A stretch of DNA of 64,000 bases from Bryoerythrophyllum caledonicum (lineage: Eukaryota; Streptophyta; Bryopsida; Pottiales; Pottiaceae). A model generated the notes under the pieces. The model was not told the DNA's origin and ran no database searches. It worked only from the letters and a program-made list of their open reading frames with translations. The DNA is taken from assembly GCA_963971425.1 (NCBI GenBank), contig OZ020521.1, positions 4,853,519-4,917,518 of the forward strand. The letters are read 5' to 3'. Shown in pieces: positions 1 through 64,000 of this stretch (the stretch's first letter is position 1; every line of letters starts with the position of its first letter). The position numbers and the translations under genes were made by a program.

Positions 1-62
1 TTCAAGTTGAAATATGGTCTGAAGAAGTGATTACTTTCCTGATTATGCCCCGTGATTTGCAG

Positions 63-1203
63 ATTTTGTTCTTATCTGAAACAAGATTAGTTGCTGGAGG
101 GTTTGATTGCAATCCCATGCTCTTTGGATGTGACAAACATGGTGTTTGGTACGTTAACCATTGTGATAATGATATGAAGAGGTGTTTCTTTAAATAGAAT
201 GATCTGTCATGCCTATATTTACAAGTCCTAGAGAATTCTCCTTTGCTCACAGGCTGATAGGTTTGATCATCAATCTCATATGTAGTTGTTTTGTGTTTGG
301 ATTTTAGGGCATTCATTTCGTTTCTGGACGAGGTGAAACCTCGTGCGGAGACCAAGACGGATACTATGGTAACAAATCCTATGCTTGGAATATTGTATTT
401 CGTTACAAACACTGTTTTGTTCTGTACATTTTCTCAAATTATCGAGATCTTGATAAGATTTCGGGTTGTGCTTTCGTGTGGTTGGGTGCAGTTTGCTGCA
501 GCAAAGGGCAAGTTCAAATGGTTGGGCAGCGAGAATCCACTGCAAGACAATCCCCTATCCACAACTCACGAGAGTTGCATCACGTAAGCTTTGTTTGGAT
601 TCTCCAGATTCATCTTGTGTAGTTACGATCATTGAACTTGGTCCTAAAACGTCACCACCAGCATCTACTGATGTTACTGGGTGTTGCAGGATGATTCGTC
701 CTGCGGTGCCCCTTTCTGAAAGAGACCCGGAACAACCCATGGCATTGTTCAGCACATCAGGTACAGTTTGAGGTTATTGAAATCCTTTCCAAAGTCACCC
801 AATGTGTCGATAAGATCCTCCCTCCTCTGATTTATCATACTACTCTATCCCCAATTAAAATGATTATCCCCAATCTAAGGGCTTGGTGGTCTGTAAACTC
901 AAGTGAAAGTAGTTGTAGCCGTCTTTGAGAGTGAAGAATTTTTTGCATGAGATCATCCCTGATGAATATTAGCCTGCCTCTCTCCCCTTTGAGCTGGTTT
1001 TAGAGAGCTAGTCAGAGCTGAATTTAACTATTCAGAAAGAGGAAGTGTCTTATTCTAAATCCGGGTGACTTTCCAAATAACTCTTTTGCTTGCAATTTTT
1101 CAGAACCCTAAATCTATACCATTGATGTGCAGGCCTGGACGGCAGATTAGTCATCTGGGACTTGAACAACGTGGGTGATGCCTTGGCTAGACTCCGCTTA
1201 TGA
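63..1203 (+). CDS. ARPC1: Actin-related protein 2/3 complex subunit 1 (ARPC1), C-terminal exons, 5' partial
   Basis: ARPC1 is the WD40 beta-propeller subunit of the Arp2/3 complex, which nucleates branched actin in the cytoplasm. I assembled five exons by hand: 63-148, 308-368, 492-583, 690-760 and 1133-1203. All introns are GT-AG and the phases agree, giving 381 nt, or 126 residues plus TGA at 1201-1203. Seen in the sequence: exon 1 encodes VAGGFDCNPMLFGCDKHGV, matching the family segment around 'VAAGHDCCPMLF'. The last exons join to give ALFSTSGLDGRLVIWDL, the final WD repeat, followed by a short tail ending LARLRL, as in animal ARPC1 (...SLESALKDLKIK type). Positions 1-62 are the end of an intron, so the N-terminal propeller blades lie outside the window. 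No frameshift or stop is present, so the gene looks functional. Identification rests on family knowledge of the C-terminus; no search was run. Confidence 0.86.
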
Positions 1204-1700
1204 TATAAGGTATCTCAGCAATTATATTGCAGTCTCTTACTGTCTTAGTAGCACCATCTTCCTTATCGCTTGTTACTTTCCAACGTCTGCAGGCAAGCAA
1301 GGGATGGAGCACGAGCACAGCAGCAGAGGAAGCCATGAAAGTCTTGGAGAAGCTGAAGCCCCAGGCCGAGGAAGTCGTGGAGAGGCTGAAATCCAGCGTG
1401 GTTCCACAAGCAGCAGAGGAAGCGAAGTGGGTACTCGTGCGATTGAAGTCAAGCGTGATTGAGTATGTTGAGCAAGTCCCTCAGAGCTTGGGATCACATG
1501 ACTAGGGCGTTCTGGCTGTGGTGTTTTTCTTTCAGCTTCCGGAGCTAGTTTTTATCCATCCCTTGCGCTAGTTCCTGTTTCTAAACACTACAACCTTGTT
1601 TCTAGATACTACAATCTTACCTGTTGTATTATCTCATAGTAACTATACATGGATGTGGATGGACGTGATTCCGTCGCAATAAAGCCCAGAGTAACCTTCC
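1204..1700 (+). other. ARPC1 3' UTR with a spliced exon that also contains a coding-like frame
   Basis: Just after the ARPC1 stop there is a good donor (AAG|GTATCT, intron 1210-1292) and a good acceptor (TCTGCAG at 1286-1292), so the 3' UTR is probably spliced. The downstream exon has an open frame at 1293-1505 encoding a charged helical peptide with two similar blocks (EEAMKVLEKLKPQAEEVVE and EEAKWVLVRLKSSV). A weaker donor inside the last coding exon (AAC|GTGGGT at 1170/1171) would join this frame in phase to ...VIWDLNN, giving a longer alternative C-terminus. Which form is used cannot be decided from DNA alone. Confidence 0.5.
1678..1683 (+). terminator. Polyadenylation signal (AATAAA), likely for ARPC1
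   Basis: An exact AATAAA lies about 475 nt downstream of the ARPC1 stop, after T-rich sequence. It is the first canonical signal after the gene and fits the end of its 3' UTR. Plant signals are loose, so this is a position-based inference. Confidence 0.45.
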
Positions 1701-2646
1701 TATTCCTCTGGAGTTTTCAGTGGGATGTGAGCTGCTGCTCTTTAGAATTTTGGGTAGCTCTTCCGGAAAATCTGCTTTGTTTCAGGATGCAAGATGAAAC
1801 TGCTTGTCTCCACCTGATCTACTTTTTAAACTTGAATGTGAGCACATTCGAATCAGATGTTCGGTGTGTGGAGAACGGAAGCTCGAACCTACAGATTGGT
1901 GCGGAAGCCTGGTGTAGAATGATTGGGCGTCGAAGGTGCAGATAAGAAGAAAAGGAGCCTCGAATCGGAGCCGTTAAGTGCACACACCTCGGACCTCGGA
2001 TCCTAAGAAAAAGCGCATATGCCATGTCACATGTGGTATCCTTTGGCTTTTGTCCTCATCGGAGCCCAGACTGGATAATGTTTTCCCTTGTTCCACCTTC
2101 ACTGGATCATCGCAGCTGGTTGCGGCCATACTTTGGTGGAACTAGAGCTGGAGTTGCACGTACGTTGAGGAGACCATCCAATCGATCAACAATTCCTCTG
2201 CTGCTCGTGAGTACCGACCTCTTCATCCCTGTTTAGAGGTGTCTTACATTGCTGTCGAGTTCTTAATGTGGGTGCATTGCTCGTCTGTCCAATGCCAATG
2301 AAGAAGTCACGAGTCCACTGGTTGTTGTCGAGTTGGGGTCTTCTTCTTGTGAGTGAAGAATGGTTATGTTTATCTGTGTGGCGCATCCTTTAGCTTGCAT
2401 TTGTGGCTTCAAAACAGTACTATTACGGCCGATCTGCTGTTGAATATGCGCCACAGGAAATAGGACAACGATGAGCGAGTAATGTAGGATCTTGGGAGAC
2501 ATGGGTTTCGTTGACGAATGATCTATCTGATGTCTTGTTTACAGTGCTAGTGGTAAAATGGGTTACACGTACCTAGACTCAGGAACTGTCGTTTGCTTTC
2601 TTTGGCGCTGAGATGTAGTCTGGGAAATGTGGTGCCAGATTTGACC
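1701..2646. other. Intergenic region / probable promoter and 5' UTR of the downstream lumen-protein gene
   Basis: Only short overlapping open frames are present, on both strands, and none has recognisable protein character or paired splice sites. It separates two + strand genes, so it probably holds the ARPC1 transcript end and the promoter and 5' leader of the gene at 2647. No TATA box could be assigned with confidence. Confidence 0.4.
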
Positions 2647-3156
2647 ATGGCCGCAGCAACGCAACTCGCCATGTCTGCGTCTTCCTTCGTCTGCCCAACC
2701 AGCATCTCTTCCAGGCAGCCTGGACCTACAAACACCTCACAATCCTCCGCAACCCTGGTGGTCTGTCATCACGACAGCAGCCAAACCATCAACGTCTCGC
2801 GCAGGTAAACAAAACCAACCATAGCTTTGCACCTGCCCTTGTGCATGCCATCTCGATCTTAACTCGTTGTTTTCTCCAGGTTGTTTGCAGTGGCAGCGGC
2901 TTCAGCAACAGGTCTAGGCGTGTTCTTGCAGCCTGATGTGGCGCAGGCGAGGCGGACCAAGCCGGAGGAGACGAAGAAGGCCGAGGAGCCTGAGAACAAG
3001 GACCTGAGCGCGTACGATGCAAGGGTGCTGGCCAACGCCAAGCGCAAGGAGGCCATGAAGGTGTCCGTGGAGGCTGCAAAGCTCAAAGCTAAGTCCGTCG
3101 CATCATCTGTTTCTGATGTTGTTACCGATATTGTTACTGGTGCTCCTGCAGAGTAG
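2647..3156 (+). CDS. Small nucleus-encoded chloroplast protein with thylakoid-lumen (Tat-type) leader, function unknown
   Basis: Two exons, 2647-2804 and 2880-3156, around a 75-bp GT-AG intron give a 144-residue protein. The start at 2647 sits in a strong plant context (ACCATGGCC); an in-frame ATG at 2593 would add 18 residues but has poorer context. Seen in the protein: a Ser/Thr-rich, acid-poor N-terminus of about 48 residues like a plastid transit peptide; a twin arginine created across the splice junction (VSRRLFAV, residues 50-57); a hydrophobic stretch rich in Ala; and a likely processing site after AQA near residue 76. This is the layout of a bipartite thylakoid signal using the Tat route. 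The mature part (about 68 residues) is short and charged, with many Lys/Glu and a core LSAYDARVLANAKRKEAMK, probably helical. I do not recognise a named family. Plastid targeting is well supported; lumen location is inferred. Confidence 0.75.
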
Positions 3157-4713
3157 AGGCCTGATCACTGTCTAGGTTGTGTTTTGATGTAGTTAAGTCT
3201 GCTCCTCTCGATGTTGATCTGGTGTACTCATTCTGTACACACATCACTTGCCATGCCTGTGAAAATGCAGCGATTGTGCTTGAATTGAGCATGATTAGGG
3301 TCCTTGTAATCTACTCTTTCCAAAGGGGTCGTAGTTTGTAAACTTGCACGTTGATTATGAAGAATAGCCTCGTCCTTCTTCTCCAGTTGCCTGCCACCTA
3401 AAATTATGGGTTGCATTACTTTATGCTTTGCTAGCCAATTAGTCCATTGAAGAGTGGAACATGAACATCTTACATGAGAATGTAGCTTCCTTAGTAGGAT
3501 TTAGTTGAGATGTAGCTTCACTGATGATGTACTTATAGTGGCCTTTCTTAACGAGCTCACAAGGCATGGGAGAATCCATGAACATAAGGCTACAGTTAGG
3601 GTGTGGGAAGTCCTGGTGCATAACAACTTGGAAGGAAAGGAAAGCATAAACTCGTAAAGCTTGTCCTTTTGAACACATGACTCTTTTCATGCACAAAACT
3701 ACTTATCATACACCAAAGCCATGAATCTTATCTTTGACGTGTCACATGTTATGTTCCATTTAAACATTCTTTTTTGAAGTCTTTCCTTGGTATATATGAC
3801 ATACCCCATATTGTGACTATGGCCATAATAGATTATGCAGAACATCATCAACACAATGGGTACATTTCATCGCAACTCCACTTCATGGAAATCACTGGCG
3901 CCGGTCTCAGTAGATGCTCAACTTGCTCCGCTTCTAAATTTTCCTCAAATTTTGATCGGAGGTGGTGTGTAATGCTTGCTATACAAGTTAACGTGCCCAA
4001 ATGACCCAGAAATGGACGTTAGGCTTGAAAGGGTTAACACAAGCGAGTAGAAGAATAAGTTGTGTATGAAAGGAGTTGTAACCGAAGTGTGTTTTAGTGA
4101 TACATAAAATCTGTACCATTTTTATGGTGGTGCATCTTGGGTATAATTGAGGTGCTTTCACTATCTGTTATTTTATTATTTCTAGTAGGATTCAAGTTGA
4201 GGTACAAATAAGGCTCTGGATATAGATTTTGATGACCTTTAATACAGAGCTAAATTTTGTTTTTATCTTTATTTTTTTGTTTTTCTTCTACCTTTATTTT
4301 TATTTTTATTTTTATTTTTATCCACGTTCATTTCTCTATGGACCTTGATAATATCACATTGTACATAAATCCTCTAAATGTGATCTAATCAAATATGTCA
4401 CACCATGTTTATATCACACTTTATAGTGAAACGGGGGATTTGATATTATCAAGGTTAATGTCTAGACTGTACAAATTTAATCTAGATCGACAAATAACAA
4501 GAGTGATGCAAATCATCTGAAGATTCCTTGAGTCTCTTCCTGTAGGGAACCTTCACATAAGATTTCCCAAAAGATTTGGCGTTTTCTCACCTCAGTTGGT
4601 AGATTGAACGCAAGAAAGATTGGCAGAATATGTGCAGAGGTATACTAAAGAATTGTATAGGTTTAACCCTTTAAGGCCTAACAAGCTCACATGGACTGGG
4701 AGTATCTATAAGT
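3157..4713. other. AT-rich intergenic region, no gene recognised
   Basis: This stretch holds the 3' UTR of the lumen-protein gene and AT-rich DNA, with a short TTTTTA-type repeat near 4285-4320. Open frames are short, overlapping and without family resemblance. It ends exactly where the duplicated transposon block begins at 4714. Confidence 0.5.
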
Positions 4714-4755
4714 AACATGGAATTCGCTAAATATGCACTTGGCCAATTTTACTTC
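4714..4755 (-). repeat. Putative 3' terminal sequence of E1
   Basis: Sequence starting AACATGGAATTCGC and continuing through TATGCACTTGGCC marks the left boundary of the duplicated block. Its reverse complement matches the 3' ends of E2-type elements at about 21400-21435 and 28566-28601. It is also present at 28931. Confidence 0.55.
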
Positions 4756-5072
4756 ACTCCTTCGCTGCATATGGTTCACTCATCCAAATCAATGTAACCA
4801 TGAATTTTTTTTGGAAGTGCGGAGATATAGGACATTGGTAACCACATACATAAAAGCCATTGTTTAATTTAAGGTAAGACACAACATCACTTTTTTCAAT
4901 TGTTCTCCATACATTTTGCAACTTATGCAACCACTTTCATGTCATTTTTTATATTATATCATTGCATACTAAAAAAAATTACAACTTTGATCTACTCTTC
5001 CTAAAACTAAGATAAATCCACGATCAGGAACTAAACATCGCTAGATTCTGTCTTATATGTGATACGTAGATT

Positions 5073-5077
<5 letters not shown>

Positions 5078-5136
<59 letters not shown>

Positions 5137-5271
5137 TATATATATATATAATTATATATATAATTATATATATATATATAATTATATGCATATATTCTCG
5201 TCTACATACCATTTTCTATATCCTTCTAAATACGATTTTCTTCTCTATTTTTCTATGTACATATATTAATA

Positions 5272-5324
<53 letters not shown>
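5078..5324. repeat. AT microsatellites downstream of the transposase gene
   Basis: Two runs of (TA)n are present, about 5078-5187 (interrupted by AATT) and 5275-5324. The corresponding runs in the second copy (29294-29357 and 29445-29486) are shorter. These length changes account for the 55-bp offset between the two E1 copies. Confidence 0.9.
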
Positions 5325-5327
<3 letters not shown>

Positions 5328-5477
5328 ATAGACATATGGATGTCTACAAATTATAGATATGTATATATTTTCAAATATGCACATACCAATATGTAACAAT
5401 ATACTATATACAACGGATGATGTAGTAAATATACAAGTATAAGCTACACCTTTTCATAAAAATTTATAACTTCATCT

Positions 5478-8400
5478 TCAGCACGCCACCTGATTGGCTA
5501 TAAGGTCATTCTCCACTTCTTCATCCTGCCTTGCCATGAGGTCCAACAGATGTGCTCTCATAGGTTCCGGTATACGAATCCCTTTCTCTGTCCGTACGCC
5601 ATGTACACTACAATGAGACTCCACGACCTTTCCCTTCTTGTTACTCTTGGTTGTATGCATCCACGATATCCAACCTGTTTCAATGGGTACCCAATCTGAC
5701 ATTTCATACGAAGGCTCCCAAATTGCATGAAGACAATTGTTGTATCGTTGATGCCATTCTCCTTCTTCATCCCTTCTTCCTGCCTTCGCTCTCGGCCAAT
5801 ACCACACAACCTTCATCTCTCCCTCTGGATTGTTTCTATTTTTGAATTCTGTAACCTTACCCAAGAAGAATGGTGCTCCTGCTAGGACATCATCCTGGGT
5901 TACAGATAAGGCAACAAAGTGTCCAAGTTCAATGTCTATGAAAGGATCAAAGGCTGGAAATGGATCACCTTGTCCAATAGCACTGTGAGGTAGAACACTT
6001 CTGCCCAAATGTACATTCTTCTGGCTTGCACGAGCTCTCTTCACAGCCGCTGTAGATGGCTTGTTCTTCTTTGGTCCAAAATAGCCTCTTGGTACTGCGT
6101 CTGGAAGAGTCGATAGCACCGGATCGTCTTCAACTTCAACATTATTTGAAATCACTGAAGTTGTTGCTTGTGATGTACCTGGCTCCGTTGTCCGAGAAGT
6201 TGTGACAAATTCATCAGGCCAAAACGGATCTCCTTCTGCTTCTCTCCGTTCTCTTTTCGGGAATTCTGTAAGATATGTGATCAATTTCTCTGTTTCTTCA
6301 ATGGCATCCATACTCTTATCCACGTGCCGAAAAAGTCTCACGGCTCGTTCTTTGTACCTTATGAAGTCCCTCAAGGCCTTTATTTCTCTTGCATCTTCTC
6401 CCCTCACTTCGGCAAACTTCGGCTTCTCCCCAACTATGGGTAGTCTTGCCAGACATCTATATCCATCTGAACTTTGCCATACCTCGCGACAATCTTCCTT
6501 GTATTGGACATAGGCTTCTCCATCCTTCAAGAAGAATCTCATGTGTTGAGGGATGGTTATGCCCACCAACGCATCACCTCCAACCAATAAATATGGGGTT
6601 ATGAACTCTCTCCAGTTCCAAATGTTTTCCATGTGCCTCGCCTTGACAAATGCCTCTGTGCTTGAAGCTCCCTTTTCAATCAGCTGTAAGAGTTCCTTCA
6701 ATGAATCAATGTCCCCCTTCTTCAAAGTCCTGGATATGATACTAAATCGTTGATCAATGTCCTCGTGCGTATGTCCCACAAGTAGAAAGGACAAGCGCAC
6801 CTCTCGAAAATATCCTAGCCCCACCAAGCATGCGCATAATGCAAACACGTAGATGTTTTTGTTCTCACGGCAACAATTGTCTGCTTGTATCCGCAAGGTC
6901 GGAGGAAGCCCGCCACGTCTTCGATGCACATCTCCAACAACATTCATGATGGACGTTACCACTTGATTGCTATCATGAGCATGATGTGCATCAAACCAAA
7001 CATCTGCATACAATCCCACACCGTGAACCAATACACCACACAGATGGGTCTTCACAAATCTTGACTCCATGTTCTTCACCGATTGCCGTATGCGAGGAAC
7101 CATAGTTGTGGTTTGATCCATGCCATCCACTATCAAACACATGTGTTGGTCCGGTTCAAGAATGGCCTCTTTCTTTGATTTCCAATAGTCGCGTCTCTCT
7201 TCCATTTGGTGTACCCCGTGTTCGTCTTGCTTCTTCTTTATTTTGGCTCGTGTGTCTGCATTAGTGGTGCCCTCTCTAGCACACTTGTACTCCCAACAAG
7301 ATGAACATTTGGAAAACCTAGAAAATGGAGGGATTTGCACATGAGGAAACTCCAAGCGCCACAACTTCCCAAATCGCACTTTGCTGATCGCATTCCCCTC
7401 TGTTCCACACACTATTTTGGCTTGCGCATTCACATAATCGTACACTTCCGCCCTGGTTGTGTTCATAGGAAGAAGCACCAAAGTCACAACCTTTTTATCT
7501 AACCTTCGCCTCATAAACCGATGTGGTTGCGGATCTCCAGCTTCTTCAATAAAGGCCTCAAAGCATGTCCTTGCAGCCGATACACCATTGCTTTCCCGAA
7601 GTCTGTGCCTATTGCCATGTATAGGTCGCACTCGGTTCCTGTCAAGTACTATACGTTTCTGTTCCTCCACCCATCTGCGCGAGTATCCTATCCCCATTGC
7701 AAAACATGAATTACAAACTTGTTGTCCATCTATTTTGGTGTTGAACCATGGCCTGCAATGATTAGGAGATGTTTCTTTGCAATTCTCCAATCTTTGTAAC
7801 AACCAAAACCTACGACCCTCGTGCACACCTTTCTCCCAAGCCAAACATCTCTCATCAAGAACTTGCTTTGCTGAAAAGTTTCGAAGACAATTTCTCTTAC
7901 ACCCACCTTTGCGGATTGCCCTTGTAACACTTGGTATTGATAATTTCATGGCTAAGCACTCCCCCCTTTGGCGTTCCTTGATCCCCTTTGGTCTGCGATT
8001 CTTCATAATATATGGCCGCTTCAATACTTCTCGCTCACCTTCAACAACATTGTCAGTACACCAATCCTCTGCTTCCTCAGGAAGCCGTGGTGAACAACAC
8101 GATTCATTAGTTCTCAATGGGCCAGTTCCATTGGAGACGTCAACCTCTTGTATTGTGCTCAGACCATCCTCAAAAGTGGTTGCCCCTTGATTGTTGTCAT
8201 ATTGCACTTCACTCCCTCCATCTGTTCCACCTTCATAGAATTGAAAAGGGTCTTCTGTGATCCTGTCACTTATGTTCTCCACATCCATTATTCCAAGCCT
8301 CTTCCACCTGATTAGAGCACCTACACTGGATCCCAAACGATCATGGTTTGGTTCCCCGATCCAATACGAATCATCGAAGACCTCTACCACTTTGATAGCA

Positions 8401-8705
8401 ACCTCTGATGGAAATAGAGTCTCACCCTCCAACATCATACCCGGCTTTATTTCTGCCACTATAATGCCACAACCCACATGCTCCTTTGTCTCCCCCAATA
8501 GCATCACCCGATGCTCCGCATCCATTTCAGACGATGTTGATGCTCTGAACCGTTGAGATGATGGAGCCCTTCCAGCACAAAGAACACGAGCTCCAATTGA
8601 CAAGGGATGGCCTCCTCCCATTGTCGTGCCTCGCACACAACTTGGCTTATTTGTTGATGCTCTTCCATCCATGATAACAATGACTACCTCTCTGTCCAAA
8701 AACAA
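5478..8705 (-). CDS. DUF7869-domain transposase-like protein (E1, copy 1), intact
   Basis: A 1075-residue uninterrupted ORF. The first ATG is at 8705, but the ATG at 8672 (protein MDGRAST...) aligns with the ATG of the related E2 gene (MESRTI...) and may be the real start. Seen in order: a variable N-terminus; a Cys-containing region around GGCKRNCLRNFS and VCNSCFAMGIGYSRRW; a Cys cluster FSKCSSCWEYKC; then an RNase H-like core with IVDGMDQ (D527), IQADNCCRENKN (D609) and VGHTHEDIDQRF (E648, D649, D651); then IWNWREFITPYL. The C-terminal third has GHFVAL...PFFLGKV...VVWYWPR, a small beta-rich module that often follows this core. The Asp/Asp/Glu layout is consistent with a DDE transposase, but the catalytic assignment is inferred from conservation. 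The protein is identical to the copy at 29640-32867. No introns are needed, as expected for a young mobile gene. Confidence 0.82.
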   Translation of the reverse strand: MFLDREVVIVIMDGRASTNKPSCVRGTTMGGGHPLSIGARVLCAGRAPSSQRFRASTSSEMDAEHRVMLLGETKEHVGCGIIVAEIKPGMMLEGETLFPSEVAIKVVEVFDDSYWIGEPNHDRLGSSVGALIRWKRLGIMDVENISDRITEDPFQFYEGGTDGGSEVQYDNNQGATTFEDGLSTIQEVDVSNGTGPLRTNESCCSPRLPEEAEDWCTDNVVEGEREVLKRPYIMKNRRPKGIKERQRGECLAMKLSIPSVTRAIRKGGCKRNCLRNFSAKQVLDERCLAWEKGVHEGRRFWLLQRLENCKETSPNHCRPWFNTKIDGQQVCNSCFAMGIGYSRRWVEEQKRIVLDRNRVRPIHGNRHRLRESNGVSAARTCFEAFIEEAGDPQPHRFMRRRLDKKVVTLVLLPMNTTRAEVYDYVNAQAKIVCGTEGNAISKVRFGKLWRLEFPHVQIPPFSRFSKCSSCWEYKCAREGTTNADTRAKIKKKQDEHGVHQMEERRDYWKSKKEAILEPDQHMCLIVDGMDQTTTMVPRIRQSVKNMESRFVKTHLCGVLVHGVGLYADVWFDAHHAHDSNQVVTSIMNVVGDVHRRRGGLPPTLRIQADNCCRENKNIYVFALCACLVGLGYFREVRLSFLLVGHTHEDIDQRFSIISRTLKKGDIDSLKELLQLIEKGASSTEAFVKARHMENIWNWREFITPYLLVGGDALVGITIPQHMRFFLKDGEAYVQYKEDCREVWQSSDGYRCLARLPIVGEKPKFAEVRGEDAREIKALRDFIRYKERAVRLFRHVDKSMDAIEETEKLITYLTEFPKRERREAEGDPFWPDEFVTTSRTTEPGTSQATTSVISNNVEVEDDPVLSTLPDAVPRGYFGPKKNKPSTAAVKRARASQKNVHLGRSVLPHSAIGQGDPFPAFDPFIDIELGHFVALSVTQDDVLAGAPFFLGKVTEFKNRNNPEGEMKVVWYWPRAKAGRRDEEGEWHQRYNNCLHAIWEPSYEMSDWVPIETGWISWMHTTKSNKKGKVVESHCSVHGVRTEKGIRIPEPMRAHLLDLMARQDEEVENDLIANQVAC

Positions 8706-9424
8706 AGCAAGACTATCTTTTAATTCTTTAAAAGAAAAAGACTATCTCCTCCAATTAGCGGTGCCAAAATACATATACACCATTGCCTTCACCCCTTGCA
8801 CATATTCAACGCAATCTAATTTTTTTACATCAATTCCCAGATTGCTTACTCTTTTTCATCCCCTAATGACCATAACTTCTAAGTTGGGTTTAAGCACATC
8901 TCAAACACGTTCCCATCCTTGCAGTTTATACTTTTAGATTTTAAGACTTTGAACACATATGCCACAATGTAAGAACTATGTGGTACAATAACTTTTATTT
9001 TCATTGAACTTGTAGAAAGAAGTTCATGCCATCTTCAAACATAGTTGTTGAAAACAGGCGCGTCAGACGACTTCCAAATGGCTTGCACAACGTTCTCTCA
9101 AATCAAAGACTCTTGATCCAAAAACGTAATATCCACACGATCCTTAATTTTGTCAAAACAAAGAATAATAACAGTAAATCTTCCCTTTCCTCGAAAAAAC
9201 CCCTCTACCCCAAGATACGCATTGTTGGACAATATACAAAAAAAATGTCTTACGCTCCACATTAAAACTAGAGCTCTGCATGCTAATTACAACATATTTT
9301 CAAAAACTTCAAGACGTTGTATACCCCTCCAATTAAAAGATAGCTTCAACTCACATTCTAAAACCATGTATCAAACTCCTCAAGAAAGAAACGAAACAAA
9401 AATACAACTTGGAAACCCTCAAAG

Positions 9425-10230
9425 CTCCACTCCTTGCACAAATTATTTGAAAATGCGACAACACTCTCCAGCCTTTAAAATTTTGTGAACAAGGAGTTGA
9501 TTGCATGTTCAACATGATTGTACTAGATTAAAATATTTTGAAGGGCAAAAACCACACATAAAATGATAACAAAGTCAGCTGAACCTCTCAAAGGAGTAAA
9601 ATAGATGACATTCTTCCTACATTCAAACACTATAATCATCCGATCAGTACAGTCAAAATTTATGAAATTTTGTGAGCATGTTAATGACTAAGACGTGTTC
9701 AAGATCCTAAGGTCAAAACTCCAAAAAAAACCAAGATTTTCTCCTTTACACCCTACAACATAGTCTACATTGTTCAGGCGGTTTCGGTAGGAGTTCGTCA
9801 AGAAACTCCAGGTGTTAAGAAAACTCAATGCAACACAAGGGAGGGGTAGAGGCCTCGACCCCTCTTCCTCTACGCAAAGGAATCACATAACAACTTTGAA
9901 AGCTCACATACCTTGCACATGTCTTGATAGAAAAAAACCAAAGATCACGCGACACCAATCAACCAACGCATTGTTTCATCTACCGCTTCAAAAAAAAACG
10001 ACCTTCAAGTCTATGCGAAAATGCTATGAAGCAAAACACTCTTCAAACAAATGAATCCTTGAGGTTAGATTGAATCCTAAAATATTTCCAAATTGAATCC
10101 ATATAAAAAAATATTGATCAATAAACACTTTACAAAAGCCTATAACCCATTGGTTAAATAATAGACTAATCTAATTCATTTTTAAAAGGTCAAATCCGAC
10201 AATAGTAAAATGAAAAACTGATACCATTTT
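9425..10230 (+). repeat. Diverged satellite monomer at the upstream edge of E1, copy 1
   Basis: From CTCCACTCCTTGCAC onward this region aligns with the tandem units to its right, with many substitutions. It includes one copy of the GC-rich palindrome with a single mismatch (TAGAGG instead of TCGAGG, near 9841-9864). It lacks the roughly 640-bp part of the unit that carries the GTGGGNCCCAC palindromes. It looks like an older, shorter form of the monomer. Confidence 0.8.
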
Positions 10231-11012
10231 GAAGTTCGAATGGAGAGAGCGGGCCCGTCGGGCAACTCCAAATACTTTTGCTAAGACACTCTATTGAAGG
10301 TGATATTTTCAACAACGACAAATAATATTATTTCCTTTCATCTTGTCAAGAAAAATCTCTTGTCTTTAGTGAGAAATAGCATATGAATCCAAGTCATACA
10401 TTTTCACACATTGTCGCACATTGTCGGGCTAAGTACCAAAAAATCTTCTTCTTTTCCACATAAAACTTAGTGATCTTCATATTTTTACTTTTTTATTTTC
10501 CCCACGGCATTGTGCGGTGTAAACCTTTCCATTGACCATTCGGATTCTCATTCTAGAACATATTAGGTTCACAAAAAAATAAAACGTGAATTGATAGTTT
10601 TTGAACCTCCACTCCTTGCACAATTTTTTTGAAAATGCTACAACTCTCCCCAACCTCTAAAATTTTGTGAACAAGGAGTTGATTGCATGTTCAACATGAT
10701 TGTAATAGCTTAACATATTGTGTAGTGCAAAAAATTCACAACAAGTGATGTCAAAGTCAGCTGATCCTCTCAAAGCATTAAAAAAAATGACATCTTCCTA
10801 CATTTCAAACGCTATAATCTTCCGATCCGTACGGTCAAAAAATGTGAAATTTTGCAGGCATGTTAATGACCTAGTCGTGTTCAAGATCCTACGGTCAAAA
10901 CTTGAAAAAAAGACCCGGAGTTTCTCCTTTACACCCTACAACAGAATCTACATTTTTAAGGCGGGTTTTGTCAAGAAACTCTAGGTGTTAGGAAAAACCA
11001 ATGCAACAAAGG

Positions 11013-11036
11013 GAGGGGTCGAGGCCTCGACCCCTC
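11013..11036. repeat. Perfect 24-bp GC-rich palindrome in array unit 1
   Basis: GAGGGGTCGAGG is followed directly by its reverse complement, with no spacer. The same palindrome is at 12889-12912 in unit 2. It could extrude as a cruciform. It contains overlapping TCGA and AGGCCT sites. Confidence 0.9.
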
Positions 11037-11463
11037 TTCCTCTACGCAAAGGAATTACGCAACAACTTTGAAAGCTCACATACCTTGCACATGTCTTGAT
11101 AGAAAAAACCCAAAGATCGCGGGACGCCAATCAACCACCGCATCGTTTCGTCCACCGCTTCAAAAAAAAAACAAAACGACCTTCAAGTCCATGCGGAAAT
11201 CCTATGAAGCAAAACACTCTTCTACCAAATGAATCCTCGAGGTTAGCTTGGATCCTTATATACTTCCAAATTGAATCCATATTTAATAATATTGTTCAAT
11301 AATAGAAAAATATTACAATAATCCAAATTGAATCCATATTTAGTATTGTTCACTTTACAAAATCCTATAATCCATTATTTGAATATTAGACTTATCTAAT
11401 TCACTTTTGGAAGGTCGAATTGGACGATAAAAATAGAATCAAGATATTTCATCACGACACCAT

Positions 11464-11693
11464 GTGGGGCCCACACGAAGTTCATATTAACTACTTTTGC
11501 CCATAACTTCGTATCATCATAACTTATACCCGAATGGAATATTCGATGACTTTGGAGCAAAGGTGAAGTATGGTACGGTGGGTCCCACCACATGGATGCT
11601 TTGTGGATCAACATTCCAACAATGCAAATATGATCATTGGTGTGTGAAGATCTACCGGATATAAATAGTATGTGGGGCCCACGTGGGACCCAC
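11464..11693. promoter_or_regulatory. Four GTGGGNCCCAC palindromes with a TATA-like box (per unit; unit 1 shown)
   Basis: GTGGGGCCCAC at 11464-11474, GTGGGTCCCAC at 11578-11588, GTGGGGCCCAC at 11672-11682 and GTGGGACCCAC at 11683-11693. The last two abut and create a CACGTG G-box core. TATAAATA lies at 11660-11667. GTGGGNCCCAC matches the known binding consensus of plant TCP transcription factors. The set recurs in every amplified unit and is absent from the diverged monomers. A promoter role is an inference. Confidence 0.45.
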
Positions 11694-14600
11694 CGTACAC
11701 TTATATGTCTCTTACCGTAATAAATGCACAAATGGATATCTATGATATTGGGAGTGAGACCCTCCAAATATTGCCACATGGAGGGAGAGAGGATTTAGAG
11801 AAAAAGTTCAAGGGGGTGGGGACCGCGGTGTATTTTTGGGGGGGCACTTACTGTTATGCTTTTTCTTCATATACCTAAGGCAACCCGGGCATCTAAAGTG
11901 AATAGCGGGTATCTAAAATAAATGAGTGGGACTACCCTTGACCCCTAAATTACCAAGATTGACCTTCAAGGACCGGGCGGGTTCCGCTTGTGTCAATCTT
12001 TAGCATTCTTTTCCAAAAAATTATCGTAGATGGACATTACTAAAAGCTTTGTGTGAGTCCAAGTTTTTCCCCAATCCGACATTTAATGAAAAAGTTATAC
12101 GGTTTTGAAGTTCGAATGGGGAGAGCGGGCCCGTCGGGCAACTCCAAATACTTTTGCTAAGACACTCTATTGAAGGTGATATTTTCAACAACGACAAATA
12201 ATATTATTTCCTTTCATCTTGTCAAGAAAAATCTCTTGTCTTTAGTGAGAAATAGCATATGAATCCAAGTCATACATTTTCACACATTGTCGCACATTGT
12301 CGGGCTAAGTACCAAAAAATCTTCTTCTTTTCCACATAAAACTTAGTGATCTTCATATTTTTACTTTTTTATTTTCCCCACGGCATTGTGCGGTGTAAAC
12401 CTTTCCATTGACCATTCGGATTCTCATTCTAGAACATATTAGGTTCACAAAAAAATAAAACGTGAATTGATAGTTTTTGAACCTCCACTCCTTGCACAAT
12501 TTTTTTGAAAATGCTACAACTCTCCCCAACCTCTAAAATTTTGTGAACAAGGAGTTGATTGCATGTTCAACATGATTGTAATAGCTTAACATATTGTGTA
12601 GTGCAAAAAATTCACAACAAGTGATGTCAAAGTCAGCTGATCCTCTCAAAGCATTAAAGAAAATGACATCTTCCTACATTTCAAACGCTATAATCTTCCG
12701 ATCCGTACGGTCAAAAAATGTGAAATTTTGCAGGCATGTTAATGACCTAGTCGTGTTCAAGATCCTACGGTCAAAACTTGAAAAAAAGACCCGGAGTTTC
12801 TCCTTTACACCCTACAACAGAATCTACATTTTTAAGGCGGGTTTTGTCAAGAAACTCTAGGTGTTAGGAAAAACCAATGCAACAAAGGGAGGGGTCGAGG
12901 CCTCGACCCCTCTTCCTCTACGCAAAGGAATTACGCAACAACTTTGAAAGCTCACATACCTTGCACATGTCTTGATAGAAAAAACCCAAAGATCGCGGGA
13001 CGCCAATCAACCACCGCATCGTTTCGTCCACCGCTTCAAAAAAAAAACAAAACGACCTTCAAGTCCATGCGGAAATCCTATGAAGCAAAACACTCTTCTA
13101 CCAAATGAATCCTCGAGGTTAGCTTGGATCCTTATATACTTCCAAATTGAATCCATATTTAATAATATTGTTCAATAATAGAAAAATATTACAATAATCC
13201 AAATTGAATCCATATTTAGTATTGTTCACTTTACAAAATCCTATAATCCATTATTTGAATATTAGACTTATCTAATTCACTTTTGGAAGGTCGAATTGGA
13301 CGATAAAAATAGAATCAAGATATTTCATCACGACACCATGTGGGGCCCACACGAAGTTCATATTAACTACTTTTGCCCATAACTTCGTATCATCATAACT
13401 TATACCCGAATGGAATATTCGATGACTTTGGAGCAAAGGTGAAGTATGGTACGGTGGGTCCCACCACATGGATGCTTTGTGGATCAACATTCCAACAATG
13501 CAAATATGATCATTGGTGTGTGAAGATCTACCGGATATAAATAGTATGTGGGGCCCACGTGGGACCCACCGTACACTTATATGTCTCTTACCGTAATAAA
13601 TGCACAAATGGATATCTATGATATTGGGAGTGAGACCCTCCAAATATTGCCACATGGAGGGAGAGAGGATTTAGAGAAAAAGTTCAAGGGGGTGGGGACC
13701 GCGGTGTATTTTTGGGGGGGCACTTACTGTTATGCTTTTTCTTCATATACCTAAGGCAACCCGGGCATCTAAAGTGAATAGCGGGTATCTAAAATAAATG
13801 AGTGGGACTACCCTTGACCCCTAAATTACCAAGATTGACCTTCAAGGACCGGGCGGGTTCCGCTTGTGTCAATCTTTAGCATTCTTTTCCAAAAAATTAT
13901 CGTAGATGGACATTACTAAAAGCTTTGTGTGAGTCCAAGTTTTTCCCCAATCCGACATTTAATGAAAAAGTTATACGGTTTTGAAGTTCGAATGGGGAGA
14001 GCGGGCCCGTCGGGCAACTCCAAATACTTTTGCTAAGACACTCTATTGAAGGTGATATTTTCAACAACGACAAATAATATTATTTCCTTTCATCTTGTCA
14101 AGAAAAATCTCTTGTCTTTAGTGAGAAATAGCATATGAATCCAAGTCATACATTTTCACACATTGTCGCACATTGTCGGGCTAAGTACCAAAAAATCTTC
14201 TTCTTTTCCACATAAAACTTAGTGATCTTCATATTTTTACTTTTTTATTTTCCCCACGGCATTGTGCGGTGTAAACCTTTCCATTGACCATTCGGATTCT
14301 CATTCTAGAACATATTAGGTTCACAAAAAAATAAAACGTGAATTGATAGTTTTTGAACCTCCACTCCTTGCACAATTTTTTTGAAAATGCTACAACTCTC
14401 CCCAACCTCTAAAATTTTGTGAACAAGGAGTTGATTGCATGTTCAACATGATTGTAATAGCTTAACATATTGTGTAGTGCAAAAAATTCACAACAAGTGA
14501 TGTCAAAGTCAGCTGATCCTCTCAAAGCATTAAAGAAAATGACATCTTCCTACATTTCAAACGCTATAATCTTCCGATCCGTACGGTCAAAAAATGTGAA

Positions 14601-14764
14601 ATTTTGCAGGCATGTTAATGACCTAGTCGTGTTCAAGATCCTACGGTCAAAACTTGAAAAAAAGACCCGGAGTTTCTCCTTTACACCCTACAACAGAATC
14701 TACATTTTTAAGGCGGGTTTTGTCAAGAAACTCTAGGTGTTAGGAAAAACCAATGCAACAAAGG

Positions 14765-14864
14765 GAGGGGTCGAGGCCTCGACCCCTCTTGCCATACAAC
14801 ACAAGGCCATACAACACAAGGCCATACAACAAACACAAGGGAGGGGTCGAGGCCTCGACCCCTC
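14765..14864. repeat. Duplicated palindrome cluster in array 1 unit 3
   Basis: Two perfect 24-bp palindromes (14765-14788 and 14841-14864) flank two GCCATACAACACAAG repeats and one longer variant. Units 1 and 2 have a single palindrome and none of the spacer repeats. This is intermediate between the one-palindrome units and the three-palindrome units of array 2. Confidence 0.9.
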
Positions 14865-15976
14865 TTCCTCTACGCAAAGGAATTACGCAACAACTTTGAA
14901 AGCTCACATACCTTGCACATGTCTTGATAGAAAAAACCCAAAGATCGCGGGACGCCAATCAACCACCGCATCGTTTCGTCCACCGCTTCAAAAAAAAAAC
15001 AAAACGACCTTCAAGTCCATGCGGAAATCCTATGAAGCAAAACACTCTTCTACCAAATGAATCCTCGAGGTTAGCTTGGATCCTTATATACTTCCAAATT
15101 GAATCCATATTTAATAATATTGTTCAATAATAGAAAAATATTACAATAATCCAAATTGAATCCATATTTAGTATTGTTCACTTTACAAAATCCTATAATC
15201 CATTATTTGAATATTAGACTTATCTAATTCACTTTTGGAAGGTCGAATTGGACGATAAAAATAGAATCAAGATATTTCATCACGACACCATGTGGGGCCC
15301 ACACGAAGTTCATATTAACTACTTTTGCCCATAACTTCGTATCATCATAACTTATACCCGAATGGAATATTCGATGACTTTGGAGCAAAGGTGAAGTATG
15401 GTACGGTGGGTCCCACCACATGGATGCTTTGTGGATCAACATTCCAACAATGCAAATATGATCATTGGTGTGTGAAGATCTACCGGATATAAATAGTATG
15501 TGGGGCCCACGTGGGACCCACCGTACACTTATATGTCTCTTACCGTAATAAATGCACAAATGGATATCTATGATATTGGGAGTGAGACCCTCCAAATATT
15601 GCCACATGGAGGGAGAGAGGATTTAGAGAAAAAGTTCAAGGGGGTGGGGACCGCGGTGTATTTTTGGGGGGGCACTTACTGTTATGCTTTTTCTTCATAT
15701 ACCTAAGGCAACCCGGGCATCTAAAGTGAATAGCGGGTATCTAAAATAAATGAGTGGGACTACCCTTGACCCCTAAATTACCAAGATTGACCTTCAAGGA
15801 CCGGGCGGGTTCCGCTTGTGTCAATCTTTAGCATTCTTTTCCAAAAAATTATCGTAGATGGACATTACTAAAAGCTTTGTGTGAGTCCAAGTTTTTCCCC
15901 AATCCGACATTTAATGAAAAAGTTATACGGTTTTGAAGTTCGAATGGGGAGAGCGGGCCCGTCGGGCAATTCCAAA

Positions 15977-16269
15977 CGTGCCCTTGTCTTTGCAAATGGC
16001 ACAACTTACGTTTTGGAAAAATTGGCTTACGCCGAATCGAGTACAACTGGTGCTCCGTTTTTGTACCTCAGATCGCACTTGGCACTTTGGGGATCTCTAT
16101 GATTTTGGGCTTCGAGTGGCTTGGAGGGGGTGGGCCCTTATATTGATGGCACGTTTTCATTTTAGTTGGTCGATAGGTATTTTTCAGAATTTCTTTTGGC
16201 AAGGTTGGCATGTGCATGACATCAAGACATGTGCAAGGTATGTGAGCTTTCAAAGTTGTTGCGTAATTC
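15977..16269. other. Array 1 edge: unrelated sequence ending in an inverted satellite fragment at the assembly gap
   Basis: Satellite homology stops at about 15976 and is replaced by about 245 bp of unrelated sequence. From 16221 to 16269 the sequence is the reverse complement of the unit segment that lies just to the right of the palindrome cluster (compare 11052-11100). The contig then stops about 13 bp before the palindrome would be reached in that inverted unit. Confidence 0.75.
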
Positions 16270-16469
16270 NNNNNNNNNNNNNNNNNNNNNNNNNNNNNNN
16301 NNNNNNNNNNNNNNNNNNNNNNNNNNNNNNNNNNNNNNNNNNNNNNNNNNNNNNNNNNNNNNNNNNNNNNNNNNNNNNNNNNNNNNNNNNNNNNNNNNNN
16401 NNNNNNNNNNNNNNNNNNNNNNNNNNNNNNNNNNNNNNNNNNNNNNNNNNNNNNNNNNNNNNNNNNNNN
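16270..16469. other. Assembly gap (200 N)
   Basis: Exactly 200 undetermined bases. A round number suggests a placeholder of unknown true size, so linkage and distance across it are uncertain. Confidence 0.98.
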
Positions 16470-16879
16470 TCAAGCATCACTACGTATACGGCTAACACCT
16501 GCAACGTATCTTGAGGTAAACACTTATTTTTATACAAGTTTAAGATTGATTCTTGATTGATCTTTTGTACTATGTTGTTTGTAGAATAACCTTTGTGTGG
16601 ATGTACAAACCCTTTCTTTTATTAGCGATTGTAACAAGTTCCAATGGTGTCAGTAATAGCAAGTAGACAACATGGTTCACTTTCTTCCATAGGTTCAGTG
16701 GATTCCCTTTGTTTCAGTTCACTTGAATTCAAAAGGTTGCATCACACATGATTTAGGTTCACTATCATCATGTGAAGAATGATTAGTTTCATTATACACC
16801 ATTGTTTATGAATGCAAAAGAGGTGTAGCATATTTAACTACAATGGATCAAGTGTCAAAAATTGGCTTGTTGAACGTTC
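16470..16879. other. Unassigned AT-rich sequence right of the gap
   Basis: No open frame of note, RNA gene or recognisable repeat seen. It lies between the gap and the diverged monomer upstream of E2, and could hold the 5' end of E2. Confidence 0.4.
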
Positions 16880-17750
16880 GGCCAGGTTTCTATGGTGTCA
16901 ATTTCCAACATTCCTCTTTGAAAATTTTACTATAGAAAGGCATTACCAAAACCTTAGTGGGAAAACAGTTTTTACCTAAATTAGACATTTGATCAAAAAG
17001 TTTTAGGGTTTTAAATGTCAAATGGGGAGAGCGGGCAAGTCGGGCACCTCAAAAAACTTTTGCTAGGACACTCTGTTGATTGTGAGATTTTCTGTACTCG
17101 AAAGTAATATTATTTCCCTTGATGTTGTCAAAATAAGTTCTTGTCTTTAGTGAAAAATAGCATACCAATCAAAATCAAACATTTTCACACATTCTTAGTC
17201 AGTGTTGGACAAGGTAGCAAAAAAACTTCATCTTTTCCAAATAAAACCTAGATATCTTTTTATTTTACACTTTTTATTTTTTTCACAACAATATGTGGTG
17301 TAAACCTTCTTATTGACCATTTGGATTACGAATCTAAAACATATTAAGTTCACAAAAAATTACAATGTGAATTAACAAATTTCGAACTTCTACTCTTTGC
17401 ACAATTGTTTGGAATATTCTACACCCGTCCTCTACCTCTAAAAAATGGTGTACAAGGAACTAACAACATGCTTAACAAGATGGTAATGGGTTTAGACCTT
17501 GTGTAGTGCAAAATTTGACTCCAAGGGAAGTCAAAGCTTGCTAATCCACTGCACGCAAAGAAGAAAATGAACCATATGGTTGACTTCAAACACTATAATC
17601 TCTCAATCCGTGCGGTCAAAGTTTATGAATTTTTTTTACATATTGCTCAAATAAGTCTTAATTGAGATCCTACGGTCAAAAATAGAAATAAAAATTTTCG
17701 TTTCCCATATTTACATTGCACTAGAATCCAACAGTTCTGAAGTGTTTTTG
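16880..17750 (+). repeat. Strongly diverged satellite monomer upstream of E2
   Basis: It aligns in order with the array unit: the GGTGTCAATTTCC region, AATGGGGAGAGCGGGC near 17022, CTTTTGCTAGGACACTCTGTTG, the TTTGCACAATTGTTT region, TAGTGCAAAATTTGAC and GATCCTACGGTCAAAA. It lacks the GC-rich palindrome and the GTGGGNCCCAC segment. Relative to its neighbouring transposase gene it is in the opposite orientation from the monomer beside E1. Confidence 0.75.
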
Positions 17751-17961
17751 GTGTAAAAATATCATTATACCTTCAGGGTTAAGGACTCTGTGTATGGAGT
17801 TCATGCTCTACAAATTCTTAATTTTATCATTTCAAAGGTGTTTTATCAAAAGGTCCAATACCATCATCATATTTTGAACAGTAAATATGTGTTTAGAAAT
17901 ATATCTTTTATCAGATGAATGGTGCTTTAAAGGATAACAATTGGTACATGTATTTTGACTA

Positions 17962-20900
17962 ATGTGCAGCGATAATGTTCTTACATACAGAATAGTGTTA
18001 ATGGAGAGCCGCACGATTCAGACTCCTTTGATACGGCCACACATCCAAAGGGACAATATGCCTTCTAATAGCTCTGTGGGGGCCCGATTAGTACGAGCAG
18101 CACGTGCAAGGCAAATTCAACAGAGATCTGTTGGGATCATGACTTCTGAATTGGAAAGGGCAGTAGAATTGCTTTCAGAAAGAGGAGATGTGGTGGGCTT
18201 AGCAACTAGGGAGCATTCATTCAAAAGTGGCATGGAATTGAATAGGTCGAAGTTGTTCCCATTTGAGGTGGCGGTGCGTATCACTAGAGTAGATGATGCA
18301 TTGCATTGGACCGGAGAGATTGTAGCAGAACGTCTTGGCATGTGTGTGGGCTTGATCATTCGTTGGCATCGATCTTTGCTACGTGTAGTGACTGTAGAAC
18401 CTGATATCACAGGTGTCCATGGTGACATTGGATCACAGATAGCGCCTACAGAAGTGATGGCCCCAGAATTTGATTTTCCTGAGTTCGTCAACACACCAGG
18501 ATCCACCCAGAGGTCTCGACGCAGTAGTCATGCTTCAAATGCGGAAGATGAAAATTCGCCGTTTTCCCAGCCTACTCTCTCAAACATCCAAGATTTGCCC
18601 CATGTAGATGGATTTGCTTATGTTAGACCAGTACGTCGTCCATATTCTATGCAAAATAGGAGAAGGAGAGATTCAAGGGAGCCATCATTGACAGAAGCTA
18701 GACCATCTAAGGTATCGCTTAAAAGCGTGCAAATTGCAATGGCACAAGGAGGATGCAAACGCAATTGTTTGAGGGACGTTCCAGCAAGGTATCTATTAGA
18801 CATGCGATATAATGCATGGGGTAATGAGTTTTCAGTTCGAAGTACGTGGATGAGACAGATGCTGGTTTCTTTTTACACAAGGATGGAAGGAACTCGTCGA
18901 GACAAGTTTGTAACAAAGTTAGATGGGAAAGAAGTTTGTAATGCTTGCTACGCTCTTGGGGTTGGATATTCACAGAGGCGCTTTAAGCAATTGAAGAAGG
19001 ACTATCTAATATATGGAAGAGTGACATCGATTCACGGCAATACGCTTTCAGATCCGATAAGAGAGAGTACTAGAATGTCTGCAGCAGAGGCTTGTTTTAA
19101 ATCGTTTGTCGATGAAGCTGGTTGTCCTCAACCTCATCGTTGTATTCGCCGTAAGAGTGACAACGAAGTGGTGCCTCTCATTCTCCTTCCTATGAATACA
19201 GCCAAATTTGATGTATTCAATTACGTGAACGAGGAGGTCAAGAGAATTTGTAATGGAGAAATCATTTCTATGAGTTCGTTCCGGAGGATGTGGCGCATCA
19301 AGTATCCCCACGTTCAGGTACCTCCATTCTCGAGATTTTCAAAGTGTTATCATTGTTGGGAATATAAATGTGCCATGGAGGGAACCACCAATGCAGATGC
19401 AAGGATAAAGATAAAGGAGTTGTTTATGTTGCATCTGCGCAACCAGATGGAAGAACGTAGGCATTATTGGATATTCAAGAGGTCGTGTTATATTAGCCCT
19501 GAGTTGTACATGTGCATCATAGTAGATGGCATGGACCAAAACACGACCATGGTACCGAGGATGCGTCAGACTGTGAAGAACATTGAACACCGGTTTGTGA
19601 AGACCCATTTGTGTGGTGCTCTTGTACATGGGATTGGTTTATATTGCGACGTGTGGTTTGGGGCTCACCACAAACACGATAGCAATCAAGTCGTGAGTAC
19701 ATTGTTGTACGTGATTGGAGATGTACTGCGGAGGAGGGGCTTTTTGCCACCAACACTGCGAATTCAGGCCGACAACTGCACGCGTGAGAACAAAAACATT
19801 TATATGTTTGCTCTATGTGCTACATTGGTGGGATTGGGGTTTTTTCAGGAGGTGGAACTATCTTTTGTTATAGTGGGCCATACACACAAAGATATTGATC
19901 AACGCTTCAGTTGTATATCAAATACGTTGAAGAGGTCGGACGTGGACTGGTTGAAGGAAATGATTGGTCTTATAGAACGAGGAACATCTCCTACGGAGGC
20001 ATTTGTTAGCGCCCGGCTGCTATAGAATGTATGGGATTGGAAATTGTTCATAACTCCTCACTTACTGACAGGTCAGGATTCATTGGTGGGCATAACATTT
20101 CCGCACCACATGCGATTCTATATGGACAATCGAGAAGGGACTCGTGAGGTTCGAGTACAACACAAGCATTATTGCAAGGATCCATGGGGACCGGAGGCAG
20201 GGACGAAAACTTTGAGGTCGTTGCCAAATAGGGATGAACGACCATCGTTTGCGGAAGTATTTGCAGCGGACGAACGGGAGTTGAAGGCGTTGGATGACTT
20301 CATTGCATATAAACAAAGGTGCATTCAAAGGTTGCAGCATGAGGACAAGAATCGTGAGGCAAAATTAGAGGCTGAAAGATTGAAACTCTATTTAGCTCAA
20401 TTTCCACACAAAGATCGTAGCAATGAGCATCGTACCTCACCGTTTTGGCCTTCAGAGTTCTCCAACACCGGACCTACATTGATCGCATCTGTAGATGTAA
20501 TGGATGGTGCAAGTGAAGAAAATCGTGAGGTAAATGTCGTAGAGCAGGTAGTGGCCATGCTTCCAAATGCCGAGGCTCGAGGATACTTTGGTATTCGTAG
20601 AGGAAGACCCTCTAATCAAGCAGTGCGTAGGGCACAACAAACAGAGCGCAACTATATTGAGGAACGCGCCGAAGAAGGAGCAATGTATGAAGGTAATCAC
20701 GACCCATTTCCACCATTTAATCGACAATCTGATATCCGTTGTGGACAGTTTGTAGATTTGAGTGTTGATCGAGCAGAGATAGAAGGTGGTGTACCATTCT
20801 ATGTGGGGAAAGTGATTGAAGAAGGGAAAAACCGATGGAGACTTATGATCAAGGTTTGTTGGTATTGGCCCATCATCCAAAGGGGGGTTGCTGATGGACA

Positions 20901-21192
20901 TGGGTCTTCTGCACAACGGTATGCAAATTGCATGGATTCATTATGGGAGCCATCTGGGGAGAGCCATAGTTGGGTAGAGAAAGATGCATGCATTTTTTCA
21001 TGGGTAGACACTTCGGAAAGAACCATGTCCGGGGCCAGCGGGTGGAGAAAGCGCAATGTATTTGGAGTGCAGGTTGAAAGCAGGATTCGCATTCTTCAAT
21101 CGGCAAAGGCTCACATCCTACAATATATTGCAATGCAAACCGAAGCTATCGATGACGACCGTTTGCAAGCAGCCCTAAATTCTATGGAGTAG
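17962..21192 (+). pseudogene. DUF7869-domain transposase (E2), inactivated by an in-frame stop
   Basis: A diverged relative of the 5478-8705 protein, colinear over its whole length. The conserved start is the ATG at 18001; an in-frame ATG at 17962 exists. The frame is open to a TAG at 20023-20025, at the position where E1 has Glu in RHMENIWNW, then continues in the same frame to 21192. The total is 1077 codons against 1076 in E1, so one substitution broke an otherwise full-length gene. Core motifs are IVDGMDQ (D522), IQADNCTRENKN (D604) and VGHTHKDIDQRF. The Glu of E1 (E648) is Lys here (K643), a second lesion if that residue is catalytic. The Cys cluster (FSKCYHCWEYKC) and the C-terminal GQFVDL...PFYVGKV...VCWYWP module are kept. 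Probably non-autonomous or dead. Confidence 0.82.
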
Positions 21193-21246
21193 ATAGTGTG
21201 CCTTTTTGAGAGTATACTAGTTGTGTATGGTATTTGATATATAGTG

Positions 21247-21435
21247 TATGTGTAAGAGTAGTATATTCTAAGGGTGGTGTAAGACGTTATGTCATTAATC
21301 CTTTAGAGTAAAGTTGTGTTTACTATTGGTGCTAAGTCCAATTGTTGAAGCATCTATATTTATTTTTCACCATTGTATGCATTATGTACCCAAGTGCACT
21401 TTTAAATGGCCAAGTGCATAATTGCTTAATTGCGT
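21247..21435 (+). repeat. 3' end of E2, copy A
   Basis: Positions 21247-21389 recur at 28087-28229 with about 10% differences. Positions 21386-21435, ending TGGCCAAGTGCATAATTGC then TTAATTGCGT, recur at 28552-28601. The last part resembles the E1 3' terminus. Confidence 0.7.
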
Positions 21436-21505
21436 GTTATTATAGAAATTTAATAAATACTCATTTTGTAGAACAACCCGAGATACAAGATACATACTTC
21501 CAACC

Positions 21506-23416
21506 ATGCCCTTCCCCCTTATACATATCAATGTAAATGAATGCAATCCCTCAAAAGATATCAACACCAACCAAAACACCATACAAATAAAAGATGAAAC
21601 GGCACACCTTTACGATGAAACAGGCAAGCACCTCATGACTATACCTATAACCAGACTAAAATGGCTATGGAACCAATACTCCAAAGCAAAAGATTCACCA
21701 CACGGATTAACACCTCCTACACAACCATTTGAAATAGAAATAATATGGCTATACCAAAGATACAAATATAGAATTCCAAAAACCGACCCACTTAAACTTG
21801 CACATTACTCTTTGCCAAAAATATTACTTGACCACATCATAACATCTTTCAATATAACTCACACGTACTTTTCCTCACCAGTAACTTGCTCCACTCAAAT
21901 AGATAAGTTTTACTCACCATTTAAAAGAGACAAAATTTTTGGATCTATGGAACAAGCATTTTCTTACAAATGGAAAGGAATAGGCTATGCTCACCCACAT
22001 AACAAAACAGATACCCAGAAAGCTATACACTGGGCTAGACTTGCAGCAGAAAACAATCCAAACACCATTACCATAATAACTACTCCCGACAACAACTGGT
22101 ACCATAACCTAACACCACACAAAGGCCCCTATCCAGACACACATGTTGTTACATATATACGAGCAGATACAATAACATATGAAGAACCAACAAAACCACC
22201 CGAATTTACTAAAACACAAATAGAACCTTCTGCTCTTCACATATTATGTGTACACCATAAAAACATCAGTGTTGGAAATAATGAACAAATCACCGCCCTA
22301 ACCACAATTTTTAACAAACTCCAAATCCCTCAACCATACATACAAATTGCCCCGCCAACACAACTAAATACACAAGTTAACAAAAGAAAAGAATGGAACA
22401 CACTCACATATCCAACAGACAACTTAGTCACAAACTACAATACAACAACAATTCCTAACTTCATAAATGATAAACAACCCAAATTCTTATCACAATACTG
22501 CTACTATATTGATGGCTCATTTCTCCCACCAAAAGATATGGGCGATCATTGGACTCGTGAAACTCCAGGATATGGAATATACAATCAATCCAAAAATATA
22601 AAACTAGCCATAAGACTCCCAGGTTTACAAAACATATTTAGAGCTGAAATAATGGCAATATACACAACCCTACAAATTATTACCTCCAAATACCCTAATG
22701 AACCTGCACACATTTTCACAGACTCTCTAAATGGCCTGTACAATATCCAAACACAACTCAAACATCCCACCCAACATAATAACCACCCGGACAAAACCAT
22801 TCTACAAGATATAGTAACACTTTTGCAACAAAGAACACAACCTACATCATTGTACAAAGTACGAGCTCACGCAAATATAGATGGCAACGAAAAAGTTGAC
22901 GAACTAGCCAAACAAGGTAGAGACAAAGATTGCCACAATGCGGCCCTACCACATGAATTTGCACATTCTACACCATATTACTTTTAGAGAGACTGGTGGC
23001 ATTCTATGGACGAAACCCCAGATAAAGGCCCTATAAGATTCCTTGAAAAGCATATTATTAAATATGACAAAGAACATAACTTAACAGACATTGCAACAAA
23101 TTTCCCCAATATAAATAAATGGATAAGTAACACTGACATTGACGATAAACTATCCAATGAATTTTGGACTAATAAACAGGTAACAAACTCCCAAAAAACA
23201 TGCCTCCTAAAACTAAGACATGGTCAATATATGGGCAATGCTAGAAAACAACTATTTTTTGGCAGAGAATTATATCCATCAATCACATGCTCAATATGCG
23301 ACTCCCAAGACCCAGACACATGGTTACATGTACTGCTAAAATGCAAGCAACACCATATACATGCGCTTAGAACAAAAAGACACAATGAGCAGTTTGGGAA
23401 ATTAAAAAACTACTAG
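21506..23416 (+). pseudogene. Retroelement polyprotein fragment with RNase H domain
   Basis: Open from 21506 to a TAG at 22985-22987, then in the same frame to 23416. RNase H active-site residues are visible: D336 (YYIDGSF), E381 (RAEIMAIY), D406 (FTDSLNG) and D465 (GNEKVDELAKQG). Upstream lies a conserved block (FGSMEQAFSYKWKGIGYAHP) of unknown role. Downstream of the stop a segment with CSICDSQDPDTWLHVLLKC and a following His looks like a zinc-binding knuckle. At about 23387 a one-base deletion shifts the frame; in the new frame the protein continues (VWEIKKLL...) to the Tc1-like insertion at 23516. The protein is rich in Asn, Thr, Ile and Lys, and the DNA is much more A-rich than the host genes at 1-3156. 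Confidence 0.75.
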
Positions 23417-23515
23417 TCTCATCAAAAAATTCAAGATGTTATACCCTCATGAATGCGGGCACATGTAATGATAAACCACCAGAGAATACACTCCCTCCAT
23501 GGCTATTACCATGTA

Positions 23516-24461
23516 CAGTAGGGTGACATTCAAATTGGCGTTTGGGCAATTCCAGGGATGGTGTCCCACACTGCTGCCAACTTTGACGCCCTCCACAGGG
23601 CTGAAAAATTGTTCTTTTACCCTGAAATTTTGGGAACAGCATCACCTCTATGTTAAAAACATGCATACCAAATTTCAAGTCCAGAGGACTTATAAAACAA
23701 AAGATATTAAAAATTAACCACCATGGGGTAGCTGTGAGAAAAGTTTCTCAACCGCCAACTTTGACACCATCCCAAGGATTGAGGAAATTTTTTTTGCCCA
23801 TGGAATTTTTGGAGTGAGAACACCTTTATGTTGATTACATGTGTGGAAATTTTCAAGTCCAAAAAATGCACAAAAAAAATCACATCCCAAATCTACCAAC
23901 ATGTGTAATTGTGAGAAAAAAAGGGAAAAACCATTTTACTACTTCCAACTTTGACACCCTCCCTAGGATTGAGGGTTTGTTATTTCAACATGAAATTTTT
24001 GACACATGGTAACCTTTATGCTGATAACATGTGGGAAAATTTTCAAGGCCAAAAAATGTATTCAAAAGAAGATATTCAAAATCTACTAACATGGGGGTTA
24101 GTTGTGAGAAAAGTTTCACAGCTGCCCACTTTGACACCCTCCCAAGAATTCAAAAAAAATTATTTGTCCATGAAATTTTGGGTATGAAGTCACCTTCACG
24201 TCAAATACAAGTGTGGAAAATTTCAAAATCCAAAAGATTTACACAAAAAAACATATACCAAGTCTACCAACATGTATTGTTGTGACAAACAAAGGGGAAA
24301 GTTTACCACTACTTCCAACTTCAACACCCTTCCTAGGATTGAGTTTTTGTTGATACATAATGAAATTTTGGCCACAAGATCATCTCTATATTGGTAACAT
24401 ATGAGATAGATTTCAAAGCCAAAAGATGTATATACAAAAAAAATTATTCCATATCTACCAA
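23516..24461 (+). repeat. Left long inverted repeat of the Tc1-like element
   Basis: It pairs with 26248-27194. Internally it consists of about five related ~180-190-bp modules, each containing a version of CCAACTTTGACACCCTCC (near 23579, 23756, 23945, 24126 and 24316). The last arm sequence, CATATCTACCAACG, touches the transposase stop codon. Confidence 0.9.
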
Positions 24462-25461
24462 CGTGTATGTCCTCCATTAGCATCAATCACCGCTTGTAAC
24501 CTTGAGGGCATAGAATGACATAGTTGAAGGAGCTTTGTACCACTAACCAAATTCCACTCTTTTTCAAGAACTACCTTCATCACTTCTAAGTTTCTAGGGC
24601 ATTTCTTGCCATGTTGCACAACATCTTTTAGCATCCTCCAGACATTCTCGATTGGATTGAGATCGGGAGAGTTTGCAGGCCAATTGAGCTTTTCGAGTTG
24701 GTGGGTTTGTCTCCATTCTTCACATGTTTTGCTGCGATGAACGGTGCACCATCTTCCATTAGCACTCCTTTTGGAAGTCTACTCAAGAAATGAATCAATT
24801 CGCCATCGTAGACCACTTCAACAAAATCTTTAGCAGAACGTTGAATTTTTGGCATAAAGACAAGTTGTGACTTTTGTCCTCCAGCAAATGCACCCCAAAT
24901 CATCAAAGATGTCCGTCCACTTTTAAAAGTAGAAACTATACAACTTGATGAATAACGCTCATATGCACTTCTCCAAACATGAATTTGCCGAGAACTTTTT
25001 CCAATCTCAAAAGTAGATTCATCTGTCCAAACAATACACTCCCACTCTTTTGGACTCCATCCATGGTACTTCTGAGCAAAAGCTAACCGTTGAGACATGT
25101 GATGGGATGTCAAGAAAGGTTTTTTGACTGCAATTCGACTAAAAATACCACTTTTATGTAATACCCTTTGAATAGTACGTCTACTCACTTGAGTACGGCA
25201 CATATTAGTAATCTCTGAGACCGAGGAACGACGATGAGTTTTTGCATAACGCACAATATTATTCACATCTCTCTCACTAAGTTTTTTAGCGTGACTTCCA
25301 CCGCAAGGTTTGCGCTTATAAGTTCCATCTTCTTTAAACGTTTTTACTAACCTCTGAACTGTTCTAACAGAAACTCCAGTACTGGCTGCAATTTGAACTC
25401 CTGTATTTCCTCCCTCACTCAAACCTATAATGCGAGCACGGATTTCATCTGAAATTGCCAT
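24455..25461 (-). pseudogene. Tc1-type transposase, broken by a one-base frameshift
   Basis: It starts at 25461 (MAISDEIRARIIGLSEG). The N-terminal part is a paired-like helix-turn-helix region (residues about 1-110, with GVSVRTVQRLVKTF and RRTIQRVLHKSG). The catalytic domain follows with first Asp in IVWTDESTFEIG and second Asp in LMEDGAPFI. Near 24716-24720 one base is missing after HVK; the original frame then ends at 24628. The other frame continues with NSPDLNPIENVW, holding the Glu 34 residues after the second Asp (DD34E, typical of Tc1), and runs to a stop at 24455-24457. So all three catalytic residues survive in the DNA but not in one frame. It cuts and rejoins DNA at TA sites in its active relatives. 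Confidence 0.9.
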
Positions 25462-25479
25462 TATGGACTATTTTTTATG

Positions 25480-26240
25480 ATGTTGATACAATACCAAATG
25501 CTCTTCAATAAGTAATCAATATAACATTCAACCTATGGCAATTGGATTATATAATTCAGTAAACACAAAGGACTCAGCTTATGGCATGTGCACTAAATAA
25601 ATCAATCAACAACATAACAATCACATTGGCATGTGCATTAGGTGATAACCATGGCATGTGCATGAGATGATAACCATGGCATGTGCATCAATTGAGTGAA
25701 CCAAAAAATACTCTTGGACATACTCATGCCACATGTGATTCGTCAACACTCAGTAAACTAGTCAACAACACTCAAAAAATATATATATATATATCCACTC
25801 AATAAATCAGCCCATATGTAATATGCCCACTCAATGGATCAGCCCATATGTGATTTGTCTACTCAATCAGTCAACAACACTCAGTCCATATCTAATATGT
25901 CCACTCAATACCATCTCAACATTCACTCTCAATACCATCTCAACATTCACTCTATTACAAATCACATGACAAAATACACACAACATTTCCTTTACATAGT
26001 GCTCAATAGCTATTTGGAGGAGAAAACTCGTCATACGTGCATAATGCACACCAAACCTTATGACAAGTGGATTCTTCTACACAAAACAACTCTGCAATTC
26101 TACATGTAGATTTCATTGATCTTTTCAAGATGCATTTATGTTTGGTAGCTTAGTCACATGAATAAAATCAATGAAGAGTACGAGGTGTCAAAGATAATTT
26201 GACATTCTCAATATGCCCCTTCAGTATAGTTTCTCATTGT
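25480..26240. other. Noncoding 5' region of the Tc1-like element with minisatellite fragments
   Basis: It contains several ATGGCATGTGCAT-type repeats (about 25580-25690), an AT run near 25778-25793, and two copies of AATACCATCTCAACATTCAC (about 25906-25950). No gene seen. It probably includes the transposase promoter. Confidence 0.5.
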
Positions 26241-26247
26241 TACAAAC

Positions 26248-27194
26248 ATTGGTAGATATGGAATAATTTTTTTTGTATATACATCTTTTGGCTTTGAAAT
26301 CTATCTCATATGTTACCAATATAGAGATGATCTTGTGGCCAAAATTTCATTATGTATCAACAAAAACTCAATCCTAGGAAGGGTGTTGAAGTTGGAAGTA
26401 GTGGTAAACTTTCCCCTTTGTTTGTCACAACAATACATGTTGGTAGACTTGGTATATGTTTTTTTGTGTAAATCTTTTGGATTTTGAAATTTTCCACACT
26501 TGTATTTGACGTGAAGGTGACTTCATACCCAAAATTTCATGGACAAATAATTTTTTTTGAATTCTTGGGAGGGTGTCAAAGTGGGCAGCTGTGAAACTTT
26601 TCTCACAACTAACCCCCATGTTAGTAGATTTTGAATATCTTCTTTTGAATACATTTTTTGGCCTTGAAAATTTTCCCACATGTTATCAGCATAAAGGTTA
26701 CCATGTGTCAAAAATTTCATGTTGAAATAACAAACCCTCAATCCTAGGGAGGGTGTCAAAGTTGGAAGTAGTAAAATGGTTTTTCCCTTTTTTTCTCACA
26801 ATTACACATGTTGGTAGATTTGGGATGTGATTTTTTTTGTGCATTTTTTGGACTTGAAAATTTCCACACATGTAATCAACATAAAGGTGTTCTCACTCCA
26901 AAAATTCCATGGGCAAAAAAAATTTCCTCAATCCTTGGGATGGTGTCAAAGTTGGCGGTTGAGAAACTTTTCTCACAGCTACCCCATGGTGGTTAATTTT
27001 TAATATCTTTTGTTTTATAAGTCCTCTGGACTTGAAATTTGGTATGCATGTTTTTAACATAGAGGTGATGCTGTTCCCAAAATTTCAGGGTAAAAGAACA
27101 ATTTTTCAGCCCTTTGGAGGGCGTCAAAGTTGGCAGCAGTGTGGGACACCATCCCTGGAATTGCCCAAACGCCAATTTGAATGCCACCCTACTG
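26248..27194 (-). repeat. Right long inverted repeat of the Tc1-like element
   Basis: Reverse complement of 23516-24461 with few differences (for example GTGGCATTC against GTGACATTC near the tip). The near-identity of the arms suggests a recent insertion or gene conversion between arms. Confidence 0.9.
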
Positions 27195-27196
27195 TA

Positions 27197-27642
27197 CATG
27201 CGTACAACAAAGATGCCAATGTAATGCACGACTAAAACCAGACCTACTATGCATAAAAGGACTACCCTACCAATCAAACCCCCCTACATCTCCCAACATC
27301 AATTTAAAGATACAATTTATAGAATTCACATACTATAATGACAGATTCTCACCAGATACCATTGAGAGAAAGATAGAAAAATACCAACCTCTCATCAACG
27401 ATATTATCAACAAAGGTTGGATAGTTGAACCACTAATAGTAATTACAGCAGGTGCCAGAGCATCTATATACATCCCTCCTATGAAAATCCTAAAAACCAA
27501 ACTCAAAATACCAAAGAAACTTATAAAAAATACATTTAGAGAAATAAACACAATTGCTATACACCATGCCATGTCCATAATATTACACAAAAGAAAAATA
27601 GAAAGCGGAGAGCCACTACCAACAGGCGTACAACCACCATAA
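27197..27642 (+). pseudogene. C-terminal coding remainder of the interrupted retroelement
   Basis: Immediately right of the Tc1-like insertion the frame continues with a Cys-rich stretch (TCVQQRCQCNARLKPDLLC), then IQFIEFTYYNDRF and PLIVITAGARASIYIP, to TAA at 27640-27642. It is in frame with the coding sequence left of the insertion (about 23388-23515). The role of this C-terminal region is unknown to me. Confidence 0.75.
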
Positions 27643-28086
27643 ATCCAACTATTCAAAAAAGTAGTGAAAAATAACCACCTTTATTTATAATAGTAACCTT
27701 GTCACAATATAGGGGCCCAAGTTGTTGGAATTTCCTGCTCCTCTAGCTCGATAGCACCGGATGATCGTAACGATGCTCAAACGAGAACAACGGGAACCGA
27801 ACCCGGACCACCGCTACAACACAACCATGTATTTTCCAAACAACCTGGCAATGTCAACAATGAGACGACCAACGAAACCAACCTTCTACTTCTATACAAC
27901 AAAATACACCCCAAACAATCACTTTATAGTGTATTGGTTCTTGGTTTCTGTTATACAGTGTCCACCCTGAGAGGGGTTAGTAGTCCTATACCACTGTTGT
28001 TATGTCCTGTGGGCATATCATCAAGGGTAGGTCGAACGGACACTATATTCACGCCAACCTATAGGGGTCTGGTGTTCTTCTTCTTC
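27643..28086 (+). other. 3' UTR and (TTC)4 tail of the retroelement
   Basis: Noncoding sequence of more balanced composition than the coding part, ending GGTCTGGTG then four TTC at 28075-28086. The simple-repeat tail is typical of some non-LTR elements. E2-type sequence resumes right after it. Confidence 0.55.
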
Positions 28087-28601
28087 TATGTGTAAGAGTA
28101 GTATATTCTAAGGGTGATATAAGACGTTATGTCATGAATCCTATAGAGTAAAGGTGTTTTTACTATTGGTGCTAAGTCCATTCGTAGAAGCATCTATATT
28201 TAGTTTCCACCATTGTATGCATTATGTACTACGTAGAATATCTTTTAATCAACTGCCAACCCTTGCATAAAGTATGTTTTTTTGTGATTATGCCTATTTG
28301 TATACTACAATCCTTCAAATCTATCTTTGAAATATTGTGAAACTATATTAAATACACATTTATCTAGTATTAACGAGGGGCCACCAAAAATTAGTTGAAA
28401 ATGCCAAAAAATCGCTTCCAATATTAACAACCGTGACTGTACGTAATATTGTTGCAGAAGCTCAATTTTTTTTCCTTTGGAAAACATTTTTTTTCTTTGA
28501 TTTTTTGTTTTGGTTGCAATTTTGCCACTTTTATTCGCAATGGCCGCCGTCGTACCCAGGTGCACTTTTAAATGGCCAAGTGCATAATTGCTTAATTGCG
28601 T
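28087..28601 (+). repeat. 3' end of E2-type element, copy B, with a 322-bp insertion
   Basis: 28087-28229 matches 21247-21389, and 28552-28601 matches 21386-21435. Between them, 28230-28551 has no counterpart in copy A and is flanked by GTAC on both sides, which fits a 4-bp target duplication. No inverted termini were seen on the insert. Confidence 0.6.
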
Positions 28602-28699
28602 ATTTTACATGTTTTAAATTTTTTTTCCAACTCCAAAACTCGGCCTCTCGACATAGTTTGGTCCTTGACATAGTTCGGTACACGGACTGCGTGTGAAAC

Positions 28700-28930
28700 T
28701 CCTTGTTCTAGTGCAATAAGTAATGAGGTAATCAAAACGTGTTGTGTCTACATTTAACCGTAGGATCTAAATCAAGACTTGTTGATTAACGTCTTCACAA
28801 AATTTCAGAAAACTTGACTCCACAGATTGAAAGACTATAGTGTTTGAAGTGGAGAAAACAGTTATATTTCCTCCCTACATTGAGTGGATCAACAGACTTT
28901 GACTTCACTTGGTGTCAAATTTTTGCACTA
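28700..28930 (-). repeat. Inverted diverged satellite monomer fragment
   Basis: The reverse complement aligns with 17500-17730 (TAGTGCAAAATTTGAC, the TTCAAACACTATA region, GATCCTACGG, TTGCACTAGAA). It ends abruptly at 28930 in ...TTTTGCACTA, where the second E1 copy begins. Confidence 0.7.
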
Positions 28931-29291
28931 AACATGGAATTCGCTAAATATGCACTTGGCCAATTTTACTTCACTCCTTCGCTGCATATGGTTCACTCAT
29001 CCAAATCAATGTAACCATGAATTTTTTTTGGAAGTGCGGAGATATAGGACATTGGTAACCACATACATAAAAGCCATTGTTTAATTTAAGGTAAGACACA
29101 ACATCACTTTTTTCAATTGTTCTCCATACATTTTGCAACTTATGCAACCACTTTCATGTCATTTTTTATATTATATCATTGCATACTAAAAAAAATTACA
29201 ACTTTGATCTACTCTTCCTAAAACTAAGATAAATCCACGATCAGGAACTAAACATCGCTAGATTCTGTCTTATATGTGATACGTAGATTTC

Positions 29292-29293
<2 letters not shown>

Positions 29294-29354
<61 letters not shown>

Positions 29355-29441
29355 TATGCATATATTCTCGTCTACATACCATTTTCTATATCCTTCTAAA
29401 TACGATTTTCTTCTCTATTTTTCTATGTACATATATTAATA

Positions 29442-29486
<45 letters not shown>
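29294..29486. repeat. AT microsatellites in E1 copy 2
   Basis: (TA)n runs at about 29294-29357 and 29445-29486, shorter than the matching runs in copy 1. Confidence 0.9.
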
Positions 29487-29489
<3 letters not shown>

Positions 29490-29639
29490 ATAGACATATG
29501 GATGTCTACAAATTATAGATATGTATATATTTTCAAATATGCACATACCAATATGTAACAATATACTATATACAACGGATGATGTAGTAAATATACAAGT
29601 ATAAGCTACACCTTTTCATAAAAATTTATAACTTCATCT

Positions 29640-32600
29640 TCAGCACGCCACCTGATTGGCTATAAGGTCATTCTCCACTTCTTCATCCTGCCTTGCCATG
29701 AGGTCCAACAGATGTGCTCTCATAGGTTCCGGTATACGAATCCCTTTCTCTGTCCGTACGCCATGTACACTACAATGAGACTCCACGACCTTTCCCTTCT
29801 TGTTACTCTTGGTTGTATGCATCCACGATATCCAACCTGTTTCAATGGGTACCCAATCTGACATTTCATACGAAGGCTCCCAAATTGCATGAAGACAATT
29901 GTTGTATCGTTGATGCCATTCTCCTTCTTCATCCCTTCTTCCTGCCTTCGCTCTCGGCCAATACCACACAACCTTCATCTCTCCCTCTGGATTGTTTCTA
30001 TTTTTGAATTCTGTAACCTTACCCAAGAAGAATGGTGCTCCTGCTAGGACATCATCCTGGGTTACAGATAAGGCAACAAAGTGTCCAAGTTCAATGTCTA
30101 TGAAAGGATCAAAGGCTGGAAATGGATCACCTTGTCCAATAGCACTGTGAGGTAGAACACTTCTGCCCAAATGTACATTCTTCTGGCTTGCACGAGCTCT
30201 CTTCACAGCCGCTGTAGATGGCTTGTTCTTCTTTGGTCCAAAATAGCCTCTTGGTACTGCGTCTGGAAGAGTCGATAGCACCGGATCGTCTTCAACTTCA
30301 ACATTATTTGAAATCACTGAAGTTGTTGCTTGTGATGTACCTGGCTCCGTTGTCCGAGAAGTTGTGACAAATTCATCAGGCCAAAACGGATCTCCTTCTG
30401 CTTCTCTCCGTTCTCTTTTCGGGAATTCTGTAAGATATGTGATCAATTTCTCTGTTTCTTCAATGGCATCCATACTCTTATCCACGTGCCGAAAAAGTCT
30501 CACGGCTCGTTCTTTGTACCTTATGAAGTCCCTCAAGGCCTTTATTTCTCTTGCATCTTCTCCCCTCACTTCGGCAAACTTCGGCTTCTCCCCAACTATG
30601 GGTAGTCTTGCCAGACATCTATATCCATCTGAACTTTGCCATACCTCGCGACAATCTTCCTTGTATTGGACATAGGCTTCTCCATCCTTCAAGAAGAATC
30701 TCATGTGTTGAGGGATGGTTATGCCCACCAACGCATCACCTCCAACCAATAAATATGGGGTTATGAACTCTCTCCAGTTCCAAATGTTTTCCATGTGCCT
30801 CGCCTTGACAAATGCCTCTGTGCTTGAAGCTCCCTTTTCAATCAGCTGTAAGAGTTCCTTCAATGAATCAATGTCCCCCTTCTTCAAAGTCCTGGATATG
30901 ATACTAAATCGTTGATCAATGTCCTCGTGCGTATGTCCCACAAGTAGAAAGGACAAGCGCACCTCTCGAAAATATCCTAGCCCCACCAAGCATGCGCATA
31001 ATGCAAACACGTAGATGTTTTTGTTCTCACGGCAACAATTGTCTGCTTGTATCCGCAAGGTCGGAGGAAGCCCGCCACGTCTTCGATGCACATCTCCAAC
31101 AACATTCATGATGGACGTTACCACTTGATTGCTATCATGAGCATGATGTGCATCAAACCAAACATCTGCATACAATCCCACACCGTGAACCAATACACCA
31201 CACAGATGGGTCTTCACAAATCTTGACTCCATGTTCTTCACCGATTGCCGTATGCGAGGAACCATAGTTGTGGTTTGATCCATGCCATCCACTATCAAAC
31301 ACATGTGTTGGTCCGGTTCAAGAATGGCCTCTTTCTTTGATTTCCAATAGTCGCGTCTCTCTTCCATTTGGTGTACCCCGTGTTCGTCTTGCTTCTTCTT
31401 TATTTTGGCTCGTGTGTCTGCATTAGTGGTGCCCTCTCTAGCACACTTGTACTCCCAACAAGATGAACATTTGGAAAACCTAGAAAATGGAGGGATTTGC
31501 ACATGAGGAAACTCCAAGCGCCACAACTTCCCAAATCGCACTTTGCTGATCGCATTCCCCTCTGTTCCACACACTATTTTGGCTTGCGCATTCACATAAT
31601 CGTACACTTCCGCCCTGGTTGTGTTCATAGGAAGAAGCACCAAAGTCACAACCTTTTTATCTAACCTTCGCCTCATAAACCGATGTGGTTGCGGATCTCC
31701 AGCTTCTTCAATAAAGGCCTCAAAGCATGTCCTTGCAGCCGATACACCATTGCTTTCCCGAAGTCTGTGCCTATTGCCATGTATAGGTCGCACTCGGTTC
31801 CTGTCAAGTACTATACGTTTCTGTTCCTCCACCCATCTGCGCGAGTATCCTATCCCCATTGCAAAACATGAATTACAAACTTGTTGTCCATCTATTTTGG
31901 TGTTGAACCATGGCCTGCAATGATTAGGAGATGTTTCTTTGCAATTCTCCAATCTTTGTAACAACCAAAACCTACGACCCTCGTGCACACCTTTCTCCCA
32001 AGCCAAACATCTCTCATCAAGAACTTGCTTTGCTGAAAAGTTTCGAAGACAATTTCTCTTACACCCACCTTTGCGGATTGCCCTTGTAACACTTGGTATT
32101 GATAATTTCATGGCTAAGCACTCCCCCCTTTGGCGTTCCTTGATCCCCTTTGGTCTGCGATTCTTCATAATATATGGCCGCTTCAATACTTCTCGCTCAC
32201 CTTCAACAACATTGTCAGTACACCAATCCTCTGCTTCCTCAGGAAGCCGTGGTGAACAACACGATTCATTAGTTCTCAATGGGCCAGTTCCATTGGAGAC
32301 GTCAACCTCTTGTATTGTGCTCAGACCATCCTCAAAAGTGGTTGCCCCTTGATTGTTGTCATATTGCACTTCACTCCCTCCATCTGTTCCACCTTCATAG
32401 AATTGAAAAGGGTCTTCTGTGATCCTGTCACTTATGTTCTCCACATCCATTATTCCAAGCCTCTTCCACCTGATTAGAGCACCTACACTGGATCCCAAAC
32501 GATCATGGTTTGGTTCCCCGATCCAATACGAATCATCGAAGACCTCTACCACTTTGATAGCAACCTCTGATGGAAATAGAGTCTCACCCTCCAACATCAT

Positions 32601-32867
32601 ACCCGGCTTTATTTCTGCCACTATAATGCCACAACCCACATGCTCCTTTGTCTCCCCCAATAGCATCACCCGATGCTCCGCATCCATTTCAGACGATGTT
32701 GATGCTCTGAACCGTTGAGATGATGGAGCCCTTCCAGCACAAAGAACACGAGCTCCAATTGACAAGGGATGGCCTCCTCCCATTGTCGTGCCTCGCACAC
32801 AACTTGGCTTATTTGTTGATGCTCTTCCATCCATGATAACAATGACTACCTCTCTGTCCAAAAACAA
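29640..32867 (-). CDS. DUF7869-domain transposase-like protein (E1, copy 2), intact
   Basis: 1075 residues, identical to the protein at 5478-8705, with the same Cys cluster, the same D527/D609/E648 core and the same C-terminal module. The start conserved with E2 would be the ATG at 32834; the first ATG is at 32867. Two intact identical ORFs mean this family was active, or its locus duplicated, very recently. It could supply transposase to decayed relatives such as E2. Whether it is expressed cannot be told from sequence. Confidence 0.82.
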   Translation of the reverse strand: MFLDREVVIVIMDGRASTNKPSCVRGTTMGGGHPLSIGARVLCAGRAPSSQRFRASTSSEMDAEHRVMLLGETKEHVGCGIIVAEIKPGMMLEGETLFPSEVAIKVVEVFDDSYWIGEPNHDRLGSSVGALIRWKRLGIMDVENISDRITEDPFQFYEGGTDGGSEVQYDNNQGATTFEDGLSTIQEVDVSNGTGPLRTNESCCSPRLPEEAEDWCTDNVVEGEREVLKRPYIMKNRRPKGIKERQRGECLAMKLSIPSVTRAIRKGGCKRNCLRNFSAKQVLDERCLAWEKGVHEGRRFWLLQRLENCKETSPNHCRPWFNTKIDGQQVCNSCFAMGIGYSRRWVEEQKRIVLDRNRVRPIHGNRHRLRESNGVSAARTCFEAFIEEAGDPQPHRFMRRRLDKKVVTLVLLPMNTTRAEVYDYVNAQAKIVCGTEGNAISKVRFGKLWRLEFPHVQIPPFSRFSKCSSCWEYKCAREGTTNADTRAKIKKKQDEHGVHQMEERRDYWKSKKEAILEPDQHMCLIVDGMDQTTTMVPRIRQSVKNMESRFVKTHLCGVLVHGVGLYADVWFDAHHAHDSNQVVTSIMNVVGDVHRRRGGLPPTLRIQADNCCRENKNIYVFALCACLVGLGYFREVRLSFLLVGHTHEDIDQRFSIISRTLKKGDIDSLKELLQLIEKGASSTEAFVKARHMENIWNWREFITPYLLVGGDALVGITIPQHMRFFLKDGEAYVQYKEDCREVWQSSDGYRCLARLPIVGEKPKFAEVRGEDAREIKALRDFIRYKERAVRLFRHVDKSMDAIEETEKLITYLTEFPKRERREAEGDPFWPDEFVTTSRTTEPGTSQATTSVISNNVEVEDDPVLSTLPDAVPRGYFGPKKNKPSTAAVKRARASQKNVHLGRSVLPHSAIGQGDPFPAFDPFIDIELGHFVALSVTQDDVLAGAPFFLGKVTEFKNRNNPEGEMKVVWYWPRAKAGRRDEEGEWHQRYNNCLHAIWEPSYEMSDWVPIETGWISWMHTTKSNKKGKVVESHCSVHGVRTEKGIRIPEPMRAHLLDLMARQDEEVENDLIANQVAC

Positions 32868-33586
32868 AGCAAGACTATCTTTTAATTCTTTAAAAGAAAA
32901 AGACTATCTCCTCCAATTAGCGGTGCCAAAATACATATACACCATTGCCTTCACCCCTTGCACATATTCAACGCAATCTAATTTTTTTACATCAATTCCC
33001 AGATTGCTTACTCTTTTTCATCCCCTAATGACCATAACTTCTAAGTTGGGTTTAAGCACATCTCAAACACGTTCCCATCCTTGCAGTTTATACTTTTAGA
33101 TTTTAAGACTTTGAACACATATGCCACAATGTAAGAACTATGTGGTACAATAACTTTTATTTTCATTGAACTTGTAGAAAGAAGTTCATGCCATCTTCAA
33201 ACATAGTTGTTGAAAACAGGCGCGTCAGACGACTTCCAAATGGCTTGCACAACGTTCTCTCAAATCAAAGACTCTTGATCCAAAAACGTAATATCCACAC
33301 GATCCTTAATTTTGTCAAAACAAAGAATAATAACAGTAAATCTTCCCTTTCCTCGAAAAAACCCCTCTACCCCAAGATACGCATTGTTGGACAATATACA
33401 AAAAAAATGTCTTACGCTCCACATTAAAACTAGAGCTCTGCATGCTAATTACAACATATTTTCAAAAACTTCAAGACGTTGTATACCCCTCCAATTAAAA
33501 GATAGCTTCAACTCACATTCTAAAACCATGTATCAAACTCCTCAAGAAAGAAACGAAACAAAAATACAACTTGGAAACCCTCAAAG

Positions 33587-34392
33587 CTCCACTCCTTGCA
33601 CAAATTATTTGAAAATGCGACAACACTCTCCAGCCTTTAAAATTTTGTGAACAAGGAGTTGATTGCATGTTCAACATGATTGTACTAGATTAAAATATTT
33701 TGAAGGGCAAAAACCACACATAAAATGATAACAAAGTCAGCTGAACCTCTCAAAGGAGTAAAATAAATGACATTCTTCCTACATTCAAACACTATAATCA
33801 TCCGATCAGTACAGTCAAAATTTATGAAATTTTGTGAGCATGTTAATGACTAAGACGTGTTCAAGATCCTAAGGTCAAAACTCCAAAAAAAACCAAGATT
33901 TTCTCCTTTACACCCTACAACATAGTCTACATTGTTCAGGCGGTTTCGGTAGGAGTTCGTCAAGAAACTCCAGGTGTTAAGAAAACTCAATGCAACACAA
34001 GGGAGGGGTAGAGGCCTCGACCCCTCTTCCTCTACGCAAAGGAATCACATAACAACTTTGAAAGCTCACATACCTTGCACATGTCTTGATAGAAAAAAAC
34101 CAAAGATCACGCGACACCAATCAACCAACGCATTGTTTCATCTACCGCTTCAAAAAAAAACAACCTTCAAGTCTATGCGAAAATGCTATGAAGCAAAACA
34201 CTCTTCAAACAAATGAATCCTTGAGGTTAGATTGAATCCTAAAATATTTCCAAATTGAATCCATATAAAAAAATATTGATCAATAAACACTTTACAAAAG
34301 CCTATAACCCATTGGTTAAATAATAGACTAATCTAATTCATTTTTAAAAGGTCAAATCCGACAATAGTAAAATAAAAAACTGATACCATTTT
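33587..34392 (+). repeat. Diverged satellite monomer at the upstream edge of E1, copy 2
   Basis: Counterpart of 9425-10230 with the three single-base differences listed for copy 2. It has the same internal deletion of the GTGGGNCCCAC segment. Confidence 0.8.
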
Positions 34393-35174
34393 GAAGTTCG
34401 AATGGAGAGAGCGGGCCCGTCGGGCAACTCCAAATACTTTTGCTAAGACACTCTATTGAAGGTGATATTTTCAACAACGACAAATAATATTATTTCCTTT
34501 CATCTTGTCAAGAAAAATCTCTTGTCTTTAGTGAGAAATAGCATATGAATCCAAGTCATACATTTTCACACATTGTCGCACATTGTCGGGCTAAGTACCA
34601 AAAAATCTTCTTCTTTTCCACATAAAACTTAGTGATCTTCATATTTTTACTTTTTTATTTTCCCCACGGCATTGTGCGGTGTAAACCTTTCCATTGACCA
34701 TTCGGATTCTCATTCTAGAACATATTAGGTTCACAAAAAAATAAAACGTGAATTGATAGTTTTTGAACCTCCACTCCTTGCACAATTTTTTTGAAAATGC
34801 TACAACTCTCCCCAACCTCTAAAATTTTGTGAACAAGGAGTTGATTGCATGTTCAACATGATTGTAATAGCTTAACATATTGTGTAGTGCAAAAAATTCA
34901 CAACAAGTGATGTCAAAGTCAGCTGATCCTCTCAAAGCATTAAAGAAAATGACATCTTCCTACATTTCAAACGCTATAATCTTCCGATCCGTACGGTCAA
35001 AAAATGTGAAATTTTGCAGGCATGTTAATGACCTAGTCGTGTTCAAGATCCTACGGTCAAAACTTGAAAAAAAGACCCGGAGTTTCTCCTTTACACCCTA
35101 CAACAGAATCTACATTTTTAAGGCGGGTTTTGTCAAGAAACTCTAGGTGTTAGGAAAAACCAATGCAACAAAGG

Positions 35175-35317
35175 GAGGGGTCGAGGCCCTCGACCTCTCT
35201 TGCCATGCAACAAAGAGGAGGGGTCGAGGCCTCGACCCCTCTTGCCATACAACACAAGGCCATACAACACAAGGCCATACAACAAACACAAGGGAGGGGT
35301 CGAGGCCTCGACCCCTC
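35175..35317. repeat. Three-palindrome cluster (array 2 unit 1 shown)
   Basis: An imperfect palindrome at 35175-35199 (25 bp, one extra C and changed edge), perfect 24-bp palindromes at 35218-35241 and 35294-35317, and two GCCATACAACACAAG repeats before the last one. The same cluster occurs in every array 2 unit, with one or two 15-bp repeats. Confidence 0.92.
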
Positions 35318-38300
35318 TTCCTCTACGCAAAGGAATTACGCAACAACTTTGAAAGCTCACATACCTTGCACATGTCTTGATAGAAAAAACCCAAAGATCG
35401 CGGGACGCCAATCAACCACCGCATCGTTTCGTCCACCGCTTCAAAAAAAAAACAAAACGACCTTCAAGTCCATGCGGAAATCCTATGAAGCAAAACACTC
35501 TTCTACCAAATGAATCCTCGAGGTTAGCTTGGATCCTTATATACTTCCAAATTGAATCCATATTTAATAATATTGTTCAATAATAGAAAAATATTACAAT
35601 AATCCAAATTGAATCCATATTTAGTATTGTTCACTTTACAAAATCCTATAATCCATTATTTGAATATTAGACTTATCTAATTCACTTTTGGAAGGTCGAA
35701 TTGGACGATAAAAATAGAATCAAGATATTTCATCACGACACCATGTGGGGCCCACACGAAGTTCATATTAACTACTTTTGCCCATAACTTCGTATCATCA
35801 TAACTTATACCCGAATGGAATATTCGATGACTTTGGAGCAAAGGTGAAGTATGGTACGGTGGGTCCCACCACATGGATGCTTTGTGGATCAACATTCCAA
35901 CAATGCAAATATGATCATTGGTGTGTGAAGATCTACCGGATATAAATAGTATGTGGGGCCCACGTGGGACCCACCGTACACTTATATGTCTCTTACCGTA
36001 ATAAATGCACAAATGGATATCTATGATATTGGGAGTGAGACCCTCCAAATATTGCCACATGGAGGGAGAGAGGATTTAGAGAAAAAGTTCAAGGGGGTGG
36101 GGACCGCGGTGTATTTTTGGGGGGGCACTTACTGTTATGCTTTTTCTTCATATACCTAAGGCAACCCGGGCATCTAAAGTGAATAGCGGGTATCTAAAAT
36201 AAATGAGTGGGACTACCCTTGACCCCTAAATTACCAAGATTGACCTTCAAGGACCGGGCGGGTTCCGCTTGTGTCAATCTTTAGCATTCTTTTCCAAAAA
36301 ATTATCGTAGATGGACATTACTAAAAGCTTTGTGTGAGTCCAAGTTTTTCCCCAATCCGACATTTAATGAAAAAGTTATACGGTTTTGAAGTTCGAATGG
36401 GGAGAGCGGGCCCGTCGGGCAACTCCAAATACTTTTGCTAAGACACTCTATTGAAGGTGATATTTTCAACAACGACAAATAATATTATTTCCTTTCATCT
36501 TGTCAAGAAAAATCTCTTGTCTTTAGTGAGAAATAGCATATGAATCCAAGTCATACATTTTCACACATTGTCGCACATTGTCGGGCTAAGTACCAAAAAA
36601 TCTTCTTCTTTTCCACATAAAACTTAGTGATCTTCATATTTTTACTTTTTTATTTTCCCCACGGCATTGTGCGGTGTAAACCTTTCCATTGACCATTCGG
36701 ATTCTCATTCTAGAACATATTAGGTTCACAAAAAAATAAAACGTGAATTGATAGTTTTTGAACCTCCACTCCTTGCACAATTTTTTTGAAAATGCTACAA
36801 CTCTCCCCAACCTCTAAAATTTTGTGAACAAGGAGTTGATTGCATGTTCAACATGATTGTAATAGCTTAACATATTGTGTAGTGCAAAAAATTCACAACA
36901 AGTGATGTCAAAGTCAGCTGATCCTCTCAAAGCATTAAAGAAAATGACATCTTCCTACATTTCAAACGCTATAATCTTCCGATCCGTACGGTCAAAAAAT
37001 GTGAAATTTTGCAGGCATGTTAATGACCTAGTCGTGTTCAAGATCCTACGGTCAAAACTTGAAAAAAAGACCCGGAGTTTCTCCTTTACACCCTACAACA
37101 GAATCTACATTTTTAAGGCGGGTTTTGTCAAGAAACTCTAGGTGTTAGGAAAAACCAATGCAACAAAGGGAGGGGTCGAGGCCCTCGACCTCTCTTGCCA
37201 TGCAACAAAGAGGAGGGGTCGAGGCCTCGACCCCTCTTGCCATACAACACAAGGCCATACAACACAAGGCCATACAACAAACACAAGGGAGGGGTCGAGG
37301 CCTCGACCCCTCTTCCTCTACGCAAAGGAATTACGCAACAACTTTGAAAGCTCACATACCTTGCACATGTCTTGATAGAAAAAACCCAAAGATCGCGGGA
37401 CGCCAATCAACCACCGCATCGTTTCGTCCACCGCTTCAAAAAAAAAACAAAACGACCTTCAAGTCCATGCGGAAATCCTATGAAGCAAAACACTCTTCTA
37501 CCAAATGAATCCTCGAGGTTAGCTTGGATCCTTATATACTTCCAAATTGAATCCATATTTAATAATATTGTTCAATAATAGAAAAATATTACAATAATCC
37601 AAATTGAATCCATATTTAGTATTGTTCACTTTACAAAATCCTATAATCCATTATTTGAATATTAGACTTATCTAATTCACTTTTGGAAGGTCGAATTGGA
37701 CGATAAAAATAGAATCAAGATATTTCATCACGACACCATGTGGGGCCCACACGAAGTTCATATTAACTACTTTTGCCCATAACTTCGTATCATCATAACT
37801 TATACCCGAATGGAATATTCGATGACTTTGGAGCAAAGGTGAAGTATGGTACGGTGGGTCCCACCACATGGATGCTTTGTGGATCAACATTCCAACAATG
37901 CAAATATGATCATTGGTGTGTGAAGATCTACCGGATATAAATAGTATGTGGGGCCCACGTGGGACCCACCGTACACTTATATGTCTCTTACCGTAATAAA
38001 TGCACAAATGGATATCTATGATATTGGGAGTGAGACCCTCCAAATATTGCCACATGGAGGGAGAGAGGATTTAGAGAAAAAGTTCAAGGGGGTGGGGACC
38101 GCGGTGTATTTTTGGGGGGGCACTTACTGTTATGCTTTTTCTTCATATACCTAAGGCAACCCGGGCATCTAAAGTGAATAGCGGGTATCTAAAATAAATG
38201 AGTGGGACTACCCTTGACCCCTAAATTACCAAGATTGACCTTCAAGGACCGGGCGGGTTCCGCTTGTGTCAATCTTTAGCATTCTTTTCCAAAAAATTAT

Positions 38301-40362
38301 CGTAGATGGACATTACTAAAAGCTTTGTGTGAGTCCAAGTTTTTCCCCAATCCGACATTTAATGAAAAAGTTATACGGTTTTGAAGTTCGAATGGGGAGA
38401 GCGGGCCCGTCGGGCAACTCCAAATACTTTTGCTAAGACACTCTATTGAAGGTGATATTTTCAACAACGACAAATAATATTATTTCCTTTCATCTTGTCA
38501 AGAAAAATCTCTTGTCTTTAGTGAGAAATAGCATATGAATCCAAGTCATACATTTTCACACATTGTCGCACATTGTCGGGCTAAGTACCAAAAAATCTTC
38601 TTCTTTTCCACATAAAACTTAGTGATCTTCATATTTTTACTTTTTTATTTTCCCCACGGCATTGTGCGGTGTAAACCTTTCCATTGACCATTCGGATTCT
38701 CATTCTAGAACATATTAGGTTCACAAAAAAATAAAACGTGAATTGATAGTTTTTGAACCTCCACTCCTTGCACAATTTTTTTGAAAATGCTACAACTCTC
38801 CCCAACCTCTAAAATTTTGTGAACAAGGAGTTGATTGCATGTTCAACATGATTGTAATAGCTTAACATATTGTGTAGTGCAAAAAATTCACAACAAGTGA
38901 TGTCAAAGTCAGCTGATCCTCTCAAAGCATTAAAGAAAATGACATCTTCCTACATTTCAAACGCTATAATCTTCCGATCCGTACGGTCAAAAAATGTGAA
39001 ATTTTGCAGGCATGTTAATGACCTAGTCGTGTTCAAGATCCTACGGTCAAAACTTGAAAAAAAGACCCGGAGTTTCTCCTTTACACCCTACAACAGAATC
39101 TACATTTTTAAGGCGGGTTTTGTCAAGAAACTCTAGGTGTTAGGAAAAACCAATGCAACAAAGGGAGGGGTCGAGGCCCTCGACCTCTCTTGCCATGCAA
39201 CAAAGAGGAGGGGTCGAGGCCTCGACCCCTCTTGCCATACAACACAAGGCCATACAACAAACACAAGGGAGGGGTCGAGGCCTCGACCCCTCTTCCTCTA
39301 CGCAAAGGAATTACGCAACAACTTTGAAAGCTCACATACCTTGCACATGTCTTGATAGAAAAAACCCAAAGATCGCGGGACGCCAATCAACCACCGCATC
39401 GTTTCGTCCACCGCTTCAAAAAAAAAACAAAACGACCTTCAAGTCCATGCGGAAATCCTATGAAGCAAAACACTCTTCTACCAAATGAATCCTCGAGGTT
39501 AGCTTGGATCCTTATATACTTCCAAATTGAATCCATATTTAATAATATTGTTCAATAATAGAAAAATATTACAATAATCCAAATTGAATCCATATTTAGT
39601 ATTGTTCACTTTACAAAATCCTATAATCCATTATTTGAATATTAGACTTATCTAATTCACTTTTGGAAGGTCGAATTGGACGATAAAAATAGAATCAAGA
39701 TATTTCATCACGACACCATGTGGGGCCCACACGAAGTTCATATTAACTACTTTTGCCCATAACTTCGTATCATCATAACTTATACCCGAATGGAATATTC
39801 GATGACTTTGGAGCAAAGGTGAAGTATGGTACGGTGGGTCCCACCACATGGATGCTTTGTGGATCAACATTCCAACAATGCAAATATGATCATTGGTGTG
39901 TGAAGATCTACCGGATATAAATAGTATGTGGGGCCCACGTGGGACCCACCGTACACTTATATGTCTCTTACCGTAATAAATGCACAAATGGATATCTATG
40001 ATATTGGGAGTGAGACCCTCCAAATATTGCCACATGGAGGGAGAGAGGATTTAGAGAAAAAGTTCAAGGGGGTGGGGACCGCGGTGTATTTTTGGGGGGG
40101 CACTTACTGTTATGCTTTTTCTTCATATACCTAAGGCAACCCGGGCATCTAAAGTGAATAGCGGGTATCTAAAATAAATGAGTGGGACTACCCTTGACCC
40201 CTAAATTACCAAGATTGACCTTCAAGGACCGGGCGGGTTCCGCTTGTGTCAATCTTTAGCATTCTTTTCCAAAAAATTATCGTAGATGGACATTACTAAA
40301 AGCTTTGTGTGAGTCCAAGTTTTTCCCCAATCCGACATTTAATGAAAAAGTTATACGGTTTT

Positions 40363-43300
40363 GAAGTTCGAATGGGGAGAGCGGGCCCGTCGGGCAACTC
40401 CAAATACTTTTGCTAAGACACTCTATTGAAGGTGATATTTTCAACAACGACAAATAATATTATTTCCTTTCATCTTGTCAAGAAAAATCTCTTGTCTTTA
40501 GTGAGAAATAGCATATGAATCCAAGTCATACATTTTCACACATTGTCGCACATTGTCGGGCTAAGTACCAAAAAATCTTCTTCTTTTCCACATAAAACTT
40601 AGTGATCTTCATATTTTTACTTTTTTATTTTCCCCACGGCATTGTGCGGTGTAAACCTTTCCATTGACCATTCGGATTCTCATTCTAGAACATATTAGGT
40701 TCACAAAAAAATAAAACGTGAATTGATAGTTTTTGAACCTCCACTCCTTGCACAATTTTTTTGAAAATGCTACAACTCTCCCCAACCTCTAAAATTTTGT
40801 GAACAAGGAGTTGATTGCATGTTCAACATGATTGTAATAGCTTAACATATTGTGTAGTGCAAAAAATTCACAACAAGTGATGTCAAAGTCAGCTGATCCT
40901 CTCAAAGCATTAAAGAAAATGACATCTTCCTACATTTCAAACGCTATAATCTTCCGATCCGTACGGTCAAAAAATGTGAAATTTTGCAGGCATGTTAATG
41001 ACCTAGTCGTGTTCAAGATCCTACGGTCAAAACTTGAAAAAAAGACCCGGAGTTTCTCCTTTACACCCTACAACAGAATCTACATTTTTAAGGCGGGTTT
41101 TGTCAAGAAACTCTAGGTGTTAGGAAAAACCAATGCAACAAAGGGAGGGGTCGAGGCCCTCGACCTCTCTTGCCATGCAACAAAGAGGAGGGGTCGAGGC
41201 CTCGACCCCTCTTGCCATACAACACAAGGCCATACAACAAACACAAGGGAGGGGTCGAGGCCTCGACCCCTCTTCCTCTATGCAAAGGAATTACGCAACA
41301 ACTTTGAAAGCTCACATACCTTGCACATGTCTTGATAGAAAAAACCCAAAGATCGCGGGACGCCAATCAACCACCGCATCGTTTCGTCCACCGCTTCAAA
41401 AAAAAAACAAAACGACCTTCAAGTCCATGCGGAAATCCTATGAAGCAAAACACTCTTCTACCAAATGAATCCTCGAGGTTAGCTTGGATCCTTATATACT
41501 TCCAAATTGAATCCATATTTAATAATATTGTTCAATAATAGAAAAATGTTACAATAATCCAAATTGAATCCATATTTAGTATTGTTCACTTTACAAAATC
41601 CTATAATCCATTATTTGAATATTAGACTTATCTAATTCACTTTTGGAAGGTCGAATTGGACGATAAAAATAGAATCAAGATATTTCATCACGACACCATG
41701 TGGGGCCCACACGAAGTTCATATTAACTACTTTTGCCCATAACTTCGTATCATCATAACTTATACCCGAATGGAATATTCGATGACTTTGGAGCAAAGGT
41801 GAAGTATGGTACGGTGGGTCCCACCACATGGATGCTTTGTGGATCAACATTCCAACAATGCAAATATGATCATTGGTGTGTGAAGATCTACCGGATATAA
41901 ATAGTATGTGGGGCCCACGTGGGACCCACCGTACACTTATATGTCTCTTACCGTAATAAATGCACAAATGGATATCTATGATATTGGGAGTGAGACCCTC
42001 CAAATATTGCCACATGGAGGGAGAGAGGATTTAGAGAAAAAGTTCAAGGGGGTGGGGACCGCGGTGTATTTTTGGGGGGGCACTTACTGTTATGCTTTTT
42101 CTTCATATACCTAAGGCAACCCGGGCATCTAAAGTGAATAGCGGGTATCTAAAATAAATGAGTGGGACTACCCTTGACCCCTAAATTACCAAGATTGACC
42201 TTCAAGGACCGGGCGGGTTCCGCTTGTGTCAATCTTTAGCATTCTTTTCCAAAAAATTATCGTAGATGGACATTACTAAAAGCTTTGTGTGAGTCCAAGT
42301 TTTTCCCCAATCCGACATTTAATGAAAAAGTTATACGGTTTTGAAGTTCGAATGGGGAGAGCGGGCCCGTCGGGCAACTCCAAATACTTTTGCTAAGACA
42401 CTCTATTGAAGGTGATATTTTCAACAACGACAAATAATATTATTTCCTTTCATCTTGTCAAGAAAAATCTCTTGTCTTTAGTGAGAAATAGCATATGAAT
42501 CCAAGTCATACATTTTCACACATTGTCGCACATTGTCGGGCTAAGTACCAAAAAATCTTCTTCTTTTCCACATAAAACTTAGTGATCTTCATATTTTTAC
42601 TTTTTTATTTTCCCCACGGCATTGTGCGGTGTAAACCTTTCCATTGACCATTCGGATTCTCATTCTAGAACATATTAGGTTCACAAAAAAATAAAACGTG
42701 AATTGATAGTTTTTGAACCTCCACTCCTTGCACAATTTTTTTGAAAATGCTACAACTCTCCCCAACCTCTAAAATTTTGTGAACAAGGAGTTGATTGCAT
42801 GTTCAACATGATTGTAATAGCTTAACATATTGTGTAGTGCAAAAAATTCACAACAAGTGATGTCAAAGTCAGCTGATCCTCTCAAAGCATTAAAGAAAAT
42901 GACATCTTCCTACATTTCAAACGCTATAATCTTCCGATCCGTACGGTCAAAAAATGTGAAATTTTGCAGGCATGTTAATGACCTAGTCGTGTTCAAGATC
43001 CTACGGTCAAAACTTGAAAAAAAGACCCGGAGTTTCTCCTTTACACCCTACAACAGAATCTACATTTTTAAGGCGGGTTTTGTCAAGAAACTCTAGGTGT
43101 TAGGAAAAACCAATGCAACAAAGGGAGGGGTCGAGGCCCTCGACCTCTCTTGCCATGCAACAAAGAGGAGGGGTCGAGGCCTCGACCCCTCTTGCCATAC
43201 AACACAAGGCCATACAACAAACACAAGGGAGGGGTCGAGGCCTCGACCCCTCTTCCTCTACGCAAAGGAATTACGCAACAACTTTGAAAGCTCACATACC

Positions 43301-46300
43301 TTGCACATGTCTTGATAGAAAAAACCCAAAGATCGCGGGACGCCAATCAACCACCGCATCGTTTCGTCCACCGCTTCAAAAAAAAAACAAAACGACCTTC
43401 AAGTCCATGCGGAAATCCTATGAAGCAAAACACTCTTCTACCAAATGAATCCTCGAGGTTAGCTTGGATCCTTATATACTTCCAAATTGAATCCATATTT
43501 AATAATATTGTTCAATAATAGAAAAATATTACAATAATCCAAATTGAATCCATATTTAGTATTGTTCACTTTACAAAATCCTATAATCCATTATTTGAAT
43601 ATTAGACTTATCTAATTCACTTTTGGAAGGTCGAATTGGACGATAAAAATAGAATCAAGATATTTCATCACGACACCATGTGGGGCCCACACGAAGTTCA
43701 TATTAACTACTTTTGCCCATAACTTCGTATCATCATAACTTATACCCGAATGGAATATTCGATGACTTTGGAGCAAAGGTGAAGTATGGTACGGTGGGTC
43801 CCACCACATGGATGCTTTGTGGATCAACATTCCAACAATGCAAATATGATCATTGGTGTGTGAAGATCTACCGGATATAAATAGTATGTGGGGCCCACGT
43901 GGGACCCACCGTACACTTATATGTCTCTTACCGTAATAAATGCACAAATGGATATCTATGATATTGGGAGTGAGACCCTCCAAATATTGCCACATGGAGG
44001 GAGAGAGGATTTAGAGAAAAAGTTCAAGGGGGTGGGGACCGCGGTGTATTTTTGGGGGGGCACTTACTGTTATGCTTTTTCTTCATATACCTAAGGCAAC
44101 CCGGGCATCTAAAGTGAATAGCGGGTATCTAAAATAAATGAGTGGGACTACCCTTGACCCCTAAATTACCAAGATTGACCTTCAAGGACCGGGCGGGTTC
44201 CGCTTGTGTCAATCTTTAGCATTCTTTTCCAAAAAATTATCGTAGATGGACATTACTAAAAGCTTTGTGTGAGTCCAAGTTTTTCCCCAATCCGACATTT
44301 AATGAAAAAGTTATACGGTTTTGAAGTTCGAATGGGGAGAGCGGGCCCGTCGGGCAACTCCAAATACTTTTGCTAAGACACTCTATTGAAGGTGATATTT
44401 TCAACAACGACAAATAATATTATTTCCTTTCATCTTGTCAAGAAAAATCTCTTGTCTTTAGTGAGAAATAGCATATGAATCCAAGTCATACATTTTCACA
44501 CATTGTCGCACATTGTCGGGCTAAGTACCAAAAAATCTTCTTCTTTTCCACATAAAACTTAGTGATCTTCATATTTTTACTTTTTTATTTTCCCCACGGC
44601 ATTGTGCGGTGTAAACCTTTCCATTGACCATTCGGATTCTCATTCTAGAACATATTAGGTTCACAAAAAAATAAAACGTGAATTGATAGTTTTTGAACCT
44701 CCACTCCTTGCACAATTTTTTTGAAAATGCTACAACTCTCCCCAACCTCTAAAATTTTGTGAACAAGGAGTTGATTGCATGTTCAACATGATTGTAATAG
44801 CTTAACATATTGTGTAGTGCAAAAAATTCACAACAAGTGATGTCAAAGTCAGCTGATCCTCTCAAAGCATTAAAGAAAATGACATCTTCCTACATTTCAA
44901 ACGCTATAATCTTCCGATCCGTACGGTCAAAAAATGTGAAATTTTGCAGGCATGTTAATGACCTAGTCGTGTTCAAGATCCTACGGTCAAAACTTGAAAA
45001 AAAGACCCGGAGTTTCTCCTTTACACCCTACAACAGAATCTACATTTTTAAGGCGGGTTTTGTCAAGAAACTCTAGGTGTTAGGAAAAACCAATGCAACA
45101 AAGGGAGGGGTCGAGGCCCTCGACCTCTCTTGCCATGCAACAAAGAGGAGGGGTCGAGGCCTCGACCCCTCTTGCCATACAACACAAGGCCATACAACAC
45201 AAGGCCATACAACAAACACAAGGGAGGGGTCGAGGCCTCGACCCCTCTTCCTCTACGCAAAGGAATTACGCAACAACTTTGAAAGCTCACATACCTTGCA
45301 CATGTCTTGATAGAAAAAACCCAAAGATCGCGGGACGCCAATCAACCACCGCATCGTTTCGTCCACCGCTTCAAAAAAAAAACAAAACGACCTTCAAGTC
45401 CATGCGGAAATCCTATGAAGCAAAACACTCTTCTACCAAATGAATCCTCGAGGTTAGCTTGGATCCTTATATACTTCCAAATTGAATCCATATTTAATAA
45501 TATTGTTCAATAATAGAAAAATATTACAATAATCCAAATTGAATCCATATTTAGTATTGTTCACTTTACAAAATCCTATAATCCATTATTTGAATATTAG
45601 ACTTATCTAATTCACTTTTGGAAGGTCGAATTGGACGATAAAAATAGAATCAAGATATTTCATCACGACACCATGTGGGGCCCACACGAAGTTCATATTA
45701 ACTACTTTTGCCCATAACTTCGTATCATCATAACTTATACCCGAATGGAATATTCGATGACTTTGGAGCAAAGGTGAAGTATGGTACGGTGGGTCCCACC
45801 ACATGGATGCTTTGTGGATCAACATTCCAACAATGCAAATATGATCATTGGTGTGTGAAGATCTACCGGATATAAATAGTATGTGGGGCCCACGTGGGAC
45901 CCACCGTACACTTATATGTCTCTTACCGTAATAAATGCACAAATGGATATCTATGATATTGGGAGTGAGACCCTCCAAATATTGCCACATGGAGGGAGAG
46001 AGGATTTAGAGAAAAAGTTCAAGGGGGTGGGGACCGCGGTGTATTTTTGGGGGGGCACTTACTGTTATGCTTTTTCTTCATATACCTAAGGCAACCCGGG
46101 CATCTAAAGTGAATAGCGGGTATCTAAAATAAATGAGTGGGACTACCCTTGACCCCTAAATTACCAAGATTGACCTTCAAGGACCGGGCGGGTTCCGCTT
46201 GTGTCAATCTTTAGCATTCTTTTCCAAAAAATTATCGTAGATGGACATTACTAAAAGCTTTGTGTGAGTCCAAGTTTTTCCCCAATCCGACATTTAATGA

Positions 46301-49300
46301 AAAAGTTATACGGTTTTGAAGTTCGAATGGGGAGAGCGGGCCCGTCGGGCAACTCCAAATACTTTTGCTAAGACACTCTATTGAAGGTGATATTTTCAAC
46401 AACGACAAATAATATTATTTCCTTTCATCTTGTCAAGAAAAATCTCTTGTCTTTAGTGAGAAATAGCATATGAATCCAAGTCATACATTTTCACACATTG
46501 TCGCACATTGTCGGGCTAAGTACCAAAAAATCTTCTTCTTTTCCACATAAAACTTAGTGATCTTCATATTTTTACTTTTTTATTTTCCCCACGGCATTGT
46601 GCGGTGTAAACCTTTCCATTGACCATTCGGATTCTCATTCTAGAACATATTAGGTTCACAAAAAAATAAAACGTGAATTGATAGTTTTTGAACCTCCACT
46701 CCTTGCACAATTTTTTTGAAAATGCTACAACTCTCCCCAACCTCTAAAATTTTGTGAACAAGGAGTTGATTGCATGTTCAACATGATTGTAATAGCTTAA
46801 CATATTGTGTAGTGCAAAAAATTCACAACAAGTGATGTCAAAGTCAGCTGATCCTCTCAAAGCATTAAAGAAAATGACATCTTCCTACATTTCAAACGCT
46901 ATAATCTTCCGATCCGTACGGTCAAAAAATGTGAAATTTTGCAGGCATGTTAATGACCTAGTCGTGTTCAAGATCCTACGGTCAAAACTTGAAAAAAAGA
47001 CCCGGAGTTTCTCCTTTACACCCTACAACAGAATCTACATTTTTAAGGCGGGTTTTGTCAAGAAACTCTAGGTGTTAGGAAAAACCAATGCAACAAAGGG
47101 AGGGGTCGAGGCCCTCGACCTCTCTTGCCATGCAACAAAGAGGAGGGGTCGAGGCCTCGACCCCTCTTGCCATACAACACAAGGCCATACAACAAACACA
47201 AGGGAGGGGTCGAGGCCTCGACCCCTCTTCCTCTATGCAAAGGAATTACGCAACAACTTTGAAAGCTCACATACCTTGCACATGTCTTGATAGAAAAAAC
47301 CCAAAGATCGCGGGACGCCAATCAACCACCGCATCGTTTCGTCCACCGCTTCAAAAAAAAAACAAAACGACCTTCAAGTCCATGCGGAAATCCTATGAAG
47401 CAAAACACTCTTCTACCAAATGAATCCTCGAGGTTAGCTTGGATCCTTATATACTTCCAAATTGAATCCATATTTAATAATATTGTTCAATAATAGAAAA
47501 ATGTTACAATAATCCAAATTGAATCCATATTTAGTATTGTTCACTTTACAAAATCCTATAATCCATTATTTGAATATTAGACTTATCTAATTCACTTTTG
47601 GAAGGTCGAATTGGACGATAAAAATAGAATCAAGATATTTCATCACGACACCATGTGGGGCCCACACGAAGTTCATATTAACTACTTTTGCCCATAACTT
47701 CGTATCATCATAACTTATACCCGAATGGAATATTCGATGACTTTGGAGCAAAGGTGAAGTATGGTACGGTGGGTCCCACCACATGGATGCTTTGTGGATC
47801 AACATTCCAACAATGCAAATATGATCATTGGTGTGTGAAGATCTACCGGATATAAATAGTATGTGGGGCCCACGTGGGACCCACCGTACACTTATATGTC
47901 TCTTACCGTAATAAATGCACAAATGGATATCTATGATATTGGGAGTGAGACCCTCCAAATATTGCCACATGGAGGGAGAGAGGATTTAGAGAAAAAGTTC
48001 AAGGGGGTGGGGACCGCGGTGTATTTTTGGGGGGGCACTTACTGTTATGCTTTTTCTTCATATACCTAAGGCAACCCGGGCATCTAAAGTGAATAGCGGG
48101 TATCTAAAATAAATGAGTGGGACTACCCTTGACCCCTAAATTACCAAGATTGACCTTCAAGGACCGGGCGGGTTCCGCTTGTGTCAATCTTTAGCATTCT
48201 TTTCCAAAAAATTATCGTAGATGGACATTACTAAAAGCTTTGTGTGAGTCCAAGTTTTTCCCCAATCCGACATTTAATGAAAAAGTTATACGGTTTTGAA
48301 GTTCGAATGGGGAGAGCGGGCCCGTCGGGCAACTCCAAATACTTTTGCTAAGACACTCTATTGAAGGTGATATTTTCAACAACGACAAATAATATTATTT
48401 CCTTTCATCTTGTCAAGAAAAATCTCTTGTCTTTAGTGAGAAATAGCATATGAATCCAAGTCATACATTTTCACACATTGTCGCACATTGTCGGGCTAAG
48501 TACCAAAAAATCTTCTTCTTTTCCACATAAAACTTAGTGATCTTCATATTTTTACTTTTTTATTTTCCCCACGGCATTGTGCGGTGTAAACCTTTCCATT
48601 GACCATTCGGATTCTCATTCTAGAACATATTAGGTTCACAAAAAAATAAAACGTGAATTGATAGTTTTTGAACCTCCACTCCTTGCACAATTTTTTTGAA
48701 AATGCTACAACTCTCCCCAACCTCTAAAATTTTGTGAACAAGGAGTTGATTGCATGTTCAACATGATTGTAATAGCTTAACATATTGTGTAGTGCAAAAA
48801 ATTCACAACAAGTGATGTCAAAGTCAGCTGATCCTCTCAAAGCATTAAAGAAAATGACATCTTCCTACATTTCAAACGCTATAATCTTCCGATCCGTACG
48901 GTCAAAAAATGTGAAATTTTGCAGGCATGTTAATGACCTAGTCGTGTTCAAGATCCTACGGTCAAAACTTGAAAAAAAGACCCGGAGTTTCTCCTTTACA
49001 CCCTACAACAGAATCTACATTTTTAAGGCGGGTTTTGTCAAGAAACTCTAGGTGTTAGGAAAAACCAATGCAACAAAGGGAGGGGTCGAGGCCCTCGACC
49101 TCTCTTGCCATGCAACAAAGAGGAGGGGTCGAGGCCTCGACCCCTCTTGCCATACAACACAAGGCCATACAACAAACACAAGGGAGGGGTCGAGGCCTCG
49201 ACCCCTCTTCCTCTACGCAAAGGAATTACGCAACAACTTTGAAAGCTCACATACCTTGCACATGTCTTGATAGAAAAAACCCAAAGATCGCGGGACGCCA

Positions 49301-52300
49301 ATCAACCACCGCGTCGTTTCGTCCACCGCTTCAAAAAAAAAACAAAACGACCTTCAAGTCCATGCGGAAATCCTATGAAGCAAAACACTCTTCTACCAAA
49401 TGAATCCTCGAGGTTAGCTTGGATCCTTATATACTTCCAAATTGAATCCATATTTAATAATATTGTTCAATAATAGAAAAATATTACAATAATCCAAATT
49501 GAATCCATATTTAGTATTGTTCACTTTACAAAATCCTATAATCCATTATTTGAATATTAGACTTATCTAATTCACTTTTGGAAGGTCGAATTGGACGATA
49601 AAAATAGAATCAAGATATTTCATCACGACACCATGTGGGGCCCACACGAAGTTCATATTAACTACTTTTGCCCATAACTTCGTATCATCATAACTTATAC
49701 CCGAATGGAATATTCGATGACTTTGGAGCAAAGGTGAAGTATGGTACGGTGGGTCCCACCACATGGATGCTTTGTGGATCAACATTCCAACAATGCAAAT
49801 ATGATCATTGGTGTGTGAAGATCTACCGGATATAAATAGTATGTGGGGCCCACGTGGGACCCACCGTACACTTATATGTCTCTTACCGTAATAAATGCAC
49901 AAATGGATATCTATGATATTGGGAGTGAGACCCTCCAAATATTGCCACATGGAGGGAGAGAGGATTTAGAGAAAAAGTTCAAGGGGGTGGGGACCGCGGT
50001 GTATTTTTGGGGGGGCACTTACTGTTATGCTTTTTCTTCATATACCTAAGGCAACCCGGGCATCTAAAGTGAATAGCGGGTATCTAAAATAAATGAGTGG
50101 GACTACCCTTGACCCCTAAATTACCAAGATTGACCTTCAAGGACCGGGCGGGTTCCGCTTGTGTCAATCTTTAGCATTCTTTTCCAAAAAATTATCGTAG
50201 ATGGACATTACTAAAAGCTTTGTGTGAGTCCAAGTTTTTCCCCAATCCGACATTTAATGAAAAAGTTATACGGTTTTGAAGTTCGAATGGGGAGAGCGGG
50301 CCCGTCGGGCAACTCCAAATACTTTTGCTAAGACACTCTATTGAAGGTGATATTTTCAACAACGACAAATAATATTATTTCCTTTCATCTTGTCAAGAAA
50401 AATCTCTTGTCTTTAGTGAGAAATAGCATATGAATCCAAGTCATACATTTTCACACATTGTCGCACATTGTCGGGCTAAGTACCAAAAAATCTTCTTCTT
50501 TTCCACATAAAACTTAGTGATCTTCATATTTTTACTTTTTTATTTTCCCCACGGCATTGTGCGGTGTAAACCTTTCCATTGACCATTCGGATTCTCATTC
50601 TAGAACATATTAGGTTCACAAAAAAATAAAACGTGAATTGATAGTTTTTGAACCTCCACTCCTTGCACAATTTTTTTGAAAATGCTACAACTCTCCCCAA
50701 CCTCTAAAATTTTGTGAACAAGGAGTTGATTGCATGTTCAACATGATTGTAATAGCTTAACATATTGTGTAGTGCAAAAAATTCACAACAAGTGATGTCA
50801 AAGTCAGCTGATCCTCTCAAAGCATTAAAGAAAATGACATCTTCCTACATTTCAAACGCTATAATCTTCCGATCCGTACGGTCAAAAAATGTGAAATTTT
50901 GCAGGCATGTTAATGACCTAGTCGTGTTCAAGATCCTACGGTCAAAACTTGAAAAAAAGACCCGGAGTTTCTCCTTTACACCCTACAACAGAATCTACAT
51001 TTTTAAGGCGGGTTTTGTCAAGAAACTCTAGGTGTTAGGAAAAACCAATGCAACAAAGGGAGGGGTCGAGGCCCTCGACCTCTCTTGCCATGCAACAAAG
51101 AGGAGGGGTCGAGGCCTCGACCCCTCTTGCCATACAACACAAGGCCATACAACACAAGGCCATACAACAAACACAAGGGAGGGGTCGAGGCCTCGACCCC
51201 TCTTCCTCTACGCAAAGGAATTACGCAACAACTTTGAAAGCTCACATACCTTGCACATGTCTTGATAGAAAAAACCCAAAGATCGCGGGACGCCAATCAA
51301 CCACCGCATCGTTTCGTCCACCGCTTCAAAAAAAAAACAAAACGACCTTCAAGTCCATGCGGAAATCCTATGAAGCAAAACACTCTTCTACCAAATGAAT
51401 CCTCGAGGTTAGCTTGGATCCTTATATACTTCCAAATTGAATCCATATTTAATAATATTGTTCAATAATAGAAAAATATTACAATAATCCAAATTGAATC
51501 CATATTTAGTATTGTTCACTTTACAAAATCCTATAATCCATTATTTGAATATTAGACTTATCTAATTCACTTTTGGAAGGTCGAATTGGACGATAAAAAT
51601 AGAATCAAGATATTTCATCACGACACCATGTGGGGCCCACACGAAGTTCATATTAACTACTTTTGCCCATAACTTCGTATCATCATAACTTATACCCGAA
51701 TGGAATATTCGATGACTTTGGAGCAAAGGTGAAGTATGGTACGGTGGGTCCCACCACATGGATGCTTTGTGGATCAACATTCCAACAATGCAAATATGAT
51801 CATTGGTGTGTGAAGATCTACCGGATATAAATAGTATGTGGGGCCCACGTGGGACCCACCGTACACTTATATGTCTCTTACCGTAATAAATGCACAAATG
51901 GATATCTATGATATTGGGAGTGAGACCCTCCAAATATTGCCACATGGAGGGAGAGAGGATTTAGAGAAAAAGTTCAAGGGGGTGGGGACCGCGGTGTATT
52001 TTTGGGGGGGCACTTACTGTTATGCTTTTTCTTCATATACCTAAGGCAACCCGGGCATCTAAAGTGAATAGCGGGTATCTAAAATAAATGAGTGGGACTA
52101 CCCTTGACCCCTAAATTACCAAGATTGACCTTCAAGGACCGGGCGGGTTCCGCTTGTGTCAATCTTTAGCATTCTTTTCCAAAAAATTATCGTAGATGGA
52201 CATTACTAAAAGCTTTGTGTGAGTCCAAGTTTTTCCCCAATCCGACATTTAATGAAAAAGTTATACGGTTTTGAAGTTCGAATGGGGAGAGCGGGCCCGT

Positions 52301-55300
52301 CGGGCAACTCCAAATACTTTTGCTAAGACACTCTATTGAAGGTGATATTTTCAACAACGACAAATAATATTATTTCCTTTCATCTTGTCAAGAAAAATCT
52401 CTTGTCTTTAGTGAGAAATAGCATATGAATCCAAGTCATACATTTTCACACATTGTCGCACATTGTCGGGCTAAGTACCAAAAAATCTTCTTCTTTTCCA
52501 CATAAAACTTAGTGATCTTCATATTTTTACTTTTTTATTTTCCCCACGGCATTGTGCGGTGTAAACCTTTCCATTGACCATTCGGATTCTCATTCTAGAA
52601 CATATTAGGTTCACAAAAAAATAAAACGTGAATTGATAGTTTTTGAACCTCCACTCCTTGCACAATTTTTTTGAAAATGCTACAACTCTCCCCAACCTCT
52701 AAAATTTTGTGAACAAGGAGTTGATTGCATGTTCAACATGATTGTAATAGCTTAACATATTGTGTAGTGCAAAAAATTCACAACAAGTGATGTCAAAGTC
52801 AGCTGATCCTCTCAAAGCATTAAAGAAAATGACATCTTCCTACATTTCAAACGCTATAATCTTCCGATCCGTACGGTCAAAAAATGTGAAATTTTGCAGG
52901 CATGTTAATGACCTAGTCGTGTTCAAGATCCTACGGTCAAAACTTGAAAAAAAGACCCGGAGTTTCTCCTTTACACCCTACAACAGAATCTACATTTTTA
53001 AGGCGGGTTTTGTCAAGAAACTCTAGGTGTTAGGAAAAACCAATGCAACAAAGGGAGGGGTCGAGGCCCTCGACCTCTCTTGCCATGCAACAAAGAGGAG
53101 GGGTCGAGGCCTCGACCCCTCTTGCCATACAACACAAGGCCATACAACAAACACAAGGGAGGGGTCGAGGCCTCGACCCCTCTTCCTCTACGCAAAGGAA
53201 TTACGCAACAACTTTGAAAGCTCACATACCTTGCACATGTCTTGATAGAAAAAACCCAAAGATCGCGGGACGCCAATCAACCACCGCATCGTTTCGTCCA
53301 CCGCTTCAAAAAAAAAACAAAACGACCTTCAAGTCCATGCGGAAATCCTATGAAGCAAAACACTCTTCTACCAAATGAATCCTCGAGGTTAGCTTGGATC
53401 CTTATATACTTCCAAATTGAATCCATATTTAATAATATTGTTCAATAATAGAAAAATATTACAATAATCCAAATTGAATCCATATTTAGTATTGTTCACT
53501 TTACAAAATCCTATAATCCATTATTTGAATATTAGACTTATCTAATTCACTTTTGGAAGGTCGAATTGGACGATAAAAATAGAATCAAGATATTTCATCA
53601 CGACACCATGTGGGGCCCACACGAAGTTCATATTAACTACTTTTGCCCATAACTTCGTATCATCATAACTTATACCCGAATGGAATATTCGATGACTTTG
53701 GAGCAAAGGTGAAGTATGGTACGGTGGGTCCCACCACATGGATGCTTTGTGGATCAACATTCCAACAATGCAAATATGATCATTGGTGTGTGAAGATCTA
53801 CCGGATATAAATAGTATGTGGGGCCCACGTGGGACCCACCGTACACTTATATGTCTCTTACCGTAATAAATGCACAAATGGATATCTATGATATTGGGAG
53901 TGAGACCCTCCAAATATTGCCACATGGAGGGAGAGAGGATTTAGAGAAAAAGTTCAAGGGGGTGGGGACCGCGGTGTATTTTTGGGGGGGCACTTACTGT
54001 TATGCTTTTTCTTCATATACCTAAGGCAACCCGGGCATCTAAAGTGAATAGCGGGTATCTAAAATAAATGAGTGGGACTACCCTTGACCCCTAAATTACC
54101 AAGATTGACCTTCAAGGACCGGGCGGGTTCCGCTTGTGTCAATCTTTAGCATTCTTTTCCAAAAAATTATCGTAGATGGACATTACTAAAAGCTTTGTGT
54201 GAGTCCAAGTTTTTCCCCAATCCGACATTTAATGAAAAAGTTATACGGTTTTGAAGTTCGAATGGGGAGAGCGGGCCCGTCGGGCAACTCCAAATACTTT
54301 TGCTAAGACACTCTATTGAAGGTGATATTTTCAACAACGACAAATAATATTATTTCCTTTCATCTTGTCAAGAAAAATCTCTTGTCTTTAGTGAGAAATA
54401 GCATATGAATCCAAGTCATACATTTTCACACATTGTCGCACATTGTCGGGCTAAGTACCAAAAAATCTTCTTCTTTTCCACATAAAACTTAGTGATCTTC
54501 ATATTTTTACTTTTTTATTTTCCCCACGGCATTGTGCGGTGTAAACCTTTCCATTGACCATTCGGATTCTCATTCTAGAACATATTAGGTTCACAAAAAA
54601 ATAAAACGTGAATTGATAGTTTTTGAACCTCCACTCCTTGCACAATTTTTTTGAAAATGCTACAACTCTCCCCAACCTCTAAAATTTTGTGAACAAGGAG
54701 TTGATTGCATGTTCAACATGATTGTAATAGCTTAACATATTGTGTAGTGCAAAAAATTCACAACAAGTGATGTCAAAGTCAGCTGATCCTCTCAAAGCAT
54801 TAAAGAAAATGACATCTTCCTACATTTCAAACGCTATAATCTTCCGATCCGTACGGTCAAAAAATGTGAAATTTTGCAGGCATGTTAATGACCTAGTCGT
54901 GTTCAAGATCCTACGGTCAAAACTTGAAAAAAAGACCCGGAGTTTCTCCTTTACACCCTACAACAGAATCTACATTTTTAAGGCGGGTTTTGTCAAGAAA
55001 CTCTAGGTGTTAGGAAAAACCAATGCAACAAAGGGAGGGGTCGAGGCCCTCGACCTCTCTTGCCATGCAACAAAGAGGAGGGGTCGAGGCCTCGACCCCT
55101 CTTGCCATACAACACAAGGCCATACAACAAACACAAGGGAGGGGTCGAGGCCTCGACCCCTCTTCCTCTACGCAAAGGAATTACGCAACAACTTTGAAAG
55201 CTCACATACCTTGCACATGTCTTGATAGAAAAAACCCAAAGATCGCGGGACGCCAATCAACCACCGCATCGTTTCGTCCACCGCTTCAAAAAAAAAACAA

Positions 55301-58227
55301 AACGACCTTCAAGTCCATGCGGAAATCCTATGAAGCAAAACACTCTTCTACCAAATGAATCCTCGAGGTTAGCTTGGATCCTTATATACTTCCAAATTGA
55401 ATCCATATTTAATAATATTGTTCAATAATAGAAAAATATTACAATAATCCAAATTGAATCCATATTTAGTATTGTTCACTTTACAAAATCCTATAATCCA
55501 TTATTTGAATATTAGACTTATCTAATTCACTTTTGGAAGGTCGAATTGGACGATAAAAATAGAATCAAGATATTTCATCACGACACCATGTGGGGCCCAC
55601 ACGAAGTTCATATTAACTACTTTTGCCCATAACTTCGTATCATCATAACTTATACCCGAATGGAATATTCGATGACTTTGGAGCAAAGGTGAAGTATGGT
55701 ACGGTGGGTCCCACCACATGGATGCTTTGTGGATCAACATTCCAACAATGCAAATATGATCATTGGTGTGTGAAGATCTACCGGATATAAATAGTATGTG
55801 GGGCCCACGTGGGACCCACCGTACACTTATATGTCTCTTACCGTAATAAATGCACAAATGGATATCTATGATATTGGGAGTGAGACCCTCCAAATATTGC
55901 CACATGGAGGGAGAGAGGATTTAGAGAAAAAGTTCAAGGGGGTGGGGACCGCGGTGTATTTTTGGGGGGGCACTTACTGTTATGCTTTTTCTTCATATAC
56001 CTAAGGCAACCCGGGCATCTAAAGTGAATAGCGGGTATCTAAAATAAATGAGTGGGACTACCCTTGACCCCTAAATTACCAAGATTGACCTTCAAGGACC
56101 GGGCGGGTTCCGCTTGTGTCAATCTTTAGCATTCTTTTCCAAAAAATTATCGTAGATGGACATTACTAAAAGCTTTGTGTGAGTCCAAGTTTTTCCCCAA
56201 TCCGACATTTAATGAAAAAGTTATACGGTTTTGAAGTTCGAATGGGGAGAGCGGGCCCGTCGGGCAACTCCAAATACTTTTGCTAAGACACTCTATTGAA
56301 GGTGATATTTTCAACAACGACAAATAATATTATTTCCTTTCATCTTGTCAAGAAAAATCTCTTGTCTTTAGTGAGAAATAGCATATGAATCCAAGTCATA
56401 CATTTTCACACATTGTCGCACATTGTCGGGCTAAGTACCAAAAAATCTTCTTCTTTTCCACATAAAACTTAGTGATCTTCATATTTTTACTTTTTTATTT
56501 TCCCCACGGCATTGTGCGGTGTAAACCTTTCCATTGACCATTCGGATTCTCATTCTAGAACATATTAGGTTCACAAAAAAATAAAACGTGAATTGATAGT
56601 TTTTGAACCTCCACTCCTTGCACAATTTTTTTGAAAATGCTACAACTCTCCCCAACCTCTAAAATTTTGTGAACAAGGAGTTGATTGCATGTTCAACATG
56701 ATTGTAATAGCTTAACATATTGTGTAGTGCAAAAAATTCACAACAAGTGATGTCAAAGTCAGCTGATCCTCTCAAAGCATTAAAGAAAATGACATCTTCC
56801 TACATTTCAAACGCTATAATCTTCCGATCCGTACGGTCAAAAAATGTGAAATTTTGCAGGCATGTTAATGACCTAGTCGTGTTCAAGATCCTACGGTCAA
56901 AACTTGAAAAAAAGACCCGGAGTTTCTCCTTTACACCCTACAACAGAATCTACATTTTTAAGGCGGGTTTTGTCAAGAAACTCTAGGTGTTAGGAAAAAC
57001 CAATGCAACAAAGGGAGGGGTCGAGGCCCTCGACCTCTCTTGCCATGCAACAAAGAGGAGGGGTCGAGGCCTCGACCCCTCTTGCCATACAACACAAGGC
57101 CATACAACACAAGGCCATACAACAAACACAAGGGAGGGGTCGAGGCCTCGACCCCTCTTCCTCTACGCAAAGGAATTACGCAACAACTTTGAAAGCTCAC
57201 ATACCTTGCACATGTCTTGATAGAAAAAACCCAAAGATCGCGGGACGCCAATCAACCACCGCATCGTTTCGTCCACCGCTTCAAAAAAAAAACAAAACGA
57301 CCTTCAAGTCCATGCGGAAATCCTATGAAGCAAAACACTCTTCTACCAAATGAATCCTCGAGGTTAGCTTGGATCCTTATATACTTCCAAATTGAATCCA
57401 TATTTAATAATATTGTTCAATAATAGAAAAATATTACAATAATCCAAATTGAATCCATATTTAGTATTGTTCACTTTACAAAATCCTATAATCCATTATT
57501 TGAATATTAGACTTATCTAATTCACTTTTGGAAGGTCGAATTGGACGATAAAAATAGAATCAAGATATTTCATCACGACACCATGTGGGGCCCACACGAA
57601 GTTCATATTAACTACTTTTGCCCATAACTTCGTATCATCATAACTTATACCCGAATGGAATATTCGATGACTTTGGAGCAAAGGTGAAGTATGGTACGGT
57701 GGGTCCCACCACATGGATGCTTTGTGGATCAACATTCCAACAATGCAAATATGATCATTGGTGTGTGAAGATCTACCGGATATAAATAGTATGTGGGGCC
57801 CACGTGGGACCCACCGTACACTTATATGTCTCTTACCGTAATAAATGCACAAATGGATATCTATGATATTGGGAGTGAGACCCTCCAAATATTGCCACAT
57901 GGAGGGAGAGAGGATTTAGAGAAAAAGTTCAAGGGGGTGGGGACCGCGGTGTATTTTTGGGGGGGCACTTACTGTTATGCTTTTTCTTCATATACCTAAG
58001 GCAACCCGGGCATCTAAAGTGAATAGCGGGTATCTAAAATAAATGAGTGGGACTACCCTTGACCCCTAAATTACCAAGATTGACCTTCAAGGACCGGGCG
58101 GGTTCCGCTTGTGTCAATCTTTAGCATTCTTTTCCAAAAAATTATCGTAGATGGACATTACTAAAAGCTTTGTGTGAGTCCAAGTTTTTCCCCAATCCGA
58201 CATTTAATGAAAAAGTTATACGGTTTT
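40363..58227 (+). repeat. Higher-order repeat: three-unit blocks of 5955 bp
   Basis: Unit lengths run 1980, 1980, 1995 three times in a row (40363-46317, 46318-52272, 52273-58227). The first units of blocks 1 and 2 share two private variants exactly 5955 bp apart (41281/47236 and 41548/47503). Block 3 shares the length pattern but not the variants. Confidence 0.7.
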
Positions 58228-61200
58228 GAAGTTCGAATGGGGAGAGCGGGCCCGTCGGGCAACTCCAAATACTTTTGCTAAGACACTCTATTGAAGGTGA
58301 TATTTTCAACAACGACAAATAATATTATTTCCTTTCATCTTGTCAAGAAAAATCTCTTGTCTTTAGTGAGAAATAGCATATGAATCCAAGTCATACATTT
58401 TCACACATTGTCGCACATTGTCGGGCTAAGTACCAAAAAATCTTCTTCTTTTCCACATAAAACTTAGTGATCTTCATATTTTTACTTTTTTATTTTCCCC
58501 ACGGCATTGTGCGGTGTAAACCTTTCCATTGACCATTCGGATTCTCATTCTAGAACATATTAGGTTCACAAAAAAATAAAACGTGAATTGATAGTTTTTG
58601 AACCTCCACTCCTTGCACAATTTTTTTGAAAATGCTACAACTCTCCCCAACCTCTAAAATTTTGTGAACAAGGAGTTGATTGCATGTTCAACATGATTGT
58701 AATAGCTTAACATATTGTGTAGTGCAAAAAATTCACAACAAGTGATGTCAAAGTCAGCTGATCCTCTCAAAGCATTAAAGAAAATGACATCTTCCTACAT
58801 TTCAAACGCTATAATCTTCCGATCCGTACGGTCAAAAAATGTGAAATTTTGCAGGCATGTTAATGACCTAGTCGTGTTCAAGATCCTACGGTCAAAACTT
58901 GAAAAAAAGACCCGGAGTTTCTCCTTTACACCCTACAACAGAATCTACATTTTTAAGGCGGGTTTTGTCAAGAAACTCTAGGTGTTAGGAAAAACCAATG
59001 CAACAAAGGGAGGGGTCGAGGCCCTCGACCTCTCTTGCCATGCAACAAAGAGGAGGGGTCGAGGCCTCGACCCCTCTTGCCATACAACACAAGGCCATAC
59101 AACACAAGGCCATACAACAAACACAAGGGAGGGGTCGAGGCCTCGACCCCTCTTCCTCTACGCAAAGGAATTACGCAACAACTTTGAAAGCTCACATACC
59201 TTGCACATGTCTTGATAGAAAAAACCCAAAGATCGCGGGACGCCAATCAACCACCGCATCGTTTCGTCCACCGCTTCAAAAAAAAAACAAAACGACCTTC
59301 AAGTCCATGCGGAAATCCTATGAAGCAAAACACTCTTCTACCAAATGAATCCTCGAGGTTAGCTTGGATCCTTATATACTTCCAAATTGAATCCATATTT
59401 AATAATATTGTTCAATAATAGAAAAATATTACAATAATCCAAATTGAATCCATATTTAGTATTGTTCACTTTACAAAATCCTATAATCCATTATTTGAAT
59501 ATTAGACTTATCTAATTCACTTTTGGAAGGTCGAATTGGACGATAAAAATAGAATCAAGATATTTCATCACGACACCATGTGGGGCCCACACGAAGTTCA
59601 TATTAACTACTTTTGCCCATAACTTCGTATCATCATAACTTATACCCGAATGGAATATTCGATGACTTTGGAGCAAAGGTGAAGTATGGTACGGTGGGTC
59701 CCACCACATGGATGCTTTGTGGATCAACATTCCAACAATGCAAATATGATCATTGGTGTGTGAAGATCTACCGGATATAAATAGTATGTGGGGCCCACGT
59801 GGGACCCACCGTACACTTATATGTCTCTTACCGTAATAAATGCACAAATGGATATCTATGATATTGGGAGTGAGACCCTCCAAATATTGCCACATGGAGG
59901 GAGAGAGGATTTAGAGAAAAAGTTCAAGGGGGTGGGGACCGCGGTGTATTTTTGGGGGGGCACTTACTGTTATGCTTTTTCTTCATATACCTAAGGCAAC
60001 CCGGGCATCTAAAGTGAATAGCGGGTATCTAAAATAAATGAGTGGGACTACCCTTGACCCCTAAATTACCAAGATTGACCTTCAAGGACCGGGCGGGTTC
60101 CGCTTGTGTCAATCTTTAGCATTCTTTTCCAAAAAATTATCGTAGATGGACATTACTAAAAGCTTTGTGTGAGTCCAAGTTTTTCCCCAATCCGACATTT
60201 AATGAAAAAGTTATACGGTTTTGAAGTTCGAATGGGGAGAGCGGGCCCGTCGGGCAACTCCAAATACTTTTGCTAAGACACTCTATTGAAGGTGATATTT
60301 TCAACAACGACAAATAATATTATTTCCTTTCATCTTGTCAAGAAAAATCTCTTGTCTTTAGTGAGAAATAGCATATGAATCCAAGTCATACATTTTCACA
60401 CATTGTCGCACATTGTCGGGCTAAGTACCAAAAAATCTTCTTCTTTTCCACATAAAACTTAGTGATCTTCATATTTTTACTTTTTTATTTTCCCCACGGC
60501 ATTGTGCGGTGTAAACCTTTCCATTGACCATTCGGATTCTCATTCTAGAACATATTAGGTTCACAAAAAAATAAAACGTGAATTGATAGTTTTTGAACCT
60601 CCACTCCTTGCACAATTTTTTTGAAAATGCTACAACTCTCCCCAACCTCTAAAATTTTGTGAACAAGGAGTTGATTGCATGTTCAACATGATTGTAATAG
60701 CTTAACATATTGTGTAGTGCAAAAAATTCACAACAAGTGATGTCAAAGTCAGCTGATCCTCTCAAAGCATTAAAGAAAATGACATCTTCCTACATTTCAA
60801 ACGCTATAATCTTCCGATCCGTACGGTCAAAAAATGTGAAATTTTGCAGGCATGTTAATGACCTAGTCGTGTTCAAGATCCTACGGTCAAAACTTGAAAA
60901 AAAGACCCGGAGTTTCTCCTTTACACCCTACAACAGAATCTACATTTTTAAGGCGGGTTTTGTCAAGAAACTCTAGGTGTTAGGAAAAACCAATGCAACA
61001 AAGGGAGGGGTCGAGGCCCTCGACCTCTCTTGCCATGCAACAAAGAGGAGGGGTCGAGGCCTCGACCCCTCTTGCCATACAACACAAGGCCATACAACAC
61101 AAGGCCATACAACAAACACAAGGGAGGGGTCGAGGCCTCGACCCCTCTTCCTCTACGCAAAGGAATTACGCAACAACTTTGAAAGCTCACATACCTTGCA

Positions 61201-64000
61201 CATGTCTTGATAGAAAAAACCCAAAGATCGCGGGACGCCAATCAACCACCGCATCGTTTCGTCCACCGCTTCAAAAAAAAAACAAAACGACCTTCAAGTC
61301 CATGCGGAAATCCTATGAAGCAAAACACTCTTCTACCAAATGAATCCTCGAGGTTAGCTTGGATCCTTATATACTTCCAAATTGAATCCATATTTAATAA
61401 TATTGTTCAATAATAGAAAAATATTACAATAATCCAAATTGAATCCATATTTAGTATTGTTCACTTTACAAAATCCTATAATCCATTATTTGAATATTAG
61501 ACTTATCTAATTCACTTTTGGAAGGTCGAATTGGACGATAAAAATAGAATCAAGATATTTCATCACGACACCATGTGGGGCCCACACGAAGTTCATATTA
61601 ACTACTTTTGCCCATAACTTCGTATCATCATAACTTATACCCGAATGGAATATTCGATGACTTTGGAGCAAAGGTGAAGTATGGTACGGTGGGTCCCACC
61701 ACATGGATGCTTTGTGGATCAACATTCCAACAATGCAAATATGATCATTGGTGTGTGAAGATCTACCGGATATAAATAGTATGTGGGGCCCACGTGGGAC
61801 CCACCGTACACTTATATGTCTCTTACCGTAATAAATGCACAAATGGATATCTATGATATTGGGAGTGAGACCCTCCAAATATTGCCACATGGAGGGAGAG
61901 AGGATTTAGAGAAAAAGTTCAAGGGGGTGGGGACCGCGGTGTATTTTTGGGGGGGCACTTACTGTTATGCTTTTTCTTCATATACCTAAGGCAACCCGGG
62001 CATCTAAAGTGAATAGCGGGTATCTAAAATAAATGAGTGGGACTACCCTTGACCCCTAAATTACCAAGATTGACCTTCAAGGACCAGGCGGGTTCCGCTT
62101 GTGTCAATCTTTAGCATTCTTTTCCAAAAAATTATCGTAGATGGACATTACTAAAAGCTTTGTGTGAGTCCAAGTTTTTCCCCAATCCGACATTTAATGA
62201 AAAAGTTATACGGTTTTGAAGTTCGAATGGGGAGAGCGGGCCCGTCGGGCAACTCCAAATACTTTTGCTAAGACACTCTATTGAAGGTGATATTTTCAAC
62301 AACGACAAATAATATTATTTCCTTTCATCTTGTCAAGAAAAATCTCTTGTCTTTAGTGAGAAATAGCATATGAATCCAAGTCATACATTTTCACACATTG
62401 TCGCACATTGTCGGGCTAAGTACCAAAAAATCTTCTTCTTTTCCACATAAAACTTAGTGATCTTCATATTTTTACTTTTTTATTTTCCCCACGGCATTGT
62501 GCGGTGTAAACCTTTCCATTGACCATTCGGATTCTCATTCTAGAACATATTAGGTTCACAAAAAAATAAAACGTGAATTGATAGTTTTTGAACCTCCACT
62601 CCTTGCACAATTTTTTTGAAAATGCTACAACTCTCCCCAACCTCTAAAATTTTGTGAACAAGGAGTTGATTGCATGTTCAACATGATTGTAATAGCTTAA
62701 CATATTGTGTAGTGCAAAAAATTCACAACAAGTGATGTCAAAGTCAGCTGATCCTCTCAAAGCATTAAAGAAAATGACATCTTCCTACATTTCAAACGCT
62801 ATAATCTTCCGATCCGTACGGTCAAAAAATGTGAAATTTTGCAGGCATGTTAATGACCTAGTCGTGTTCAAGATCCTACGGTCAAAACTTGAAAAAAAGA
62901 CCCGGAGTTTCTCCTTTACACCCTACAACAGAATCTACATTTTTAAGGCGGGTTTTGTCAAGAAACTCTAGGTGTTAGGAAAAACCAATGCAACAAAGGG
63001 AGGGGTCGAGGCCCTCGACCTCTCTTGCCATGCAACAAAGAGGAGGGGTCGAGGCCTCGACCCCTCTTGCCATACAACACAAGGCCATACAACACAAGGC
63101 CATACAACAAACACAAGGGAGGGGTCGAGGCCTCGACCCCTCTTCCTCTACGCAAAGGAATTACGCAACAACTTTGAAAGCTCACATACCTTGCACATGT
63201 CTTGATAGAAAAAACCCAAAGATCGCGGGACGCCAATCAACCACCGCATCGTTTCGTCCACCGCTTCAAAAAAAAAACAAAACGACCTTCAAGTCCATGC
63301 GGAAATCCTATGAAGCAAAACACTCTTCTACCAAATGAATCCTCGAGGTTAGCTTGGATCCTTATATACTTCCAAATTGAATCCATATTTAATAATATTG
63401 TTCAATAATAGAAAAATATTACAATAATCCAAATTGAATCCATATTTAGTATTGTTCACTTTACAAAATCCTATAATCCATTATTTGAATATTAGACTTA
63501 TCTAATTCACTTTTGGAAGGTCGAATTGGACGATAAAAATAGAATCAAGATATTTCATCACGACACCATGTGGGGCCCACACGAAGTTCATATTAACTAC
63601 TTTTGCCCATAACTTCGTATCATCATAACTTATACCCGAATGGAATATTCGATGACTTTGGAGCAAAGGTGAAGTATGGTACGGTGGGTCCCACCACATG
63701 GATGCTTTGTGGATCAACATTCCAACAATGCAAATATGATCATTGGTGTGTGAAGATCTACCGGATATAAATAGTATGTGGGGCCCACGTGGGACCCACC
63801 GTACACTTATATGTCTCTTACCGTAATAAATGCACAAATGGATATCTATGATATTGGGAGTGAGACCCTCCAAATATTGCCACATGGAGGGAGAGAGGAT
63901 TTAGAGAAAAAGTTCAAGGGGGTGGGGACCGCGGTGTATTTTTGGGGGGGCACTTACTGTTATGCTTTTTCTTCATATACCTAAGGCAACCCGGGCATCT

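What the first reader, a model, noticed from the sequence alone, without database searches (positions are those of the whole stretch)
4714..34392. A satellite family tied to DUF7869 transposons
Monomer-like sequence sits upstream of both the intact transposase (9425-10230 and 33587-34392) and the decayed relative (16880-17750), and an inverted piece lies at 28700-28930. In E1 and E2 the monomer has opposite orientation relative to the gene. The amplified ~1.9-kb units begin exactly where the E1-linked monomer ends. This suggests the transposon's own flank (or a long inverted terminal region) seeded a satellite array, or that the array is part of the element and moves with it.
Basis: partly seen in the sequence, partly recalled or inferred. 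Interest (0 to 1): 0.72.

Follow-up and report, generated by a model that had tools for sequence, protein, structure and literature searches.

The report
Giant transposon carrying its own satellite
The repeated DNA next to the gene is not a neighbour: it lies inside a large mobile element, where part of the element's long inverted ends has been copied in tandem up to dozens of times, so a jumping gene may carry and spread a satellite.

Summary
In detail: the 1.9-kb satellite lies inside a DUF7869 transposon. The element has the same terminus inverted at both ends. Its first 29 bases (up to 3 mismatches) occur 69 times forward and 75 reverse in the 437-Mb genome, control 0/0; 32 of 36 close neighbour pairs among 100 listed places face inward (shuffle mean 9.1). 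Inward from one terminus lie the 1064-aa gene, its upstream region, the "flank monomer" and the satellite; the other arm has a gene remnant and inverted satellite. Window element B is complete in the genome: 57,277 bp, 16 whole units in one arm, 9 in the other, a ~245-bp loop, and a 4-bp duplication (ACTA). Array elements A, C9e and C9f also have matching 4-bp duplications, as do 8 of 10 further pairs surveyed. Array length changes fast: two copies whose genes differ by 5 of 3195 nt hold under one whole unit per arm and about twelve. The decayed relative is an older related family; its closeness to array A crosses a scaffold gap. Nearest precedents: Tetris and Galileo foldback elements. New here: an unclassified gene, intact in array-bearing copies, and 27-62 kb size. 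That long arrays move, rather than regrow after insertion, is inferred.

The parts
4710..4713 (.). 4-bp target duplication (AAGT), left side of element A
   Evidence: same 4 bp follow the right terminus at G000:C9:4970094
4714..16269 (.). Element A, left part: terminus, gene, flank monomer, array, loop
4714..4744 (+). Left terminus of element A, AACATGGAATTCGC...
   Evidence: same sequence inverted at the other end of complete copies
5075..5324 (.). TA-rich microsatellite in the subterminal region
5478..8672 (-). E1 gene copy A, 1064 aa, DUF7869 (PF25273) protein, transcribed toward the terminus
   Evidence: Pfam E 1e-51; no internal stop
8673..9421 (-). Region upstream of the E1 gene, also present in other gene-bearing copies read
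9422..10208 (+). Flank monomer: diverged, shortened unit between gene and array
10209..15976 (+). Satellite array A, three units (1876, 1876, 1952 bp)
15977..16220 (.). Loop between the opposed arrays of element A
   Evidence: 99.7% to the loop of element B
16221..16269 (-). Start of the inverted array of element A, cut by the contig end
   Evidence: 49 bp at 100%
16270..16469 (.). Scaffold gap of 200 N
16879..17726 (+). Inner-domain homologue upstream of the decayed relative E2
   Evidence: 77-78% to inner domain of E1-type elements, about 74% to the satellite unit
17962..21192 (+). E2, decayed DUF7869 relative (ORFs 17962-20025 and 20044-21192); first ORF 51% aa identity to E1
21408..21441 (-). 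Terminus of E2, rc AACACGCAATTAAGCAATTATGCACTTGGCC
   Evidence: shared subterminal motif
28087..28607 (+). Solo E2-type end (pieces 28087-28229 and 28552-28607)
   Evidence: 92% and 96% to E2 3' end
28706..28930 (-). Target of element B: inner-domain homologue, continued beyond B's right end
28927..28930 (.). 4-bp target duplication (ACTA), left side of element B
   Evidence: ACTA follows the right terminus at C9:4939725
28931..64000 (.). Element B, first 35,070 of 57,277 bp (C9:4882449-4939725)
29640..32834 (-). E1 gene copy B, identical to copy A
32835..33583 (-). Region upstream of E1 gene, copy B
33584..34370 (+). Flank monomer, copy B
34371..64000 (+). Satellite array of element B, left arm (16 whole units, running to C9:4919768, then loop and inverted array)

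Best explanation
A foldback-type DNA transposon family encoding a DUF7869 protein. SHOWN: both ends are the same inverted terminus, and 15 of 20 copies whose two ends were read are flanked by exact 4-bp duplications. In gene-bearing copies one arm holds the gene, transcribed outward; the other arm, where read, holds only a 240-bp gene remnant. The inner part of the arms is the satellite unit. Some copies hold less than one whole unit per arm; others hold long arrays, as in B, where two opposed arrays meet at a short loop. INFERRED: the DUF7869 protein is the transposase and cuts at the shared terminus with a 4-bp stagger. Unequal exchange or replication slippage between units, and exchange between the two inverted arms, lengthens and homogenises the array. 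The element then inserts elsewhere with an array already inside, so satellite DNA is dispersed by transposition and can regrow at each new site.
For: Terminus pattern 69 forward / 75 reverse, control 0/0; 32 of 36 neighbour pairs under 70 kb face inward, shuffle mean 9.1, maximum 18 of 10,000 (100 of 144 places were listed). 4-bp duplications match in A, B, C3e, C6e, C9e, C9f and a nested E2-type element, and in 8 of 10 further pairs; chance per pair about 0.005. Element B reads through without N: gene, 16 units, loop, 9 inverted units, gene remnant, terminus. Its target is continuous across the insertion with a 4-bp overlap. C9f and C3e share the same nested insertion in the loop (three probes inside it, 99.7% each) but differ in unit number. 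The first unit next to the gene carries the same private base in A, B and C9f (column 18), which suggests that an array of two or more units predates their split. The two arms of B share unit variants (columns 939, 1206, 1869). Genes of A, B, C9e, C9f and C3e have no internal stop.
Against: Three palindromic gene-less copies (C11, C3a, C7) show no 4-bp duplication; in the survey one pair differs at one base and one has mirror-image flanks. No copy was caught moving, and no empty site for a gene-plus-array element was found. The pairing of A's two ends crosses scaffold gaps. That the DUF7869 protein is a transposase rests on its position; the AlphaFold model was too poor to use (pLDDT 38). Nonsynonymous codon changes between gene copies equal or exceed synonymous ones (against A: 6 to 3, 10 to 7, 5 to 5; others 14 to 4, 13 to 6, 3 to 2), so purifying selection is not shown. 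The first-unit marker is a single base, and C9e's first unit lacks it. Two of the long pairs are large without the unit.
Confidence: 0.9

Rival explanations
1. The elements insert with one or few units and the arrays grow afterwards at each site, so long satellite arrays never move as arrays.
For: C9f units carry many fixed private differences from those of A, B and C9e (0.90-0.97% between, 0.32% within); C3e and C9f, with genes 5 nt apart, hold under one whole unit per arm and about twelve.
Against: The first-unit base shared by A, B and C9f suggests that their common ancestor had at least two different units; A and B share the loop joining opposed arrays (99.7%), and their units are as alike between elements (0.056-0.088%) as within B (0.042-0.087%).
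Confidence: 0.25
2. The satellite existed first and DUF7869 elements prefer to insert into it.
For: Within the window alone, monomer-like DNA lies on both sides of E1 copy B, and B's target is an inner-domain homologue.
Against: Termini and target duplications lie outside the arrays, not at the gene edge; flank monomer and first unit sit at the same place in the gene-bearing copies read.
Confidence: 0.02
3. A and B are one locus duplicated by assembly error or segmental duplication, not two transposon insertions.
For: Scaffold gaps at window 16270-16469 and C9:4953763-4953962; contig 1 end and contig 3 start overlap by about 560 bp at 97%, so contig 2 with E2 and B may be misplaced inside element A.
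Against: A and B have different outer flanks and different matching duplications (AAGT, ACTA), and array sizes and unit types differ; other array elements stand on C9 at 16.4 and 22.9 Mb and on C3.
Confidence: 0.05
4. The element moves by rolling circle (Helitron-like), and the arrays are rolling-circle products.
For: Tandem arrays inside mobile elements are reported for Helitrons and Helentrons (passages of PMC12628747).
Against: Inverted termini at both ends and 4-bp target duplications; no Rep or helicase family in the E1 protein.
Confidence: 0.02

Closest known systems
Tetris foldback transposon of Drosophila virilis, TIR-220 satellite (PMC4079207; abstract and passages read)
   Same: Long inverted ends with a domain of tandem repeats; arrays arise inside the element and become satellite-like; an outer domain lies between terminus and repeats.
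   Different: Tetris copies lack conserved ORFs and the autonomous copy was not found; repeat about 220 bp; TSD 8-10 bp. Here an intact gene is in the same element, unit about 1.9 kb, TSD 4 bp, array elements about 27-62 kb.
Galileo, P superfamily, Drosophila mojavensis (PMC3573991; passages read)
   Same: Long inverted ends whose length varies through tandem repeats; chimeric copies with non-matching duplications.
   Different: Up to three repeats of about 210 bp and ends up to about 1.26 kb; 7-bp duplications; another transposase.
Giant eukaryotic DNA transposons (review PMC6431247 and Ectocarpus research paper PMC12477816; passages read)
   Same: Elements of tens of kb; nested insertions shared by several copies (reported for Ectocarpus, seen here in C3e and C9f).
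   Different: In the passages seen, size comes largely from genes, captured genes or nested elements; here about 88% of element B is satellite (from coordinates).
DUF7869, PF25273 (Pfam)
   Same: E1 and E2 proteins match at E 1e-51 and 1.1e-42.
   Different: Pfam gives no function; here it sits in an element with inverted ends and 4-bp duplications.

Membership tests
TIR-type DNA transposon | Inverted termini at both ends | tested here: met
   32 of 36 close neighbour pairs among 100 of 144 places face inward
TIR-type DNA transposon | Fixed-length target site duplication | tested here: met
   exact 4 bp in 7 of 10 copies read first and 8 of 10 surveyed later
TIR-type DNA transposon | Empty site | tested here: met
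   only for the nested E2-type element in C3e; site uninterrupted in C6e; not tested for a gene-plus-array element
TIR-type DNA transposon | Transposase with DDE/D catalytic core | tested here: inconclusive
   no known transposase family in Pfam; no PDB sequence match at E up to 1; poor model
Foldback transposon (structure) | Very long inverted ends with internal tandem repeats | tested here: met
   arms of about 4-6 kb in gene-less copies; arrays of 16 and 9 whole units in B
Mutator or P superfamily (home of known foldback elements, per passages) | Transposase homology and 7-10 bp duplications | tested here: not met
   no such Pfam match up to E 10; duplications of 4 bp
Satellite DNA | Long homogeneous tandem array | tested here: met
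   25 whole units in B, mean substitution under 0.1%
Satellite DNA | Arrays independent of the element | tested here: inconclusive
   only 40 of 2279 candidates scored, all inside four elements
Helitron | Rep/helicase protein, no target duplication | tested here: not met
Superfamilies with 4-bp duplications (Sola, Ginger and others; recalled) | Transposase homology | not tested
   no profile comparison beyond the Pfam scan was made

The most novel reading that the evidence does not exclude
DUF7869 proteins define an unrecognised superfamily of cut-and-paste transposases (4-bp duplication, 5'-AAC ends) able to mobilise palindromic elements of about 60 kb that are mostly satellite, so that this genome spreads ready-made satellite arrays between chromosomes by transposition.
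Probability: 0.45. Interest if true: 0.78.

Novelty: new variant of a known kind. Interest (0 to 1): 0.62.

Why it matters
How satellites arise and reach many chromosomes is an old question. Here copies with less than one unit per arm, intermediates and a copy with 16 plus 9 whole units exist side by side in young elements with intact genes and defined ends. Growth rate, arm-to-arm exchange and movement of arrays could therefore be measured directly. It also ties a protein domain of unknown function to a mobile element with a defined terminus and target duplication.

Tried and rejected
Rejected: satellite as insertion target, segmental duplication alone, and rolling circle (see rivals). Looked for terminus-like motifs inside the unit as extra protein-binding sites: no shared word of 11 or more, and 6 shared 10-mers against a shuffle mean of 2.8. 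Looked for a target duplication at the gene's upstream edge: no candidate longer than 6 bp for E1; the far end lies beyond the array. Relatives of E1 in viral contigs: none confirmed. Rfam at gathering scores and ARAGORN: none. PDB sequence search with E1: none. Structure prediction from two sequences: unusable, so no fold search was run. Papers naming DUF7869: 0 in the held library.

Limits: the genome-wide unit search scored 40 of 2279 candidates and the flank search 40 of 1541, giving 56 matches; the terminus search listed 100 of 144 places. The searches for the E1 protein and for PF25273 in the whole genome did not complete. Of the distinct loci I read 17. Each of the 17 carries at least one of terminus region, gene or gene piece, and upstream region beside the unit-like DNA. 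14 were not read, of which 8 have a listed terminus within about 12 kb by eye. C9f's array is six whole units read plus three unit-positive probes; most of C9e's interior was not read.

Full report
The window lies at G000:C9:4853519-4917518 of a genome of 437 Mb in 894 contigs, organism not named; it looks eukaryotic (size, Pfam content). Monomer-like DNA stands upstream of both intact DUF7869 genes and of the decayed relative; an inverted piece lies just left of the second gene; uniform units begin at 10209, where the diverged monomer ends. The two E1 blocks differ by 5 mismatches and 5 gap openings in 6326 columns and their genes not at all. A 200-N gap at 16270-16469 separates array A from the decayed relative.

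The flank monomer has 56 scored matches in the genome, among them seven inverted pairs 4-30 kb apart with equal or nearly equal identity. Reading the loci showed why. The outer boundary of the E1 block, AACATGGAATTCGCTAAATATGCACTTGGCC, recurs inverted at the far side. Complete gene-bearing copies are C3e (C3:18225463-18242778, 17.3 kb) and C6e (C6:28415162-28431847, 16.7 kb). From one terminus inward they have the 3' region, the gene (transcribed outward), 749 bp upstream, the flank monomer and an incomplete unit; the other arm has the 3' region, a 240-bp gene remnant and inverted unit sequence. C6e's gene is interrupted by a 1371-bp insert that also lies right of the element. Gene-less copies C11, C3a and C7 are near-perfect palindromes with arms of about 4-6 kb at 98.9-99.97%, while C6e and C11 differ by about 6-8%.

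Element B is the key case. Small probes found its far end. It spans C9:4882449-4939725, 57,277 bp; the parts read cover it completely and hold no N. It has 16 whole units forward, a loop that is 99.7% identical to the piece ending contig 1, 9 whole units inverted, the gene remnant and the terminus. ACTA stands on both sides. Its target continues across the insertion: left and right flanks meet with a 4-bp overlap on a related sequence. Element A has AAGT at its left end in the window and AAGT after the terminus at C9:4970094. Contig 1's end and contig 3's start overlap by about 560 bp at 97% inside the loop. The simplest reading is that A is a roughly 27-kb element and that contig 2, with E2 and B, was scaffolded into it; nesting is not excluded, and as assembled A would span 112 kb. 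C9e (34,972 bp, AAGT) and C9f (39,159 bp, ATAA) are two more gene-bearing elements with units in tandem; their inner parts were read only in part, and C9e's array is short where read (one whole unit plus part; two further inverted hits). C3:30030241-30092065 (61,825 bp) is a fifth array element by five of five unit-positive probes over 33 kb of one arm, a centre probe and an inverted unit probe; its gene and target duplication were not read. C6:10462868-10491557 gave unit probes in both arms around a centre probe. Two other long pairs (C11:18379473, C8:16191768) showed no unit in any of their ten probes, so not every large element is an array element.

Genome-wide, the first 29 bases of the terminus with up to 3 mismatches have 69 forward and 75 reverse places and none for the reversed control. 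Among the 100 listed places, 32 of 36 neighbour pairs under 70 kb face inward, against 9.1 expected and at most 18 in 10,000 strand shuffles; lengths are 7.8-61.8 kb, median 12.7. In the ten shortest of these 32 pairs, 8 have exact 4-bp duplications, one differs at one base and one has mirror-image flanks. Earlier, 7 of 10 matched (A, B, C3e, C6e, C9e, C9f and the nested E2-type element) and C11, C3a and C7 did not. Chance is about 0.005 per pair. A nested E2-type element in C3e has ATAA on both sides and a clean empty site in C6e.

The units tell how arrays behave. Units of A and B are as alike between elements (0.056-0.088%) as within B (0.042-0.087%), while C9f units differ from the rest by 0.90-0.97% with many fixed differences. 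The first unit beside the gene carries a private base in A, B and C9f but not in C9e; this single site suggests that an array with at least two kinds of unit existed before A, B and C9f split. Variants are shared between the two arms of B. C3e and C9f share the same nested insertion in their loop and differ by 5 nt in the gene, yet hold under one whole unit per arm and about twelve units (six read whole, the rest from probes). Growth and homogenisation are thus fast; movement of a long array as such is inferred.

E2's first ORF is 51% identical in protein to E1; E2 ends with a related terminus, and its monomer-like stretch matches the inner domain of E1-type elements at 77-78% and the satellite unit at about 74%. 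A palindromic element holds that domain in both orientations, which can explain the opposite orientation relative to the gene; this is inference.

Against what is known: Tetris gave a satellite from tandem repeats inside foldback ends but its copies lack conserved ORFs (PMC4079207); Galileo varies its ends by up to three repeats (PMC3573991); giant eukaryotic DNA transposons, in the passages seen, owe their size largely to genes and nested elements (PMC6431247, PMC12477816). The kind is therefore known; the gene family, the intact gene in array-bearing copies, the 1.9-kb unit and the size are a new variant. Only asked the library for DUF7869 by name (0 papers); some searches looked for foldback and satellite precedents, and their listings were seen, not the papers, except those cited.

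Noticed in passing
window 23507-27204: A second foldback-like element: 959-bp inverted arms at 99.6%, each with about two 370-bp tandem copies (75% alike), around a Tc1/mariner-type transposase ORF (24628-25461).
   Followed up: partly
window 21506-22987: 493-aa ORF with an RNase H domain and a sub-threshold PCIF1_WW match, perhaps part of a retroelement.
   Followed up: no
G000:C3:28589990-28600810 (L095, L096): Element whose outer flanks are reverse complements of each other, as if the inverted copying ran beyond the element.
   Followed up: no
C11, C3a, C7 (L011-L012, L014-L017): Gene-less palindromes with arms almost identical within a copy although copies differ by several percent; no target duplication. 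Suggests arm copying or recombination between elements.
   Followed up: partly
L014-L015, C3a: A 444-458-aa ORF (transposase-like by eye, no family search) sits in both arms of the palindrome, so it was probably there before the arms were made alike.
   Followed up: no
window 35163-35284 and the same place in other units: Minisatellite around a 24-bp palindrome inside the unit; its copy number makes most of the difference between the 1876, 1980 and 1995-bp unit types. The 1980/1995 order in B partly repeats in blocks of three units.
   Followed up: partly
window 16470 to C9:4953762: Whole contig 2 appears scaffolded into the loop of element A; possible misplacement in the assembly.
   Followed up: partly
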